From the NCBI RefSeq assembly GCF_002224125.1, contig NZ_NCSM01000029.1, forward strand, positions 73,657-137,656: 64,000 bases of DNA, written 5' to 3'. Source of the DNA: Streptomyces sp. NBS 14/10. Its GTDB lineage: Bacteria > Actinomycetota > Actinomycetes > Streptomycetales > Streptomycetaceae. The notes under the pieces were generated by a model. It had not been told where the DNA came from and ran no database searches. It worked only from the letters and a program-made list of their open reading frames with translations. Both the position numbers and the translations under genes were made by a program. Shown here piece by piece: positions 1 through 64,000 of this stretch; the stretch's first letter is position 1, and each line of letters starts with the position of its first letter.

Positions 1-7
1 CTGACGT

Positions 8-29
8 ACCGTTCATTCCGATGAACGGT
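8..29. promoter_or_regulatory. Perfect 9-bp inverted repeat upstream of the ESX-like operon
   Basis: ACCGTTCAT and ATGAACGGT flank the 4-bp centre TCCG, about 85 bp before the first start codon. The arms are AT-richer than the surroundings and no T-run follows, so an operator is more likely than a terminator. The function is inferred only from symmetry and position, and the element could belong to a gene outside the window. Confidence 0.35.
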
Positions 30-115
30 TCTCGCTCGTCGGCGCGTTACCCAAGTGTAGGTTCCCACCGGTGAAGCGCTTGTGCCACAACTGACCGTCA
101 AGGGGGAGGAACAGC

Positions 116-3100
116 GTGCCGACCCGTCCCGGCGACTGGAGCGCGCTCGGTCTCAGCGGTGACCCGGTCCCGGGTGACCCCGCCATGCTGAACACCATCG
201 CCGACACGATGCGCGACCTGGCGACCTCCGCCGGGGTCATCAACACCGGACTGCGCGAACTGCAGACCACCGCGGGCGACGGACAGCGGTTCATCGGCGT
301 CACCGCCGACCGGCTGCGCGAGATGGTGGACAGCCATCTGTACAACTTCGTCGGGCATGTCGAGGAGTCCTTCCGCAAGGCCGAAAACGCCATTCGCGTC
401 TACGCGACCGCCGTCGAGACCGCTCAGGGCGAGGCCGACCAGGCGCTCTCCACCGCCCAGGGGCTGCCCGAGGACGATCCGCAGCGGCAGCAGCTCACCC
501 AGCGCGCCGAGGACGCCCGCACCGACGTGGCAGGCGCGGCGGGCGAGCTGCGCCGTCAGCTCCATGACGCGGGTGAGCTGATGGTCCAGCCGGTCAGCGA
601 CTGCGATCTGTTCTGGGAGGCGTTTCAGTGGCTGACGATCATCATCTCGGTGATCGCGGTCTTCACCGGCGGCATCCTCGGCATCATCGCCTGGGGTATG
701 AACGCCGTCCTGCTCATCAAGACCATCGTGGACTTCAGCCAGGGCAAGGCCAGCGGGCTCGAACTCGGCCTGGCCTTCCTCGGCGTGCTCTTCCCCACCA
801 CCAAGGCCATCAACGTCGGCGCCATCATCAAGGGCCTCGGCAACGGCCTCAAGGGCGTCGCGGGCGGCCTGACCGGCGCGGGACGTGGCCTTTTCGGCCA
901 GATCAGCCACTTCTCCTCGCTCACCGGCCTGCCCAAGATCGTCGTGGCCCCGATGGTGATCGGCGCCCATCTCGCCCCGCTGGTCAAGATCGACGTCATC
1001 GCGCTGGGCAAGGGCTTCGGCAACGCCCTGAAGGGCGGCTGGAACAGCGCGATCGGCGCGATCGGCAGCGACTGGGCACGCGTCACCGCCTCCTCGACCG
1101 GCGCCTGGGCCAAGGCCGGCGCCTACTCACTGGCAAATCTGCAGCGCCTCGCCCGGCTCGGCGCCGCCACCCTCCTCCCGCTGAACTTCACCGAGCTCAG
1201 CGTCCTCGGCATCGGCGGCGCCGCCCGGCTCGCCTTCGGCGAGCGCGTCCTCGGCATCGCCCAGCCCGAGTTGCACGCTCTGCTGGCCAACGCGGGACGT
1301 ACGGACGCGGCCCTGCACGGCATCCCCCCGGTGCGGACCGGCCCCGGCGCCCTGACGCCCACCGGGCTCATCCGGCCGCCCGGCGCGTTTCTGCCGGGGG
1401 GCGGCCTCCACCTCGGTGGCCTCGGTACGGGCACATTGGGAGCCGTACCGCTGACCCCGCTGACCGAGCTGCCCACCGTCAACCTGGGTGCCCTGACGCC
1501 ACAGGGGCTCGGCGCGTCCCACGGCCTGACCACCGCGCCGCTGCCCCACGGGATGACCACCAGTCCGGGCGGCCTGGTCGTCCCGGCCGCCCACGCGGCG
1601 CCCGGCGGGCAGGGCCTCCAGACGCTCCATCAGATGGACTTCGCGGCGGGCCAGGTGCGGCTGGACAACAATCTGCTGCTGCCCGGCAACACCGCCATCG
1701 ACCTGCTGCGCGACGCCCACACCTCGTCCGCGGTGTCCCACACCGGCCAAGGGTCCGTCCCCGGTGTCGCCTCGGCGGGCGGGGTGTCCGACAGGGTCAC
1801 CATGGCCCGTGGCGCGGTGGGACACGCCGAGGCGCTGAACGATCTGACCTTTCCTGAGCTGAACGCCCTCGCCCACGGGGATGTCGCCGTCACCGCCATC
1901 CGGGGCGACGGCATCACCCTGCGGATCGGCGACGCGGCCCCCCGGACCGTCGACGCGCACACGGTCGCGGGCACCGCCCCGGTGCCCGCCGGAGCGGCAA
2001 CGCCTCCGGCGTCCGCGGGCGCTCTGGCCGCGACCCCGCCGCCGGGGGTCGTCGGCGGGGCCGCGGCCACCTCTACGCCGGGGGTTGTCGGGGGCCACGC
2101 GCCGGGCGCCGCGGCGCACACGGCGCCGGCGGGCTCCGGGGCGCACGGCTCGGGTGCGGTGGCCCATGCGGACACGGGCGTTCACGCTGCCCCGGGTGCG
2201 GCGGCGGGCGTGGCGCCGGGCTCCCCGGCTCACGTCGGAGCGGGCGCGGCGCCCCCTGGTACGGCAGTGGCCGCGGCGCCGCAGGGCGGCGTCGCCCGCG
2301 TTTCGGCCGAGACCCCGTCCGCGGGTGTCGTCGGCAGCTCCGCGCCGGGGGCCGGGGCGCATGGCCCGGCACCGGCCGCCCATGCCGCCGCCGGCACGCC
2401 CGCGCCGAGCGTGCCGCCGGGCAGTACGGCCGCGGCCTCCGCGCCTCCGGGCGCCCCCGGGCGTGGTGGCGCGGTCGGTGCGGGCGCGGCACCGGTGGGT
2501 TCCGGGGCGCACGCTTCGGGTGCGGTGGCGCACGCGGACTCGGGCGTTCATGCTGCCCCGGGCACGCCCGCATCTGCGGGCGCGGCGAGCGCGCCGCCGG
2601 GCGGCCCGGCCCACGCCGCGCCGCCGGGCAGTACGGCCGCGGCCTCCGCGCCCCCGGGCGCCCCCGGGCGCGGCGGTGCGGCCGTGCCGCCGCCGGGCGG
2701 CGTTGTCCGTGCTCCGGAGCCGCTGTCCGCCGCGGCGGCGCATGACCTGGCCATGGATCTGTTGCGCGGCGAGCGCGCCGCGCCACCGCCGCCCTATTCG
2801 GCATCCGCATCCGCGTCCTCGGCGGGCGGCGTAGGCGCGCGGTCGGTGCCGCCCGCCGGCGGAGTGTCCGCGCGCGGTCCGCTCGACGCCGCGGGGAGCG
2901 GGGGCGCCAAGGGGGCGGGGGACGCGCTCGACCTCGTCGCGCACCCCGGCCGCCCGCCCGAGACCGCCGCACCGCACACCAAGCTCGTCAAGACGGGCGA
3001 GACGGCCGTGCAGCCGCCCCCGCCGTACCGGGAGGCGACGGCCGATATGCCGCCGCCGTACGCCTCGCCGCCCCCGGGCAAGGGCCGGTTCGGCGGGCTG

Positions 3101-6100
3101 TCCCCCATGGCCGCGATCAACCAGCGGATCCGGGAGACCCACCAGCTCATCATGGGCGGCACCACCGGCTCCGAGGCCGCCACGCGGCTCAACGCGTGGG
3201 CGTCGTACGAGCGCGCCCTGTCCGATCTCGGCAAGGCCGAGCGGCAGGTGGAGCTGACCACGCCCCCGCCGGGGCAGGGTGGCTCCCGGGGGCCGTCCGC
3301 CGCCCAGCTGGACGCGCTGGACAAGCTGGGCGCGGTCCGCGCCCGCGTCGGCGCGGCCGAGTCCCGGCTGGACGGTCTTGGCATCGACCCGCGCGGCACG
3401 CGCCGGCAAATGCAGGCCATCACCGTCCAGATGTTCCACGAGCGGGGCGGACTGCCGGGCGGCTCCCGGCACTCGCCCTCCCCGTCCGACACCTCCATGG
3501 CTGACACGCCGCCGCCGTCCCCGGAGACCCAGACCGCCGACGACGCCATGGACGACATCACCGACGGCGGCACGGACCCGGGCACGCCACGCGGCACCGC
3601 GCCCGACCAGACCCCCGAGCCGGGCGCGATGGACGTGGACCCGGCCCCGCCCGGCCAGGTCGTCACCGCCCCGACCGGCGGCTCCCACGTCTGGCCGCCG
3701 CCCGGCACCGTGCCGGGCGGCGCCACCCCGGCGCACGCCATGGTGAACGACGCCTTCATGCAGCTGACGAACGGCGGCCACGCGGGCATGACGGGCGCGG
3801 ACTATATGACCTGGGTCCGCGCCATCGAGACCCAGCCGCGGGAGCTCGGCTTCGTGGTCACCGCGATCGTCCGGTTCGACCAGCTCGGCGACGGCCTTCA
3901 GGGCTTCCTGGACGCCCTCACCCGCCAACTCAACGGCTTCGACGGCCGGATCGGCGTGGTGATCGGGGTCAACGGCCCCCACGCCCAACTGCCCTTGATT
4001 CGCCAGGCCATCGCGAACGCCCTCGGCCAGACCACCTTCGGGCATCCGCTGGCCCTGGTGGCCACGCCGCTCGGCCCGTACCCGGCCGGCCACTTCATCT
4101 ACGGGACCGCCCGCAACCTCACGCTCGACAGCCAGGCCACCCGCCACATGGTCCGCTCGATGATGGCCGACAATCTGCACCCGTACCACGCGATCATGGA
4201 CTTCGACAACTATCCCCACCTGGTCCCCGGCGGCCAACACGTCTTCGAGTACTGGGAGGGCGCGCTGAAGGTCGTGGAGGACGGACACGAGGTGGCCAAC
4301 CCGCTGCGGCCGCTGATGATGGCGGGCGGCTACCGGGCGCCCGAGCTCCCGCCCGTCGGCGGCGCCGACCGGCTGATCGACGACACCCAGGCCAGGCTCG
4401 AGAACCTGACGCTGAAGGAGCGGAAGAACCCTAGGCCCCCGCTGGAGGAGATGCGGCTGGAGTTCATCCGCCGGATCGAGCAGGACATGCGGATCCGCGA
4501 CCGGCTCCGCGGCCTCCACCCGCAGTTGGCGTACGGCCCCGAACCCAACCTCTTCGTGGACGCCGCCGCGACCCTGCTCACCGACGATCTGATCCGGGTG
4601 CGGTTCGGTCTCGGCGGCGCCGAGTTCGGCGAGCTGAGCGAACGGCTCAACCGGCTGAACGCCTGGGAGCTCGACCAGTCGCTGCGCATCCCCTCGGGGA
4701 ACATCGGGCAGCGGGCGCTCGATAATTTGCGCACCCTGCGCGAGATGCACGCCGCGAACAACACCTTGCCGCACCGGGGCGTGCCGTATCTGACGAGGTT
4801 CCGGGAGGCGTCCACCGAGACCGACCTGTCCCGGCTGATGAAGACCTGGTACGACGAGGGCAAGCTGCCGCAGGACCACGCCGGTCTCAAGAACCCCCTC
4901 GACCGGCTGTTCAGCCGCGACGAGCTCGGCGCGGGCCAGAACAGCCAGGCCGCCCGCGAGGGCATCGAGCTGAAGCCGGTTCGCGACACCTTCAAACAGA
5001 CCATCAGGGAAGGCAATTGGAACGACCCCCTGTGGCCGCTCCACCACCCGCCCGGCGAACTGCCCAGCACCCGGATCGCCGCCGACCTGTCGGCGGCGCT
5101 GGACGACAGCCTGGGGATCGTGGGCAAGAACCGGGTGGGTCTCGCGGTGTCCGCCCGGGTGCCCGGCGACGGGCAGCGGCTGTTCGCGGGCATCGACCCC
5201 GAGCAGATGCGGCTTGCCGCGCAGTCTCTCGCGCTCAGCCACGACGAGGGCTATCTCGCCCGCCACCTGGCCTACTTCAACCATGAACACCTGGCGCGCG
5301 GACAGCTCCCCACGCCCGCCGGCACCTTCTTCCACGCCCTCCGGCAGGCGGCCGACGCCTCCGGGGACCTCTCGCTGCACCCGCTCCAGATGATGCGCAA
5401 CCTGGTCGGGCGCGCCTTCCAGGACCTGCGCCAGGGCGGCGCCAACTCGCTCGGCCGGATGCTGGACCAGCTCAACGCCGCCGGCATCGATGTCGAGAGG
5501 TTCTTGCCACGGCTGGTGGGCGGCAGGCTGCATCCGCCGACGGCCGACTTCGCGACGTTCCGCGCCTCAGGGGGCGCCCTCGCCCACGACCCGGCCCGGG
5601 GTGTCCTGCTGACCCAGTACGCGGCGGCGCTCGGCCGGGACATCCGGGTCACCGCCGGGGACGGCACCACCTTCACGGTCGAGGCCGTCGGGGTCGCGGC
5701 CAGAAACCGCCGACCGACCCTCGAGCTCACCTGGAACTCCGGCCCCGACGGCAGCGGCTGGTCGGCGCACGTCCCCGACCAGCCACCCCCGAAGCGCGGG
5801 GGCGGCCGACGCGGCGCCGGGGGCGGACAGGACGGCGGCAACGCACCCACCCCGAAGGGCAAACGCCCGCGCGGCGCGGACACCTCGGGCTCCGTCGACG
5901 CGCCCGGGCCGTCCAAGCGCCCCCGCCCCACCCAGGACGGCTCCACCGACCCCGCGCCCACGGGCAAGGGGAAGGGCAAGGGCAAGGCGCGGGCCACCCG
6001 CGCCCCCGCGCAGCCCGCCCCGCCCATTCTGCAACTCCCGCAACTCCCGCAACTTCCGCAGCTCCCGCCGCCCGTGGACCCGGCCGTACTGACCGCGGCC

Positions 6101-6343
6101 CACCAGGCCGTCGGGGCAGCCCAGACGGCGCTGCGCCGGGCGACCGAGTGGCGCGAGACGGTCGCGGCGCGCCCCGGTCGGGCGGCCGGGGGAAGTTCCG
6201 GGCCGAGCGAGCTCGAACGCGCCCTCGCCGCGGAGCAAGAGGCCTTGGCCAGGCTCCAGGAGGCCCAGAGGAACCTGGACCGGCTTCAGCACCCAGGCCC
6301 CGGAAACCCCCGGCCGCCCGGCTCGTTCGGAGGTAGCGCATGA
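116..6343 (+). CDS. Giant modular ESX/type VII-like protein, putative toxin or effector
   Basis: The product is 2075 residues. The GTG start follows AGGGGGAGGA at 101-110. The first 150 residues form a helical WXG100/CpnT-like N-terminus, followed by a hydrophobic stretch at about 172-205 and Gly-rich hydrophobic segments. Residues of about 620-960 are an Ala/Pro/Gly-rich low-complexity linker. A folded region at about 1205-1440 contains an acidic DFDNYP motif (about 1360) that resembles the DxD of glycosyltransferase-fold enzymes. The C-terminus has a Lys-rich run, repeated QLP units and a final heptad-rich helix. It overlaps the next gene by 4 bp (ATGA), so the two are coupled. I infer a secreted or surface-associated polymorphic effector. 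The glycosyltransferase idea is tentative and no substrate can be named. Confidence 0.6.
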   Translation: MPTRPGDWSALGLSGDPVPGDPAMLNTIADTMRDLATSAGVINTGLRELQTTAGDGQRFIGVTADRLREMVDSHLYNFVGHVEESFRKAENAIRVYATAVETAQGEADQALSTAQGLPEDDPQRQQLTQRAEDARTDVAGAAGELRRQLHDAGELMVQPVSDCDLFWEAFQWLTIIISVIAVFTGGILGIIAWGMNAVLLIKTIVDFSQGKASGLELGLAFLGVLFPTTKAINVGAIIKGLGNGLKGVAGGLTGAGRGLFGQISHFSSLTGLPKIVVAPMVIGAHLAPLVKIDVIALGKGFGNALKGGWNSAIGAIGSDWARVTASSTGAWAKAGAYSLANLQRLARLGAATLLPLNFTELSVLGIGGAARLAFGERVLGIAQPELHALLANAGRTDAALHGIPPVRTGPGALTPTGLIRPPGAFLPGGGLHLGGLGTGTLGAVPLTPLTELPTVNLGALTPQGLGASHGLTTAPLPHGMTTSPGGLVVPAAHAAPGGQGLQTLHQMDFAAGQVRLDNNLLLPGNTAIDLLRDAHTSSAVSHTGQGSVPGVASAGGVSDRVTMARGAVGHAEALNDLTFPELNALAHGDVAVTAIRGDGITLRIGDAAPRTVDAHTVAGTAPVPAGAATPPASAGALAATPPPGVVGGAAATSTPGVVGGHAPGAAAHTAPAGSGAHGSGAVAHADTGVHAAPGAAAGVAPGSPAHVGAGAAPPGTAVAAAPQGGVARVSAETPSAGVVGSSAPGAGAHGPAPAAHAAAGTPAPSVPPGSTAAASAPPGAPGRGGAVGAGAAPVGSGAHASGAVAHADSGVHAAPGTPASAGAASAPPGGPAHAAPPGSTAAASAPPGAPGRGGAAVPPPGGVVRAPEPLSAAAAHDLAMDLLRGERAAPPPPYSASASASSAGGVGARSVPPAGGVSARGPLDAAGSGGAKGAGDALDLVAHPGRPPETAAPHTKLVKTGETAVQPPPPYREATADMPPPYASPPPGKGRFGGLSPMAAINQRIRETHQLIMGGTTGSEAATRLNAWASYERALSDLGKAERQVELTTPPPGQGGSRGPSAAQLDALDKLGAVRARVGAAESRLDGLGIDPRGTRRQMQAITVQMFHERGGLPGGSRHSPSPSDTSMADTPPPSPETQTADDAMDDITDGGTDPGTPRGTAPDQTPEPGAMDVDPAPPGQVVTAPTGGSHVWPPPGTVPGGATPAHAMVNDAFMQLTNGGHAGMTGADYMTWVRAIETQPRELGFVVTAIVRFDQLGDGLQGFLDALTRQLNGFDGRIGVVIGVNGPHAQLPLIRQAIANALGQTTFGHPLALVATPLGPYPAGHFIYGTARNLTLDSQATRHMVRSMMADNLHPYHAIMDFDNYPHLVPGGQHVFEYWEGALKVVEDGHEVANPLRPLMMAGGYRAPELPPVGGADRLIDDTQARLENLTLKERKNPRPPLEEMRLEFIRRIEQDMRIRDRLRGLHPQLAYGPEPNLFVDAAATLLTDDLIRVRFGLGGAEFGELSERLNRLNAWELDQSLRIPSGNIGQRALDNLRTLREMHAANNTLPHRGVPYLTRFREASTETDLSRLMKTWYDEGKLPQDHAGLKNPLDRLFSRDELGAGQNSQAAREGIELKPVRDTFKQTIREGNWNDPLWPLHHPPGELPSTRIAADLSAALDDSLGIVGKNRVGLAVSARVPGDGQRLFAGIDPEQMRLAAQSLALSHDEGYLARHLAYFNHEHLARGQLPTPAGTFFHALRQAADASGDLSLHPLQMMRNLVGRAFQDLRQGGANSLGRMLDQLNAAGIDVERFLPRLVGGRLHPPTADFATFRASGGALAHDPARGVLLTQYAAALGRDIRVTAGDGTTFTVEAVGVAARNRRPTLELTWNSGPDGSGWSAHVPDQPPPKRGGGRRGAGGGQDGGNAPTPKGKRPRGADTSGSVDAPGPSKRPRPTQDGSTDPAPTGKGKGKGKARATRAPAQPAPPILQLPQLPQLPQLPPPVDPAVLTAAHQAVGAAQTALRRATEWRETVAARPGRAAGGSSGPSELERALAAEQEALARLQEAQRNLDRLQHPGPGNPRPPGSFGGSA

Positions 6344-9108
6344 CGCCCATCGGCCTCGACGCCCCGGTGCGCCTGGTCTCGGCGCATGGGCACCAGCCGT
6401 ACGGGACCATCGCCGCGGCGCTGCGGGACGCGGCGGACGGCGACGAGATCCGTATCGCCCCCGGCCGTTACGAGGAGACTGTGCGCATCGCCGGCCAGGT
6501 GACGCTGGTCGCGGCGGACCCGGACGGCGGCGACATGCCCGCGCCCGAAGGTCCGCCGCCGGGCGCCGCCGTGACGCTCGCCGCGCCCGCGCCCGGCCGG
6601 CCCGCCCTGGAGGTGCTGCCCGGCGCTCGGCCGACGCTGCGCGGGGTGACCGTGCGCGGCGCGGCCGCGGACCAGCCCGCCGCCCTGCTCGCGGGCGGCG
6701 CCACCGATTGGACGGGCGGCGGGGTGCGGTACGGGCGGCTGGAGGTGCGCGGCGACGCCGCGCTGCGGATGGCCGACGCCGTGCTGTCCGGGGCCGCGCT
6801 GGCCGGGGTGCTGCTCCGTACCACCGGCGCCGTCCACTTCACCGGCTGTCTGCTGACGGACATCGACGGCACGGGACTGGTGGTCGGCGGCACCACCCGT
6901 GTGGAGCTGGTGCGCACCGAGATCCGGGCCGCGGCGGGCTCGGGCATACGGGTGCGCGAGGACGCCCGCGCGGTGTTGCGCGGGTGCCTGGTCGACCGCC
7001 CGGGCCGCAGTGGACTGCTCACCGAGGACCGGGCCGCCGCGCTGCTGACGGACTGCCAGATCCGGGACACCGGGGGTGAGGCGGTCCGCGCGCTGGGCAG
7101 TTCACCGCTGCCGGAGCCCGGAACCCCCGACTCCGCCGACGCGACGGGCGGGGTCGTACTGCGCGGCTGTGAGCTGACCGGCCCGGCGGCCGACGCGATC
7201 GGCGTCACGGGCCCCGCGCAGCTCCAGGTCACCGCGTCCGTGCTGCGCGACTGCGCGGGCTCCGGTGTGGCGGCGGGCGACGGCGCCCGGGTGCTGCTGG
7301 CCGCCGTCGCGGTCGTACGCACCGGGGCCACGGCGCTGGTCGCGCACGGCTCCGCCGCGCTGACCGCGCGCGAGGTGACCGTACGGGACTCGGCCGCCAA
7401 CGGGCTGCTGGCCACCGGCACCGCGGCCGTCGACCTCACCGACAGCGAGCTGACCGGCTGCCGCTACAGCGCGGTCCACCTCGGTGAGCGGACAACGACC
7501 GCGCTCACCCGGGTGCGGGTGGGCGCCACCCCCGAACACGGGGTGCACGCCGTCGACGAGGCCACCGTGACGCTGACCGACGCCCGCCTCGCCGACTGTG
7601 GCATGTCGGGCCTGGACCTGGCGGGCGCCGCGCGCGCCGAGGCGTCCGGGCTCGCCGTGACTCGCTGCCTGGCGGGCGTCACGGCCGGGGCGGACGGCGC
7701 GCTGCGGCTCACCGACTGCGAGGTGACCGACGCCGAGCGGGCCGGGATCACCCTCGGCCGCGGCGACGCCGAGGTGTCCGGCGGCCGGATCCTGCGGCCG
7801 GGCACCGCGGGTCTGGTGTGCACCACGGGCGCCACCCCGCGCGTCACCGACACCGAGATCCGCGAGGCCACCGGCTCAGGACTGGTCGTGGCGGGCGAGG
7901 CCGCGCCACGCGTGACCGGCGTACGGATCGTCAGACCCGGTAAGAACGGCCTGATCCTGGACGGGGGCGCCGCCGGGGTCTTCGAGGACCTGGACATCGT
8001 CCGGCCCGGCTTCCCGGCGGTGCACCTGGCCGACCGGGCGGCGCCCACGCTGCGCCGGATCCGGGTCCGGGACGCCGCGGAGGACCTGAGCGCCGAGCCC
8101 GGGGCCCGGCCGGAGGTGGTGGACTGCGTCTCGATCCGGGTGAAGTCCGCGCGGTGGCCCGCGCCGGAGACCCCCGGGGGCGTACCGGGGCCGAAGCCGG
8201 CGGGGCCCGGAGCCGGGCAGTCCTCCGGGGCCGAGGGGGCCTCCAGATCCGAAGGGTCGGCGGAGTCACCCGCCTCGGAGGAGACCCTTGAGGAGCTGCT
8301 GGGCGAACTCGACCGGCTGGTGGGCCTCGCCCGGGTCAAGCAGGACGTCGCGTCGCTGGTCAAGCTGATGCGTACGGTCCAGCGCCGGGAGAGCGCCGGG
8401 CTCGCGGCCCCGCCGCTGAGCCGCCATCTGGTGTTCGCGGGCAACCCGGGCACCGGCAAGACCACCGTCGCCCGGCTGTACGGCCGGATCCTGGCCGCCG
8501 TGGGGCTGCTGGAGCGCGGCCATCTGGTGGAGGCCGACCGCTCCTCGCTGGTGGGCGAGTACGTCGGCCACACGGGCCCCAAGACCCAGCGGGTGTTCCA
8601 GGAGGCCATGGGCGGGGTGCTGTTCATCGACGAGGCGTACTCGCTGGCCCCGGCCCAGGGCGGGGGCGGCAACGACTTCGCGCAGGAGGCCATCGCCACC
8701 CTGGTCAAGCTGATGGAGGACCACCGGGACTCGGTGGTGGTCATCGTGGCGGGCTATCCGAACGAGATGGAGCACTTCATCGACTCCAACCCCGGTCTGT
8801 CCTCCCGGTTCAACCGCACGCTGATGTTCGAGGACTACGACACCGAGGAACTGCTGCGCATCGTGGAGCGGCACGCCACCTCGCACCAGTACGATCTGAC
8901 CGACGCCGCCCGCGCCTCCCTCACCGGCTACTTCGAACTCCTGCCCAGGGACGGCCGGTTCGGCAACGGCCGCTCCGCCCGGCAGGTGTTCCAGGCCATG
9001 ACGGAGCGGCAGGCCTACCGGGTGTCGGAGATCGAAACCCCCTCGGAGAGCGAGCTGATGACGCTCTCGGAACTCGATGTGCCCGAGCTGCCGGAGCCAC
9101 CGCGGTGA
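6340..9108 (+). CDS. Right-handed beta-helix protein fused to CbxX/EccA-type AAA+ ATPase
   Basis: The product is 922 residues. Residues 1-600 are repetitive short strands with the rhythm of parallel beta-helix (pectate-lyase-like) repeats. Residues of about 645-900 form an AAA+ domain of the CbxX/CfqX family, with Walker A GNPGTGKTT near residue 700, Walker B VLFIDEAY, and an arginine-finger region near SSRFNR. EccA of ESX secretion systems has this ATPase type. The gene overlaps both neighbours translationally, so it probably acts on the preceding giant protein or helps export it. The N-terminal beta-helix in place of EccA's TPR-like domain is unusual. Confidence 0.8.
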   Translation: MTPIGLDAPVRLVSAHGHQPYGTIAAALRDAADGDEIRIAPGRYEETVRIAGQVTLVAADPDGGDMPAPEGPPPGAAVTLAAPAPGRPALEVLPGARPTLRGVTVRGAAADQPAALLAGGATDWTGGGVRYGRLEVRGDAALRMADAVLSGAALAGVLLRTTGAVHFTGCLLTDIDGTGLVVGGTTRVELVRTEIRAAAGSGIRVREDARAVLRGCLVDRPGRSGLLTEDRAAALLTDCQIRDTGGEAVRALGSSPLPEPGTPDSADATGGVVLRGCELTGPAADAIGVTGPAQLQVTASVLRDCAGSGVAAGDGARVLLAAVAVVRTGATALVAHGSAALTAREVTVRDSAANGLLATGTAAVDLTDSELTGCRYSAVHLGERTTTALTRVRVGATPEHGVHAVDEATVTLTDARLADCGMSGLDLAGAARAEASGLAVTRCLAGVTAGADGALRLTDCEVTDAERAGITLGRGDAEVSGGRILRPGTAGLVCTTGATPRVTDTEIREATGSGLVVAGEAAPRVTGVRIVRPGKNGLILDGGAAGVFEDLDIVRPGFPAVHLADRAAPTLRRIRVRDAAEDLSAEPGARPEVVDCVSIRVKSARWPAPETPGGVPGPKPAGPGAGQSSGAEGASRSEGSAESPASEETLEELLGELDRLVGLARVKQDVASLVKLMRTVQRRESAGLAAPPLSRHLVFAGNPGTGKTTVARLYGRILAAVGLLERGHLVEADRSSLVGEYVGHTGPKTQRVFQEAMGGVLFIDEAYSLAPAQGGGGNDFAQEAIATLVKLMEDHRDSVVVIVAGYPNEMEHFIDSNPGLSSRFNRTLMFEDYDTEELLRIVERHATSHQYDLTDAARASLTGYFELLPRDGRFGNGRSARQVFQAMTERQAYRVSEIETPSESELMTLSELDVPELPEPPR

Positions 9109-9158
9109 CCGCGGCAACACCCCGATCGACGAACAACAGCTCTCAGAAGGAGGCCGCG

Positions 9159-10262
9159 GTGTCCGAGCCGAGCGGCGAGGAACAGGGCAACACACAGGGC
9201 AGGGAGCGGACGGCACAGCGCGGGTTCGCGGACACCTTCGCCCGGCGGACCCGGGTGCCGCTGCGCGGTCTGGCGCCGGGCCGCCGGGTGTGGTCCACGG
9301 TGGTCGGGCTGCCGGTGACCGCCGGGCTCGCGGTCGGCGCGGTGGTGCTGGTCTCCACGGGCGTGTCCCAGCTGCACTTCGAAGACGACGGGGACAGCGC
9401 CAAGACCGTCGCCGCGCAGCACAGGGCCGCGGACAAGGCCAAGGGCACCTCCTCCGCCCAGAAGCCGGACGGCGGGGCCGAGGACGGCGGCGAGGCACCC
9501 TCCACCGGCGACAAGGGCGCTCCGGGCGGGACCAACGGCGGGGGCGGCTCCGGCGGTGGCAGTGGCAGCGGCGGCGGAAGCGGCAGTGGTGGCGGCGGTG
9601 GCGGCGGCAGCGACACGGGGGCGCCGTCCTCCTCCGGGGGCGCCGGTTCCGGCGGGTCGAAGAGTGGCGGCGCCGACACCCCGGCCACGAGCGGCGGCGG
9701 GGGCGGGGGCGGGGGCGGAGCGCCCAAGCCGGCGGGCAGCAAGGTGATCTACACCGACTACGCCGGGCCGAGCTGCCCCACCCCGCCGAAGGGCGGCTAC
9801 TACGAACAGAACCGCTTCACCGACGGCGACGGCGGCTGGTACTCCCTCGGCGGTGGCGGCTATGTGGGCCACGGCTGCAACGGCGTGTTCGCCTCCGTGC
9901 CCATGTCCGGCGACCCGGCCAAGGACGCCAACAGCCGGGTGATGTGGTGGTGGGAGCCGGGCACCTCGGCCAAGAGCTGCCAGCTGTCGGTGTACGTCCC
10001 CAAGGGCCCCAACGACCGCGATGTCGCCGGCCACCCCACCACGTACCACGTCCTCACCGACCCGTTCGACCGGACCACGAAGTACGACTCCTTCACCATC
10101 AACCAGGCCGGCCACCGCGCCCAGTGGGTGAACGCGGGCAGCTTCGCGGTGAAGCAGGGCAAGATCGGCATCAAGCTGCTCGACCGCGGTGACGACTGGT
10201 CGGCCGGCTGGAACCTGGCCCATCACGCCGCCGCCCAGATGAAGGTCACCTGCCGGACCTGA
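9159..10262 (+). CDS. Single-span surface protein with Gly/Ser-rich stalk and golvesin-like C-terminal domain
   Basis: The product is 367 residues. I chose the GTG at 9159 because AGAAGGAGG lies about 6 bases before it; an earlier in-frame GTG at 9105 overlaps the upstream stop but has no ribosome site. A cytoplasmic N-terminus is followed by one membrane segment (VVGLPVTAGLAVGAVVLVS), then a very Gly/Ser-rich linker, then about 170 extracellular residues. These include paired Cys and a pattern (QAGHRAQWVNAGSF, KIGIKLLDRG) like golvesin C-terminal beta-sandwich modules. It is likely a surface-displayed partner of the two preceding genes. Function is unknown. Confidence 0.7.
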   Translation: MSEPSGEEQGNTQGRERTAQRGFADTFARRTRVPLRGLAPGRRVWSTVVGLPVTAGLAVGAVVLVSTGVSQLHFEDDGDSAKTVAAQHRAADKAKGTSSAQKPDGGAEDGGEAPSTGDKGAPGGTNGGGGSGGGSGSGGGSGSGGGGGGGSDTGAPSSSGGAGSGGSKSGGADTPATSGGGGGGGGGAPKPAGSKVIYTDYAGPSCPTPPKGGYYEQNRFTDGDGGWYSLGGGGYVGHGCNGVFASVPMSGDPAKDANSRVMWWWEPGTSAKSCQLSVYVPKGPNDRDVAGHPTTYHVLTDPFDRTTKYDSFTINQAGHRAQWVNAGSFAVKQGKIGIKLLDRGDDWSAGWNLAHHAAAQMKVTCRT

Positions 10263-10302
10263 CCCCGGGGCCGGCCGGGCCAGGAGCTGCTGATGGCCGG
10301 AC

Positions 10303-10329
10303 GGCCCCGCCCGGATCAGGGGCGGGGCC
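10303..10329. terminator. Bidirectional hairpin terminator between convergent genes
   Basis: GGCCCCGCCC and GGGCGGGGCC form a 10-bp perfect stem around a 7-base loop. It sits between the stop of the plus-strand surface protein gene and the stop of the minus-strand EF-G-like gene, so it can end both transcripts. Confidence 0.75.
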
Positions 10330-10338
10330 GCCGACGGG

Positions 10339-12471
10339 CTACCGGGGCGGTGTCCCGGCGGTCGCCGCGTCGGGCGCCGGGGCGTAACCCGCGGGCCGGG
10401 TGGTGAAGGTGCCCCGGCCCTGGGTCCGGCTGCGCAGCCTGGTCGCGTAGCCGAACAGCTCGGCCAGCGGCACGGTCGCCGTGATGACCGCCGTGCCCGT
10501 TCGCGCGACCGTGCCCGAGACCCGGCCGCGCCGCGCCGCCAGATCGCCGAGCACCGCGCCCACCGCGTCCTCCGGCACGGTGACCGTGACCTCGGCCACC
10601 GGCTCCAGGAGCACCATCGCACCCGCGCGCAGCGCCGCTTGCAGCGCGAGCCGCCCGGCCGTACGGAACGCCATCTCCGAGGAGTCCTTGGAATGCGTGG
10701 CCCCGTCGGTCAGGGTGACTCGTACGCCGGTCACCGGGTGGCCGCCGAGCGGCCCCTCGGCCAGCGCGTCCCGGCAGCCGGCCTCGACCGCCCGTACGTA
10801 CTCCTGCGGCACCCGTCCGCCGACGACGGTCGAACGGAACGCGAAGGTCGTGCCCCCGGCGGCTGGTGCGGCGTCGGGCGCTGCCTCCAGCGGCTCCGTG
10901 TCGAGCACGACATGGGCGAACTGCCCGGCGCCGCCGTCCTGTTTGACATGCCGGTACACCAGCCCGGACACCCCGCGGACGACGGTCTCCCGGTAGGCCA
11001 CCCGCGGCCGTCCGACGGCCACGTCAAGACCCTGGGCGCGGCGCAGCTTCTCCACCGCCACCTCCAGATGGAGCTCGCCCATCCCCGACAGCACCGTCTG
11101 CCCGGTCTCGGAGTCGGTCCTCACCGTGAGCGAGGGATCCTCCTCCACCAGCCGCGCCAACGCCGTGGCCAGCCGGTCGGCGTCGGCGCGCCCGCGGGCC
11201 TCGACCGCCACCGAGACCACCGGGTCGGCGACCGTGGGCGGTTCGAGGAGCAGCGGAGCCGACGGCGCGCACAGCGTGGCCCCGGCGCGGGCGGCCTTCG
11301 GCCCGACCACCGCGACGATGTCCCCGGCCACCGCCCGGTCCACCTCCGAGTGCCGGTCGGCCTGGACCCGCAGAATGCGGCCGATCCGCTCGGTGCGCCG
11401 CGCGCCCACGTCCAACACCGCCTCTCCCTTGTCGACCGTCCCCGAATACACCCGCAGATACGTCAGCCGCCCGGTGGCGGTCGCCGTCACCTTGAACACC
11501 AGCGCCGCGAACGGCCCGTTGGGGTCGGCGGCCCGCTCCTCCACCGCATCGCCCCGGGTGCCGCGCACCGCCGGTACGTCCAGTGGCGAGGGCAGATACG
11601 CCACGGCGGCGTCCAGCAGCGGCTCGATACCGCGGTTGCGGTACGCCGAACCGCACAGCACCACCACACCCTCGCCGCCACGAGTCAGCTCGCGCAGCGC
11701 GGCGGCCAGGGTCGGTGTGGAGACCGCCGAGTCCGCGCAGAACTCCTCCAGCGCGCCCGGGTGGAGTTCCGCCACCGCCTCCTCCAGCAGCCGGCGCCGC
11801 CGCAGCGCCTCCTCCCGCAGGGCGTCGGGCACCGGGCCCTCCTCGTACGTGTCCTCGCCCGTGCCGTGGCCGTCGGGCCACACCAGCGCGCGCATCCGCA
11901 GCAGATCCACCACCCCGGTGAAACCGTCCTCCCTGCCGATCGGCAACTGGACGACCAGCGGCGCCGGATGCAGCCGCTCCCGGATCGACTCGACCGCCGT
12001 GTCCAGATCGGCACCGGCACGGTCCATCTTGTTGACGAAGGCGATCCGCGGCACGCCGTGCCGGTCGCACTGCCGCCACACCGACTCGCTCTGCGGTTCG
12101 ACCCCCGCGACGGCGTCGAACACCGCGATCGCCCCGTCGAGCACCCGCAGCGAGCGTTCCACCTCGTCCGAGAAGTCGACGTGGCCGGGGGTGTCGATGA
12201 GATTGATCCGGTGGCCGTCCCAGGCGCAGCTCACGGCGGCCGCGAAGATGGTGATGCCACGGTCGCGCTCCTGGGAGTCGAAGTCGGTGACGGTGGTGCC
12301 GTCGTGGACCTCGCCACGCTTGTGGGTGGTCCCGGTGAGGTACAGGATCCGCTCGGTGACGGTGGTCTTGCCCGCGTCCACATGGGCGAGGATGCCCAGG
12401 TTGCGGACCGTGGCAAGCGGGTGAGCAAGCGCGGTGGCGAGATGGCGGTGGCGGTTGAAGTCGGTACGCAC
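10339..12471 (-). CDS. Elongation factor G paralogue (translational GTPase)
   Basis: The 710 residues span the whole EF-G length. G motifs are visible: G1 AHVDAGKT, G3 DTPGH, G4 NKMD, and G5-like CGSAY. Domains II-V follow, including the [10 protein letters not shown] strand of domain III. The start is GTG with a GAAAGG-type site about 11 bases upstream. Many Streptomyces carry one or more non-housekeeping EF-G copies. The gene stands alone, without the rpsL-rpsG-tuf context of housekeeping fusA, so it is a paralogue. It borders the NRPS cluster and could be a resistance factor, but it lacks the cluster operator and may be only a neighbour. Confidence 0.85.
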
Positions 12472-12838
12472 GGCCCAGGGCCTTTCAGGGTGATCCAGAA
12501 AAGGGCGGCGCGATTCCCGGACGACATGGCCTGTGCTCAGGCCAGGCGGAACTCCCAGGGAGCCGTCATACGTTCGTCACGGGCATCCGGAACCGGCCGC
12601 GCAGCCGGCACCGGGCGCCCGAAGACACCAGGATCACCTCGTACTGTGACGGGAAAACGACAACAGGGGTACCAGCGGTGTGGTCACACACGGCCGACTC
12701 CCCTCATACGTCACGTCATACGTCACGGTGCGCGCCCTCATGCGGTGGTGGCGCGCGGTTCGTGGCGAGTGTAGGGAATGCGGCGCGGGCGGGGCACCCG
12801 GTTTTTCGTCCTCGTGTTCCAGGCCGTGGTCCCGTGGG
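12472..12838. other. Intergenic region: EF-G paralogue promoter and 3' end of the NRPS1 operon
   Basis: These 367 bp hold no convincing gene. CATACGTCACG occurs twice in tandem, at 12705-12715 and 12717-12727, and a related TCATACG-TTCGTCACGG lies near 12565, closer to the EF-G start. These could be binding sites controlling the EF-G-like gene. I see no strong terminator hairpin for the amidinotransferase transcript. Confidence 0.4.
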
Positions 12839-13975
12839 TCAGACCAGGGGCTCGTAGCGGAGGGCGGGGAAGTAGTCCTCGCAGGTGCCCTCGCGGCGCA
12901 CATCCCAGGTGGCGCAGTGCAGCGAGCCCCCGTACTCGAAAACGTGGCGGAACGGCACCGTGAACACCTCGAAGTCGAGCTTGGCCAGCAGGTCCTGGAG
13001 CGGCTTCTCCCGCTCCTCACAGATCACCTTGGTCGGCGACATGCTGAGCACGTTCATCGAAAGCCACTTGGAGGACTGGCAGTACTTGGGCATCTCGTCA
13101 TTGCCCAGCACGGGTTGCGGGGCGTCGACCAGCTCCCAGTCGTTCGCGAGGAACATCTTCTCCTCGCCTTCGCGCAGCGGCCGCTCGGGGTTGGTGAGGA
13201 CCAGGCCCGGGCGCAGCGGCACAAAGGTGCAGTCGATGTGCGAGGGGAAGAAGTCCAGCGGGAAGTGGACCGTGTGGACCCGGAAGCCGCGCGGCTCCAG
13301 ATGCCGCCTCAGCCAGCGGATGCCCGCCCGGTTGGTGGTCATCGACTCCTGGACCAGGATATCGCGCCCCAGCCGGCTCATATCGGCGGCGTCGAAGACC
13401 ACCTCGTCCTGGCCCACGCAGAACTCGAAGGAATGCATCCGGGCATGCCGCTGCTCCAGCGGCCACTCCCAGAACTCCTCGCGGTACATACCGTCGCGCA
13501 TCGACGGCTTGGGTGCGGTCGTCCACTCGACGCGCGGATCGGCGTTCCAGTACTCGTACACCAGCTTGCGATAGGGCTCGTACTCAAAGTATCGGGCCCG
13601 GCGCGACATGGTGGCCTCGATGATCTCGTTGCCCATCGTGATCATCACATCGCGCGGACAGACCGCGCAGTACTGGTTCTCGACCTCGAAGCCGGGGGTG
13701 CGGACGGGGGCCGAGAAGTCATGCGGTTCCGGGCGGCGCACGGTGATGCCCTGGGACTCCAACAGAGCTGCCAGACCGGCCAGTTCCTCGTTGGCCCGCT
13801 CGATGGCTTCCTGGGATTTCGGTCCGGTGGGGAACGGTGTGTCGGGGGAGTCGCGGATCGCGGGGCGGCTGCCCGGCTCCGTCGGTTCGAAGCAGGCGTT
13901 GTCGGCGGAGCCGACCACGATCTCCTGGAGCGGGTCCCATTCGTTCCATGAATTGACGACCGCCGAATATCGCAT
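12839..13975 (-). CDS. L-arginine:amine amidinotransferase (GATM/StrB1 family)
   Basis: The 378-residue enzyme would transfer the amidino group of Arg to an amine, giving a guanidino product and ornithine. The family catalytic set is visible: Asp in FDAADMSRLGRDI (about 196), His in FFPSHID (about 248) and the nucleophilic Cys in GGSLHCATWDVRR (about 354). ATG at 13975 begins the conserved MRYSAVVNSWNEWDPLQEIVVG fold; longer in-frame starts would run into the NRPS gene. It lies 34 bp downstream of NRPS1 in the same operon, so it is part of the pathway. The acceptor amine (glycine, a diamino acid or a finished peptide amine) cannot be told from sequence. Confidence 0.88.
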   Translation of the reverse strand: MRYSAVVNSWNEWDPLQEIVVGSADNACFEPTEPGSRPAIRDSPDTPFPTGPKSQEAIERANEELAGLAALLESQGITVRRPEPHDFSAPVRTPGFEVENQYCAVCPRDVMITMGNEIIEATMSRRARYFEYEPYRKLVYEYWNADPRVEWTTAPKPSMRDGMYREEFWEWPLEQRHARMHSFEFCVGQDEVVFDAADMSRLGRDILVQESMTTNRAGIRWLRRHLEPRGFRVHTVHFPLDFFPSHIDCTFVPLRPGLVLTNPERPLREGEEKMFLANDWELVDAPQPVLGNDEMPKYCQSSKWLSMNVLSMSPTKVICEEREKPLQDLLAKLDFEVFTVPFRHVFEYGGSLHCATWDVRREGTCEDYFPALRYEPLV

Positions 13976-14009
13976 ATGCGGGTCCACCTGCCTGTTCCGT
14001 AAGACGTGG

Positions 14010-17000
14010 TCAGAGTGCGTCGCCGAGGGACCGCGCGGTGCGGCAGCGGAACACGGTCGCGACATCGACGGTCCGACCCAGCTCCGCTTCGATCCGGCCC
14101 GCCAGGCGCAGCGCGGTCAGCGAGTCGCCGCCGAGGGCGAACACATCGTCGTCCGCCCCGACGGACCCGCGTCCCAGCACCTCGGCGATCAGCTCGCACA
14201 GCCGCCGCACCGCGGGTTCGACGGCCGGTGTGGTGACATCAGTGACATCGGTGAGTAGGTGTCCGGTCGGGACCGTCAGGGCCGCCGGCAGGTCGGTCAG
14301 GAGTTCCCGCAGCCGCGCCACCACCTGCCGGCCGTCCTCGGCGTCGAACAGGTCGGGGCGGTAGCTGACCTCGAGGAGCAGCCGTCGGCCGGGCGCGACC
14401 ATCAGCTTGAGGGGGTAGTGGTACGCGTCGTGCCCGGCCACATCCGTCAGCCGCAGACCGTCCTCCGGGCTGGGCAGGGCCTCGGCGGTCGGGAAGTTCT
14501 CGAAGACGACGCAGGTGTCGAACAGGGTGCCGAGGCCCGCCGCCCGCTGGATGTCCGTCAGGGCGAGGTGGTGGTACGGGAGGAGTTCGGCGTGCTCGTC
14601 CTGTAGCCGCGCCAGCAACTCGGCCACCGGCTCGGCCGCGTCCAGACGCACCCGTACCGGCACGGTGTTGACGAACAGCCCCACCATCTCCTCGACGTTC
14701 GGGAGCTCGGCCACTCTCCCGGAGACCGTGGCCCCGAAGACGATGTCCCGGTGTCCGGTCCGGCGGTGCAGACACAGCGCCCACGCGGCGCGCAGCAGTG
14801 TGTTCAGCGTGACACCGGCTCGGCGCGACGCGTCGAGCAGCGCGGCGGTGTCCGGTTCGGACAGCTCGACGGCGATGCGCTCCGGCAGGACGCGGATCCG
14901 TGCGGTGTCCTGGTCCGGGCAGACCAGGGTGGGGTCTGCCAGGCCCGCCAACGCGCCGCTCCAGGCGGCGTGCGCCTCCTCGCGGTCCTGCGCGGCCAGC
15001 CACCGCAGATAGTCGGGGTAGTGTCCGGGGGTCGGCAGACCGGTGTCCTCGCCATGGTCGAAGAGCGCGAGCAGATCGCGCAGCAGCAGCGACGTGGTCC
15101 AGCCGTCCACCAGCAGATGGTGCATGCTCAGGGCCAGTGTCTGCCGGTCCTCGGCGAGCGTGATCAGGGTGCAGCGGGCCAGCGGAGGCCGGGCCACATC
15201 GAAGCGTTGCCGCCGGTCGGCATCGAGCAGCGCCTCCAGTCGCGCGTCCCGCTCCTGTGCGTCGAGGCCGGTCAGGTCATGGGTGTACCAGTCCATCCGG
15301 ACCTGTTCCGGGATGGCCTGCACCGGTTCCCCCGACCGCCGCTGGAGAAAGGCCGCGCGCAGCATCGGGTGGCGGCGCAGCAGCGCGTCACACGCGCCCC
15401 GGAACCGCTCGGCGTCGAGCCTGCCCCCCACCTCCAGGGTGATCTGCACGTTGTAGACGTCCAGGTCACCGCTGTCGTACCGGGCGTGGAAGAGCAGCCC
15501 CTCCTGCGTCGGGGTGAGCGGCAGCAACTCGGCGACCGGCATGCCGATCCGGGCGCCGAGCCGGGCCAACTCCGCCGCGTCCTGCTCCCCGGCGTCCTCG
15601 ACGGGTTGTGCGCGCACGGGCGCGCGCTTGGGGGCCTCCGCGCTCGTTCCGTACGCCACCAGGGCGCGCAGCGCGGCGAACCAGAGCCGGGCCAGCTCAC
15701 CGACGTCGCCCTCGGTCAGCAGACGAGGGGCCCACAGCCAGTGGGCGGCCAGCCGTGGCCCCGCCGGGCCGTCCTCGACCGCCGCGTTCACCTCGACGAC
15801 ATGCGCCATCGGCATCCGCGGATCGGCTCCGCTCGGCAACGCGTCCGACTCGGGCGCCACGCTCCAGTCCCCGTCGGCGGAACCGTCCTGCCGGCCCAGG
15901 TAGTTGAACCCGAGCTGCGGGGCCGGGTAGGCCGCCAACTCGTCGGCCGTGTCCCGGTTCAGATGGCGCAGCAGGCCGAAGCCGATGCCGCGCCGCGGGA
16001 TCTCCCGGACCTGGTCCGTGACCCGGCGTACGGCCTCGCCGAGGCGCGCGGGCGCCGGATCACCGTCCGGGTCCCAGCCGGCGAACCCGGCGTCGAGCCG
16101 CACCGGATAGAGGGAGGTGAGCCAGCCGACGGTGCCCGACAGGTCGATGTCCTCGCCGATGGGTTCACGGCCGTGTCCCTCCACATCCACCAGCACCCCG
16201 GTGTCGGCGCCGGGGCGCCGCCAGGCGGCGACGGCGAGCGCCAGGCCGGTGAGCAGCACCTCCCTGGTGTCGCTGGACAGGGCGGCCGGCACGGTGGTGA
16301 GCAGCGGCGCGGTCAGGTCCTCCGGGAGGGTGAGGGTGAGTTCCCCGGCCGTGGCGTGGATGTCCCGGGACGGCGAGAGCCGGGCCTCGGCGAGCGCGAC
16401 CCCGCCCGTGCGCAGGATCCGCCGCCACAGGGGGAGTTCGTCCAGCACGGTGTCTGCCTTCGCCGCGGCGTACAGCCGGTGGCTCCACTCCCGCAGCGGC
16501 ACGGGCACCGGGTCCGCCACCGAGGCGGCGTCGGCCGCCGTACGACCCGTACGTTTCTGGCAGGCGGTGTACAGATCGGTCAGCAGGATGTGCCACGAGA
16601 CCGCGTCGACGGCCAGGTGATGGACGGTGACGAGCAGCCGCCCCGGTCGGCTCGCGCCGCCGTCGAACCAGGTGGCCCGCAGCATCACGCCGTCGCGCGG
16701 GGCGAGAGCGTCGGCGTCCTCGCCGGCGCAGTCGGAAATCCGGCGGCGGAGGTCGCCCGAGGCCAGCCCGGAGACATCGACCCGCCGGACCGCCGCGCGC
16801 AGCCCGCGCGGGTCCACCGGGGTCAGCGCGAGGGAGCCGTCGTCGCGCAGGCGGGCGCGGAGCGCCTGGTGGCGCTCCACCACGGCTCGTACGGCGGTGG
16901 CCAGCCGGTCCGTGCCGAGCCCTGGCGCCACGCGCAGCAGCGTCGACTGGTGGAAGGCGTCGATCGCGCCACCGTGTTCCAGCAGCCACCGAGTGATCGG

Positions 17001-20000
17001 CGTGGCGGGGACGGTGGCGGACGCCTCGTCGGGGGCGGGGGAGCCGGCCGCCGGGGCCGGGGTCGGCCGCGCCTCCTGCCGCAGGAACGCTGCCAGGGCG
17101 TCGGCCGTGCGATGGGTGAAGACCTGCTTGGGGGTGAACCGCAGCCCCGCCTCGCGCGCCCGCGCCACCAGTTGGATCACGGTGATGGAATCGCCGCCGA
17201 GGGAGAAGAAGTCATCCGAGGCCCCGACCTTGTCCGCGCCGAGGACCTGCCCGAAGAGCCCGGTGAGCGTGGCCACGGCGTCTTGCTGAGCCTCCGGACC
17301 CGCCTCCGGCTGGGTCCCCACGGTCTCCTGTCGTGGCGGTGTTGTCGGCTCCGCCGGGTCCGGTTCGGGCAGCGCCGCCCGGTCGACCTTGCCGTTGGGG
17401 CTCAGCGGCAGTGCGGGCAGGGTGACGAAGGCCGAGGGGAGCATGTACGCGGGCAGCTTGGCCGCGATCCGTTCGGCAAGCGTGGCCAGTTCGCCGTCGC
17501 GTCCGGGCGCCGCCACGACGTACGCCACCAGGCGCGGCGCACCGGGGCGGTCCTCCCGTACCGCCGCGGCCACCTGGGCGACGGCGGGGTCGCTGCCGAC
17601 CACGGCCTCGATCTCGCCCAGTTCGATCCGGTAGCCACGGACCTTGACCTGGTCGTCGGCCCGGCCGCCGTAGACCACGGTGCCGTCGGGCCGCCACCAG
17701 GCGATGTCTCCGGTCCGGTACATCCGGCCGCCGGGCGCGCCGAAGGGGTCGGCGACGAAGCGGCCCGCGGTGAGCCCCGGCCGCCCGACATAGCCGCGGG
17801 CCAGCACCTCGCCACCGATGTACAGCTCGCCGGGGACACCCGCCGGGACCGGGCGCAGCCACGGGTCCAGGACATAGATCCGGGCGCCGGGGACGGGACG
17901 GCCGATCGGCACCGCACCCCGAGGCAGCGGGTCCCCGGGCTCCAGGCGGTGTTCCACACAGCCCACGGTCGCCTCGGTGGGGCCGTACTCGTTCACGACC
18001 GTCACCTGTGGGTGGCGGGCCCGCCACGCGGCCAGCGCCTCCCCGGTCAGCTGCTCGCCGCCGATGATGAGTTCGCTGCTCGGCGAGTACCACGCGTCGG
18101 AGGCGACCAGCACCGGCAGATGGCTGGGCGTGGCCTTGACGAACGCGGGTCCGTCGCCCTCGGCCCCGGGCGGGGCGTCGAAGTCGTCCAGATCGACCAC
18201 GCGTACCAGGCCGCCCGACGTCAGCGGGCCGAAGATACCGGTGACGGTGAGGTCGAAGGACGGCGGCGAGTGCACGAGCGCCTGGGTGGCCAGGCCCGGG
18301 TAGGCGGCGCGGGCGAAGGCCAGGTAGTTGTCGACCGTGCGGTGTTCCACCGCCACCCCTTTGGGGCGGCCGGTCGACCCCGAGGTGTAGATGACGTACG
18401 CGCGGTCGGCGGGGCGGATCGGCGCACCGCGTTCGGCGTCGTCCACCCCGTGTCCCGGCAGCTCCGCCAGCTCAGCGCGCACGGCGGGGTCGCCGAGCGG
18501 GACCGCCGACGGGTGTGCGGCGAGCGCGGGATGGCCGGTGTCCGCGCAGACGACGGCGGACGGGGCGGCGTCGGCGAGCATGAACGACACGCGCTCCGGC
18601 GGATATCCGGGGTCGACCGGCAGATATCCGGCCCCCGCCTTCAGGGCTCCCAGCAGCGCCACGATCAGATCGACACCGCGCGGCAGCGCCACGGCGACGA
18701 GGTCTCCCGGCCGTACGCCGCGCCGCAGCAGGAGCCGGGCCAGCCGGTTGGCGGCCTCGTCGAGCTGCCGGTAGCTGAGGGTGTTCGCCCCTTCCGCCAC
18801 GGCCGGGGCGTCGGGGGTGCGGCGCACCTGGGCCTCGAAGCGCTGGGGGAGCGTCACCCGATCGCGTCCGTACGCCTCGGGCGACGGTGCCTCCGAGCGG
18901 TGGGCCCACGCGCCCAGCACCTGCTCACGCTCCCGGTCGGTCAGCAGCGGAAGGTGTGCGACGGGGGTGGTGGGGGAGCGGACGAAGGCGTCCAGCAGCA
19001 GCCGCAGCCGGGTGCGGATCAGCTCCAGGCGGGCGTCGTCGAACAGACACCGGCGGTAGCTGATGTGCAGGCTCAGCCGGGGGCCGGGGATGGCCACCAC
19101 GCTCAGCGGGTAGTGGGTGGCGCCGGTGATCTCCTGCTGACCACTGGCCTCAGTGTCCGCCCCGTCCGGCGCGTCGGCGGAGTCTTCGGCGAGCGGGGCG
19201 ATCCGCAGGCCCGGCACGGTGTCCCGTACGGACGCCCAGTCGAAGGGCGCGTCGCCGAAGCCGGTCGAGGTGTCGTACAGCGTGTCAAGACCGGACAGCC
19301 GCCGCACCTCGGTCAGCCCGAGGTGCTGATGCGGAGCCAGCGCGAACTGCTCGTCCTGGACCCGGGCGAACAGGTCGGCCATCGGTTCCGCCGGGTCGAT
19401 CCGCACCCGGACCGGGAGCGCGTTCATCAGCAGGCCCACCACCGAGTCGGCGCCGGGCAGCTGCGGCGGGCGGCCGTGCACGGTCTGGCCGAACACCACG
19501 TCGTCCCGCCCGGTCAGCAGGGACAGCAGCAGCGACCAGACGCCCTGCACCACCGTGTTGAGGGTCAGCCCGTGTTTCCGGGCGGTGGCTGTCAGCGCCT
19601 CGGTGGCGTCCTCGGGAAGTGTGACCAGGGTCAGGCCGGGCATCTCCCCGTCGCCCGCCACGGGCGCGCCGGCGGCGACGAGCGTCGGCTCGGACAGCCC
19701 CTGGAGGGCCGACCGCCACGCCTCCTCGGCAGCCGGGCGGTCCTGCCGGGAGAGCCACCGCAGGAAGTCGGAGAACGGCGTGACCGGCCGAAGCCCCGCC
19801 TCGCCGGCGCCGTCGTCCCCCTCCGCCGCCTCCGTTTTCCGGTGGTAGAAGGTGAACAGATCCTCCAGCACCAGCGGCAGTGACCAGCCGTCGAGCAGGA
19901 TGTGATGGTACGTCAGGACGAACACGTACTGGCTCTCGGCCAGCCGGACGAGCGCGAACCGCATCAGCGGCGGGGCCGTCATGTCGAAGCGGCGCGACCG

Positions 20001-20345
20001 CTCCTCCTCGAGGAAGGCCAGCAGCTTCTTCCGGCGTACGGACTCGGGGTCCGTGGAGAGGTCGAGCTCGGTCCACGGTGTCCGTACGGTCCGCCGGATC
20101 AGCTGCACCGCCTGCCCGTTCCCCCGCTGGCGGAAACCGGCGCGCAGCACGGCGTGGCGGGCGAGGGTGGCGGCGCAGGCCGCGCGCAGCGCCTTCGCCG
20201 AGACGTCTCCGAGCAGTTCGAGGGGGGCCTGGATGGTGTAGACGTCCGCAGCCTCGGAGTCGTACAGAGCGTGGAAGAGCATGCCCTCCTGGAGCGGAGT
20301 GAGGGGCAGCACGGACTCGATCGGCGACTTGGACACTTCGTTCAC
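14010..20345 (-). CDS. NRPS1: C-A(Asn)-T-E-C-T, terminal module lacks an A domain
   Basis: The product is 2111 residues. Domains by motif: C (HHILLDGWS, about 148); A ([11 protein letters not shown] about 650, [18 protein letters not shown]); T (LGGDS about 1052); E ([10 protein letters not shown] about 1241, EGHGRE, FNYLGR); C (MHHLLVDGW about 1745); T (LGGDS about 2072). Pocket residues read by eye are DLTKIGEVGK, the known Asn signature, so module 1 should incorporate D-Asn after epimerisation. Module 2 goes straight from C to T with no adenylation core and no thioesterase. The last T domain must therefore be loaded in trans, and release needs another enzyme. It is the third gene of a TE-TauD-NRPS1-amidinotransferase operon. 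The C-terminus stops right after T without a docking tail, which fits a terminal module. Confidence 0.93.
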
Positions 20346-20462
20346 GCGACGATGGTGTCGCGCGGCCGATCCGCGGGCCAGGCAGCCGACCGGCAGCTTC
20401 CCTGCCCGCCGACGGCCCTGCCCACGTACGGCATTGCCGGTGTGCAGCTCAGCGGCAGCAAC

Positions 20463-21422
20463 TCACCCGCGCAGGGCGGGCTGTGCCAGGTCGGCCCTGC
20501 TGATCAGGTCGGACATGGACACCAGCACCCGGCGCTCCCCGGTGAACGCCTCCCGGCCGTGCGACCAGCGCATGTTGTCGATCACCAGCAGGTCGTGGCG
20601 GTGCCAGTCGAAGCGCTGCGCACGGCGCTCGAAGGCCGTACGGACCGCGGCGACCGTCTCGTCGGGGATCGGGGTCCCGTCGCCGAACAACACGTCGTTG
20701 GGCAGCCCGCCCTCGCCGAACAGCGCCACCAGGTCCCCCCGCAGCCCCTGCGGCAGCGAGGACTGGTGGAACAGCACCAGGTGGTTGAACCACGCCCGGC
20801 GCCCGGTGCGGGGGTGCGCCACGGTCGCGGGCGCCCTGCGCACCGTACGCAGCCGGTCGTCCTCCAGCCACTCCCACTCCAGGCCGCCCGCCGCGCAGAA
20901 CCGGGCCACCTCGGCGCGGCTGTCGGTCTGGAACGCCTCGCGCCAGTCGAGGCCGACCCCGCTGCCGTAGTTGCGCACATAGCGCAGCCCTCGCGCCTCC
21001 ACGGCCCGCACCACCTCGTCCGGGATGTCCTCCAGCACCCGCGCCACATCCGTGATCGGGGTGGCACCGCCGGTGGCCGCCGGGGTGGCGCAGAAGAAGG
21101 CCAGCCGGCCTGGCCAGGCACCGGCGTACGACGACTCGCAGTGCTGCGGGATCACCTCGCGCGCCGGGTACTCGGTGGAGGTGAAGACACCGCCGCCCAC
21201 CTCGCTGCGCGGCGTGGAGCGCTCGGTGTACTCCAGTGGCTTGAACCCGAGCCCGTCCAGGGCCTGTTGGAAATCCTCGACGCCCTCGGCGCCGGCCCCG
21301 CGGATCAGCGCGGCCCCGGTCCCGGCGACGGCCTCGTCGATCGCCGTGACCTGCCGGTGCACAAAGGACCCCAGCCGCTCGCCGTCCGCCTCCAACACGG
21401 TGATGCCGGTCAGCTCGTCCAC
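20463..21422 (-). CDS. TauD/SyrP-like Fe(II)/2-oxoglutarate dioxygenase
   Basis: The product is 319 residues. The iron ligands are the HxE of IPQHCESSY and the distal His of NMRWSHGREAF; the 2-oxoglutarate-binding Arg is in GERRVLVSM. The GTG start follows AGGGAG. SyrP, the family member from syringomycin assembly, beta-hydroxylates Asp held on an NRPS carrier domain. Placed directly before NRPS1, this enzyme probably hydroxylates a residue on that protein, perhaps the Asn or the trans-loaded one. The closest functional match is inferred from family resemblance, not alignment. Confidence 0.82.
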   Translation of the reverse strand: MDELTGITVLEADGERLGSFVHRQVTAIDEAVAGTGAALIRGAGAEGVEDFQQALDGLGFKPLEYTERSTPRSEVGGGVFTSTEYPAREVIPQHCESSYAGAWPGRLAFFCATPAATGGATPITDVARVLEDIPDEVVRAVEARGLRYVRNYGSGVGLDWREAFQTDSRAEVARFCAAGGLEWEWLEDDRLRTVRRAPATVAHPRTGRRAWFNHLVLFHQSSLPQGLRGDLVALFGEGGLPNDVLFGDGTPIPDETVAAVRTAFERRAQRFDWHRHDLLVIDNMRWSHGREAFTGERRVLVSMSDLISRADLAQPALRG

Positions 21423-21487
21423 GCGTCACAACTCCCTGGGGAAGGGGCCCGGTGTCGGTGCCCCGGTATCGGTGAGAACACCACCGG

Positions 21488-22273
21488 TCAGCCGAGCACC
21501 GCCGTGACGGCGTCGAGTACGGTCGGAGCACCGGTGAAGAGGTAGTCGTGCCCGCCGGGCAGCAGCTGGAGGGTGAAACCGGCCGAGGCACACGACCGCC
21601 ACCGTTCCAGCTCGGCCCTGCCCACCAGCGGGTCCTGGGCGCCGCCGAACACGTGCAGCGGGCAGCCCACCGGCACCGGCCCGGGGCTGCGGTACGCCTC
21701 GGTGAGCGCGAGGTCGCCCCGTACCGTGCGCAGCGCGTACCGCAGATACGCCGGATACTCCCGGAGGTCGGGCGGGAAACCGCCGAACCCCTCCAGCCAG
21801 GCGAGCAGTTTCTCGTCGTCCCGGTCCGAGATCCGCTTCGGCACCGGGGTGTGCGGCGCCCGGGACGCGGAGACCAGCAGCGCGCGGGGCGCGGGCAGGC
21901 CACGCCGGACGGCGCGGACGGCGATCTCGTAGCCCAGGAGCGCGCCGAAGCTGTGGCCGAAGAGCGCGTACGGCAGGTCGAACTCGCCCGCGATGCCGTC
22001 GAGCACCGCGTCGGCCAGCTCCTCCAGGGTGTCCGGTACGGGCTCCCCGGCGCGCACACCACGGCCGGGGAGCTCCACCGTCGCCAGTTCGATGTCGTCG
22101 GGCGGGGTGAGCCGCCAGGGGGCGAACGACCCGGCGCTGCCGCCCGCCTGGGGCAGACAGAACAGCCGCAGCCGGGGGCTGGGCGCGGTCACCCGGCCGA
22201 CGATCCACGGAGTGTCCACGCCACGCGGTGTGCCGGCGGAGTGGGAGGGTGGTACGGCGGCATGGGTTCGCAT
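21488..22273 (-). CDS. Type II (GrsT-like) thioesterase
   Basis: A 261-residue alpha/beta hydrolase with a Ser-Asp-His triad: GHSFGAL, GAQDPLV and GGHDYLF. ATG at 22273 is chosen because AAAGGAG lies 5 bases upstream; an earlier frame extension lacks a site. Such enzymes clear misloaded carrier proteins and can occasionally release products. No NRPS in the cluster has an integral TE, so this enzyme may also have a release role here. It leads the minus-strand operon and is preceded by a cluster operator at 22409-22428. Confidence 0.88.
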   Translation of the reverse strand: MRTHAAVPPSHSAGTPRGVDTPWIVGRVTAPSPRLRLFCLPQAGGSAGSFAPWRLTPPDDIELATVELPGRGVRAGEPVPDTLEELADAVLDGIAGEFDLPYALFGHSFGALLGYEIAVRAVRRGLPAPRALLVSASRAPHTPVPKRISDRDDEKLLAWLEGFGGFPPDLREYPAYLRYALRTVRGDLALTEAYRSPGPVPVGCPLHVFGGAQDPLVGRAELERWRSCASAGFTLQLLPGGHDYLFTGAPTVLDAVTAVLG

Positions 22274-22408
22274 CCCGCTCCTTTCGTCGCCCGGCACTCC
22301 TCGGGGCGGTGGCCCTCGCGGCTCCGGGTGGTCGCCCTCGCGGTTCGGGGAGGTGGCCTGGTGGCTCGGGGTCGCTTAGGCCATCGTGGCCCGGTGGCGG
22401 CGCCCGGA

Positions 22409-22428
22409 CCAGGCACGGGGACCGGCAA
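22409..22428 (-). promoter_or_regulatory. Cluster operator copy facing the TE-TauD-NRPS1-amidinotransferase operon
   Basis: Read on the minus strand it is TTGCCGGTCCCCGTGCCTGG: two TTGCC/GTGCC half-sites at a 12-bp pitch, 136 bp before the thioesterase start. The same element recurs before other cluster operons. The binding protein is unknown. Confidence 0.6.
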
Positions 22429-22444
22429 CCGGTCTGCCGCGAAG

Positions 22445-22464
22445 TTGCCCCCGGGCCTGCCTGG
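22445..22464 (+). promoter_or_regulatory. Cluster operator copy facing the di-iron oxygenase gene
   Basis: TTGCCCCCGGGCCTGCCTGG on the plus strand, 71 bp before the di-iron oxygenase start and back-to-back with the minus-strand copy. The TTGCC and TGCCTGG ends are conserved; the middle is degenerate, making this the weakest copy. Confidence 0.5.
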
Positions 22465-22534
22465 CCGGTGGTGGCCGGGCCCGGTGAGGATCGTGGCGAC
22501 CGTCCGCCCTTGTGCCCGAGGGGATCGCACTCCC

Positions 22535-23551
22535 ATGACCGCTCCTCCTGACGAGGCAGCCGACTCGCCCTTCTTCGTTCTGGACGCCGTGACGGCGGAC
22601 CTGATGAAGGTCGAATCCCTCACCCAGGCGTGCCTGAACTGGGACTACGGCAAGCGCGACAGCCGAGTGTGGCGCCTGTACGAGAAGAACAAGGCCGGGC
22701 AGTGGAACGCCGCCACCGATATCGACTGGGACCACGATGTCCGGTTCGGGGCCGAGCTGACGGAGGAGAACGGGGCGCGGCTCGCCGGCTTCGTGGTCGG
22801 CGAGGGCAGCCCGGTGCCACGCGAACTGCTCACCCAGTTCCGCTGGGAGTACCAGGCCTGGATGTGCAGCCAGTTCCTGCACGGCGAGCAGGGCGCGCTG
22901 GTGACCACGGCCCGGCTGGTGGAGACCGTGCCCGACATGGACGCCAAGACGTACGCCGCCTCCCAGGTCGCCGACGAGGCGCGGCATGTCGAGGCCTTCG
23001 CGCGCTACATGGACGAGAAGCTGGGCACCGTCTACCCGGTCAACCCCGGCCTCGGCACACTGCTCCACGATGTGCTCTCGGAGTCCCGGTGGGACATCGT
23101 CTACCTCGGTATGCAGGTCGTCATGGAGGGCCTGGCGATCACCGGGCTGCGGCTCGCCAGCAGCGGCTTCGGCGATCCGCTGATCCGGCAGATCACCAAG
23201 ATGGTGGCGAGTGACGAGGCCCGCCACATCGCGTTCGGCGTCACCTCCCTCACCGGCATGTACGAGCAGGCCACCTCGGCCGAAATGCGCGAGCGCGAGG
23301 ACTTCCTGCTGGAGTCCATCCGGCTGATGTCCCGCCGTTTCATGCTCCGCGAGGTGTGGGAGCGGATGGAGCTCGACGTGGCCAAGGGGCTGCACTTCGC
23401 CCGCACCAACCCGATGATGGCCACCTACCGGCAGCTGCTGTTCCAGCAGGTCATCCATGTGCTGCGGCAGCTGGGCCTGTTGTCGGAGCGGGTGAAGGGG
23501 CTGCTGCTCGCGGAGAACCTGGTACGTCCGGAGATGATGACGAGCCGCTGA
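22535..23551 (+). CDS. Ferritin-like/R2-type di-iron oxygenase
   Basis: The product is 338 residues and mostly helical. The six di-iron ligands of the R2 fold can be placed: Glu in FRWEYQAW, E..H-like residues around LHGEQGAL, EARH in VADEARHVEAF, Glu in VVMEGLAI, and EARH in ASDEARHIAF. Relatives include ribonucleotide-reductase R2-like and acyl-ACP or N-oxygenase-type enzymes. ATG follows CGAGGGG. It stands alone between a divergent operon and a convergent terminator. I infer that it oxidises the acyl chain or a carrier-bound residue. The exact reaction cannot be assigned. Confidence 0.75.
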   Translation: MTAPPDEAADSPFFVLDAVTADLMKVESLTQACLNWDYGKRDSRVWRLYEKNKAGQWNAATDIDWDHDVRFGAELTEENGARLAGFVVGEGSPVPRELLTQFRWEYQAWMCSQFLHGEQGALVTTARLVETVPDMDAKTYAASQVADEARHVEAFARYMDEKLGTVYPVNPGLGTLLHDVLSESRWDIVYLGMQVVMEGLAITGLRLASSGFGDPLIRQITKMVASDEARHIAFGVTSLTGMYEQATSAEMREREDFLLESIRLMSRRFMLREVWERMELDVAKGLHFARTNPMMATYRQLLFQQVIHVLRQLGLLSERVKGLLLAENLVRPEMMTSR

Positions 23552-23598
23552 CCGCGGCCCCGCCTCCGGCTACTGCCTGCGGCCCCCGACCCCGGCCA

Positions 23599-23628
23599 CT
23601 GCCCGGCGCGCACCAGCGCGCCGGGCAG
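23599..23628. terminator. Bidirectional terminator between di-iron oxygenase and acyl-AMP ligase genes
   Basis: CTGCCCGGCGCGC and its perfect complement enclose the loop ACCA, giving a 13-bp stem. It lies in the 104-bp gap between two convergent stops and can serve both strands. Confidence 0.78.
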
Positions 23629-23655
23629 CCGTATGTCCGCGCCGGGAGCGTCGGG

Positions 23656-25314
23656 TCAGTCCGCGGTCAGCGGCTGGGTGGCCGCCTCGTACGCACCGGA
23701 GCACACCGCCTGCCAGATGACGCGCCGCCGGGGCTTGCCGCTGGAGGTGACCGCGATCCCGCCCTGGGGCACCTCGACGGACAGCAACTCGGCGTCGCCC
23801 AGCCATTCGGACAACACCTCATGGGCGATCCGCCGCCACTCCGGCCGCACCCCCGCGAACACGACCACCCCGATGGGTGTGGCATCGCGGACCCCGAGGA
23901 GGACGGCGACCCGGCGCTCGGGGACACCGCGCTGATGCAGCAGGGTCTCCAGGCTCTCCGCGAACACCATCTTCCCGCTGACCTTGAGCCCGTCGCCCAG
24001 CCGGCCGATCACGAACAGCTGCCCGTCGCGCAGGAACCCCGCGTCTCCGGTGCGCAGCCCTTCCTCGCCGAGGCTGGTGCCGGAGGCGGAGCCGGTGTCG
24101 CCGAGGTATCCGCTCGCGATCGACACCCCGCTGACGACGATCTCGCCGACCCGCCCGTCGGGTAGCCGCCCCCCGTCCTCGGACACGACGGTCACCGTAC
24201 GGCCCGGCAGCGGCCGGCCGCAGCCGACCACCGCCGTCCCGGCCAGGGCAGTGGCGTCGCCACTGCCCTCAGCGTTGTCGTCGGGTCGCCCCGTCGTCCA
24301 GCCCTCGCCAGGGGGCAGACCGGTCACCGCGAGGGTGGCCTCCGCGCTTCCGTACGCGGGGACCAGCGCGCCGCGGTCGAGGCCGTACGGGCCCAGCAGC
24401 GCGTGGAAGTCGCGCAGCACCCGCGGGTCGACCCGCTCCGCGCCGATGATCACGGCCTGGAGTGCATCGAAGCGCAGCCCCTCCAGATCGGCGGGCCTGA
24501 CGCGGCGCAGGATGTACGACAGGCCGAAGTTGGGCATGGCCGTCATGACGATGCGCCGCTCGCTGAGGCAGCGCAGATAGCGCAGTGGCGAACGGATGAA
24601 GTCGTCGGGCTGGAGCATCCACCCGTCGAAGCCGGTGACGACGACGTTCAGCAGAAAGCCGACCAGGCCCATGTCGTGGTGGACCGGCAGCCAGCTGGCC
24701 GCGGGGCGGTGCGGGGCGCAGCCCAGCCAGGTGCCCATCCCGCCGATGTTGGTGCGCAGCGCCTCGGCGGAGATCCGCACCCCGCGCGAGAAACCACTCG
24801 ACCCCGAGGTGAACTGGAGCAGCGCGGTCTCGGGAGGTGGCAGTGGCCGTTCCAGCGGCTCGGTGTCCGCGATGAGCTGGTCGAACGCCACCGGTTCGTC
24901 GATGCCCAGGTCGGCGGCGATCTTACGCAGCCGCTCCAGCGACTCGTCGTCGCAGACGACGGCTGCCGGGCGCACGGTCCGCAGCAGATGGGCGGCGTGC
25001 ACCTCGTACTCGTCGGCCCGCTGGTAGGCGAACGGCGGGGCGATGGCGCACGGTGTCGCACCGGCGGCCAGAGCGCCGAAGAACCCGGCGACGAAGCCCG
25101 GGCTCGAGCGCTGCACCAGCGCCACCACCTCGCCCCGTCCGACCCCGTTCGCCCGCAGCGCGGCGGCGGTGGTGAGCACCAGCCGGCCCAGGTCGCGGTA
25201 GGACCAGAAGTCCCAGCCGTCGTCGTGGTTCGCGTAGTACAGGCCGCGCTCGGTGGACGCCTCGTCCAGCCAGTCGAGCAGGCCCCGGTCCGGGTTTCCC
25301 AACGTCCCCGTCAC
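23656..25314 (-). CDS. Fatty acyl-AMP ligase (FAAL-type)
   Basis: The product is 552 residues. It has the adenylate-forming core [12 protein letters not shown], the FAAL hallmark [21 protein letters not shown] and the hinge RTGDAGFL...GRLGDGLK. FAALs activate a fatty acid as acyl-AMP and pass it to a carrier protein, typically starting lipopeptides. The GTG start follows AAAGGACG. Divergent from NRPS2, with its own operator copy at 25417-25435. The likely carrier acceptor is the ACP fused to the P450 or the free ACP, and the likely destination is the first C domain of NRPS2. Confidence 0.87.
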
Positions 25315-25416
25315 GTCCCCGTCCTTTCAGGAGTGCACGGGCCACGCCCGTACGTCCTTCGGGGCGCGACCGCGTGCCCGGCTGTCGCACAGCATCGCCA
25401 CGAGGCCACACCGCCA

Positions 25417-25435
25417 CCAGGCAACCGGCCGGTAA
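25417..25435 (-). promoter_or_regulatory. Cluster operator copy facing the acyl-AMP ligase gene
   Basis: On the minus strand it reads TTACCGGCCGGTTGCCTGG: two half-sites at an 11-bp pitch, 103 bp before the FAAL start. Confidence 0.62.
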
Positions 25436-25475
25436 CTTGCCCGGGCCCGGGCGGCATTTCGACCAGCAACCGCGA

Positions 25476-25494
25476 TTGCCGGTCGATTGCCTGG
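25476..25494 (+). promoter_or_regulatory. Cluster operator copy facing the NRPS2-NRPS3 operon
   Basis: TTGCCGGTCGATTGCCTGG, with TTGCC at 25476 and 25487 (11-bp pitch), 118 bp before the NRPS2 start. This is the clearest copy, and with the minus-strand copy it forms a divergent control region. Confidence 0.68.
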
Positions 25495-25611
25495 AAAGCG
25501 GCCGCGCCACCGATGCAGCATCGACCGAGATTGCGAGCCCTTGGTGAGTCCGGCAGCCCGGCAGTCCGGCGGAGCGGTCCGTCGAGCGCAGGAGAGAGCG
25601 GTTACGACCCG

Positions 25612-28600
25612 ATGACTTCACGCGACACCGAGCTGCTTCCGCTCACGGCCGCCCAGCGGGGCGTGTTCCACGCCCAGCGCCTCCAGCCCGACAACCCGGC
25701 CTACAACACGGTGGCCGCCATGGAGCTCCGGGGGCCGGTGGACGGGGAGCTGCTGCGGCGGGCGATCCGCCGCGCGGAGGGGGAGAGCGGCAGCTGGGAC
25801 GTCGAGCTGGTGGAGCGGCCGGACGGGCTGTACCAGCGGCCGGTCGGGCCCGGCTGCTCGACGTGGCGGGAGATCGACCTCAGTGGCGAGCCGGATCCGC
25901 TCGCCACGGCCCACGCGCTGATCGACCGCGACCGCGCCACCCCGCGCGATCTGTTCCAGGACGCGCTGTCCGGCCACGTCCTCATGCGGATCGGCGCCGA
26001 CCACCACGTCTGGTACCAGCGCAGCCACCACATCCTGTCCGACGCCTTCGGCTCCGTACTGCACTCGCGCCGGATCGCGGCCCACTACGAGGCCCTGGCC
26101 GCCGGGGCGGAGCCGGCGGGCGAGCCGCTGGGCCGCCTGGAGGAGCTGCTGGCGGAGGAGGCGGACTATCGCGCGTCGGACGACTACGCCACCGACCAGG
26201 AGTACTGGAACGAGGTCTACGCCGAGCGGCCCGAGGCCGTGTCACTCGCGCCGGGGGTGCCGACCGGCGCCACGGGGCGCGCGCTGTCGGTGACGACGGC
26301 GTTGTCGGCGGCCGAACTGCGGGCGCTGGGGGCCGCGGGGCGGGACGCCCGCGCCCCGTGGACGGTGGCGATGCTGGCGGGCGTCGCCGCGTATCTGCAG
26401 GGCATGACCGGGGCCCAGGACATCACCGTGGGCGTCCCGGTCACCGCGCGTGTCGGGACTCGCACGCGCAACGTGCCCGGCATGCTGTCGAACACCCTCC
26501 CGCTGCGGCTCACCGTCAGCCCGGCGGCAGGCCGGACCGCGCTGGTCCGGCAGGTCGCACGGCGGCTCGGCGAACTCCTCACCCACCAGCGCTACCCGTA
26601 CGACGAACTCCGCCGCGACCTGCGGCTCCTGGGCACCGACGAGCAGCTTTTCGGCGTGCTGGTGAACATCGTGCCGGCGGGCTCCGAGACCGCGTTCACC
26701 GGGCTCGAGGCCCGCCTCACCGCGCTGTCCGGCGGACCGGTCACCGACCTCAACATCACCTGCCACCCCGGGCCCGACGGGCAGGGCGCGCGCGTCGAGT
26801 TCGAGGCCAACCCCGACCGGTACACCGCGGCCGAACTGGCCGCGCATCAGGCCCGGTTCACCGCATTCCTCGCCCGGTTCCTCGCCGCCCCGCCGGACCT
26901 CCCGCTCGCCCGCGTGGACGTCCTGACGACTGCCGAGCGCGTCCAGGCGCTGGCCGTCGGCCGGCCGCCGGGGCCGGCGCGGGACATCGCGCCACGGACC
27001 TTCCCGGAGCTGTTCGAGGAGCAGGTCCGCCGGACACCGGACGCCCCCGCGGTGCTCACCCCCGACGCCGTCCTCGACTACGCCGAGCTGAACTCCCGCG
27101 CCAACCGCCTCGCCAGGGCCCTGGTCGCACGCGGCGCCGGCCCCGAGCGCCTGGTGGCTGTCGCCCTGCCACGCGGCATCGCGGCGCTGACGGCCGTGAT
27201 CGCGGTGATGAAGGCGGGCGCCGCGTACCTCCCCGTCGACCTCGGCTATCCGCGGGCGCGGATCACCGCCATGCTCGACGACACCGAGCCGCTGCTCCTG
27301 CTGACCACCCGGGCGGCCGACGACACCACAACAGCCCCCAACGTGCCGCGGCTGTATCTGGACGAGGCCCCCAGCGACCAGTTGGCAGGACCACCGGACA
27401 CCAACACCAACACCAACACCGACGCCGATCTCGACGACCGCGACCGCCGGGCGCCGCTGCGGCCGGGCCACCCGGCGTATGTCATCTACACCTCCGGTTC
27501 GACCGGCCGCCCCAAAGGTGTCCTCGTCACCCATACGGGCCTGGCTGCCCTGCTGCGCCACCAACAAAACCAACTCCGGCTGACCCCGGACACCCGGGTG
27601 CTGCAGTTCGCGTCGCCGAGCTTCGACGCCTCCGTGTGGGAGCTGTGCGTGGCGCTGCTCACCGGCGCCGCCGCGGTGGTCGCCCCGCCCGAACGGCTGG
27701 TGCCCGGGCCGCCGCTGGCCGAGCTCGTGGCCGAACTGGGGGTCGACTGTCTGCTGCTGGCCCCCTCGGCGCTCTCCGCCATGCCACCGGACAGCCTGCC
27801 CCGGGGCATCAACCTGGTCGTCGGCGCCGAGGCATGCTCGCCGGAGCTGGTCGCCCGCTGGTCCCCGGGGCGGCACATGGTCAACGCGTACGGGCCCACT
27901 GAGGCGACCGTCATCGCCACCCAGACCGGGGCGTTGTCCGGCCGTACCGTCCCGCCCATGGGGCACTCGGTCCCCGGCGGCCGGATCCGGCTGCTCGACT
28001 CCGCGCTGCGGCCGGTGCCACCCGGGGTCGCGGGCGAGGTGTATCTGAGCGGCGACGGGCTCGCCCGCGGCTACCTCGGCCGCCCCAAGGTCACCGCCGA
28101 GCGGTTCGTCGCCGACCCGTTCGGCCCGCCCGGCGCGCGGATGTACCGGACCGGCGATCTGGCCCGGTGGACCGCGGACGGCGAGCTGACTTACCTCGGC
28201 CGCGCCGACAGCCAGGTCAAACTGCGCGGCCATCGCATCGAGCCGGGCGAGGTCGAGGCCGTACTCGCGCAGGCGCCCGGGGTCGGCGCGGCTGTCGCGG
28301 TCGTCCGCGAGGACCGGCCGGGGATCCGGCACCTGGTCGCGTACGCCGTCGCCGCCGGGGACACCGACCCCGGCGGGTTGCGCGAGTTCGTGGCGCGGCG
28401 GCTGCCGGCGTACATGGTCCCGGCGGTCGTGGTGGTGGTCGACGCCCTGCCGCTCACGCCAAACGGCAAGCTGGACCACGCGGCGCTGCCCGCCCCGCGG
28501 TTCCAGGCCACGAGTGCGTACCGCGCCCCGACGAGCGAGCGGGAGCGGGTGCTGCACGAGGTGTTCAGCGATGTGCTCGGCGGGGAGCGGATCGGCATGG

Positions 28601-28845
28601 ACGACAGCTTCTTCGACCTGGGCGGCGACTCGGTCGTCGCCATGCAGCTGGCGGCCCGCGCCCATGCGGCGGGGCTCGCCGTCACCAGCAACGACGTCTT
28701 CCGCCACAAAACCATCGCCCGGCTCGCCGAAGTGGCCCAGGACACCGTCCCCGAACCCGGGGCACCGCGGGACGCCGGGAGCCTGCTGCACCTCGACGCG
28801 GAAGAACTCGACGAGCTCGAAGCCCAGTGGGAGACAACACGGTGA
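25612..28845 (+). CDS. NRPS2: C-A-T, probable initiation module (Leu-like pocket)
   Basis: The product is 1077 residues. Its C domain begins [14 protein letters not shown], the pattern of starter-type C domains, unlike the PLTPLQxG type of the other four C domains here. Its active site is HHILSDAF (about 136), with Ala for the usual final Gly. The A core [11 protein letters not shown] is near 622 and T (LGGDS) near 1003. Pocket residues read by eye are DAWLVGAVIK, close to the Leu signature DAWLYGAVMK. The tail [13 protein letters not shown] resembles the tail of NRPS3 and may be a docking peptide. The stop overlaps the next start (GTGA). It probably joins the acyl group delivered by the FAAL to the first amino acid. 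Confidence 0.93.
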
Positions 28846-31800
28846 AACAGACATCCCTGGAAGCGGTGCTGCCGCTCTCGCCGTTGCAACAGGGCATCCT
28901 CTTCCACGCCCTCTTCGACGAGGGGGACACCGAGCGTGGCCCAAGTGGGCCGGTTGACTTCTACACCGTGCAGACCCCCCTGGAGCTGGTCGGGCCGCTC
29001 GACACCGAGGCGCTGCGCCGCTCCTGCCTCGCCCTGCCGGCCCGCCACGCCAGCCTGCGCGCGGGGTTTCTGCGGCGCCGCTCGGGCGAGGCCGTCCAGG
29101 CCATCGCCCGAGCGGTCGAGCCACCGTGGGAGGAGGCCGACCTCTCCGGCCACGGCGCCGAGGAGCCCCGGGCGCGGCTCGCCCGGCTGCTGGCCGAGGA
29201 CCGCGCCCGGCGCTTCGAGATGACGAAGCCGCCGCTGCTGCGCTTCACCCTGGTGCGGCTGGCACCCGACCGCCATGTCCTCGTGCTCACCAACCACCAC
29301 ATCCTGCTGGACGGCTGGTCGCTGCCCCTGGTCCTCGCCGACCTGTTCCGTATCTACCGGGACGGCGGCACCGCCGAACGACTGGAGGCGGCCCCGTCGT
29401 TCGGCGAATACCTCGGCTGGCTCTCCGAACAGGACCACGCCGAGGCCGAGCGCGCCTGGCAGACCGCGCTGTCCGGGCTCGACGGCGCGACGCTGGTGGG
29501 CGGCGGAGCGGGCACCGGCACCTCCGACCGCGGCCAGCAGCGCGTCGTCGCGGAGCTGTCCGAGGCCGATACGGCACGGCTCAGCGACGCGGCCCGCGCG
29601 CGCGATCTCACCACCAACACCATGGTCCAGGGAGCGTGGGCGCTGCTGCTGACGGCGCTCACCGGGCGGCGGGACGTCGTCTACGGAAACACCGTCGCCG
29701 GGCGCCCGCCCCAGCTCCCGGGCAGCGAGCGCATGGTGGGCCTGATGATGAACACGGTGCCCGCCCGGGTACGGGTCGACCCGGTTGAGCCCGTGGCGGA
29801 GCTGCTGGCCCGTATCCAGCGCGAGCAGGCGGCCCTGACCAGGCATGAGTACCTGGGACTCGCCGATATCCAGCGCGCCGTCGGCGCCACCGAACTCTTC
29901 GACACCACCGTCGCCTTCGAGAACGTCCCCGTCGACGAGGCCGTCCAGGGGTCCTCGGTGGCGGGGCTCACCGTCGCCCTGCTGCGGGACGCCGTCGAGG
30001 ACGCCTTCGAGGGCACCCACTATCCATTGAGCCTGGCCGTCCACCCCGGCGCCCGGCTCCGCTTCGAACTCAACTACCGCGAGGACGTCTTCAGCGGCGA
30101 GGCGGCGGCCGAGGTGCTGCGACGCCTGTGCGCCCTGATCCGGGACATCGCCGACCGGCCCGAGGCTCCGGCCGGGCGGCTGCCGCGGTGCTCCGACGCC
30201 GAGCGGCGGCGGATCCTGGGCGCGGCGAGCGGCCGGACGGTGGCGTACCCGGACCAGACCCTGCCCGAGTTGTTCGAGGCGCAGGCCCGTACGACCCCGC
30301 ACGCGATCGCCGTCACCGACGCCACGACCAGTCTCACCTTCGAGCGGCTGGACGCCGACGCCACCCGGCTCGCCCGGCTGCTCGTGGCCCACGGCGCCGG
30401 CCCGGACCGCCTCGTGGGCGTCGCGCTGCCCCGTACCGCGGCCGCCGTGACGGCGATCTGGGCGGTGTGGAAGTCGGGGGCCGGATATCTGCCGCTCGAC
30501 ACCGAACACCCCCCGGAGCGGATCGCGGCGATCTGCGCCGAGGCCGGACCGGCCCTCGTGCTGGCCACAGCCGAGACCGCGCACGCCGTGCCCGAAGGGG
30601 TGGCGACGCTGCGGGTCGACGAGGCCACGCCGCCCGAAGCCACGGACCTGGACACCGCTGGGAGCTTCGGCGCGCCGCTGCCCGGCCACCTGGCGTATGT
30701 GATCTACACCTCCGGCTCCACCGGACGGCCCAAGGGGGTCGCCGTCGACCACCGCAACCTGGCCAATATGTTCCACAGCCACCGGGCGAACTTCTTCGAC
30801 CCGGAGCGGACACGGGCGGGCGGCCGGCCGCTGCGGGCGGCGCTCACCAACTCCCTCGGCTTCGACGCCTCCTTCAGCCAGCTGCTGTGGATGGTCGCAG
30901 GACATGAACTGCACATCGTCGACGACACCGTGCGCAAGGACGCCCTGGCGCTGGTCGACCGTGCCGTGGCGGCCGAGGTCGACGTCCTCGACACCACGCC
31001 GTCCGTCGCCCGCCAGATGCTGGCCGCCGGCATGTTCCAGGCGTCGGAGGAGCGGCACCGGGTGAGTGTTCTGGCGCTCGGTGGCGAGGAGGTCGCGGAC
31101 GACCTGTGGGCCGAACTGCACGCGGTGCCGGGCCTGTCGGTGTACAACCTCTACGGCCCCGCCGAGTGCACCGTCGACGCGATGCTCTGGCACGGCGAGG
31201 GCCGGCCCGCCATCGGCCACCCCGCCGACAACGCCCGGGTGTATGTGCTCGACCCGTTCCTGCGGCCGGTGCCGGACGGGGTGGTCGGCGAGCTGTACAT
31301 CGCCGGTGCCGGGGTCTCCCGGGGCTACCTGGGGCGCCCGGGCCCGACGGCGGAGCGTTTCGTGGCCGATGTGTTCGGCCCGCCGGGCGCCCGGATGTAT
31401 CGCACCGGTGACCTGGGGCGCCGCGGTCCGGACGGGGCCGTGGAGTACTGCGGGCGAGCGGACTCCCAGGTCAAGATACGCGGCCACCGCGTCGAACTGG
31501 GCGAGATCGAAGCCGCGCTGGCGGCGGAGCCCGCGGTGGCGGCGGAGCCCGCGGTGGCGCGGGCGGTGGCGGCGGTGTCCACCGACCCGTCCGGTGTACG
31601 GCGCGTCGTGGGCTACGTATGCCCCTCGCCCGGCGCCCGGCCCGACCCCGTCGCGCTGCGCGACGCGGTGGCGCGCCGGCTGCCGGCGTATATGGTTCCG
31701 GCAGTCGTCATGGTGGTCGACACCGTGCCGCTCACGCCGAACGGCAAGGTGGACCGGGCGGCGCTGCCCGCGCCGAGCTTCCAGGCCACGGGCGAGTACC

Positions 31801-34800
31801 GGGCCCCCTCCTCCGAGCGGGAGCGGGCGCTGCACGAGGTGTTCGCCGATGTGCTCGGCCGCCCCCGGATCGGCGTGGACGACAGCTTCTTCGACCTCGG
31901 CGGCGACTCCATCATCGCCATGCAGCTGGCGGCCCGCGCCCACCGTGCCCGACTGGCCATCACCACCAAGGACATCTTCCTCCACCCGACCATCGCCCGG
32001 CTCGCCGAAGTGGCCGAGGACACCGGCGTACGGGACGAACCGCCAGGTCAGGACCGTGCGCCCGCGGGCCCGCTGGTCACGCTCTCCGACGCCGAGCGGG
32101 CGGAACTGGCCCAGGACGGGCTGCGGATAGCCGAGGTGCTGCCGCTGACGCCCCTCCAGCAGGGCATGCACTTCCACGCGGTGCTCGCCGCTGACGGCGT
32201 CGACGTGTATACGGCCCAGGCCCCCGTACGGCTGACCGGCCCGCTGACACCGGACGCGCTGCGCGAGGCCGTCGGGGCAGCCGTCGCCCGCCACAGCGCC
32301 CTGCGGGTCTCCTTCACCCTGCTGAGCTCCGGCCGTCTGGTCCAGCTGGTGCACGAGGAGATGAGCGTGCCCTGGCGGGAGGCCGATCTCTCGGGGCTCG
32401 CCGAGGACGAGCGCCGCCACCGCCTCGCCGAGCTGATCGACGAGGACCGGCTGCGCCGTTTCGACCTCGCTGAGCCGCCGCTGCTGCGGGCCACCCTGGT
32501 CCGGCTCGCGGCCGACGACCACCTGCTGCTGGTGTCGTACCACCACGGGCTGCTGGACGGCTGGTCGCTGCCGCTGTTCTTCCGCGACCTGTTCGCCCTC
32601 TACGCGGGCGGCGCCGCCGCGGCGGCCCCTCCGCCCGTGCAGTTCGCCGACTTCCTGCGCTGGCTCGCCGCCCAGGACGCGGAGCGGGCGGCGCGGGCCT
32701 GGGCCGAGGAACTGGCCGGCCTGGACGAGCCGACCCTCGTCGCCCCCGACGCCGAGGCCGCCTCCGCCACCGTGCCGCACCTGGTGACCGAACTCCTCGA
32801 CCCCGAGCGGACCACCGCGCTGGCCACCGCGGCACGGCGCGCGGGCCTCACCCTCAACACCGTAATCCAGGGCGCCTGGGCGGTGGCGCTCGGCCAGCTG
32901 CTGGGCCGCGACGACATCGTGTTCGGCGCGACCTGCGCCGGACGCCCGCCGGAGCTGCCGGGCTCCGAGGACATCGTCGGCCTGCTCATGAACACCGTGG
33001 CTGTCCGGGTGCGACTCGACCCGGCACGGCCACTCGTCCAGCTCCTGGCCGACCTCCAGCGCCGACAGGCCGAGCTGGGCCCGTACCAGCACCTGGGCCT
33101 CGCTGAACTGCAGCGGACCCTGGGCCTCGGGGAACTCTTCGACACCGTCGTCGGATTCGAGAACACCCCGGTCGACGGCGAAGCCGTCCAGAAGCACATC
33201 CCCGGCCTGCGGATCTCCGTCGACGACCGGCCCGTGCCCGGCGCCACCCACTATCCGCTCAGCCTGGTCGTGGTGCCGGACGAGCGCCTGAGCCTCGAAC
33301 TCAGCTACCGCGCCGACCTGTTCACCGCCGAGGCATCCCAGGCCCTGCTGACCCGGGTGAGCAAGGTCCTCGACGGCTTCGTGGCCGATCCGGCGGCGCC
33401 GCTGGGCCGTATCGACCTGCTCACGGCGGGGGAGCACAAGCGGTTCCGCGCCGCCGCCGACGGCCCGTCGCACCCCGTCGCGCGGACGTTCCCCGAGCTC
33501 TTCGAGGAGCGGGTCCGGGCCCGGCCCGAGGCCGTCGCGGTGTACGAAGGGCCGCTGGCCGTCAGCTACGCCGACCTCAACGCCCGGGCCAACCGGCTGG
33601 CCCGGGCGCTGGTGGCGCAGGGCATCGGCCCCGAGGACACCGTCGCGGTCGCCATACCCAAGTCGGCCCGCTCCGTGCTCGCCGCCGTCGCCGTACTCAA
33701 AGCGGGCGCCGCCTATCTGCCGCTGGACCTCGGATACCCGCCGGAGCGGCTGCGCCAGGTCATCGCCGATGCTCGGCCCGCCCTCGTCCTGACCACCGCC
33801 GAGGCGGCCGGGCCGATGGCCGAGGCGGGCGCCGGGCGGACCCTGTGCCTGGACGACACGAACACCCAACTGTCCCGGATAGACGAGGAGTTGATCGACG
33901 GCCTGTCGGGCGAGGACCTGGCCGACGCCGACCGGGTGGCGCCGCTGCGGCCCGAGAACACCGCGTATCTCATCTACACCTCCGGGTCGACCGGCCGCCC
34001 CAAGGGTGTGCTGGTGCCCCACCGCGGCCTCGCCGCCCTGGTCGCCCAGCAGCGCACCGGCCTGGCCCTGCGCACGGACGAGCGGGTGCTGTTGTTCGCC
34101 TCGCCGAGCTTCGACGCCTCGGTGTGGGAGCTGACGACCGCCCTGCTGACCGGGGCGAGCGCGGTCGTCGCGCCCGCCGACCAGCTGCTGCCGGGTCTGG
34201 CCCTGGCGGCCACCGTGGCCCGCCACGGCGTGACCACGCTGCTGCTCCCGCCGTCCTCGCTCGCCGTGCTGCCCGAGGACGGTCTGCCGCCGGGTGTCAC
34301 CCTCGTCGTGGGCGGTGAGGCATGCCCGCCCGAGCTGGTCGAACGCTGGTCGTCCGGGCGCCGCATGGTCAACGCCTACGGGCCGACCGAGGCGACCGTC
34401 ATGGCCACGATGAGCCGCCCGCTGGCGGGCCGGACCAGACCGCCGCTCGGCCACCCGGTGGCGGGGGCGCGGGTCCATCTGCTGGACGGCGCGCTGCGGC
34501 CGGTGCCGGTGGGGGCGCCGGGTGAGCTGTATCTGGCGGGCGAGGGGCTGGCGCGCGGCTACTTGGGCCGGGCCCGGCTCACCGCGGAGCGGTTCGTGGC
34601 CGACCCGTACGGCCCGGCCGGCTCGCGGATGTACCGCACCGGCGATCTGGCGCGCCGTACGCCGCACGGCGCCCTGGAGTATCTGGGCCGGGCGGACCAG
34701 CAGGTCAAGGTGCGTGGCTTCCGGATCGAGCCCGGCGAGATCGAGACAGTGTTGGCCGACGACCCCGCGGTCGCCCAGGCGGTCGTGGTCGCCCGCGAGG

Positions 34801-35360
34801 ACCCGGCCGGCCGGCGGCTGGTGGCGTACGTGTCCCCGGCCGCCGACGCCCGGCCGGATCCGGCGGCCCTGCGCGGCCGGGCCGCCGCCGCCCTGCCGGA
34901 CCATATGGTGCCCGCGGCCGTGGTCGTCCTGGACCGGCTGCCGGTCACGCCGAGCGGCAAGCTCGACCGGGCGGCCCTGCCCGCGCCCGACTTCTCCGGC
35001 ACCCCCGCCTCCCGGGCGCCCCGTACCGCCCTCGAGGAGCGGCTGTGCGCGCTGTTCGCGCAGGCCCTCAATGTCGAGCGGGTCGGTATCGACGACAGCT
35101 TCTTCGACCTCGGCGGCGACTCGATCAGCTCGGTCAAACTCGTCACCCTGGCCCATGCGGACGGCCTGGACATGGCGCCGCGCGATGTGTTCACCCGCAA
35201 GACGGTGGCCGCGCTCGCCGACGCGGTGAAGGAACTCGCTCCGGACACCGACATGGCCACCGGCACGGCCACCGACGCGGACGAACCGGAAGAGCCGCTG
35301 ATCACCCTGTCCCAGCACGAACTCGACGCCTTCGCCGAGGACTGGCAGGAGCCGGTCTGA
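28842..35360 (+). CDS. NRPS3: C-A-T-C-A-T, two elongation modules
   Basis: The product is 2172 residues. Module 1: C (HHILLDGWS about 151), A (about 618), T (about 1019). Module 2: C (HHGLLDGWS about 1233), A (about 1708), T (about 2091). Pockets read by eye: module 1 DASDAGLVDK, not a signature I can name, whose acidic residues at positions 278 and 331 suggest a cationic side chain; module 2 DAWLVGAVMK, one residue from the module in NRPS2 and near the Leu signature. The C-terminal [13 protein letters not shown] parallels the NRPS2 tail, pointing to docking with NRPS1. An 18-bp unit is duplicated at 31521-31556 (AAEPAV twice). No E or TE domain is present. Confidence 0.93.
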
Positions 35361-35533
35361 CCGTCGGCGACGGCCGGACACTTCCATCGCACGACCACTG
35401 GGCCGATACGGCCGGGACCCTGCTCGGCCGGCCCCGTGAGGCACCACCACGCGGCCCGGCAGCGGTGCGCGGGCCGCACAGGACCGAACGACGGACGACC
35501 CGAGCGGTCACGACCCGGTGGAGGACCATCGAC

Positions 35534-36637
35534 ATGACAAGCACGTACCCCGCTGCCCGCGCCCTCCGCCCGGGAGCGGCCGATCCAGTCCCCGGCGGTC
35601 CGGTCCCCGGCGGCCCCGACACCCCCGATACCCCTCTCGAATACCACCTCGACGCTCGCGAGGCCGCCGAACTGCGGGCCGTCGCGGCCCGGTTCGCGGA
35701 CACCCAACCCGCCCCCGACCAGCCGGAGTTCTACGACGGCGACCACGCGGCCGAGGAGCTGCTGCCCGCCGGGCTGCGCGCCTTCCTCCTTTCCTATCGC
35801 CGCACCGAGAGCACCGCCGCGTGCCTGGTGCACGGCTTCCCGGTGGACGACGCCCGGCTCGGCCCCACCCCCGGCCACTGGCGCGAGGCCATCGGCGGCC
35901 GGGCGGCCAGGGCGCAGGAGCTGTGGCTGGCGATGTGCGGTCTCGCGCTGGGCGATCCGTTCGGCTGGGTGACCCTCCAGGAGGGCAGCATCATCCAGAA
36001 CATCCTGCCGATCCGCGGCGACGAGCGGCGCCAGAGCGGCTACGGCAGCGAGAGCCTGCTGGAGTTCCACACCGAGGACGGTTTCCACCCCAACCGCTGC
36101 GACTATCTGCTGCTGTTCGGGCTGCGCAACCGGGACCGGGTGCCGACCGTCGTGTCCTCCGTCCGCGACGTCCGGCTGAGCGATCACGACCGTACGGTGC
36201 TCGCCGAGGAGCGCTTCCACATCCTGCCGGACACCGAACACATCCGGCAGCTGGAGGCGTCCGCGCCCCGCCACCCCGCGCTGCCCAGGCTGTACGCCAT
36301 GACGGACCGGCCGGTGCCCAGCGCGGTGCTCTTCGGCGACCGGCTCAATCCGTATCTGCGCATCGACCGCCCCTTCATGCGCGTGGGTCCCGGGGACACC
36401 GAGGCGGCGGCCGCGCTGGACCGGCTCATGGACGAACTGCGGCGCGTCCAGCGGGAGATCGCGGTGGGCCCCGGCTCGCTGCTGATCGTGGACAACTACC
36501 GCGCCGTTCACGGCCGCCGCGCCTTCACCCCGCGGTACGACGGGACCGACCGCTGGCTGAAGAAGCTGACCGTCAGCCGCAATCTACGGCGTAACCTCAG
36601 CGGATACGCCCTGGAGCACCCCCGTGTCATCGTCTGA
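35534..36637 (+). CDS. Clavaminate-synthase-like Fe(II)/2-oxoglutarate amino acid hydroxylase (AsnO/VioC family)
   Basis: The product is 367 residues. The iron triad is HTED in LEFHTEDGFHPNRCDY plus the His of NYRAVHGR, with the 2-oxoglutarate Arg following in RWLKKLTVSRNLRR. The HTED-FHP-RCDY signature is that of AsnO and VioC, which beta-hydroxylate free Asn or Arg before NRPS activation. ATG at 35534 has GGAGGACC upstream. It lies 173 bp after NRPS3 in the same direction without a recognisable separate operator. With an Asn-activating module and an Arg-consuming enzyme in the cluster, either Asn or Arg is a plausible substrate. Confidence 0.85.
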   Translation: MTSTYPAARALRPGAADPVPGGPVPGGPDTPDTPLEYHLDAREAAELRAVAARFADTQPAPDQPEFYDGDHAAEELLPAGLRAFLLSYRRTESTAACLVHGFPVDDARLGPTPGHWREAIGGRAARAQELWLAMCGLALGDPFGWVTLQEGSIIQNILPIRGDERRQSGYGSESLLEFHTEDGFHPNRCDYLLLFGLRNRDRVPTVVSSVRDVRLSDHDRTVLAEERFHILPDTEHIRQLEASAPRHPALPRLYAMTDRPVPSAVLFGDRLNPYLRIDRPFMRVGPGDTEAAAALDRLMDELRRVQREIAVGPGSLLIVDNYRAVHGRRAFTPRYDGTDRWLKKLTVSRNLRRNLSGYALEHPRVIV

Positions 36638-36689
36638 ACCCGGCCCCGACACCACCCTGCCGACTCCCGAGGAAAGGCGGCAACACCCC

Positions 36690-37460
36690 ATGCGCACCGT
36701 CATCGTGTCCGGCGCGTCCAGCGGAATCGGCCACGCCACCGCCGAGAGGTTCGCCCGCGGTGGCGACTACGTGGTCAACCTCGACCACCAACCGCCCGCC
36801 CCTGGCACGGTGGAGGGCCCTCGCGAGGGCGGGGGCCAGGTCCGCTGGGTCGAGCTGGACGTCGCCGACTGGTCGGGCGTCCGCGCCGTGGTCGATCAGG
36901 TGCACGCCGAGCGGGGCCGGATCGATGTCGTCATCGCCAACGCCGGTATCAGTGTCCGGCACGGCATCCTCGACCTCACCGAGGAGGAGGCGCGGCGCAC
37001 CCTGGACGTCAATCTGATGGGTGTCCTCGCGCTGTGGCGCCACGCCGTCCCGCATATGCTGCGCCGCGGCGAGGGCGTGCTGCTCGCCACCGCGTCCGTG
37101 AACGGCTCCCGTGGCTATCCGCTGTACGCGGACTACAACGCCAGCAAGGCGGGGGTGGCCTCGCTGTGCCAGACCTTCGCCATCGAGCTGGCCCCCCTCA
37201 TCAGGACCGCCTGTGTGGCGCCCGGCGCCGTGCTCACGCCCATGCAGCGCGCCGAGTACACCGACGCCATGCTCGACGAGGTCAACGAGCGCATCCCGGC
37301 CCGCCGCCACGCCCTCCCCGAGGAGATCGCGGACATGTTCCACTTTCTGGCCTCCCCGCAGGCGTCGTTCGTATCGGGCCAGCAGTTCGTGGTGGACGGG
37401 GCCGAGACAGCCGGGGCGACCACCGCGTTCTTCCCCGGCCCGACCAAGCCCCTGGGCTGA
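36690..37460 (+). CDS. Short-chain dehydrogenase/reductase
   Basis: The product is 256 residues. The NAD(P) motif SGASSGIG, NAG (IANAGIS), catalytic Ser in ATASVNGS and YxxxK in YADYNASKAG are all present. ATG at 36690 follows AGGAAAGG; an upstream in-frame GTG at 36624 overlaps the hydroxylase gene and is less likely. An Asp at the end of strand 2 (NLDH) suggests NAD(H) preference. It probably oxidises a hydroxyl made by one of the cluster oxygenases or reduces an acyl ketone. The substrate is not known. Confidence 0.85.
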   Translation: MRTVIVSGASSGIGHATAERFARGGDYVVNLDHQPPAPGTVEGPREGGGQVRWVELDVADWSGVRAVVDQVHAERGRIDVVIANAGISVRHGILDLTEEEARRTLDVNLMGVLALWRHAVPHMLRRGEGVLLATASVNGSRGYPLYADYNASKAGVASLCQTFAIELAPLIRTACVAPGAVLTPMQRAEYTDAMLDEVNERIPARRHALPEEIADMFHFLASPQASFVSGQQFVVDGAETAGATTAFFPGPTKPLG

Positions 37461-37514
37461 GCGCCCCCATACCCCGTACCGCAGCGTCCCGCCACCACGA
37501 CTGAGGAAACCGCC

Positions 37515-39146
37515 ATGGACACCCGCCGGGCCCTCGCCCCACAACCGCTCGACCAGCTGGATCTCGCCGATCCGCTGCTGCACGCCCACCACGACCTGGG
37601 ACCGCTGTGGCGTCGGCTGCGCGCCGAGGCCCCTGTGCACTGGCAGCCCGAGACCGCGCGCGGCCCCGGGTTCTGGGCGGTGAGCGGCTACGCCGATGTG
37701 GTCTCGGTGCTCAACGACAGCGAGACCTTCACCTCAGAGCGCGGCAATGTGCTCGACACCCTGCTGGCGGGCGGCGATTCGGCAGCCGGGCAGATGCTCG
37801 CCGTCACCGACGGCAGACCGCATCAGGCGCTGCGCAGCGCCCTGCTGAAGCCGTTCTCGCCGCGCTCCCTCGAGGTGGTGGTCGAGAGCGTCAGGCGTGG
37901 CACCCACGCGCTGGTCGAGGAGGCGGTGGAGCGCGGCGAGGTGGACTTCGCCGCCGAGGTGGCCGCGCATATCCCGCTCGCCGCCATCTGCGATCTGCTC
38001 GGTGTCCCGGCCGCCGAGCGGCAGCACATCATCGACCTCACCTCCGGCGCGCTGTCCTCGGCGGACGGCGCGCCCACCGAGGAGGCCACCTGGGCGTCCC
38101 GGAACGGCCTGTTGCTCTACTTCTCGGAGCTGGCCGCACAGCGCCGCGCCAAACCGTACGACGACGTGGTCAGCCTCCTGGTGACCAAGGAGATCGACGG
38201 CCGGCCGCTGACCCACGAGGAGATCGTCTTCAACTGCTACAGCATCATCATGGGCGGCCATGAGACGACCCGCTTCGCGATGGTCGGCGGCCTGCGGGCG
38301 CTGATGGAGCACGAGGACCAGTGGCAGGCCCTCAAGTCCGGCCGGGTCGCCACCGCCTCGGCCGTCGAGGAGGTGCTGCGCTGGACCACCCCGGCCCTGC
38401 ACAGCGGCCGGACGGCGACCCGGGACGTCCTCCTCGACGACCGGTTCGTCGAGGCGGGGGACATCGTGGTCACCTGGCTGGCCTCCGCCAACCGCGACGA
38501 GCGGGTCTTCGAGCGGCCGGACGAGTTCGACCTGTCCCGCACCCCCAACAAACACCTGTCGTTCGCGCACGGTTCGCACTTCTGCCTCGGCGCCTTCCTG
38601 GCCCGCGCCGAGCTGACGGCCCTGCTGGAGAGCTTGCGGGAGCTGGTCGACAAGGCCGAGCCCGCGGGCCAGCCGCGCTATGTGTACTCCAACTTCCTGA
38701 GCGGCATGTCGGCGCTGCCGGTGTCCCTCACGCCGAGTTGCCGTGTGCTTGCCGGGCCAGTTGCCTGGGAGGGTCCCCCGGCTGGGCTTACCGTCGGAAA
38801 CATGACTCACACTCCTGCCGCCGTCGGCGCCGAAGCCGTCTCCGCCGTGGTGTGCGGCATGGTCCGGCTGGTCGCCCCGCGCAAACTCGACCAGGTCGAG
38901 CTCGACCACCGGCTCGTCGGCGATCTCGGCTTCCACTCCCTCGTACTCGCGGAACTCGGCTACAACCTGGAGGATCTGTACGGCCTCCGGGCGCTGACCC
39001 CGGAGGAGACCATGAAACTGGAGCGCGTCAAGGACGTGATCGAGTTCGTCTCCACCGAAGTGGCGAGCGGCCGGGCGCAGCTTCCCGACGAGGAGGAGCT
39101 GTCCGACCTCTTCGCCCGCTACGGCGCCGACGCCCCCACGGCATGA
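37515..39146 (+). CDS. Cytochrome P450 fused to a C-terminal acyl carrier protein domain
   Basis: The product is 543 residues. The P450 part is about 1-400, with oxygen-binding helix GGHETT, ExxR in EEVLR, and heme loop FAHGSHFCLGAFLAR. The chain continues without a stop through a roughly 30-residue Pro/Gly linker into an ACP of about 110 residues, starting near Met430 (38802), whose phosphopantetheine Ser lies in LGFHSL. Fusions of this order are rare. The linker DNA carries three TTGCC repeats matching the cluster operator, so the join may come from loss of the P450 stop codon. The P450 could act on a substrate held by its own ACP. The stop overlaps the next start (ATGA). Confidence 0.85.
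   Translation: MDTRRALAPQPLDQLDLADPLLHAHHDLGPLWRRLRAEAPVHWQPETARGPGFWAVSGYADVVSVLNDSETFTSERGNVLDTLLAGGDSAAGQMLAVTDGRPHQALRSALLKPFSPRSLEVVVESVRRGTHALVEEAVERGEVDFAAEVAAHIPLAAICDLLGVPAAERQHIIDLTSGALSSADGAPTEEATWASRNGLLLYFSELAAQRRAKPYDDVVSLLVTKEIDGRPLTHEEIVFNCYSIIMGGHETTRFAMVGGLRALMEHEDQWQALKSGRVATASAVEEVLRWTTPALHSGRTATRDVLLDDRFVEAGDIVVTWLASANRDERVFERPDEFDLSRTPNKHLSFAHGSHFCLGAFLARAELTALLESLRELVDKAEPAGQPRYVYSNFLSGMSALPVSLTPSCRVLAGPVAWEGPPAGLTVGNMTHTPAAVGAEAVSAVVCGMVRLVAPRKLDQVELDHRLVGDLGFHSLVLAELGYNLEDLYGLRALTPEETMKLERVKDVIEFVSTEVASGRAQLPDEEELSDLFARYGADAPTA
38738..38768 (+). promoter_or_regulatory. Cluster operator (three half-sites) inside the P450-ACP reading frame
   Basis: TTGCC occurs at 38738, 38749 and 38761 (pitches of 11 and 12 bp); the last two form TTGCCGGGCCAGTTGCCTGG. 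The element ends 33 bp before the in-frame ATG that would start a free ACP. TTACCGT near 38789 could serve as a -10 box, implying an almost leaderless ACP transcript. Confidence 0.55.
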
Positions 39147-39196
39147 CGGGCGAGGTGTCCGACCGCCCCCACGGCATGACCGGCGAGGTGTCCGGC
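39131..39196. repeat. 33-bp tandem duplication at the P450-ACP/acyl-CoA dehydrogenase junction
   Basis: Two 33-bp units (39131-39163 and 39164-39196) differ at two positions. Each contains the sequence GGCATGAC with a possible start, so the duplication adds 11 codons (MTGEVSDRPHG) before the second ATG at 39176 and keeps the ATGA overlap with the upstream stop. Confidence 0.85.
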
Positions 39197-40924
39197 CGCC
39201 CCTCGTACGCGCTGGCCGCGGACTTCGAGCGGGTGCTCGGCGACCCGGCGGCGAGCGGCGGTCCGTTCAGCCACCCGGAGACGGTCGAGCACGAGGAGCT
39301 GGGCGCGCTGCCCCCCGGGGCGGTGGACCTGGTCCGCTCCTGGGGGTTCAGCCGGTATCTGGTGCCCGAGCACTTCGGCGGCGGGCTGCGCAACCTGGAG
39401 CAGCTGGTCCTGCTGACCCGTGCGCTCTCGCGCCGCAATCTGACCGTCGCGGTGATGTTCGGCTCGGCGCTGCTCGGCGTCAACCCGGTGTGGCTGTGGG
39501 GCGACGAGGAGCAGCGGGCCCTGGTGGCGCGGGGCGTCCTCGACGGGGATCTGGCGTGTTTCGCGGTGTCCGAACCGGACCACGGCAGCGATCTGGGGAC
39601 CAACGAGACGACGGCGTCGACGGACGGTGACGGATATGTCCTCACCGGGGAGAAGTGGCCGGTGGGCAACGCCACCCGGGGCCGGTTCCTCAGCGTCTAC
39701 GCGGCCGTCGAGGGCGTCGGCCCGTCCCTGCTGCTGGTCGACAAGCGGCAGCTCGCGCCCGGGAGTTGGGACAACCACCCCTTCGTCCGGACGGTGGGCC
39801 TGCGCGGCCACGATCTGAGCGGGATCACCTTCCGGGACACCGAGGTGCCTGCCGGCGCGCTGCTCGGCCGCCCCGGCGCGGGCCTGGCCCAGATTCTTCA
39901 GGTGCTGCAGATCACCCGCACCGCCATCGGCGCGCTGTCGCTCGGCACCATGGACTCGGTGCTGCGGATCGCGCTGCGCCACGCACGCGAGCGGGTGCTG
40001 TACGGGCAGGAGATCTACCGCATCCCCGTCATCCGGCGGCACTTGGTGCACGCGCATCTCGACCTGCTGATCGCCGAGTGCACCACGCTGCCGGTGGCAC
40101 GCGCGCTGTCGGTCGCCCCGTCCCGGCTCAGCCTGTGGTCCTCCGTGGTCAAGTACCTCGTACCGACGCTGGGCGAGGAGGTCGTGCAGGAGTCCGCCCG
40201 GGTCCTGGGGGCCCGTGGCTATCTGCGCGAGGGCGTGGCCTCCGGTGTCTTCCAGAAGCTCCAGCGCGACCACGCGATCGCGAGCGTCTTCGAGGGCACC
40301 ACCCATGTCAACCTCCATGGCATCGCCTCGCAGCTGCCCACCGTGGCCCAGGTGGCCGACCGCCCCGCGCCCGGCCAGGACGGGGTGCTGCGGCAGCTCT
40401 TCGACTGGTCCGAGGAGGCCCCGGTGTGGCACCCCTCGGGCCGGGCGCTGCGGCTGACCAACGCCACCGAGGACGAGATCACCCGGGGGTGGGGCCCGGC
40501 GGTGGCCGAGGCCCGCCTGATCGCGGAGCGCGAGCTGCCGGTATCCGAGGCCGATGCGCTGCTGAAGGTCCTCGACGCGCTGTCGGCCCGCCGGGCGGCC
40601 TTCTACACGCGGATCGCCGCCGAGTCGCTGGACGCGGCGACGACCGAGGGGCAGGACCGGGCCGCGGAGCACTGCGTCCACCACGCGGCCGCCTCATGCC
40701 TGTACACCTGGCTGTACTCCTTCGCGGGGGAGCGGGCCTCGGCCGGGGGTACGGGATGGCTGGTCCTCGTACTGCAACGGCTGCTCGCCCGGCTCGACCC
40801 CACGGCCGGTCTTGAGGAGAGCCTGCTGCCCTGGCTGGAGGAGCTGATGTTCGGCTGCCTCGACGGCCCGGAGTACTTCTCGCTCCGGGCCGTCAAGGCA
40901 GCCGCCGGAACGGCGGAGGGCTGA
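39143..40924 (+). CDS. Acyl-CoA (acyl-ACP) dehydrogenase, long form
   Basis: The product is 593 residues (582 if the ATG at 39176 is used). Its N-terminal 380 residues are the usual FAD-dependent fold, with SEPDHGSDLG on the flavin loop, and the catalytic Glu in FEGTTHVNL. About 200 further residues form a mainly helical extension, longer than standard beta-oxidation enzymes. It follows the P450-ACP gene with translational coupling, so the substrate is probably a carrier-bound acyl or aminoacyl group, to be made alpha,beta-unsaturated. Related enzymes in natural product clusters can also couple dehydrogenation to decarboxylation. Confidence 0.87.
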   Translation: MTGEVSDRPHGMTGEVSGRPSYALAADFERVLGDPAASGGPFSHPETVEHEELGALPPGAVDLVRSWGFSRYLVPEHFGGGLRNLEQLVLLTRALSRRNLTVAVMFGSALLGVNPVWLWGDEEQRALVARGVLDGDLACFAVSEPDHGSDLGTNETTASTDGDGYVLTGEKWPVGNATRGRFLSVYAAVEGVGPSLLLVDKRQLAPGSWDNHPFVRTVGLRGHDLSGITFRDTEVPAGALLGRPGAGLAQILQVLQITRTAIGALSLGTMDSVLRIALRHARERVLYGQEIYRIPVIRRHLVHAHLDLLIAECTTLPVARALSVAPSRLSLWSSVVKYLVPTLGEEVVQESARVLGARGYLREGVASGVFQKLQRDHAIASVFEGTTHVNLHGIASQLPTVAQVADRPAPGQDGVLRQLFDWSEEAPVWHPSGRALRLTNATEDEITRGWGPAVAEARLIAERELPVSEADALLKVLDALSARRAAFYTRIAAESLDAATTEGQDRAAEHCVHHAAASCLYTWLYSFAGERASAGGTGWLVLVLQRLLARLDPTAGLEESLLPWLEELMFGCLDGPEYFSLRAVKAAAGTAEG

Positions 40925-40946
40925 GCGGGGGCCGGCCGCCGCTCAG
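40921..40946. terminator. Hairpin overlapping two convergent stop codons
   Basis: CTGAGCGG and CCGCTCAG form an 8-bp stem around a 10-base GC-rich centre. The left arm contains the dehydrogenase TGA and the right arm the regulator stop. It probably ends both transcripts; no T-run is present. Confidence 0.45.
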
Positions 40947-42292
40947 GCGGCGGTGTTCTGGGAGTGGCGTGCCAGCTGTGTCACGACATGCCGCACCAGG
41001 GCATGGACGCGATAGGTGTACTGCCGCTCCCGGTGGGTCTGGACCAGCGAGGCGTCCGCGAGCTCGGCCAGTAGATGGGCCACCCGCACCATCTCGGGGC
41101 GGCGGCTCGGTTGGGCGGTCAGTACGTCGTCGAGCGAGAAGCCGTCGGGCAGGGCGACCAGGTCGTGCAGCAGTTCACGGTGTGGCGCGGGGAGCAGATC
41201 GTAGCTCCATCGCACGCTGTCGGACAGTGTGCGATGCGCGCTCAGGCCCCCCGTATCGGCCTGGCCGAGCAGATGGAAGAGCGTGTCTTCCTGGAGGAGA
41301 GAGGTCAGCGGGAGCGATCGGAGCCGCTGTGCGGCGATCTCGATGGCCAGCGGCACCCCGTCCAGGAGTTGGCACAACGTGGTGACCAGCGGGAGGTGAT
41401 GGGCGAGATCCAAGGTCGGCAGGGCGGCCTGCACCCGGCGCAGCAGGAGCTCAACGGCGCTCGGCACCGGCATGTCACGGCCCTTGGGGCCGTCCACGCG
41501 CAGCGGTTCGACCTCCCAGGTCTCGGCTGCGCTGGCGGCCAGGGCGCGGCGCGAGGTCACCAGCAGATGGAGCCCGGGATGCTCGTCGAGCAACTGCCGC
41601 GCGGCGCGGGCCGTCTGCTGCGCGACATGTTCGGCGCCGTCGAGCACCAGCAGCCGTCGGCCGCCGCGCGCGCCCGCGAGAGAATGTCCGGTTACGCCGG
41701 TGAACTCCCGTGTGACGCGCGTCAACTCGGCACGTGCGTGTGCCGGGTCGAGATGTTCGGGCGGGCAGTCGCGCAACTCGACGACGGCGACTCCACCGCG
41801 GAACAGCGGGCGCAGCCGGGACGCCGCCGCGAGGGCCAGCCGTGTCTTGCCCACCCCGCCAGGACCGGTGAGTACGACCAGTCGGCTGCGCTGGGCGGAG
41901 GCCAGGACGTGGCGCATATCGAGCTGTCTGCCCACTAACGGATCGCCGAGCGGCCGTGGGCCGTGCCACGGCGAGGGCTCCGACGAGCGGCCGCGGTGCG
42001 CCTCCGGGCGCTGTTCGGGCAGCGCCGCCATGTCGTCCGCGCCCCACGGCGCCGTCTCAGGTGGCGCCGCGGGCGCCGCGCCCAAGGCGCTGAGCAGCAG
42101 GGCCACCGAGGTTCTGCGCGGGTTGGTGTTGGAGCCCGTCTCCAGATTACGGATCGTCCGCACGCTCACCCCGGAGCGCTCGGAGAGCTCTTCTTGGGTC
42201 CAGCCGGAGATTCGGCGTTGGCTGAGCAGAAAGTCGCGCAACTGATGAATGTCGGTCCCGTCGAACGACATGAATTCATTTGGAATCACCAT
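40943..42292 (-). CDS. XRE-type HTH/NB-ARC ATPase transcriptional regulator
   Basis: The product is 449 residues. An N-terminal XRE helix-turn-helix (about 12-60: WTQEELSERSGVSVRTIRNLE) is followed by a linker and an STAND/NB-ARC ATPase with P-loop LTGPGGVGKTRLA and Walker B RLLVLDGAEHV. It ends after the winged-helix part without TPR repeats, shorter than AfsR or LuxR-type STAND regulators. ATG at 42292 is chosen because AGGGGG precedes it; ATG at 42271 has no site. It is the only obvious regulator inside the cluster, divergent from the MFS operon, and so the prime candidate for controlling it. Confidence 0.82.
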   Translation of the reverse strand: MVIPNEFMSFDGTDIHQLRDFLLSQRRISGWTQEELSERSGVSVRTIRNLETGSNTNPRRTSVALLLSALGAAPAAPPETAPWGADDMAALPEQRPEAHRGRSSEPSPWHGPRPLGDPLVGRQLDMRHVLASAQRSRLVVLTGPGGVGKTRLALAAASRLRPLFRGGVAVVELRDCPPEHLDPAHARAELTRVTREFTGVTGHSLAGARGGRRLLVLDGAEHVAQQTARAARQLLDEHPGLHLLVTSRRALAASAAETWEVEPLRVDGPKGRDMPVPSAVELLLRRVQAALPTLDLAHHLPLVTTLCQLLDGVPLAIEIAAQRLRSLPLTSLLQEDTLFHLLGQADTGGLSAHRTLSDSVRWSYDLLPAPHRELLHDLVALPDGFSLDDVLTAQPSRRPEMVRVAHLLAELADASLVQTHRERQYTYRVHALVRHVVTQLARHSQNTAA

Positions 42293-42717
42293 GGAGTGAA
42301 TCCCCCTTGCTTCCCCGCTTGTGCATGCTCCAGAACCCGAAAAGTCATGTGCACGCAATGACAATGTCCCCGTAGAACAGCAAGAAGACCGAGGTGTGAC
42401 GGTGTGGCAAGAACCGGACCCTACTCGACAACTCGGCCGAGTGGGAGTGGTAGTCTTGACATGAAAGCGCCAAGTGTCCACTAGTTGACAACTCCGCCAA
42501 TGCGGCCCGAAGTGGACATCCCGACATTACGCGCTCTTGAAACATTCTTTCTTCGTCACCCGACCACTCCCCTCGGTGAGCGGCAAATCTCCCCGTGAAT
42601 TGCCGGTGCACTGCCTGGCCCGGGTCAACGCGCATCGACCAGCATGCTGCGCGGGATCCACGCGGGGCCCGGAGCCCCAACGGGCGAGACGGCGAAGGAA
42701 CAGGGGGGGCGCAGTCG
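42293..42717. promoter_or_regulatory. Divergent control region between regulator and MFS operon
   Basis: These 425 bp contain no gene and are less GC-rich than their surroundings. GACAACTC occurs at 42427-42434 and 42487-42494, 60 bp apart. TTGACA boxes lie at 42456-42461 and 42485-42490, the second inside the near-palindrome AGTTGACAACT. The cluster operator is at 42600-42618. I infer promoters in both directions and possible autoregulation. Confidence 0.5.
42600..42618 (+). promoter_or_regulatory. Cluster operator copy facing the MFS/KAS III/ACP/ligase operon
   Basis: TTGCCGGTGCACTGCCTGG, half-sites at an 11-bp pitch, 99 bp before the MFS start. It differs from the NRPS2 copy only in the spacer and one half-site base. 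Confidence 0.65.
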
Positions 42718-44118
42718 ATGGCGCGGTCACGTCCCGAGGAGTTCGAGGAGTCCGAGGAGTCCGAGGAGTCCGAGGAGACACAGGGCGCTCAAGGGAAGCG
42801 ACCGTCGCTCTGGCGCAACCGCGACTACCTGTACTGGTGGTCCGGAAACGGTCTGTCCACCCTGGGCACCAGCGTCTCCACGCTCGCCTTCCCGCTGCTC
42901 ATGCTCTACGCCACCGGGTCCGCGACCCAGGCCGGCACCATCACCGTGCTGCATATGCTCGGCAAACTCGGCACCCTCGCGGTGGGCGGAGCGCTCGCGG
43001 ACCGCGTGTCACGCCGCGCCATCCTGTGCCTGGTCCCCCTGGTCGAGGCGGTGGCGATGGCCGCCGTCGCCCTGCTGGTGTACCGGGGCGACCCGCCGGT
43101 CCTGGGGCTCGACGCACTGGCGCTGGTCAGCGGATTGGCCGCCGGGCTGAAGGTCGGCGTCTCGACACCGGTGCTGCGCCGGATCGTCCCCAAGGAGCAG
43201 ATCGCCACCGCGACGGCGCAGGGCATGGGCCGCGACATGGTCGTACAGCTCGTCGGCGCCCCCCTCGGCGGGCTGCTGTATTCCATGGCCCGCTGGATCC
43301 CGTTCCTCTTCGACGCGGTCTCCTTCGTCTTCATCACCCTGAGCTCGCTGTTCATCCGCCGCCCCCTCGGCCCGGACCGGCACACCGACGGTGAGCGGCA
43401 CACCGGCCTGGCCGAGGACATGAAGGACGGTCTCCGGCTGATCAGACGCAGCGACTATCTCGTGTTCACCCTCGCGTGGGGAGCCCTGCTCAACACCGTG
43501 GCGCAAGGGCTCACCCTGCTGTTCGTCGTGCTGGTGCGGCACCGCGGTGGCGGGCCGACCGAGGTCGGCGTCGCGACCTCGCTCGCGGTCGTCGGCGGTG
43601 TCATCGGGGCCGTCGCCGGACCGTCGCTGATGCGCAGCCTCGGCGCGCGGCGGGTGCTGCTGTTCTCCGCCTGGGTGTTCGTGGCCTCCTTCGCCGTGGT
43701 GGCGCTGGTGCCCGAGCCGTGGCAGATCGGCCTGGTCCTGATGGCCGGCATGATCAGCATGGTGCCGATGAACGTCGTCATCGAGTCGTACGAGGTCCGG
43801 CTGGTCCCGGACGCGTATCTGGGCAGAACCGCCGCGACCAGCCAGTTCTTCTTCCAGGCACTGCAGTGGATCGGTCCGCTGGCGGCCGGTGTCCTCGCCG
43901 ACGCCCTGGGGGTGGAGACGGCCGTGCTGATCCTGGCCGTGGCCATGGCCCTGCTGGCGCTCACCCTGCACACCGCCCGGCGCCAACTGAGCGTCCTGGA
44001 CATCCCGCTGGCCGAGGTGCCCGAGCTTCCGGCCCCGCCCCCGGCGGCGGGCCGTCCGTCCGAAACCGAACCCGAACCCGTTCCCCCGCACGCCGGGGGC
44101 TCGACCCTGAAGCGGTGA
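42718..44118 (+). CDS. MFS efflux transporter
   Basis: The product is 466 residues with about 12 hydrophobic segments and the MFS loop 2-3 motif GGALADRVSRR. The N-terminus has an acidic repeat (EES units; 9-bp repeats at 42736-42780) before the first span. ATG follows AAGGAACAGGGGGGG. It heads the operon that includes the KAS III-like gene, the carrier and the ligase, and most likely exports the cluster product, giving self-resistance. Confidence 0.87.
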   Translation: MARSRPEEFEESEESEESEETQGAQGKRPSLWRNRDYLYWWSGNGLSTLGTSVSTLAFPLLMLYATGSATQAGTITVLHMLGKLGTLAVGGALADRVSRRAILCLVPLVEAVAMAAVALLVYRGDPPVLGLDALALVSGLAAGLKVGVSTPVLRRIVPKEQIATATAQGMGRDMVVQLVGAPLGGLLYSMARWIPFLFDAVSFVFITLSSLFIRRPLGPDRHTDGERHTGLAEDMKDGLRLIRRSDYLVFTLAWGALLNTVAQGLTLLFVVLVRHRGGGPTEVGVATSLAVVGGVIGAVAGPSLMRSLGARRVLLFSAWVFVASFAVVALVPEPWQIGLVLMAGMISMVPMNVVIESYEVRLVPDAYLGRTAATSQFFFQALQWIGPLAAGVLADALGVETAVLILAVAMALLALTLHTARRQLSVLDIPLAEVPELPAPPPAAGRPSETEPEPVPPHAGGSTLKR

Positions 44119-44148
44119 ACACCCACCGTGGGAGCGAAGGGACAACAC

Positions 44149-45177
44149 GTGGCCACTTCAGTGGAGATGGGCATCGTCGCGACGGGCACGTCCTTCGGTG
44201 AACAGCGCGGTGTGGCCGAGACGGCCGGTGCGTATGTGCCCGACCCCGAGGCCGTCGGCGGCCTGGGGTACTGGACCTACCACCGGGTGGCCGACGGTGT
44301 CACCGCCACCGACCTCGCCGCCGAGGCGGCTCGCGAGGCGCTGGCGAACGCGGACCTCGACATCGTCGACATCGACCTGATCGTCGTCGGCCACTCCGAC
44401 GTTCCCGAGTATCTGGGCTGGGACTCCTCGGCGGCCGTGGCCCGGGCGTTGGGCGCGTACGGCACCCCCACGGTGCTGTGCACGCAGGTGTGCGCCGCCT
44501 GGTCGGTGGCGCTGGACCACGCGGCCGGTGCGATGGCGCTCTCGGCCGACACCGAGACCGTACTGGTGGTCCTGGTCAACGCGGCCAGTGAGGCGCACAC
44601 CAACAGGATGGACTTCAACGGGGCCATCGCCAGCGACGGCGCCGTCGCCGCCGTGCTGCGGCGCGGACACCCACGCCTGCGCCGGCTCTCCTCCGCCCAC
44701 TTCACCAACCCCGAGTACGCGGACTTCTTCCGCGTCGAGTTCGGCGGTTCCGCCGCTCCCGTACCGCCCGCGGGCCGCGCCGATCTGCACGCGGACCCGA
44801 TGGTCGGCATCTTCCGCCACTTCGACCGCGACCCCGGGCGCTTCCAGGCGTTCATGAAGGAGATCAGCGGGCGGATCGCGGACGTCGTCGACCAGGCCCT
44901 CTCGCGCGCCGGCAAGGACCGGACCCAACTGGCCCGGCTCATCTACCTCAACGACAACCAGCAGGCGATCCGCGAGGCCGCCGACGCCGTCGGCCTCCCC
45001 ATCGAGCGCACCAACGCCGAACTCGCCCGCGAACTGGGCCATATGGGCGCCGCCGACCAGCTGATCTGTCTGCGGCGCCATATCGAGGACGGCGAGCTGG
45101 CGCCGGGGGATCTCGTGGCACTGGTGGGCGTCGCAGCGCCGGGCATGCACTGGTTCTGCACGCTCATCGAGGCGTGA
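44149..45177 (+). CDS. KAS III-like (FabH/CerJ-type) acyltransferase with rearranged active site
   Basis: The product is 342 residues in the thiolase fold. GTG at 44149 follows GAAGGGA. The nucleophile Cys is kept (CTQVCAAWSVAL). The FabH His (PHQAN) aligns with Asn in YLNDNQQAI, and the FabH Asn (GNTSAAS) aligns with His in GHMGAADQ, so the two appear swapped. Homologues such as CerJ and ChlB3 transfer acyl groups instead of making C-C bonds. It is followed at 46 bp by a free carrier protein and then an adenylating enzyme, so it may shuttle an acyl or aminoacyl group from that carrier, perhaps to the A-less module of NRPS1. Confidence 0.82.
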   Translation: MATSVEMGIVATGTSFGEQRGVAETAGAYVPDPEAVGGLGYWTYHRVADGVTATDLAAEAAREALANADLDIVDIDLIVVGHSDVPEYLGWDSSAAVARALGAYGTPTVLCTQVCAAWSVALDHAAGAMALSADTETVLVVLVNAASEAHTNRMDFNGAIASDGAVAAVLRRGHPRLRRLSSAHFTNPEYADFFRVEFGGSAAPVPPAGRADLHADPMVGIFRHFDRDPGRFQAFMKEISGRIADVVDQALSRAGKDRTQLARLIYLNDNQQAIREAADAVGLPIERTNAELARELGHMGAADQLICLRRHIEDGELAPGDLVALVGVAAPGMHWFCTLIEA

Positions 45178-45223
45178 GCCCACCGATGTGCGATGACGTC
45201 AGGAACCAGTGGAGGGAAACAGC

Positions 45224-45538
45224 ATGCCCGCACAGCCCCACACCGCACCGCCGGCCACTCCCGCCGTCTCCGAGGAGGACATCGCGGCCTTCGTCGTCGA
45301 GCGGTTTCTGCCCGGCGTCGACGTGGCCGAGCTCGATGCGGAGTACGACCTGCTGGCCACCGCCGTGATCGACAGCCTCGGTGTGCTGCGGATCGCCGAA
45401 TGGCTGGCGGACCGCCATCGCATCGTCGTCCCCGACACGGAGCTGACCAGCAGGAACTTCCGCTCGGTGAGCGCCATCCGGACCACGGCCGAGCGCGCGG
45501 CGGCCGGAGCGGGACCGGCCGGAGAGGGACACGTATGA
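45224..45538 (+). CDS. Free-standing acyl/peptidyl carrier protein
   Basis: The product is 104 residues with the 4'-phosphopantetheine Ser in ATAVIDSLGVLRI. ATG at 45224 follows GGAGGG by 7 bases. Its stop overlaps the ATG of the next gene (ATGA), tying it to the adenylating enzyme that probably loads it. Confidence 0.87.
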   Translation: MPAQPHTAPPATPAVSEEDIAAFVVERFLPGVDVAELDAEYDLLATAVIDSLGVLRIAEWLADRHRIVVPDTELTSRNFRSVSAIRTTAERAAAGAGPAGEGHV

Positions 45539-47112
45539 CGGACACGTTCGTCACGAGGTTCGCCCAGCACGCGGCCACCCGGCCCGCCGCGCCCGCGCTC
45601 ATCTGGGAGGACCGCGCGATCGGCTACGCCGAGCTGTGCGCCATGGCCTGCCGGGCCCGCGCCCAGGTGGAGACCGCGGCCCCGGACGCCTCCCGCCCGG
45701 TGGGCCTGCGGATGCGTAAATCTCCCGAGGCGGTGGCCCTGGTGCTGGGCGCCCTGATGGCCGGGCGCCGCATTCTGCTGCCGTCCCATGAACTGCCCGA
45801 CACTCCCGCGAAGGAGCTGTACGAGCAGGCGGGATGCGGCGTCGTACTCGGCCTGGCCGCCGGTCCGCTGATCGACCAGGTGGTGGACCCGCACATGGAC
45901 CCGCACATGGACCCGCACATGGACCCGTACATGGACCCGCACATGGACCCGTACATGGTGTCCGGGAGCGCCGGAGGGCCGCCGCCGACACCGGTCGCTG
46001 ACGACGCCATCGGCTTTATGCTCACCACCTCCGGCTCGACCGGCCTCCCGAAGATCGTCCCGCTGTCGTTCGGGGCCGTCACCCGGTTCACCGCGTGGGG
46101 TGCCGAGACCTTCGGGATCACGCCGGGCACGGCCGTACTCAACTACGCGCCGCTCAACTTCGATCTGTGTCTGCTGGATGTGTGGACCACCCTCGCGTAC
46201 GGCGGCACGGTCGTCCTGGTCGACCCCGACCGGGGCGCCTCGGCCGGCTATCTGCGCGATCTGGTGGTCGACCACCGCGTCTCGCTCATCCAGGGCGTAC
46301 CGCTGCTGTTCCAGCTGCTCGTGGAGGCGGCGGCCGGCGAAGAGCCGCCGGCCGGGCCCGAACACCTCGTCTTCGCCGGTGACAGCATGCCCGCACGGGT
46401 GCTGGCCGGGCTCTTCACGGTCTTCCCCAAGGCCCGCTGGTACAACAACTACGGCTGCACCGAGACGAACAACAGCTTTCTCCACGAGGTGGACCGCGCC
46501 CACCCGGTCCGCACCCCGCTGCCGATCGGCCGCCCCCTGCCGGGTGTCAGCTGGCTGATTGTCGGCGGGAACGGGCGCGCGCTGACCGGCCCAGGACAGG
46601 GCGAGCTGCTGGTCAACACGCCCTTCCAGAGCACCGGTTACGCGAATGTGCCGAGCGAGGAGAAGTTCGGCCCGCACCCGGACGGCGTCCCCGGCCTCGT
46701 CTATTACCACAGCGGCGATATCGCCACCCGGCACGAGGACGGCTCCCTCAGCATCCTCGGGCGCACCGATTTCATGGTGAAGGTCCGGGGCTTCCAGGTG
46801 AGCACCCAGCAGGTCGAGGGCATCCTGCTGGACCACCCGGCGGTCGTCGAGGCCGCCGTCGTCGCGATCCCCGACCCGGTGGCCGGACACCGGCTGCACG
46901 CCCGGCTGCGCCTCGCCGAACCGGGCTCGGTGGGGGTGCTGGCCCTGCGGCAGTACTGCGCGGAGCGCACGGTGCGGGCGGCCATCCCCGGGGTGATCGA
47001 GACGGTGGCGGATCCGCTGCCCAGGACCTCCACCGGCAAGATCGACCGGAACCGGATCAGGGAGTCCCTGGCCGGGGCGAGCGTCACCCACGCGCCGCGC
47101 GGAAGCTCTTGA
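45535..47112 (+). CDS. Free-standing adenylation enzyme (AMP-ligase)
   Basis: The product is 525 residues. Core motifs are TTSGSTGLPKIV, YGCTETN, YHSGDIA, and the C-terminal Lys in RTSTGKIDRNR. The NFDLCLLD strand resembles that of stand-alone amino acid-activating enzymes of the DltA/PltF kind and keeps the Asp that binds an alpha-amino group. It most likely charges the preceding carrier with an amino acid (substrate unknown). Residues 118-141 hold six copies of a four-residue unit (DP[H/Y]M), an insertion in the N-terminal subdomain with no known role. Its 3' end overlaps the convergent membrane-protein gene by 29 bp. Confidence 0.85.
   Translation: MTDTFVTRFAQHAATRPAAPALIWEDRAIGYAELCAMACRARAQVETAAPDASRPVGLRMRKSPEAVALVLGALMAGRRILLPSHELPDTPAKELYEQAGCGVVLGLAAGPLIDQVVDPHMDPHMDPHMDPYMDPHMDPYMVSGSAGGPPPTPVADDAIGFMLTTSGSTGLPKIVPLSFGAVTRFTAWGAETFGITPGTAVLNYAPLNFDLCLLDVWTTLAYGGTVVLVDPDRGASAGYLRDLVVDHRVSLIQGVPLLFQLLVEAAAGEEPPAGPEHLVFAGDSMPARVLAGLFTVFPKARWYNNYGCTETNNSFLHEVDRAHPVRTPLPIGRPLPGVSWLIVGGNGRALTGPGQGELLVNTPFQSTGYANVPSEEKFGPHPDGVPGLVYYHSGDIATRHEDGSLSILGRTDFMVKVRGFQVSTQQVEGILLDHPAVVEAAVVAIPDPVAGHRLHARLRLAEPGSVGVLALRQYCAERTVRAAIPGVIETVADPLPRTSTGKIDRNRIRESLAGASVTHAPRGSS
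45886..45957 (+). repeat. Six in-frame copies of a 12-bp unit
   Basis: GACCCG(C/T)ACATG repeats six times without interruption, encoding DPHM or DPYM inside the adenylation enzyme. Copies 4 and 6 share the same C-to-T change, so expansion probably involved a two-unit step. A slippage product. Confidence 0.92.
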
Positions 47113-48037
47113 ACACCGCGCTCACGCCCAGGGCGAGCACGATGAGTGCCGTGCCGGCATAGGCCTGGTCTGTTGACGACCACAGGGTCTCGGCGTCCTC
47201 GAGGAAGTCCGGGTTGAAGACGGACTTTTCGTTGAACACCCAGGCCAGCGGAAGCACGAACATCGCCTGGGCCACGGCGTTCCCAGCGGCCAGCGGGACC
47301 GTCCAGCCGCGCGCGGCCACCCGGGCCAGCTGGACCACCACAAGCCCCGCGAGCCCGGCGAGCATCGGCCAGACCCAGCCCGACCACAGCTGCGGATCCA
47401 GCACCTCGATCCGCTTGCCGTCGCCGCCCGCGCCGTCCACCCGGTAGGGCTCGGCGGTGTGCTGCCAGATGATCAGCCCGAACAGCAGCCCGTACCACAC
47501 CGCCGCCGCGCAGGCCGCCACGCCGCCCTTGTCCGGCTGCCGGACCTCGGGCAGATCGTCGGGTGTCCACGTGGCGGCATCGACCACGCCCTTGCGGTGC
47601 CGGACCCGCTCCATCACGCCGAACACCACGGTGAGCACGGCGATCATCTCGCAACCGAGCGTGAACAACGTGCCGATGCCGGAGCCTATGGCCGAGCCGA
47701 GGTTGTCGTCGTCCAGCACGTCCAGCACGACGAGCCCGAAGGTGACCGCCGGCAGTAACGTGCACAGCAGGGTGACGAGCAGTCGGATGTACGTCGGATA
47801 GAGGTCGGGGCCGATCAACGCGAGCGGCCGCTCCGTATAACGAGCGGCGTACCGGACCGGATCGCCCAGTTCGCTCAGCACCTCGCGCTCCGCCACCCGC
47901 GGATCGGCCGAGCCGCGCCCCTCGACGGTGTCGGCGATGGTGGTGCGCAGCTCCTCGGCGATATCGTCGCGCTGCTCGGCCGGGAGCCGCCGGACCACCT
48001 CGTGCACATATCGCTCAGTGAGCACGCTCGTACTCAT
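47084..48037 (-). CDS. Membrane protein with N-terminal HAAS/permease-prefix domain
   Basis: The product is 317 residues. The first 85 residues (YVHEVVRRLPAEQRDDIAEEL...) are the helical HAAS-type domain usually found in genes next to PadR regulators. About six transmembrane segments follow. It starts in the last codon of padR (ATGA overlap), so the two form one unit. The function of such proteins is not established; sensing or envelope stress roles are guesses. Confidence 0.75.
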   Translation of the reverse strand: MSTSVLTERYVHEVVRRLPAEQRDDIAEELRTTIADTVEGRGSADPRVAEREVLSELGDPVRYAARYTERPLALIGPDLYPTYIRLLVTLLCTLLPAVTFGLVVLDVLDDDNLGSAIGSGIGTLFTLGCEMIAVLTVVFGVMERVRHRKGVVDAATWTPDDLPEVRQPDKGGVAACAAAVWYGLLFGLIIWQHTAEPYRVDGAGGDGKRIEVLDPQLWSGWVWPMLAGLAGLVVVQLARVAARGWTVPLAAGNAVAQAMFVLPLAWVFNEKSVFNPDFLEDAETLWSSTDQAYAGTALIVLALGVSAVFKSFRAARG

Positions 48038-48396
48038 CCGCTCTCCTTGGTAAGTCGTGAAATCGAGGAGACAAGGTCCTGCCACTCGCGCACCAGACCG
48101 GTGCGGACCCGGGAGCCGTCGGGGCTGACCTGGTAGAACTTCCGTGGCCTGGACTCGTCGGTGTTCCACTCGCTGGTCAGCAGGCCCTGCTTCTCCAGCC
48201 GGCGCAGCAGGGGGTACAAGGTGTTGCCGTCGACGGTAACCCCCGCGTCGTTCAGCGTCTCCAGGAGCGCATAGCCGTAACTCGGCTTCCGGAGCAGCGC
48301 CAGACAGGCCAGTACGACCGTCCCGCGGCGAAGCTCCTGAGCCTGGGCAAGGGTCAGTTCTTCTACGGACACACGTCGCACGATACTGTGCGGCAC
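48034..48396 (-). CDS. PadR-family transcriptional regulator
   Basis: The product is 120 residues: a winged helix with LRRGTVVLACLALLRKPSYGYALL and GNTLYPLLRRLEKQGLL, both typical of PadR. The GTG start lies 10 bp past the kdpD-like stop. It probably represses itself and the coupled membrane protein gene. It occupies the place where kdpE would be expected. Confidence 0.85.
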   Translation of the reverse strand: MPHSIVRRVSVEELTLAQAQELRRGTVVLACLALLRKPSYGYALLETLNDAGVTVDGNTLYPLLRRLEKQGLLTSEWNTDESRPRKFYQVSPDGSRVRTGLVREWQDLVSSISRLTKESG

Positions 48397-48405
48397 ACAC
48401 TAATG

Positions 48406-50697
48406 TCACCCCTCGGGGTCGGGGTGGTATGCCTCAGGGTGATATGCCACGGTCGGGAGCGTGATCGTCACCGACGCCGCCCCGCCGCCGGCGGCGTGTT
48501 CCACGGTGCCGCCCATGGCCTCGGTGAGGTCGCGGGACAGCCGCAGCGACGGGCTCTCGCGCTCGCCGTCCACCGCCGCGCCGGTGGTGTCGCCCGCGAT
48601 CCGGACCGTCAGCCGGTCCGGCAGCGCCTCGGCCGTGAGGGTCGGCGGGGCGTCGGGCGGGCTGTGGCGCAGGGCGTCGGCCACCAGCGTGGCCAGCACC
48701 CGGGCGAGGAGGGCGGCGTCGGCGATGACATCGGGCAGCCGCTCCGGAAGTCGCAGCGAGATGGAGTGGCCGCCGGGGCCGAGGTCGTCGAGGGCCGCGG
48801 TCAGCGCCTCGTCCAGGTCGACCGGGCGCAGATAGAGCGCTCCGGCACGCGGTCGGACCTGCTCGTCGAGCTCCGTCCCCGCACCGCGCCGGGCGAGTCC
48901 GCCCCGGGTGTGGGCGACGCCGATCTGCGCCGCACACGCGGTGAGGATGCGGCGGTCGTCGCCGCTGAGGCCCCGGCCGCGGGCGGCCAGGGTGAGGCGG
49001 TCGTCGATGGGCGCCTCCACATCCGCGTCGTACGGTCGCTCGGGTGGCCGGACACCGGTGCTGGCGACGACGTACCAGCGGGGTTCCGGGCCGTGGCCCG
49101 TATCGCGTTCCAGCAGGCTGACCGCGGTGAGGGAGAAGTTCTCCCGCACCTGCTCCAGCAGGGTCGGCAGGGGCTCCCCGCGCATCATGGCCGCCGCCAT
49201 CCGGCTCAGCGCCCGGGCCTCGGACGTCGCGCGGACGGCCTGGTGCGTACGGCGGGCGGCCGTCCCCGCCACGGTGCCCACCAGCCACGCGGCGGCGAGG
49301 AACACGACCAGCCCGACGACGTCGACGCCCCGTTCGACCTTGAAGGAGTGCGGCGGCGGGGTGAAGTAGTAGTCGGCGAGCAGACCCGCCGCGACCGCGG
49401 TGAGCAGCGCGGGGAGACGTCCGCCGACGAGCCCGGCCAGCACGACGGCGAGCATGTAGAGCACCAGGGCGCCGGACAGACCGACGCCGGTGCGCAGCCC
49501 GGTGAGTACGAGCGTCAGCAGGGGCAGCAGCAGCGCGGCTCCCACCAGCGCGGACCAGTACCGCACCGGTCCGGTGCCGCCGTGGCCGGGCCGGGGCAGC
49601 CGGGGCGCGGAGGCGCCCGCCGCCGCCTCGTGGGTGACGATATGGACGTCGATGGGGCCCGAGTCATGGATGGTCCGCTGTCCCACACCCGCGTGCAGCA
49701 GCAAGGAGAACCTGCCGCGCCGGCTGGCGCCGAGCACGACCTGGGTGATGTTCTCGGCCTCCGCGAACTGCAGCAGCGCCTCGGGGATGTCCTCGCCGGT
49801 CATCTGGTGGTAGCTGCCGCCCAGCGACTCCACCAGGGAGCGCTGGCCGGACAGCGCGGCCGGATCGCCCCGCGCGAGCCCGTCGCCGGGCACGACATGG
49901 AGGGCCAGCAGCTCACTGCCGGGCGTACGGGCGGTGATCCGGGCGGCGCGGCGGATCAGCGTCTCGCCCTCCGGGCCGCCGGTCAGGCCCACCAGAATGC
50001 GCTCCCGGGTCTCCCACGGGGCGGTGATGCCGTGTTCGGCGCGATAGCGCTGCAGACCCTCCTCCACCCGGTCGGCCAGCCACAGCAGGGCCAGCTCGCG
50101 CAGCGCGGTGAGGTTGCCGACCCGGAAGTAGTGGGTCAGCGCCGCCTCGATCCGGTCCGGGGGATAGACGTCGCCATGCACAAGGCGTCGGCGCAGCGTC
50201 TCGGGCAGGAGATCCACCAGCTCGATCTGGTCGGCGCGGCGCGCCACCTCGTCGGGCAGGGTCTCGTGCTGGGTGACACCGGTGATCTGGCGTACGACGT
50301 CGTTCAGGGACTCCAGGTGCTGGACGTTGAGCGTGGTGACCACGTCGATGCCCGCCTCCAGCAGCTCCTCGACGTCCTGCCACCGCTTCGCGTTGCGCGA
50401 CCCCGGCACATTGGTGTGCGCCAACTCGTCGACCAGCGCGACCTGCGGGCGGCGGGCCAGCACCGCGTCGAGGTCCATCTCCGTGAAGGACACCCCGCGG
50501 TGGACCAGAGTGTGGCGGGGGATGGTCTCAAGCCCCTCCGCCAGCGCCGCGGTCGGGCGCCGCCCGTGCGGTTCGACCAGGCCGATGACCACCTCGGTGC
50601 CCAGGGAGCGCAGCCGCTGGCCCTCTTGGAGCATGGCGTACGTCTTGCCGACCCCGGGGGCCGCCCCGAGATAGATCCGCAACCGTCCACGGGCCAT
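48406..50697 (-). CDS. KdpD-like protein lacking the phosphoacceptor domain
   Basis: The product is 763 residues. The KdpD N-domain has Walker A GAAPGVGKTYAML and DELAHTN; a Usp domain, four transmembrane segments (LSGALVLYMLAVVLAGLVGG region) and a GAF-type region follow. The usual SHDLRTPL helix with its phosphorylatable His is absent: RGAGTELDEQVRP joins directly to AGALYLRPVDLDEAL near residues 605-620, a loss of roughly 65-85 residues. The ATPase part is also degenerate: the N box reads TLVADALRHSP without the Asn pair, and G1/G2 glycines are missing. It cannot be a working histidine kinase. Divergent from kdpFABC, with no kdpE in the window. Confidence 0.85.
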   Translation of the reverse strand: MARGRLRIYLGAAPGVGKTYAMLQEGQRLRSLGTEVVIGLVEPHGRRPTAALAEGLETIPRHTLVHRGVSFTEMDLDAVLARRPQVALVDELAHTNVPGSRNAKRWQDVEELLEAGIDVVTTLNVQHLESLNDVVRQITGVTQHETLPDEVARRADQIELVDLLPETLRRRLVHGDVYPPDRIEAALTHYFRVGNLTALRELALLWLADRVEEGLQRYRAEHGITAPWETRERILVGLTGGPEGETLIRRAARITARTPGSELLALHVVPGDGLARGDPAALSGQRSLVESLGGSYHQMTGEDIPEALLQFAEAENITQVVLGASRRGRFSLLLHAGVGQRTIHDSGPIDVHIVTHEAAAGASAPRLPRPGHGGTGPVRYWSALVGAALLLPLLTLVLTGLRTGVGLSGALVLYMLAVVLAGLVGGRLPALLTAVAAGLLADYYFTPPPHSFKVERGVDVVGLVVFLAAAWLVGTVAGTAARRTHQAVRATSEARALSRMAAAMMRGEPLPTLLEQVRENFSLTAVSLLERDTGHGPEPRWYVVASTGVRPPERPYDADVEAPIDDRLTLAARGRGLSGDDRRILTACAAQIGVAHTRGGLARRGAGTELDEQVRPRAGALYLRPVDLDEALTAALDDLGPGGHSISLRLPERLPDVIADAALLARVLATLVADALRHSPPDAPPTLTAEALPDRLTVRIAGDTTGAAVDGERESPSLRLSRDLTEAMGGTVEHAAGGGAASVTITLPTVAYHPEAYHPDPEG

Positions 50698-51110
50698 CGG
50701 CGGACTCCTGTCCCTGCGCGACGCGACGCGACGCGATCACGCGCTCCGCACTTCCATGGTGCGCTCGCGGAAACGGCCCGGCCGCCGCGCGCCGGCCCGG
50801 GCGGCACCAGCTCACCGCGGCACAGGGCCTGGCGGCGCTCTCACTGGACGCGATGGCGTCCGTCGCCTACGGCCTGCGCTTCCGGCCGCCGACGGTGGGC
50901 TGAGGGGCGCGCGCGGCACGGCACACTCACTCGATCGGTCCGATTTGAGGCAAGACACGCCGACGTCCCCGGACCAGGAGGCACCGGCGCGCTAACAAGG
51001 GGCGTCGGCGGTGGCGTCCGGCGCTTGGGCGAGGGCGCCGGTCACCGCCGACAACCGCCCACCCCGCCGGGGGGAGCGGTCCCCTCACGACCTGTCGGGG
51101 TGCTGCCCAT
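50698..51110. other. Intergenic region between kdpD-like gene and kdp operon
   Basis: These 413 bp hold the divergent promoters. GACGC repeats lie at about 50719-50735, a decayed permease fragment at 50781-50903, and no T-run terminator. I looked for a c-di-AMP (ydaO-type) riboswitch before kdp and saw none of its conserved stretches. Confidence 0.4.
50781..50903 (+). pseudogene. Remnant of an APC-type permease N-terminus
   Basis: The frame reads HQLTAAQGLAALSLDAMASV then AYGLRFRPPTVG and a stop. The GLAALSLDAMASVAYG stretch matches the first transmembrane helix of amino acid/polyamine permeases, but the reading frame changes to unrelated residues after AYG and ends 11 codons later. I infer the leftover of a deleted permease gene. 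Confidence 0.5.
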
Positions 51111-51194
51111 ATGCCGGATCTGCTGTTCATCGCGGTGACCGTCGTGGTGTTCGCCGTCATCGGCCTGTTGGCGAAGGGGGCCGGGCGACTGTGA
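51111..51194 (+). CDS. 27-residue single-span membrane peptide leading the kdp operon
   Basis: [20 protein letters not shown] followed by AKGAGRL: one hydrophobic helix with a basic end. Its TGA overlaps the kdpF GTG (GTGA), showing translational coupling. Small membrane peptides in this place are common in Streptomyces kdp operons as far as I recall. Function unknown; possibly a second KdpF-like stabiliser. Confidence 0.6.
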
Positions 51195-51283
51195 GCGTCG
51201 ACAACGTCGTCGGGCTCGTGGTGGCCGTGGCTCTGCTCGGCTATCTCGTGCTGGCCCTGATCTTCCCGGAGAAGTTCTCGTGA
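51191..51283 (+). CDS. kdpF: KdpF, small subunit of the K+-transporting ATPase
   Basis: The product is 30 residues: one transmembrane helix ([20 protein letters not shown]) ending PEKFS, the usual KdpF end. It stabilises the KdpABC complex. It overlaps kdpA by 4 bp (GTGA). Confidence 0.88.
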
Positions 51284-52944
51284 CCGGCGCCCTCGCGGGC
51301 TGGCTGCAGATCCTCGCGCTGGTGGCCGCGCTGGCCCTGTCGTACCGGCCGCTGGGCGACCACCTCGCGCACACCCTGACCACCACCCGGCATCTCGCCG
51401 CCGAGCGGCTGGTCTACCGGCTCGGCGGCGTGGACGGCGACGCCGACCAGGGGTGGTCGGCCTATCTGCGCGGGGTGCTCGCGTTCTCCGCGGTGTCCGT
51501 CCTCTTCCTGTACGGATTCCTGCGACTGCAGAACCATCTGCTGCTCTCGCTCGGCAACCGGCCGATGCCCGCGGACCAGGCCTTCAACACCGCGGTGTCC
51601 TTCGCCACCAACACCAACTGGCAGTCATACTCGGGCGAGTCGGTGCTGGGCCATCTGGTGCAGATGGCCGGGCTCGCGGTGCAGAACTTCGTCTCCGCGG
51701 CTGTGGGCATCGCCGTCGTCGCCGCCCTGATCCGCGGTTTCACCCGGGAGCGCACCGAGCAGGTCGGCAACTTCTGGGTGGACCTCACCCGGATCGTGCT
51801 GCGGGTGCTGCTACCCATCGCCTTCGTCTTCGCGATCGTGCTGGTCGCGGGCGGGGTGATCCAGAACTTCCACGGCGTCGAGTCGATCCGGACCGTCGCC
51901 GGGGGCCATCAGAACCTCATCGGCGGCCCGGTGGCCTCACAGGAGGCGATCAAGGAGCTGGGCACCAATGGCGGAGGCTTCTACAACGCCAACTCCGCCC
52001 ACCCCTTCGAGAACCCCAACCCCTTCACCAACTGGCTGGAGATCTACCTCCTGCTGGTGATCTCGTTCTCCCTGCCGCGCACCTTCGGGCGGATGGTCGG
52101 CGACCACCGCCAGGGCTATGCGATCGTCACGGTCATGGCCGTGATCTGGTCCGCCTCGATCGCCGTCGTGACCGTGGACGAGCTCCACAGCGTCAGCAGC
52201 CAGGCGGGCCATGCGGCGGGCGGAATGATGGAGGGCAAGGAGCAGCGCTTCGGCATCTGGGCCTCGGCCCTGTTCGCCGCGTCCACCACCCTCACCTCCT
52301 GCGGAGCGGTCAACTCCTTCCATGACTCGTACTCGCCGTTCGGCGGCGGGATGACGATCTTCAACATGATGCTGGGCGAGATCGCGCCCGGCGGCACCGG
52401 CTCCGGCCTCTACGGAATCCTCATCCTGGCGATCATCGCGGTCTTCGTGGCCGGGCTGATGGTCGGCCGCACCCCCGAGTACCTGGGCAAGAAGCTCGGC
52501 AGCCGGGAGATCAAGTTCGCGTCCCTGTACATCCTGACCACACCGGCGATCGTGCTGGTGGGCGCGGGTCTGGCCATGGCGCTGCCGGGCGAGCGTGCCG
52601 CCATGCGGGGCCATGGGCCGCACGGCTTCTCCGAGGTGCTGTACGCCTTCACCTCGGCCGCCAACAACAACGGCTCCGCCTTCGCCGGGCTCGGCGCGAA
52701 CACCACCTGGTACAACACCGCGCTCGGCCTGGTCATGCTGTTCGGCCGCTATCTGCCCATGGTGTTCGTGCTGGCGCTGGCCGGGTCGCTGGCGCGGCAG
52801 CAGCCGGTGCCGGTCACGGCGGGCACCCTGCCCACCCACCGGCCGCAGTTCGTCGGGCTGCTGACCGGCGTGGTCCTGATCGTCGTCGGTCTCACCTACT
52901 TCCCCGCACTCTCCCTGGGCCCGCTCGCGGAAGGTCTTCAGTGA
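51280..52944 (+). CDS. kdpA: KdpA, K+-binding channel subunit
   Basis: The 554 residues match the usual length. Selectivity-filter-like loops are visible: [39 protein letters not shown] and NNNGSAFAG. It forms the K+ entry path of the high-affinity P-type transporter. Overlaps kdpF upstream and kdpB downstream, so the whole set is one operon. Confidence 0.96.
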
Positions 52945-55061
52945 TGTCACCGGTGATGTCCCCGTCCACCGCCGAAGTTACGGCGCACCGGGTCTCGGGC
53001 GGTCTGCTCGACCCCCGACAGCTCTTCACCTCCCTGCCCGACGCGGTCGGCAAGCTCGACCCCCGGACCATGGTCAGGAACCCGGTGATGTTCGTCGTCG
53101 AGGTCGGGGCGGTACTCACCACCCTCTCGGCCATCAAGAACCCGAGCGTCTTCGCCTGGGTGATCACCGTATGGCTCTGGCTGACCGCGGTCTTCGCCAA
53201 CCTGTCCGAGGCCGTGGCCGAGGGCCGCGGCAAGGCCCAGGCGGAGACCCTGCGGCGGACCAAGACCGCCACGGTCGCCCGCCGGCTCACCGGCTGGCGG
53301 CCGGGTGCGAAGACCGCCAACGGGGCCGCCGGCGACGCGGTGGGCGAGGAGTCGGTGCCCGCGGCCGACCTCCGGCTGGGCGACCATGTGGTCGTCGAGG
53401 CGGGGCAGACCATCCCGGGCGACGGCGATGTCGTCGAGGGCGTGGCCTCGGTCGACGAGTCCGCGATCACGGGCGAGTCGGCCCCGGTCATCCGCGAGTC
53501 CGGGGGCGACCGGTCCGCGGTGACCGGCGGCACCAAGGTGCTGTCCGACCGGATCGTCGTCAAGATCACCTCCAAGCCGGGGGAGACCTTCATCGACCGC
53601 ATGATCGCCCTGGTGGAGGGCGCCGCGCGGCAGAAGACACCGAACGAGATCGCGCTGAACATCCTGCTCGCCTCGCTCACGATCATCTTTCTGCTCGCGG
53701 TCGTCACCCTCCAGCCGTTCGCCGTCTACGCCCACGCCGAGCAGACCATCGTCGTCCTGGTCGCCCTCGTGGTCGCGCTCATCCCGACCACCATCGGCGC
53801 CCTGCTGTCCGCGATCGGCATCGCCGGGATGGACCGGCTCGTCCAGCGCAATGTGCTCGCGATGTCCGGCCGGGCCGTCGAGGCCGCGGGCGACATCAAC
53901 ACCCTGCTGCTGGACAAGACGGGCACCATCACCTTCGGCAACCGCCAGGCCGCCGAGTTCCTGCCGGTCGACGGGGCGGGCGTCGACGATCTCGCGGACG
54001 CGGCCCAGCTCTCCTCGCTCGCCGACGAGACGCCCGAGGGCCGTTCGGTGGTCGTCCTCGCCAAGGAGCGGTACGGACTGCGCGCCCGCGACGAGGGCGA
54101 GCTGGCCCGCGCCGAATACCTGCCCTTCACCGCCCAGACCCGGATGAGCGGCGTGAACGTCGAAGGCCGACAGGTCCGCAAGGGCGCCGCCGCGGCGGTC
54201 ACCGCCTGGGTGAACGAACACGGCGGGCGGCCCGGCGACGAGGTCCAGGGCGTCGTGGACCGGATCTCCGAATGGGGCGGCACCCCGCTGGTGGTCGCCG
54301 AGCGTACGGAGGGGACCGCCCGGGTCCTGGGCGTCATCCATCTCAAGGACGTCGTCAAACACGGTATGCGGGAGCGGTTCGAGGAACTGCGCCGGATGGG
54401 CATCCGCACCGTCATGATCACGGGCGACAACCCGCTGACCGCCCGGGCGATCGCCGACGAGGCGGGGGTCGACGACTTCCTCGCCGAGGCCACGCCCGAG
54501 GACAAGATGGCGCTCATCAGAAGGGAGCAGGCGGGCGGCAAGCTGGTGGCGATGACCGGCGACGGGACCAACGACGCCCCGGCGCTGGCCCAGGCGGACG
54601 TGGGCGTGGCCATGAACACCGGCACCTCGGCCGCCAAGGAGGCCGGGAACATGGTGGATCTGGACTCCAACCCGACCAAGCTGATCGAGATCGTCGAGAT
54701 CGGCAAACAGCTGCTGATCACCCGTGGTGCGCTGACCACCTTCTCGATCGCCAACGACGTGGCCAAGTACTTCGCGATCATCCCCGCGATGTTCGCCGCG
54801 GTCTACCCCGGCCTGGACAAGCTCAACGTCATGCGGTTGCACAGCCCCACCTCGGCCATCGCCTCGGCGATCGTCTTCAACGCACTGATCATCGTCGCGC
54901 TGATCCCGCTCGCGCTGCGCGGAGTGCGCTACCGGCCGTCCTCGGCGGCGTCCCTGCTGAGCCGCAACATCCGGGTCTACGGCCTGGGCGGGCTCGTCCT
55001 GCCCTTCCTCGGCATCAAGCTGATCGACCTGATCGTCCAGTTCATCCCGGGACTGCGCTGA
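52941..55061 (+). CDS. kdpB: KdpB, P-type ATPase catalytic subunit
   Basis: The product is 706 residues. The TGES actuator loop, the phosphorylated Asp in [11 protein letters not shown], and [16 protein letters not shown] are all intact, so the pump should be active. GTG at 52941 or ATG at 52944 both couple to the kdpA stop. Energises K+ import. Confidence 0.96.
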
Positions 55062-55088
55062 CCCCTGACACAGGAAGAAGGCGACCCC

Positions 55089-55676
55089 ATGCCCGGCCCC
55101 CTTCCCCGCACGGTCCGCCGCCATCTGTCCGCCCTGCGGCTGCTGCTCGTGTTCACCGCGGTGACCGGCATCCTCTATCCCCTCGCCGTCACCGGCGTGG
55201 CGCAGCTGGCGTTCCGGGACCAGGCGGACGGCTCGCGGATCGAACGCCGCGGCAGGACCGTCGGCTCCAGCCTGATCGGCCAGAACACCGGCCCCGGCCC
55301 CCAGTGGTTCCGGCCCCGCCCCTCCGCCGGCGGATACGACCCGCTGGCCTCCGGCGCGTCCAACCTGGGGCCGAACAACCCGGACCTGGTCAAGACGGTC
55401 GAGCAGCGGCGCGTCGCCGTCGCCGGGTACGACAAGGTCGACCCCGAGGACGTACCGGTCGACGCCGTCACCGCGTCCGGCTCCGGCCTCGACCCGCATA
55501 TCTCACCGACGTACGCCTATCAGCAGGTCAACCGCGTCGCCAAGGCCCGCGGTCTCAAGCCAGCGACGGTACGGCGGCTCGTCGCCGCACACGTCCAGGG
55601 CCGGGTCCTCGGCTTCCTCGGCGAGAAGCGGGTGAACGTCGTCGAGCTCAACGCCGCGCTGGCCGATGACAGGTGA
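55089..55676 (+). CDS. kdpC: KdpC, K+-ATPase accessory subunit
   Basis: The product is 195 residues with one N-terminal membrane helix (LRLLLVFTAVTGILYPLAVTG) and a soluble domain containing SGSGLDPHISPTYAYQQVNR, the KdpC signature. ATG follows AGGAAGAAGG. Completes kdpFABC. Confidence 0.95.
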   Translation: MPGPLPRTVRRHLSALRLLLVFTAVTGILYPLAVTGVAQLAFRDQADGSRIERRGRTVGSSLIGQNTGPGPQWFRPRPSAGGYDPLASGASNLGPNNPDLVKTVEQRRVAVAGYDKVDPEDVPVDAVTASGSGLDPHISPTYAYQQVNRVAKARGLKPATVRRLVAAHVQGRVLGFLGEKRVNVVELNAALADDR

Positions 55677-55715
55677 CGTCGAGCGGCCACCCCGGAGGCC
55701 GGGCCCGGTGGTGGC

Positions 55716-57710
55716 TCAGCCGACGTGTACGTGGGGGCGGCGGGTCCGGTCGGGCTCGGCCTCGCGCAGCACCTCGCGGGTGACCGGGGCGACCTCGCCC
55801 TGGCCGAACAGGAAGAACCGCAGGAACTGGGCGAAGGGGCTGCCTTCGGTCCACTCGAAGTAGATATGCGGCCGGCACCCGGTCAGGTCCCGCACCTGCA
55901 GCAGCAGCGCGGCCAGCGAGTTGGGGATGCTGGAGCCGTCGAGGGTGAGCACCCGGTAGCGCCCGTGCAGTACCTCGCCCCGGACGCGCAGCGCGGATTC
56001 GAAGTCGGAGGGGTCGCGGACGGTGACCTCGACGAACACGAAGTCCTCGTCGACGGGGACGTCGTTGTCCGCCCGGATCTGCTGGATCTTGTCGCGGTAC
56101 TCGGCCGCGTCGCGGCTGTCGGGCTCATTGGCGATGAACCGCATCCGGCGGGTTGCGGTGTCACGGACGAACCGCTCGGCCATGGGGTCCAGGTCCACCT
56201 CGGTGACGCGCAGCTCGAAGGCGCGGGCCAGCCGGGACAGCAGGGAGACGGCCATGATGCCCGCGATGAAACAGGCGCCGATCTTCACACCGTCGGGCCG
56301 CTCCACGACATTGACCGCGGTCGTGTACCCGAAGACGGCGGAGATGACGCCGAAGCCGATGGTCCAGCCACGCTGCCCGGCGCGCCGGGCAGCGATGGTG
56401 ACGGCGATCGCGGCGGAGGTCATCAGGACCAGCACCCCGGTGGCGTAGGCGCCGCCCTGGGCGTTGACGTCGGCGTCGAAGATCCAGGTGACCAGGAAGG
56501 CGACCAGGATGAAGACGATGACCATGGGGCGTACGGCGCGGGCCCAGTGCGGCGCCATGCCATAGCGGGGCAGATAGCGCGGCATGAGGTTGAGCAGCCC
56601 GGCCATGGCCGAGGCGCCGGCGAACCACAGGATGCCGATGGTCGCGGCGTCGTAGACGCTGCCGAACGCGGACCCCAGATACTCATGCGCCAGGAAGGCG
56701 AGCGCGCGGCCGTTGGCCTGGCCGCCGTCCTTGAACTCGTCCTGGGGGATGAGGAGGGTGGTGATGAAGCTGCTGGCGATCAGGAAGACGCTCATGATCA
56801 CGGCGGCGGTGGTGAGCAGCTTCTTGGTGTCCCGGATCCGCCCTGCGAGCCGCTCCTCGGTGTTACCGGGGCCGCCGTCGACATGGGGCATGACGGCCAC
56901 GCCGGTCTCGAAACCGGACAGGCCGAGCGCCAGCTTGGGGAACACCACCAGCGCCAGGCCGACCATGACGAGCGGATTGCCGTGTTCGGCGGTGAGCGCC
57001 TGGGACCAGTCGGTGACCACGTGGGAGGCGGTGGCCACATGCCACAGGCCGACCAGCACCACTACCGCGTTGAGCACCAGATAGACGCCGACCAGGACCA
57101 CCGCCACCCCGATGGCCTCCGTGAAGCCCTTGAGGAAGACCGCGCCGAGGAGGGCGACCAGGCCCAGCGTGATGACGACCTCATGGCCGTGCAGGGTGCT
57201 GGTGAAGTGCGGGTTCTCGACCAGGTGGGTGGAGGCGTCGGCCGCGGAGAGGGTGATGGTGATCAGGAAGTCGGTGGCGGCGAACCCCAGCAGCGTCAGG
57301 ACGAACAGCTTGCCCTTCCAGAAGGTCAGCAGCCGCTCCAGCATGGCGATGGACCCCTCGCCGTGCGGGCTCTCCTGCGCGACCCGCCGGTAGACCGGCA
57401 GTGCGCCGGCCAGGGTGACGACCACCAGCACCAGGGTGGCGATGGGGGACAGCAGCCCGGCGGCCAGGGCGGCGATACCGGGCTGATAGCCGAGGGTGGA
57501 GAAGTAGTCGACACCGGTCAGGCACATCACCCGCCACCATCGCTGACCGCGGTGGCCCTCGGCGTCCCCGGAGCCCTCGGAGCCTTCGGAGTCCTGGGTC
57601 TGCGTGCCCGGCTTCTTGCCCATATCGGACAGGCCCTTGAGCATCCAGGCGCGCAAACGACTCTCACCCGGCCCCTCCGGAGGGGCTTCCACTGGGGTGG
57701 AAGTGGTCAT
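55716..57710 (-). CDS. APC-superfamily permease, possible KimA-type K+ transporter
   Basis: The product is 664 residues: a hydrophilic N-terminus, about 12 transmembrane segments starting with [20 protein letters not shown], then a 170-residue cytoplasmic domain. ATG at 57710 has AGGAG 7 bases upstream. The TLGYQPGIA and [15 protein letters not shown] stretches resemble, from memory, KimA (YdaO) K+/H+ symporters, often annotated as amino acid permeases. It is convergent with kdpC. A second K+ uptake system next to kdp would make sense, but an amino acid permease is not excluded. Confidence 0.65.
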
Positions 57711-57866
57711 CGTGCACTCCTGTCGCTGCCCAAAACCGAACACACCGCCGAGAGGGCGGCCAGATCAGGGTAGACGTGCCCCTCTCCGGTACCCCACGGC
57801 GGTGTGGTCAGGCCCGGCGTGTCGCGCCCGCTTCACGGCGGGGATGCGCGCACGGTGTGCGCGGCG

Positions 57867-58790
57867 TCACTTGAGGCTGCCGAGCGTGATGCCCGACCGC
57901 CAGAAGCGCTGCAAGGAGATCATCAGGATCACCATGGGCAGCAGCGAGACGATCGAGCCGACGACGACCATGCCGGTCAGATCGGTGGAGGTGTCCATCT
58001 TGACCTTGAGCCAGGAGTAGAGGCCCAGCATCACGGTCCACTTCTCCTGGCTGCGCAGGAAGATCAGCGGTCCGAAGAAGTTGTTCCAGCTGGCGACGAA
58101 GCCGAGCAGAAAGATGGTGGCGGCCCCGGTCGACATCAGACGGACACCGATCTGGAAGAAGATGCGGTACTCGCCCGCTCCGTCGATCCGCGCGGCCTCC
58201 AGCAGTTCGGGCGGGATGGCCCCTTCCGCGTACACCTTCGCCAGATAGACGGAGAAGGCGTTGAAGAAGCCGGGCAGGATGATCGCGTAGGGCGTGTCGA
58301 TCAGCTGGAGGTCGCTGTAGAGGAGGAACGAGGGGATGGTGAGCAGCGCGCTGGGCACCAGGAACGAGCCGATGATGCAGCCCATCAGCACGCCCCGGCC
58401 GCGGAACTCGTACATCGCGAGCCCATAGCCGCAGGCGACGCAGATCAGTGTCATCCCGGCGGTGCCGACGACGCCGTAGTAGACGGTGTTCCACATCCAT
58501 CGGATGAAGATGCCGTCCTGGTAGGTGAACAGCTGGTGCAGGTTGTCCCCGAGGTGGATCCGGGAGAACCACAGGCCGTCGGACGTGTACAGATCGTTCT
58601 GGCTCTTGGTGGCGGCCACCAGCAGCCACCACACCGGGGCCAGCGAATAGATGACGAAGAACGCCAGACCAGTGATGACCAGGACCTTGGTGCGCGTGCC
58701 ATGCCGGACCGCACCGGGCGCGGTGCGGCGGCGTACGGCGCGCCGCTTGGCGGACGCGGATGCGGGCGCGGGCTGGAGTGTCGCTGTCAT
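57867..58790 (-). CDS. Sugar ABC transporter permease (MalG/CUT1 type)
   Basis: The product is 307 residues with six membrane segments and the permease-ATPase contact loop EAARIDGAGEYRIFFQIGVRL. It is the last gene of a three-gene operon and overlaps the previous permease by 4 bp. No ATPase gene is present, as is usual in Streptomyces, where a shared MsiK serves CUT1 systems. A small hairpin (CGCGCAC-GGT-GTGCGCG, 57847-57863) follows the stop. Confidence 0.92.
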   Translation of the reverse strand: MTATLQPAPASASAKRRAVRRRTAPGAVRHGTRTKVLVITGLAFFVIYSLAPVWWLLVAATKSQNDLYTSDGLWFSRIHLGDNLHQLFTYQDGIFIRWMWNTVYYGVVGTAGMTLICVACGYGLAMYEFRGRGVLMGCIIGSFLVPSALLTIPSFLLYSDLQLIDTPYAIILPGFFNAFSVYLAKVYAEGAIPPELLEAARIDGAGEYRIFFQIGVRLMSTGAATIFLLGFVASWNNFFGPLIFLRSQEKWTVMLGLYSWLKVKMDTSTDLTGMVVVGSIVSLLPMVILMISLQRFWRSGITLGSLK

Positions 58791-59797
58791 ACGGGGGCCT
58801 TGTTGGTGAGTTTGTAGAAGACGGCGGACGCGGCGCCGACCACCAGGGCGAGGATGATGGACAGCGCGGCGGCGTAGTTGAACTCGCCCTGCTGGAACGC
58901 CCAGTCGTAGATCGCCATGATCGGGGTGAAGTCGCGGGTCACGGTCTCCGGGGTCATGGTCCGGAACAGCATCGGATCGCTGAAGATCTGCAGGGTGCCG
59001 ATGATGCTGAGCACGGTGATCAGCACCAGGGACCGGCGCACCAGCGGCACCTTGATCGACCAGGCGATACGCCACTCGGAGGCGCCATCCACCCGGGCGC
59101 TGTCGAAGATCTCGCGCGGTACGGCCTGCAGCGCCGAGTAGACGATGAGCATGTTGAAGCCGACGCCGCTCCAGGCCAGCAGATTGCCGAGCGAGATCCA
59201 GATCATCTCGCCGCTGTAGAAGTTCGCGTCGATCCCGAAGAGGGCGAGAAACGGCGTCAGCGGCCCCACGACCGGGCTGTAGATATAGATCCAGATCAGA
59301 ATGGCGACAATGCCCGGAATCATGTACGGGATGAGCAACGGCACCCGGAAGCGGGCGGCCAGGCGGTGGCTCAGCGCGTCGAGCAGCAGCGCCATCATCA
59401 GGCTGAGCAGCATGATGGTGGGGATGGCGACCGCGGCGAAAAGCGCCACCCGCAGCATCGCGGCCCAGAAGTGGGCGTCCTCCAGACCCCGCGCGAAGTT
59501 GTCGAACCCGGTGAACTCGACGGTCTTCTCGCCGAATCCGAGCCCGGAGCTCTGCTTGGAGTAAAGGCTCTCGCGCAGCGCGAGGAGGACGGGGGCCAGG
59601 GTGAAGAGGGCGAAGCCGATGAAGAAGGGGGCGGTGAAGGACGCCCCCTTCAGCGCCATCATCCGCCGCCACGGCAGCCGCGGCGCGGCGGCGCCGGGCG
59701 TACCCGGCGCGCCGGCCGCGGGCTGACGGCCCGCGGCCATGCCCTCGGCCCTCGACGTCTTGGCCCTCGACGTGTCGGCCATCGACGTGTCAGCCAT
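58787..59797 (-). CDS. Sugar ABC transporter permease (MalF/CUT1 type)
   Basis: The product is 336 residues. The first membrane segment FTAPFFIGFALFTLAPVLLA and the loop DSARVDGASEWRIAWSIKVPL are typical of the MalF partner. Its start overlaps the binding-protein stop by 8 bp. The N-terminus carries a short repeat (MADTSMADTS), leaving the exact start uncertain by five codons. Confidence 0.92.
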   Translation of the reverse strand: MADTSMADTSRAKTSRAEGMAAGRQPAAGAPGTPGAAAPRLPWRRMMALKGASFTAPFFIGFALFTLAPVLLALRESLYSKQSSGLGFGEKTVEFTGFDNFARGLEDAHFWAAMLRVALFAAVAIPTIMLLSLMMALLLDALSHRLAARFRVPLLIPYMIPGIVAILIWIYIYSPVVGPLTPFLALFGIDANFYSGEMIWISLGNLLAWSGVGFNMLIVYSALQAVPREIFDSARVDGASEWRIAWSIKVPLVRRSLVLITVLSIIGTLQIFSDPMLFRTMTPETVTRDFTPIMAIYDWAFQQGEFNYAAALSIILALVVGAASAVFYKLTNKAPV

Positions 59798-61124
59798 CGA
59801 CGTTGATGTTCTTCCGCTTGAGGTCGGCGATCGTCCACTTCTGCATATGCTCCAGCGCCGCCTTCATGGTGGTCTTCTTCGCGGTGACCTTCGCCCACTG
59901 GTCCTGGAGCTCGGCGAACATGCCGGTGTAGTTGGGGCCCGCCACCCAGTTGTCCCGGCCCGCCTTGACGGACTTGAGGATCACGCCGCGCGCCTCGGAC
60001 TTCCTGGGGCCGAAGAGCTTCTCCGGCACCGCCGAGTCGACCCACGGGGAGGGGTCGGGGATCGCGCCCGGCCAGGTGTACTGCTTGGTGTCCTTCTGGT
60101 ACGAGGCGTCGGTCGAGTCCTTCGAGGTGTTCAGCCACACCGCGGCCTCGACCGCCTCCTTCGCGTGGTCGCAGCCCTTGGGCACGATCAGACCGCTGGT
60201 CGGCGAGTGCATCGGGGTGACGAACTCGGTGGCGTCCTTGAACTGCGGCCGGTCCACCGGTTCCCAGTCGCCCAGCGACTTCTTGTACTCGCGCTCGTAG
60301 TTCTGCAACTGCCAGGTGGAGGTGGGCAGGGACACCATCTTCCCGGAGTCGAAGTAGTTGATGAGCGCGGGCCTGTCCGTATACGTCTGATGGGCCACCA
60401 GGTCGTTGTCGACCAGTTGCTGGATGACATCGGCGGCCTTCAGCGACTCGGGAGACAGGAAGTCAAGCTTCCACCTGTCTCCGTCGATCTTGTACCAGGA
60501 GCCCCCGGCCTGCTGCACCAGTTCGATGAGGGTGCTCGGGTCTTCACCCGCCAGATTCATGACGTAGATGCCGTGCTTCTTGAACTCCTTGCCCGCGGCG
60601 ATCACATCGTCCCAGGTCTTGGGCGCCTTGACGCCGTACTTGTCGTACACCTTGCGGTTGATCATCATGAACGGGGGCGTGGCGCCGCCGGGGACCGCGT
60701 AGTACTTGTCCACCGCCCGCGCGGAGGGCAGCGCAGACTCGGCGAACAGGCCCTTCTTCAGATACGGCGTCAGCTCCTCCGTCACGTCCTGGGCCAGCCC
60801 CTCGGAGGCCAGGGACGGCGCCTCGCCGAAGTTCTGGACCAGACACGGGACGTGTTTCTGGGCGGCGACCGCGTTGCGCAGATTCTGCTGGGTGCCGGGG
60901 TTGTCGGCCTGCTTCACAAACTTGAGCTTGATGTCCTTGTGCGTCGCGTTGAACTTGGCGACCACCGGGTCGACGTTCTTGGCCTCGAGCCAGTTCCAGT
61001 ACTCGATGGTGACCGGGCCCTCGGCCTTCCCGGTCGAGCCGCCATCACTGCCGCCGCAGCCGGTCAGGACGACGGAGAGCACCACCGCCGCACAGGTGGC
61101 CACTCTGACCCGCTTGCTGTTCAT
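59790..61124 (-). CDS. Extracellular sugar-binding lipoprotein (CUT1)
   Basis: The product is 444 residues with a lipoprotein signal peptide ending SVVLTGC. ATG at 61124 has GGGAGGAA upstream. The family-1 solute-binding fold shows in ITIEYWNW-like and SWYKIDGDRW segments. The ligand is unknown. First gene of the ABC operon, with an operator-like palindrome at 61155-61176. Confidence 0.92.
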   Translation of the reverse strand: MNSKRVRVATCAAVVLSVVLTGCGGSDGGSTGKAEGPVTIEYWNWLEAKNVDPVVAKFNATHKDIKLKFVKQADNPGTQQNLRNAVAAQKHVPCLVQNFGEAPSLASEGLAQDVTEELTPYLKKGLFAESALPSARAVDKYYAVPGGATPPFMMINRKVYDKYGVKAPKTWDDVIAAGKEFKKHGIYVMNLAGEDPSTLIELVQQAGGSWYKIDGDRWKLDFLSPESLKAADVIQQLVDNDLVAHQTYTDRPALINYFDSGKMVSLPTSTWQLQNYEREYKKSLGDWEPVDRPQFKDATEFVTPMHSPTSGLIVPKGCDHAKEAVEAAVWLNTSKDSTDASYQKDTKQYTWPGAIPDPSPWVDSAVPEKLFGPRKSEARGVILKSVKAGRDNWVAGPNYTGMFAELQDQWAKVTAKKTTMKAALEHMQKWTIADLKRKNINVDG

Positions 61125-61154
61125 GGGTTCCTCCCGGGAAGCCGGTGTTTCAGA

Positions 61155-61176
61155 CCATAGAAATCGGTCTCTATGG
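61155..61176. promoter_or_regulatory. Palindromic operator upstream of the sugar ABC operon
   Basis: CCATAG-AAATCGGTCT-CTATGG: perfect 6-bp arms around 10 bp, 30 bp before the binding-protein start. The same core (ATAG-N10-CTAT with CGGTCT) recurs before the dehydrogenase gene. Position suggests repression by a regulator encoded outside the window. Confidence 0.65.
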
Positions 61177-61411
61177 AAGCTAGAGGTGGGGGTTCCACTG
61201 GACAAGATGTCGTACGCGGAAATTTTCGGGCCCGGCAAATTCGCTGCTCATGGTCGGTGGTACGAACCGGTAGCTCGGAGTCCGGCGCGATTGGGGATAG
61301 AGATCGATTGCTAGCGAGCGGGGCAGGCACCGGCCAGGGCAGGGCGGGCGTCGGCCGAGGCAGGGTGGCCGTGGACCAGGGCGGGGCGGGCACCGGCCGG
61401 GGCCGCCTGGC

Positions 61412-62419
61412 TCACGCGGCGCGTTCCAGTTCCGTGTGATCCACCTGATGGGACAGCGGCACCCCGGCCAGCAGCCGCTCCAACTCACCCACCGCGGACA
61501 GGCCGAGCCGGCGTACCTCGTTGCCCTGCGACCCCGCCAGGTGCGGGGTGATGAAGACGCCCGGCGATTCGAAGAGGGGGGAGTCCGCGGGCAGCGGCTC
61601 CGGCTCCGTGACGTCGAGGACGGCGCTGAGCCGCGCCGTGCGCACCTCCTCGGTCAGCGCGTCGTGGTCCACCAGGCTGCCACGCGCGGTGTTGATCAGC
61701 ACCGCGCCGTCCGGCATCAGCGCGAGCTCACGGCGGCCGATCAGGTGGTGGGTCTCGGGGGTCGCGGGGGCGTGGATCGAGACGATGTCACTGTGTTGGA
61801 GCAGCGCGTCCAGCGACAGCAGTTGGACGCCCAGCGCGGCCGCCTCGGCCTCGCCGACGTACGGATCGGCGAGGAACACCTCGAAGTCCAGCGGGCGCAG
61901 CAGCTCGATGACGCGCCGTCCGATCCGCGAGGCGCCGACGATGCCGACGCGCCGCCCGAAGTTGCCGATGCCGGGGATGATCTCGGCGAGGGGGAAGGTG
62001 CGCAGCGAGCGGTAGCGCTCGCGGGCGGCGAAGAGGTCCTTGCCCGCCAGGATGATCATGCCGAGGGTGTACTCGGCGACCGGCAGCGCGTTGGCGTCCG
62101 CGGCGGACGAGACGACCAGCCCGCGCTTCCACCAGCCGGGGGCCATGATGCCCTTGACCGAGCCCGCGGCGTGCAGCACGGCACGCAGCTTGGGCGCGGC
62201 GTCGAGCACCGCCGCGTCGATCAACGGGCAGCCCCACCCGGTCAGCAGGATCTCGGCCCGCCCGAGGGCGCTCCGTACCCGCGGATCCCGGAAATCCTCG
62301 GCGATCAGCGACGGATCGACCTCCACGGAGGTCCGCAGCCGGTCCAGTACCTCGGGCGGGTAGACGCTGGGCAGGGTCTTCGTACTCATGGCGAACAACG
62401 CCAGTGGGCGCTCGGGCAA
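61412..62419 (-). CDS. D-isomer-specific 2-hydroxyacid dehydrogenase
   Basis: The product is 335 residues. The Rossmann motif is GIVGASRIGRRV; catalytic Arg in NTARGSLVD, Glu in VTEPEPL and His in TPHLAGS are present. The TTG at 62419 is preferred because GGAGG lies 7 bases upstream; the ATG at 62389 has no clear site. It lies in the same direction as the ABC operon 288 bp downstream and shares its operator, so it probably metabolises the imported compound. Confidence 0.87.
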   Translation of the reverse strand: MPERPLALFAMSTKTLPSVYPPEVLDRLRTSVEVDPSLIAEDFRDPRVRSALGRAEILLTGWGCPLIDAAVLDAAPKLRAVLHAAGSVKGIMAPGWWKRGLVVSSAADANALPVAEYTLGMIILAGKDLFAARERYRSLRTFPLAEIIPGIGNFGRRVGIVGASRIGRRVIELLRPLDFEVFLADPYVGEAEAAALGVQLLSLDALLQHSDIVSIHAPATPETHHLIGRRELALMPDGAVLINTARGSLVDHDALTEEVRTARLSAVLDVTEPEPLPADSPLFESPGVFITPHLAGSQGNEVRRLGLSAVGELERLLAGVPLSHQVDHTELERAA

Positions 62420-62445
62420 GGCATGGCCTCCGGCTCGGGGGATGT

Positions 62446-62482
62446 CATAGCAACCGGTCTCTATAGCAACCGGTCTCTACGG
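62446..62482. promoter_or_regulatory. Two overlapping operator copies before the hydroxyacid dehydrogenase gene
   Basis: ATAG-CAACCGGTCT-CTAT occurs at 62447-62464 and a second copy, with CTAC at its end, begins 16 bp later. Both match the 61155-61176 site. Tandem copies suggest cooperative binding of the same regulator. Confidence 0.65.
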
Positions 62483-62593
62483 TATGGCCGCGCTCGCGAG
62501 AGGGTCAATGGATCCGGAGCGAACGGCTGAGCCAGGGGATGCGACCGGTTGCCATGAATGGATTGGTGTGGGGAGGGAGACCGCACATGACAA

Positions 62594-62630
62594 AGGGCCC
62601 GGCGTCGGCGGTGTGCCGACGCCGGGCCCT
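62594..62630. terminator. Strong hairpin terminator after the immunity gene
   Basis: A 16-bp perfect stem (AGGGCCCGGCGTCGGC and complement) with loop GGTGT, followed on the minus strand by TTTGTC. It lies 39 bp past the minus-strand stop at 62669 and insulates the toxin locus from the dehydrogenase promoter. Confidence 0.82.
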
Positions 62631-62668
62631 ATGGTCCTTTGGCAGGTACTTCGGGGCCTGAGGCGGCC

Positions 62669-62986
62669 TCAGTCGAAGCCTTCATGGGTGACGCGATCCG
62701 CGCTCAACCCCGATTCGGCAAGGAACTCCGTCAGCACGGCGCGCGGGTCCTCACCGCCGATGGCCGTCAGGATGTAGCCGGGGCGCGGGGCGTGTTCGAC
62801 CTCCCGTACCAGGGCCGCGAGGGATCCGCTGTCGAGCGCGAAGGCGAAGGTGAACCAGTCGCCCAGGTCATCCCTGGTCAGCTCATGAGGGCCCCAGCGG
62901 GACTCCAGGCCCTCGGTCGTCACATCGAGTTGGGCGACATATGCCTGAGAGGACCCCTGGAAGGCCGCCGCATCAATGCGCCGCAC
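62669..62986 (-). CDS. Small acidic protein, putative immunity protein of the RHS toxin
   Basis: The product is 105 residues, acidic and without membrane segments. GTG at 62986 follows GGAGGTG and lies 1 bp after the toxin stop, the usual toxin-immunity order. I do not recognise a named immunity family; the call rests on size, charge and position. Confidence 0.65.
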   Translation of the reverse strand: MRRIDAAAFQGSSQAYVAQLDVTTEGLESRWGPHELTRDDLGDWFTFAFALDSGSLAALVREVEHAPRPGYILTAIGGEDPRAVLTEFLAESGLSADRVTHEGFD

Positions 62987-62987
62987 G

Positions 62988-64000
62988 CTACCGCACCTCC
63001 GTGACGAAGACAGGGATCGAGGCGAAGTCCTCGCCGCCGTGGTGGACTCTACCCACCCCCGACTCGCTGCCGAGCTCCCACGCCACATAGCCAGGCGGTG
63101 TGTTTCTCAGCGGCTTGGGCTCGACCGAGGTGTAGAACTCGAAGCTTCCGGGTGGCGCGCTGTTCGGAATGGCGCCTCGGTGGGCCTGCACCATCTCCTC
63201 GCCTCCCCAGCGTGAGGCGCGTCCCCACAACTCTCCCGACTCGACGACCTGCTGTGTCACCCCGACCGTCTGCGTCGGCGAGCCCAGCCGGTGGAACGGG
63301 CCGTACAGGTCGCTGACCGCACCGATGCCGGGGTTGGGTGACTCCAGCATGAGAGGCGGCCGGGCAGCCGCCGGCTCCGGTGCCGGCGTCTGCGGGGCCC
63401 CGGAATCCCGGCCGAACATGGACCTCAGACGATCCTTGAGGGAGGGCTTGCAGGGCGTCAGACCGTGGGGGTCGCTCCAGGTGGTGGGGTTGTGGACGTA
63501 GGTGGTGGGGTTGGGGGCGGGGGTGAGTCCGAGGGGGTCGGGGGTGAGGTAGCGGGCGGTGGTGGGGTCGTAGTAGCGGTGGTGGTTGTAGTGGAGGCCG
63601 GTTTCGGGGTCGTAGTACTGGCCTGGGAAGCGGAGGGGTGTGTACGTGGTGCTGGTGGCGGCCCAGGTGGTGGTGCCCCAGAGGGTGGTGCGGGTGTTCC
63701 AGGCGATGTCGCCGGTTTCGTCGATGAGGTGGGTGGGGGTGCCGACGAGGTCGGTGACGATGGCGAAGAAGCGCTGGTCGACCTGACGTTGGGTGGTGGT
63801 GTCGGTGATGCGCTCGGTCTGGGCGATCGGCTGCAGGCCCTGGTGGTCCCAAGTGAGGGTGACGGGCCGGGGGAGGCCGGTCGTCGTGGTGGTCTGCTCG
63901 ACGAGGACGGGCCCGTCCCAGGTGAAGTCCACCTGCTCCATGACCGTTTCGCTATCGGCGGCGAGGCGTTGTTTGGTGGTGCGGCGGCCGAGGGGGTCGT
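62988..64000 (-). CDS. RHS-repeat polymorphic toxin, 3' part (5' end outside window)
   Basis: The frame is open to the window edge. It shows RHS/YD repeats (DPLGRRTTKQ) and the conserved core end RFPGQYYDPETGLHYNHHRY, then YDPTTARYLTPDPLGL, after which the last 150 residues change abruptly to a variable C-terminal domain. That tail (from about 63490 down) has no motif I know, so the toxic activity is undefined. RHS proteins are delivered to neighbouring cells and release this tail. The core DNA is much richer in GT runs than the tail, as expected for tip exchange. Confidence 0.88.
   Translation of the reverse strand, partial: DPLGRRTTKQRLAADSETVMEQVDFTWDGPVLVEQTTTTTGLPRPVTLTWDHQGLQPIAQTERITDTTTQRQVDQRFFAIVTDLVGTPTHLIDETGDIAWNTRTTLWGTTTWAATSTTYTPLRFPGQYYDPETGLHYNHHRYYDPTTARYLTPDPLGLTPAPNPTTYVHNPTTWSDPHGLTPCKPSLKDRLRSMFGRDSGAPQTPAPEPAAARPPLMLESPNPGIGAVSDLYGPFHRLGSPTQTVGVTQQVVESGELWGRASRWGGEEMVQAHRGAIPNSAPPGSFEFYTSVEPKPLRNTPPGYVAWELGSESGVGRVHHGGEDFASIPVFVTEVR

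Follow-up and report, generated by a model that had tools for sequence, protein, structure and literature searches.

The window, a stretch of 64,000 nucleotides from Streptomyces sp. NBS 14/10, carries a gene cluster whose enzymes were inventoried by gene calls and Pfam/NCBIfam scans. Its features are as follows.

12839..13975, minus strand: AmidinoT, AGAT/SxtG-family L-arginine amidinotransferase (human AGAT match, 1.8e-84)
14010..20345, minus: NRPS1, C-A(Asn code)-T-E-C-T without a TE domain (domain scans, TIGR01720, A code)
20378..20396, minus: operator copy upstream of NRPS1, 1 mismatch (pattern search)
20463..21422, minus: TauD1, TauD/TfdA-type 2-oxoglutarate oxygenase (Pfam)
21488..22219, minus: type II thioesterase (Pfam)
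22589..23551, plus: dFeO, di-iron ferritin-like protein (AurF Pfam, R2/R2lox-like fold)
23656..25314, minus: FAAL-like fatty acyl-AMP ligase (Pfam/NCBIfam)
25417..25435, minus: operator copy, FAAL side of divergent promoter, 2 mismatches (pattern search)
25476..25494, plus: operator copy, NRPS2 side of divergent promoter, perfect (pattern search)
25612..28845, plus: NRPS2, C-A(Leu-like)-T, first module (domain scans, A code)
28827..35360, plus: NRPS3, C-A(DASDAGLVDK)-T-C-A(Leu-like)-T (domain scans, A codes)
35534..36637, plus: VioC/GntD/NapI-family arginine oxygenase (NF041363, 368.8 bits)
36690..37460, plus: SDR, short-chain dehydrogenase (Pfam/NCBIfam)
37515..39146, plus: P450-ACP fusion (Pfam/NCBIfam, comparison with relatives)
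38735..38801, plus: former ACP promoter region with operator, now coding linker (operator match 38738-38756)
39143..40924, plus: ACAD, 593-aa acyl-CoA dehydrogenase (Pfam, alignment)
40943..42292, minus: regulator, helix-turn-helix plus STAND-type ATPase (gene call, Pfam)
42600..42618, plus: operator copy upstream of MFS, perfect (pattern search)
42718..44118, plus: predicted MFS exporter (Pfam)
44161..45177, plus: KAS3, KAS III-like protein, triad Cys111-His294-Asp299 (alignment)
45224..45538, plus: free-standing small ACP (no Pfam match; NCBIfam ACP models below cut-off)
45535..47112, plus: LIG, stand-alone adenylation enzyme (Pfam/NCBIfam)
47084..48007, minus: HAAS-domain protein, cluster member (Pfam, relatives)
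48034..48372, minus: PadR regulator, cluster member (gene call, Pfam, relatives)

Every enzyme class named in an earlier note on this DNA is present between 12839 and 47112 (gene calls, Pfam/NCBIfam, AGAT match), the extent that the note had proposed. Its left edge stands, AmidinoT being also the boundary gene in the relatives G218, G057 and G160; the right edge moves to 48372, since the HAAS and PadR genes accompany the cluster in several relatives and lie relocated in its interior in one. (For genes of relatives, labels such as PPTase, LuxR-type, carrier or loader rest on visual inspection except where a scan is named.) An EF-G-like gene at 10339-12471 was rejected as a resistance gene, since nothing called to the left of AmidinoT in G218, G057 or G160 matches it. 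Other Streptomyces have the same set of genes and the same adenylation codes; for LIG, 31/120 of the matches listed are relatives at 61-94% identity. The window cluster is one member of a family conserved in Streptomyces and is not singular. Searches of open papers turned up no characterised pathway with its gene order and domain string, and the earlier note's 'unrecognised' is not refuted.

The assembly line comprises NRPS2 (C-A-T), NRPS3 (C-A-T-C-A-T) and NRPS1 (C-A-T-E-C-T), with a TIGR01720 match in NRPS1 at 106.4 bits (cut-off 74.2). The final module of NRPS1 has no A domain, and the same A-less C-T end is found in every NRPS1 copy whose end is covered. The A codes, in order, are DAWLVGAVIK, DASDAGLVDK, DAWLVGAVMK and DLTKIGEVGK, identical or near-identical across five genomes; by the code numbering and assignments that we assume, DAWLVGAVIK and DAWLVGAVMK are presumably Leu-like, DASDAGLVDK basic-residue-like and DLTKIGEVGK Asn. 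The acyl-Leu-X-Leu-D-Asn-Y chain of the earlier note is reproduced from these strings and codes, and the backbone is predicted as acyl-Leu-(oxidised Arg)-Leu-D-Asn-Y. A passage on Asn/Asp-type domains in PMC12283262 treats DLTKIGEVGK as compatible with a Cya-3 moiety; DASDAG and DAWLVGAV do not occur in that paper.

Enzymes suited to oxidation of a carrier-bound acyl chain are all detected by the scans, as had been claimed, with some caution in their naming. The ligase scores 258.4 bits against the FAAL subfamily model NF006624 (cut-off 600) and is therefore called FAAL-like only. The dFeO protein stays below the curated cut-off of the R2-like ligand-binding oxidase model NF006200, and R2, R2lox and NrdB are intermixed among its VIA-align and Foldseek matches, which do not separate these families. 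ACAD keeps the Glu384 of its FEGT motif, which we take to be functionally important. The VioC-like enzyme passes the GntD (enduracididine hydroxylase) model NF041363 at 368.8 bits (cut-off 345), and its top solved structure is 6daw (NapI). TauD1 is present in G361 and G076 and missing from G218, G057 and G160. The hydroxyl groups proposed earlier for the product are putative, and the VioC-like enzyme is closest among solved structures to a desaturase: NapI is an arginine desaturase, and among the arginine oxygenases NapI, VioC and OrfP, its best solved relatives, the putative reaction would be desaturation or hydroxylation (PMC10884159, as far as consulted).

A shared operator, TTGCCGGTnnnnTGCCTGG, was found by a gapped pattern, having been missed by ungapped intergenic 16-mers with one mismatch. 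Ten matches with at most 3 mismatches occur in the window against a shuffle mean of 2.82, and 0/100 shuffles reach 10; five are intergenic within the cluster, three fall in TE/LIG coding sequence, one is in the P450-ACP linker and one is outside the cluster. Across six whole genomes, all perfect copies (10/10) are inside the cluster, as are 15/23 of those with at most 1 mismatch, where a reversed-pattern control gives 14 matches; in G057 no copy with at most 3 mismatches is seen on the NRPS2 side. The operator is genuine and conserved, which bears out the single regulon proposed earlier, and it is likely bound by the HTH/STAND regulator.

One operator copy bears on the origin of the P450-ACP protein, in which P450 sequence extends to about residue 405, followed by a linker (406-429) and by the ACP from Met430. 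Relative to S. sparsogenes, 85 bp are gone and the P450 stop codon is lost; the ACP operator (38738-38756) and start codon are now translated as linker, with the old ATG at 38802 in frame. A small deletion thus likely turned the ACP promoter into coding sequence. The relatives form a series, from P450 and ACP genes separated by a thioesterase, through a decayed thioesterase and then a short gap, to the fusion. Separate P450 and ACP genes are found in 11/12 named relatives having both parts (L077-L080 and L068, with no P450 in the stretch, fall outside this count), and in L070 the two are not adjacent. The same fusion occurs in S. milbemycinicus (97%) and in the representative of a 20-member protein cluster (92% identity). 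By these comparisons the fusion, which the earlier note had listed as P450-ACP, is recent and lineage-specific. It might instead be a by-product of decay of the cluster in this strain, with MbtH, PPTase and a second thioesterase lost and coding repeats expanded. MbtH is indeed missing from the window cluster, while at least four relatives keep it adjoining AmidinoT; no PPTase was found among the scanned genes, while relatives have one (by eye); no second type II thioesterase lies between P450 and ACP; and LIG, ACAD and MFS contain in-frame repeats. Yet the biosynthetic ORFs are uninterrupted with strong coding signal (gene calls), and the fusion is shared beyond the strain, and we hold decay to be very improbable.

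The A-less end of NRPS1 directs attention to AmidinoT, LIG, the small ACP and KAS3. AmidinoT has no Pfam match, but aligns with human AGAT over residues 6-369 (1.8e-84), with further matches to SxtG and HsvA; homology is full-length and the HC, HID and FDAAD motifs align, which we take to be the active-site Cys, His and Asp motifs of AGAT. LIG (at least 68%) and KAS3 (at least 70%) occur in an identical set of 6/392 genomes; AmidinoT (at least 83%) occurs in those six and in G240, where it lies (88%) in a different cluster. LIG is the one stand-alone A-type enzyme of the cluster. Ordinary A domains bind the substrate amino group with an Asp, which LIG retains; its pocket differs from that of its relatives (10/40 of the matches below the six orthologues were examined), and its code reads DLLQVANNSK, uncertain at code position 330 where the alignment has a gap. 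In beta-carboxyl adenylating enzymes of the VinN/BolO type, Arg331 reads the alpha-carboxylate of aspartate (parts of PMC7756342 and PMC12186527); LIG has Asn/Ser at nearby positions, in an alignment made without VinN itself.

Canonical FabH, the KAS III condensing enzyme, uses Cys-His-Asn with an HQAN motif. HQAN is absent from the alignment of KAS3 and ten orthologues, which have NDN or NDS instead; L119, one remote relative, has His at that site. The Cys-His-Asp of KAS3 is kept in 20/20 aligned sequences (matches longer than 290 aa), and in 8/10 examined stretches a remote KAS3 relative adjoins a small carrier-like protein and a possible loader (by eye). Cys111-His294-Asp299 aligns with the triad of the acyltransferases ChlB3 (Cys113, His296, Asp301) and CerJ; ChlB3 acts between ACPs in chlorothricin biosynthesis and CerJ on a sugar hydroxyl, neither on an NRPS (PMC9573744, as far as consulted). 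AfcL, a KAS III-like protein of the AFC-BC11 pathway, holds beta-alanyl peptide thioesters in vitro (PMC12186527, in part).

Our preferred reading, to which we give slightly less than an even chance, is a lipopeptide cluster under one operator, making an acyl-Leu-(oxidised Arg)-Leu-D-Asn chain whose guanidine-bearing end residue is loaded in trans by LIG, ACP and KAS3 onto the A-less module. FAAL would charge the ACP partner of the P450, and ACAD, P450, the di-iron protein and SDR would oxidise the acyl chain on its carrier. The VioC-like enzyme would oxidise free arginine for module 1 of NRPS3, and the chain would grow on NRPS2, NRPS3 and then NRPS1. LIG may adenylate an amino or guanidino acid and load the small ACP, from which Cys111 of KAS3 would relay the residue to the last T domain of NRPS1, the guanidino group coming from the amidinotransferase. 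Both the residue taken to be guanidinylated and the acceptor on which KAS3 finally acts are inferred. A KAS III-fold aminoacyl shuttle for an A-less module, combined with a promoter-to-linker fusion locus that may still make both fused protein and, through its retained operator and ATG, free ACP, is a more speculative proposition, which we consider rather unlikely.

The cassette may not serve the A-less module at all. The earlier note's trans-loaded NRPS is right in that this module exists, but G236 and G116 keep the A-less E-C-T end while their genomes contain neither KAS3 (at 1e-40) nor AmidinoT (at 1e-50); LIG falls below 1e-95 in G236, and in G116 the one relative, at 51%, sits on another contig. 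Because these are missing, the module there must be loaded by something else. Such an end, found both with and without LIG, KAS3 and AmidinoT, suits a scheme in which LIG and ACP activate a guanidino acid (guanidinoacetate or 3-guanidinopropanoate), KAS3 acylates a hydroxyl or amine of the peptide, and another loader serves the A-less module. An aspartate decarboxylase gene, PanD, lies inside the cluster in four relatives and directly adjoins AmidinoT in G076, again in keeping with decoration; it hints at a beta-alanine unit that our main loading scheme does not place, and the window genome has no PanD match. The Asp retained by LIG, if it binds an amino group as in A domains, and the lack of an alternative loader in the window cluster count against decoration, which we regard as possible but doubtful. 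The four PanD genes also suit a bolagladin/enamidonin-like starter, in which LIG, ACP, KAS3 and ACAD would make an N-acyl (dehydro)-beta-amino acid unit with which the peptide begins. For bolagladin, dehydro-beta-alanine is proposed to arise from an adenylating enzyme, ACP, KAS III homologues and an acyl-CoA dehydrogenase, with only dehydrogenase and decarboxylase deletions tested (PMC7756342, in part). We judge a starter improbable here: no PLP decarboxylase such as bolagladin's is among the scanned genes of 12839-48372, ACAD is kept in clusters without KAS3, and remote relatives of ACAD have a FAAL nearby in G090, G073 and L080.

As far as the sources were consulted, enamidonin, bolagladin and AFC-BC11 are rejected as pathway matches, their backbones being different. 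(i) Bolagladins (bol) share NRPS lipopeptide logic, adenylating enzyme, ACP, KAS III homologues and acyl-CoA dehydrogenase with the window, but use one tetramodular NRPS (Ser-Val/Ile-Hse-Ser), a PLP decarboxylase and a citrate-primed acyl chain (PMC7756342). (ii) Enamidonin, autucedine and olenamidonin are likewise acyl-peptides of Streptomyces, with an unusual unit that links acyl chain and peptide; their backbone is Phe-Dpr-Dpr-Gly with dehydro-beta-alanine, against window codes for Leu, basic, Leu and Asn (PMC11204786, PMC12843350). (iii) AFC-BC11 (afc, Burkholderia) likewise has a FAAL, a stand-alone A-type enzyme, a single carrier protein and a KAS III-like protein with Cys/His/Asp, here carrying peptide thioesters; unlike the window, it works without condensation domains, has no reported amidinotransferase and yields a dehydro-beta-alanine trimer (PMC12186527). 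(iv) The Streptomyces sp. R21-type cluster (G236) also has FAAL, ACP, ACAD, dFeO, P450, SDR, VioC-like enzyme, C-A-T-E-C-T end and an identical operator; it differs by an extra Gln-like module, a Ser-like code replacing Asn, and PanD plus a KAS II-like gene without AmidinoT or KAS3.

The cluster is an uncharacterised variant of known lipopeptide logic, its product predicted to be an acyl-capped, guanidine-bearing peptide, and the interpretation of the earlier note is partly supported. The P450-ACP protein offers a traceable case of gene fusion, in which the linker is the former promoter region. More broadly, the locus represents a lipopeptide family that is conserved in Streptomyces but uncharacterised, whose predicted backbone can be tested and whose loading cassette is compact.

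Gene calling, family scans and domain strings of the stretch (G000:C50:73657-137656, in a 12.1-Mb genome) bore out what the earlier note had observed, and gene calling with family scans of the window recovered each of the enzyme classes it had named. The three NRPS genes encode C-A-T-E-C-T (NRPS1, whose last module lacks an adenylation (A) domain), C-A-T (NRPS2) and C-A-T-C-A-T (NRPS3). We take the first and third A-domain codes to be Leu-like and the fourth to specify Asn; the second, DASDAGLVDK, fits a basic residue, with its two internal Asp. The VioC-like protein (NF041363, 368.8 bits, cut-off 345) has 6daw as its best solved relative, identified as NapI in a review that also has L-Arg desaturated by NapI and hydroxylated by VioC and OrfP (PMC10884159). 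The gene fits arginine oxidation, and since these enzymes differ in outcome we claim only an oxidised Arg.

The note's interpretation is largely reasonable, except that the cluster is not singular: it is a conserved family. Orthologues of its 593-aa acyl-CoA dehydrogenase (ACAD) are 76-85% identical in 5 other genomes of the 392 searched, the next matches falling to 66%, 63%, 54% and 54%. With a few added genes, G218 and G160 (NRPS1 divided into two genes there) keep the order AmidinoT (amidinotransferase), NRPS1, TEII, dFeO (di-iron protein), FAAL, NRPS2, NRPS3, VioC-like, SDR, P450, ACP, ACAD, regulator, MFS, KAS3 (KAS III-like), ACP, LIG (stand-alone adenylation enzyme), HAAS, PadR. G057 keeps it except for its relocated HAAS-PadR pair, which lies between dFeO and FAAL; the pair is therefore counted as part of the cluster, setting its right edge at 48372. 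The G361 and G076 clusters are spread across contigs. Nearly all named relatives at the locus are Streptomyces; the stretch from NRPS3 to LIG, at the least, is found in named species such as S. sparsogenes, S. griseomycini, S. griseoflavus, S. globisporus, S. anulatus and S. milbemycinicus. Among 120 matches listed for LIG, 31 protein clusters are 61-94% identical, with the next at 51%. An EF-G-like gene (10339-12471) borders the cluster and was not seen in the left flanks examined of three relatives. The window genome's two MbtH genes are on other contigs. In-frame tandem repeats occur at the starts of ACAD (39127-39202, 33 bp) and MFS (42734-42777, 9 bp), and LIG contains a 12-bp tandem repeat (45884-45958, 6.2 copies) encoding MDPH/MDPY repeats; the S. 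milbemycinicus LIG is 20 residues shorter.

The proposal of a single regulon held. The operator, TTGCCGGTnnnnTGCCTGG, is a direct TGCC repeat spaced 11 bp apart, with 10 matches in the window at ≤3 mismatches (shuffles mean 2.82, 0/100 reaching 10). Copies precede NRPS1 and MFS and also occupy the interval between FAAL and NRPS2; many corresponding sites in relatives carry one too. Across six genomes, all ten perfect copies fall inside this cluster, as do 15 of the 23 with ≤1 mismatch, the reversed pattern giving 14 hits as control. The regulator at 40943-42292 likely binds it; each of the seven clusters used for the operator scan has a relative of this protein (46-82% identical). In S. diastatochromogenes (L068:3472-9134), ACP, ACAD, regulator and operator are retained amid different genes, one KAS II-like by eye.

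Among 120 P450 relatives listed, the whole P450-ACP fusion is covered by a single protein cluster, P0001 (20 member sequences; its representative is 92% identical), which has an identical linker start. Of the 12 named loci that contain a P450 and an ACP, S. milbemycinicus alone has them fused. A thioesterase gene separates P450 from ACP in G361, G076, G160, S. griseomycini, DH5, SM1 and S. griseoflavus, and G218 has a 50-aa remainder of it (58% identical). The S. sparsogenes gap is 175 nt by the gene calls and 118 nt if measured up to the conserved MTHTP start. Between two anchors, the window and S. milbemycinicus have 85 bp fewer than S. sparsogenes (41 vs 126 nt), so that the P450 stop is gone. 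The reading frame now runs through the ACP operator (38738-38756) and includes the former ACP start codon (38802, Met430). Since P450 and ACP are separate in other relatives, we infer a deletion rather than an insertion.

The cluster's loading candidates are its one stand-alone adenylation enzyme, LIG (45535-47112), one small ACP and one KAS III-like protein, KAS3 (44161-45177). LIG (at least 68%) and KAS3 (at least 70%) occur in the same six of the 392 genomes; AmidinoT (at least 83%) occurs in these plus G240, where the relative (88%) belongs to a different cluster (L106:12809-19002) and is accompanied by a carbamoyltransferase and two 2-oxoglutarate oxygenases. Matches at 71-80% occur in ten more genomes.

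The KAS3 triad Cys111-His294-Asp299 is present in 20/20 aligned sequences, and in the alignment the HQAN motif is absent from the window KAS3 and its ten orthologues. The triad resembles Cys113-His296-Asp301 of ChlB3, with a corresponding pair in CerJ, as reported in PMC9573744; AfcL, of the same type, carries beta-alanyl peptide thioesters, as shown in PMC12186527. In 8 of 10 stretches examined, the genes next to a remote KAS3 relative include, by eye, a carrier-like protein and a possible loader. The KAS3 relative of L123 (41%) has a VioC-like oxygenase, an NRPS fragment and transketolase-like genes in its vicinity, and this locus resembles a naphthyridinomycin-type cluster. Ten of the 40 more distant LIG matches were examined (L126-L135, Streptomyces), and in all ten LIG (38-49%) and its ACP accompany ectoine-synthase-like and dehydrogenase genes, named from the single stretch scanned, which also has a transglutaminase-like gene; the window LIG pocket differs from theirs.

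Because of the A-less NRPS1 end, the LIG/KAS3 co-occurrence, the conserved triad, the ChlB3, CerJ and AfcL precedents and the 8/10 neighbourhoods, we prefer an ending in which KAS3 would trans-load a guanidine-bearing residue onto the last NRPS1 module. Against it, G236 and G116 retain the E-C-T end with no match to KAS3 or AmidinoT at the thresholds applied; LIG has no match in G236 and only a 51% relative, on a separate contig, in G116. A PanD gene lies inside the clusters of G076, G236, G116 (also L078) and L077, suggesting beta-alanine somewhere in some members, and this keeps alive both a guanidino acid attached to the peptide as an acyl group and a beta-amino acid unit at its front. The window and the examined stretches of G218, G057, G160 and G361 yielded no PanD gene, and a search of the whole window genome (rated 100% complete) gave no match either.

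The cluster follows known lipopeptide logic, as an uncharacterised variant. New are its breadth, its conserved operator and its co-occurring loading cassette, and a P450-ACP fusion that translates an old promoter region as protein.
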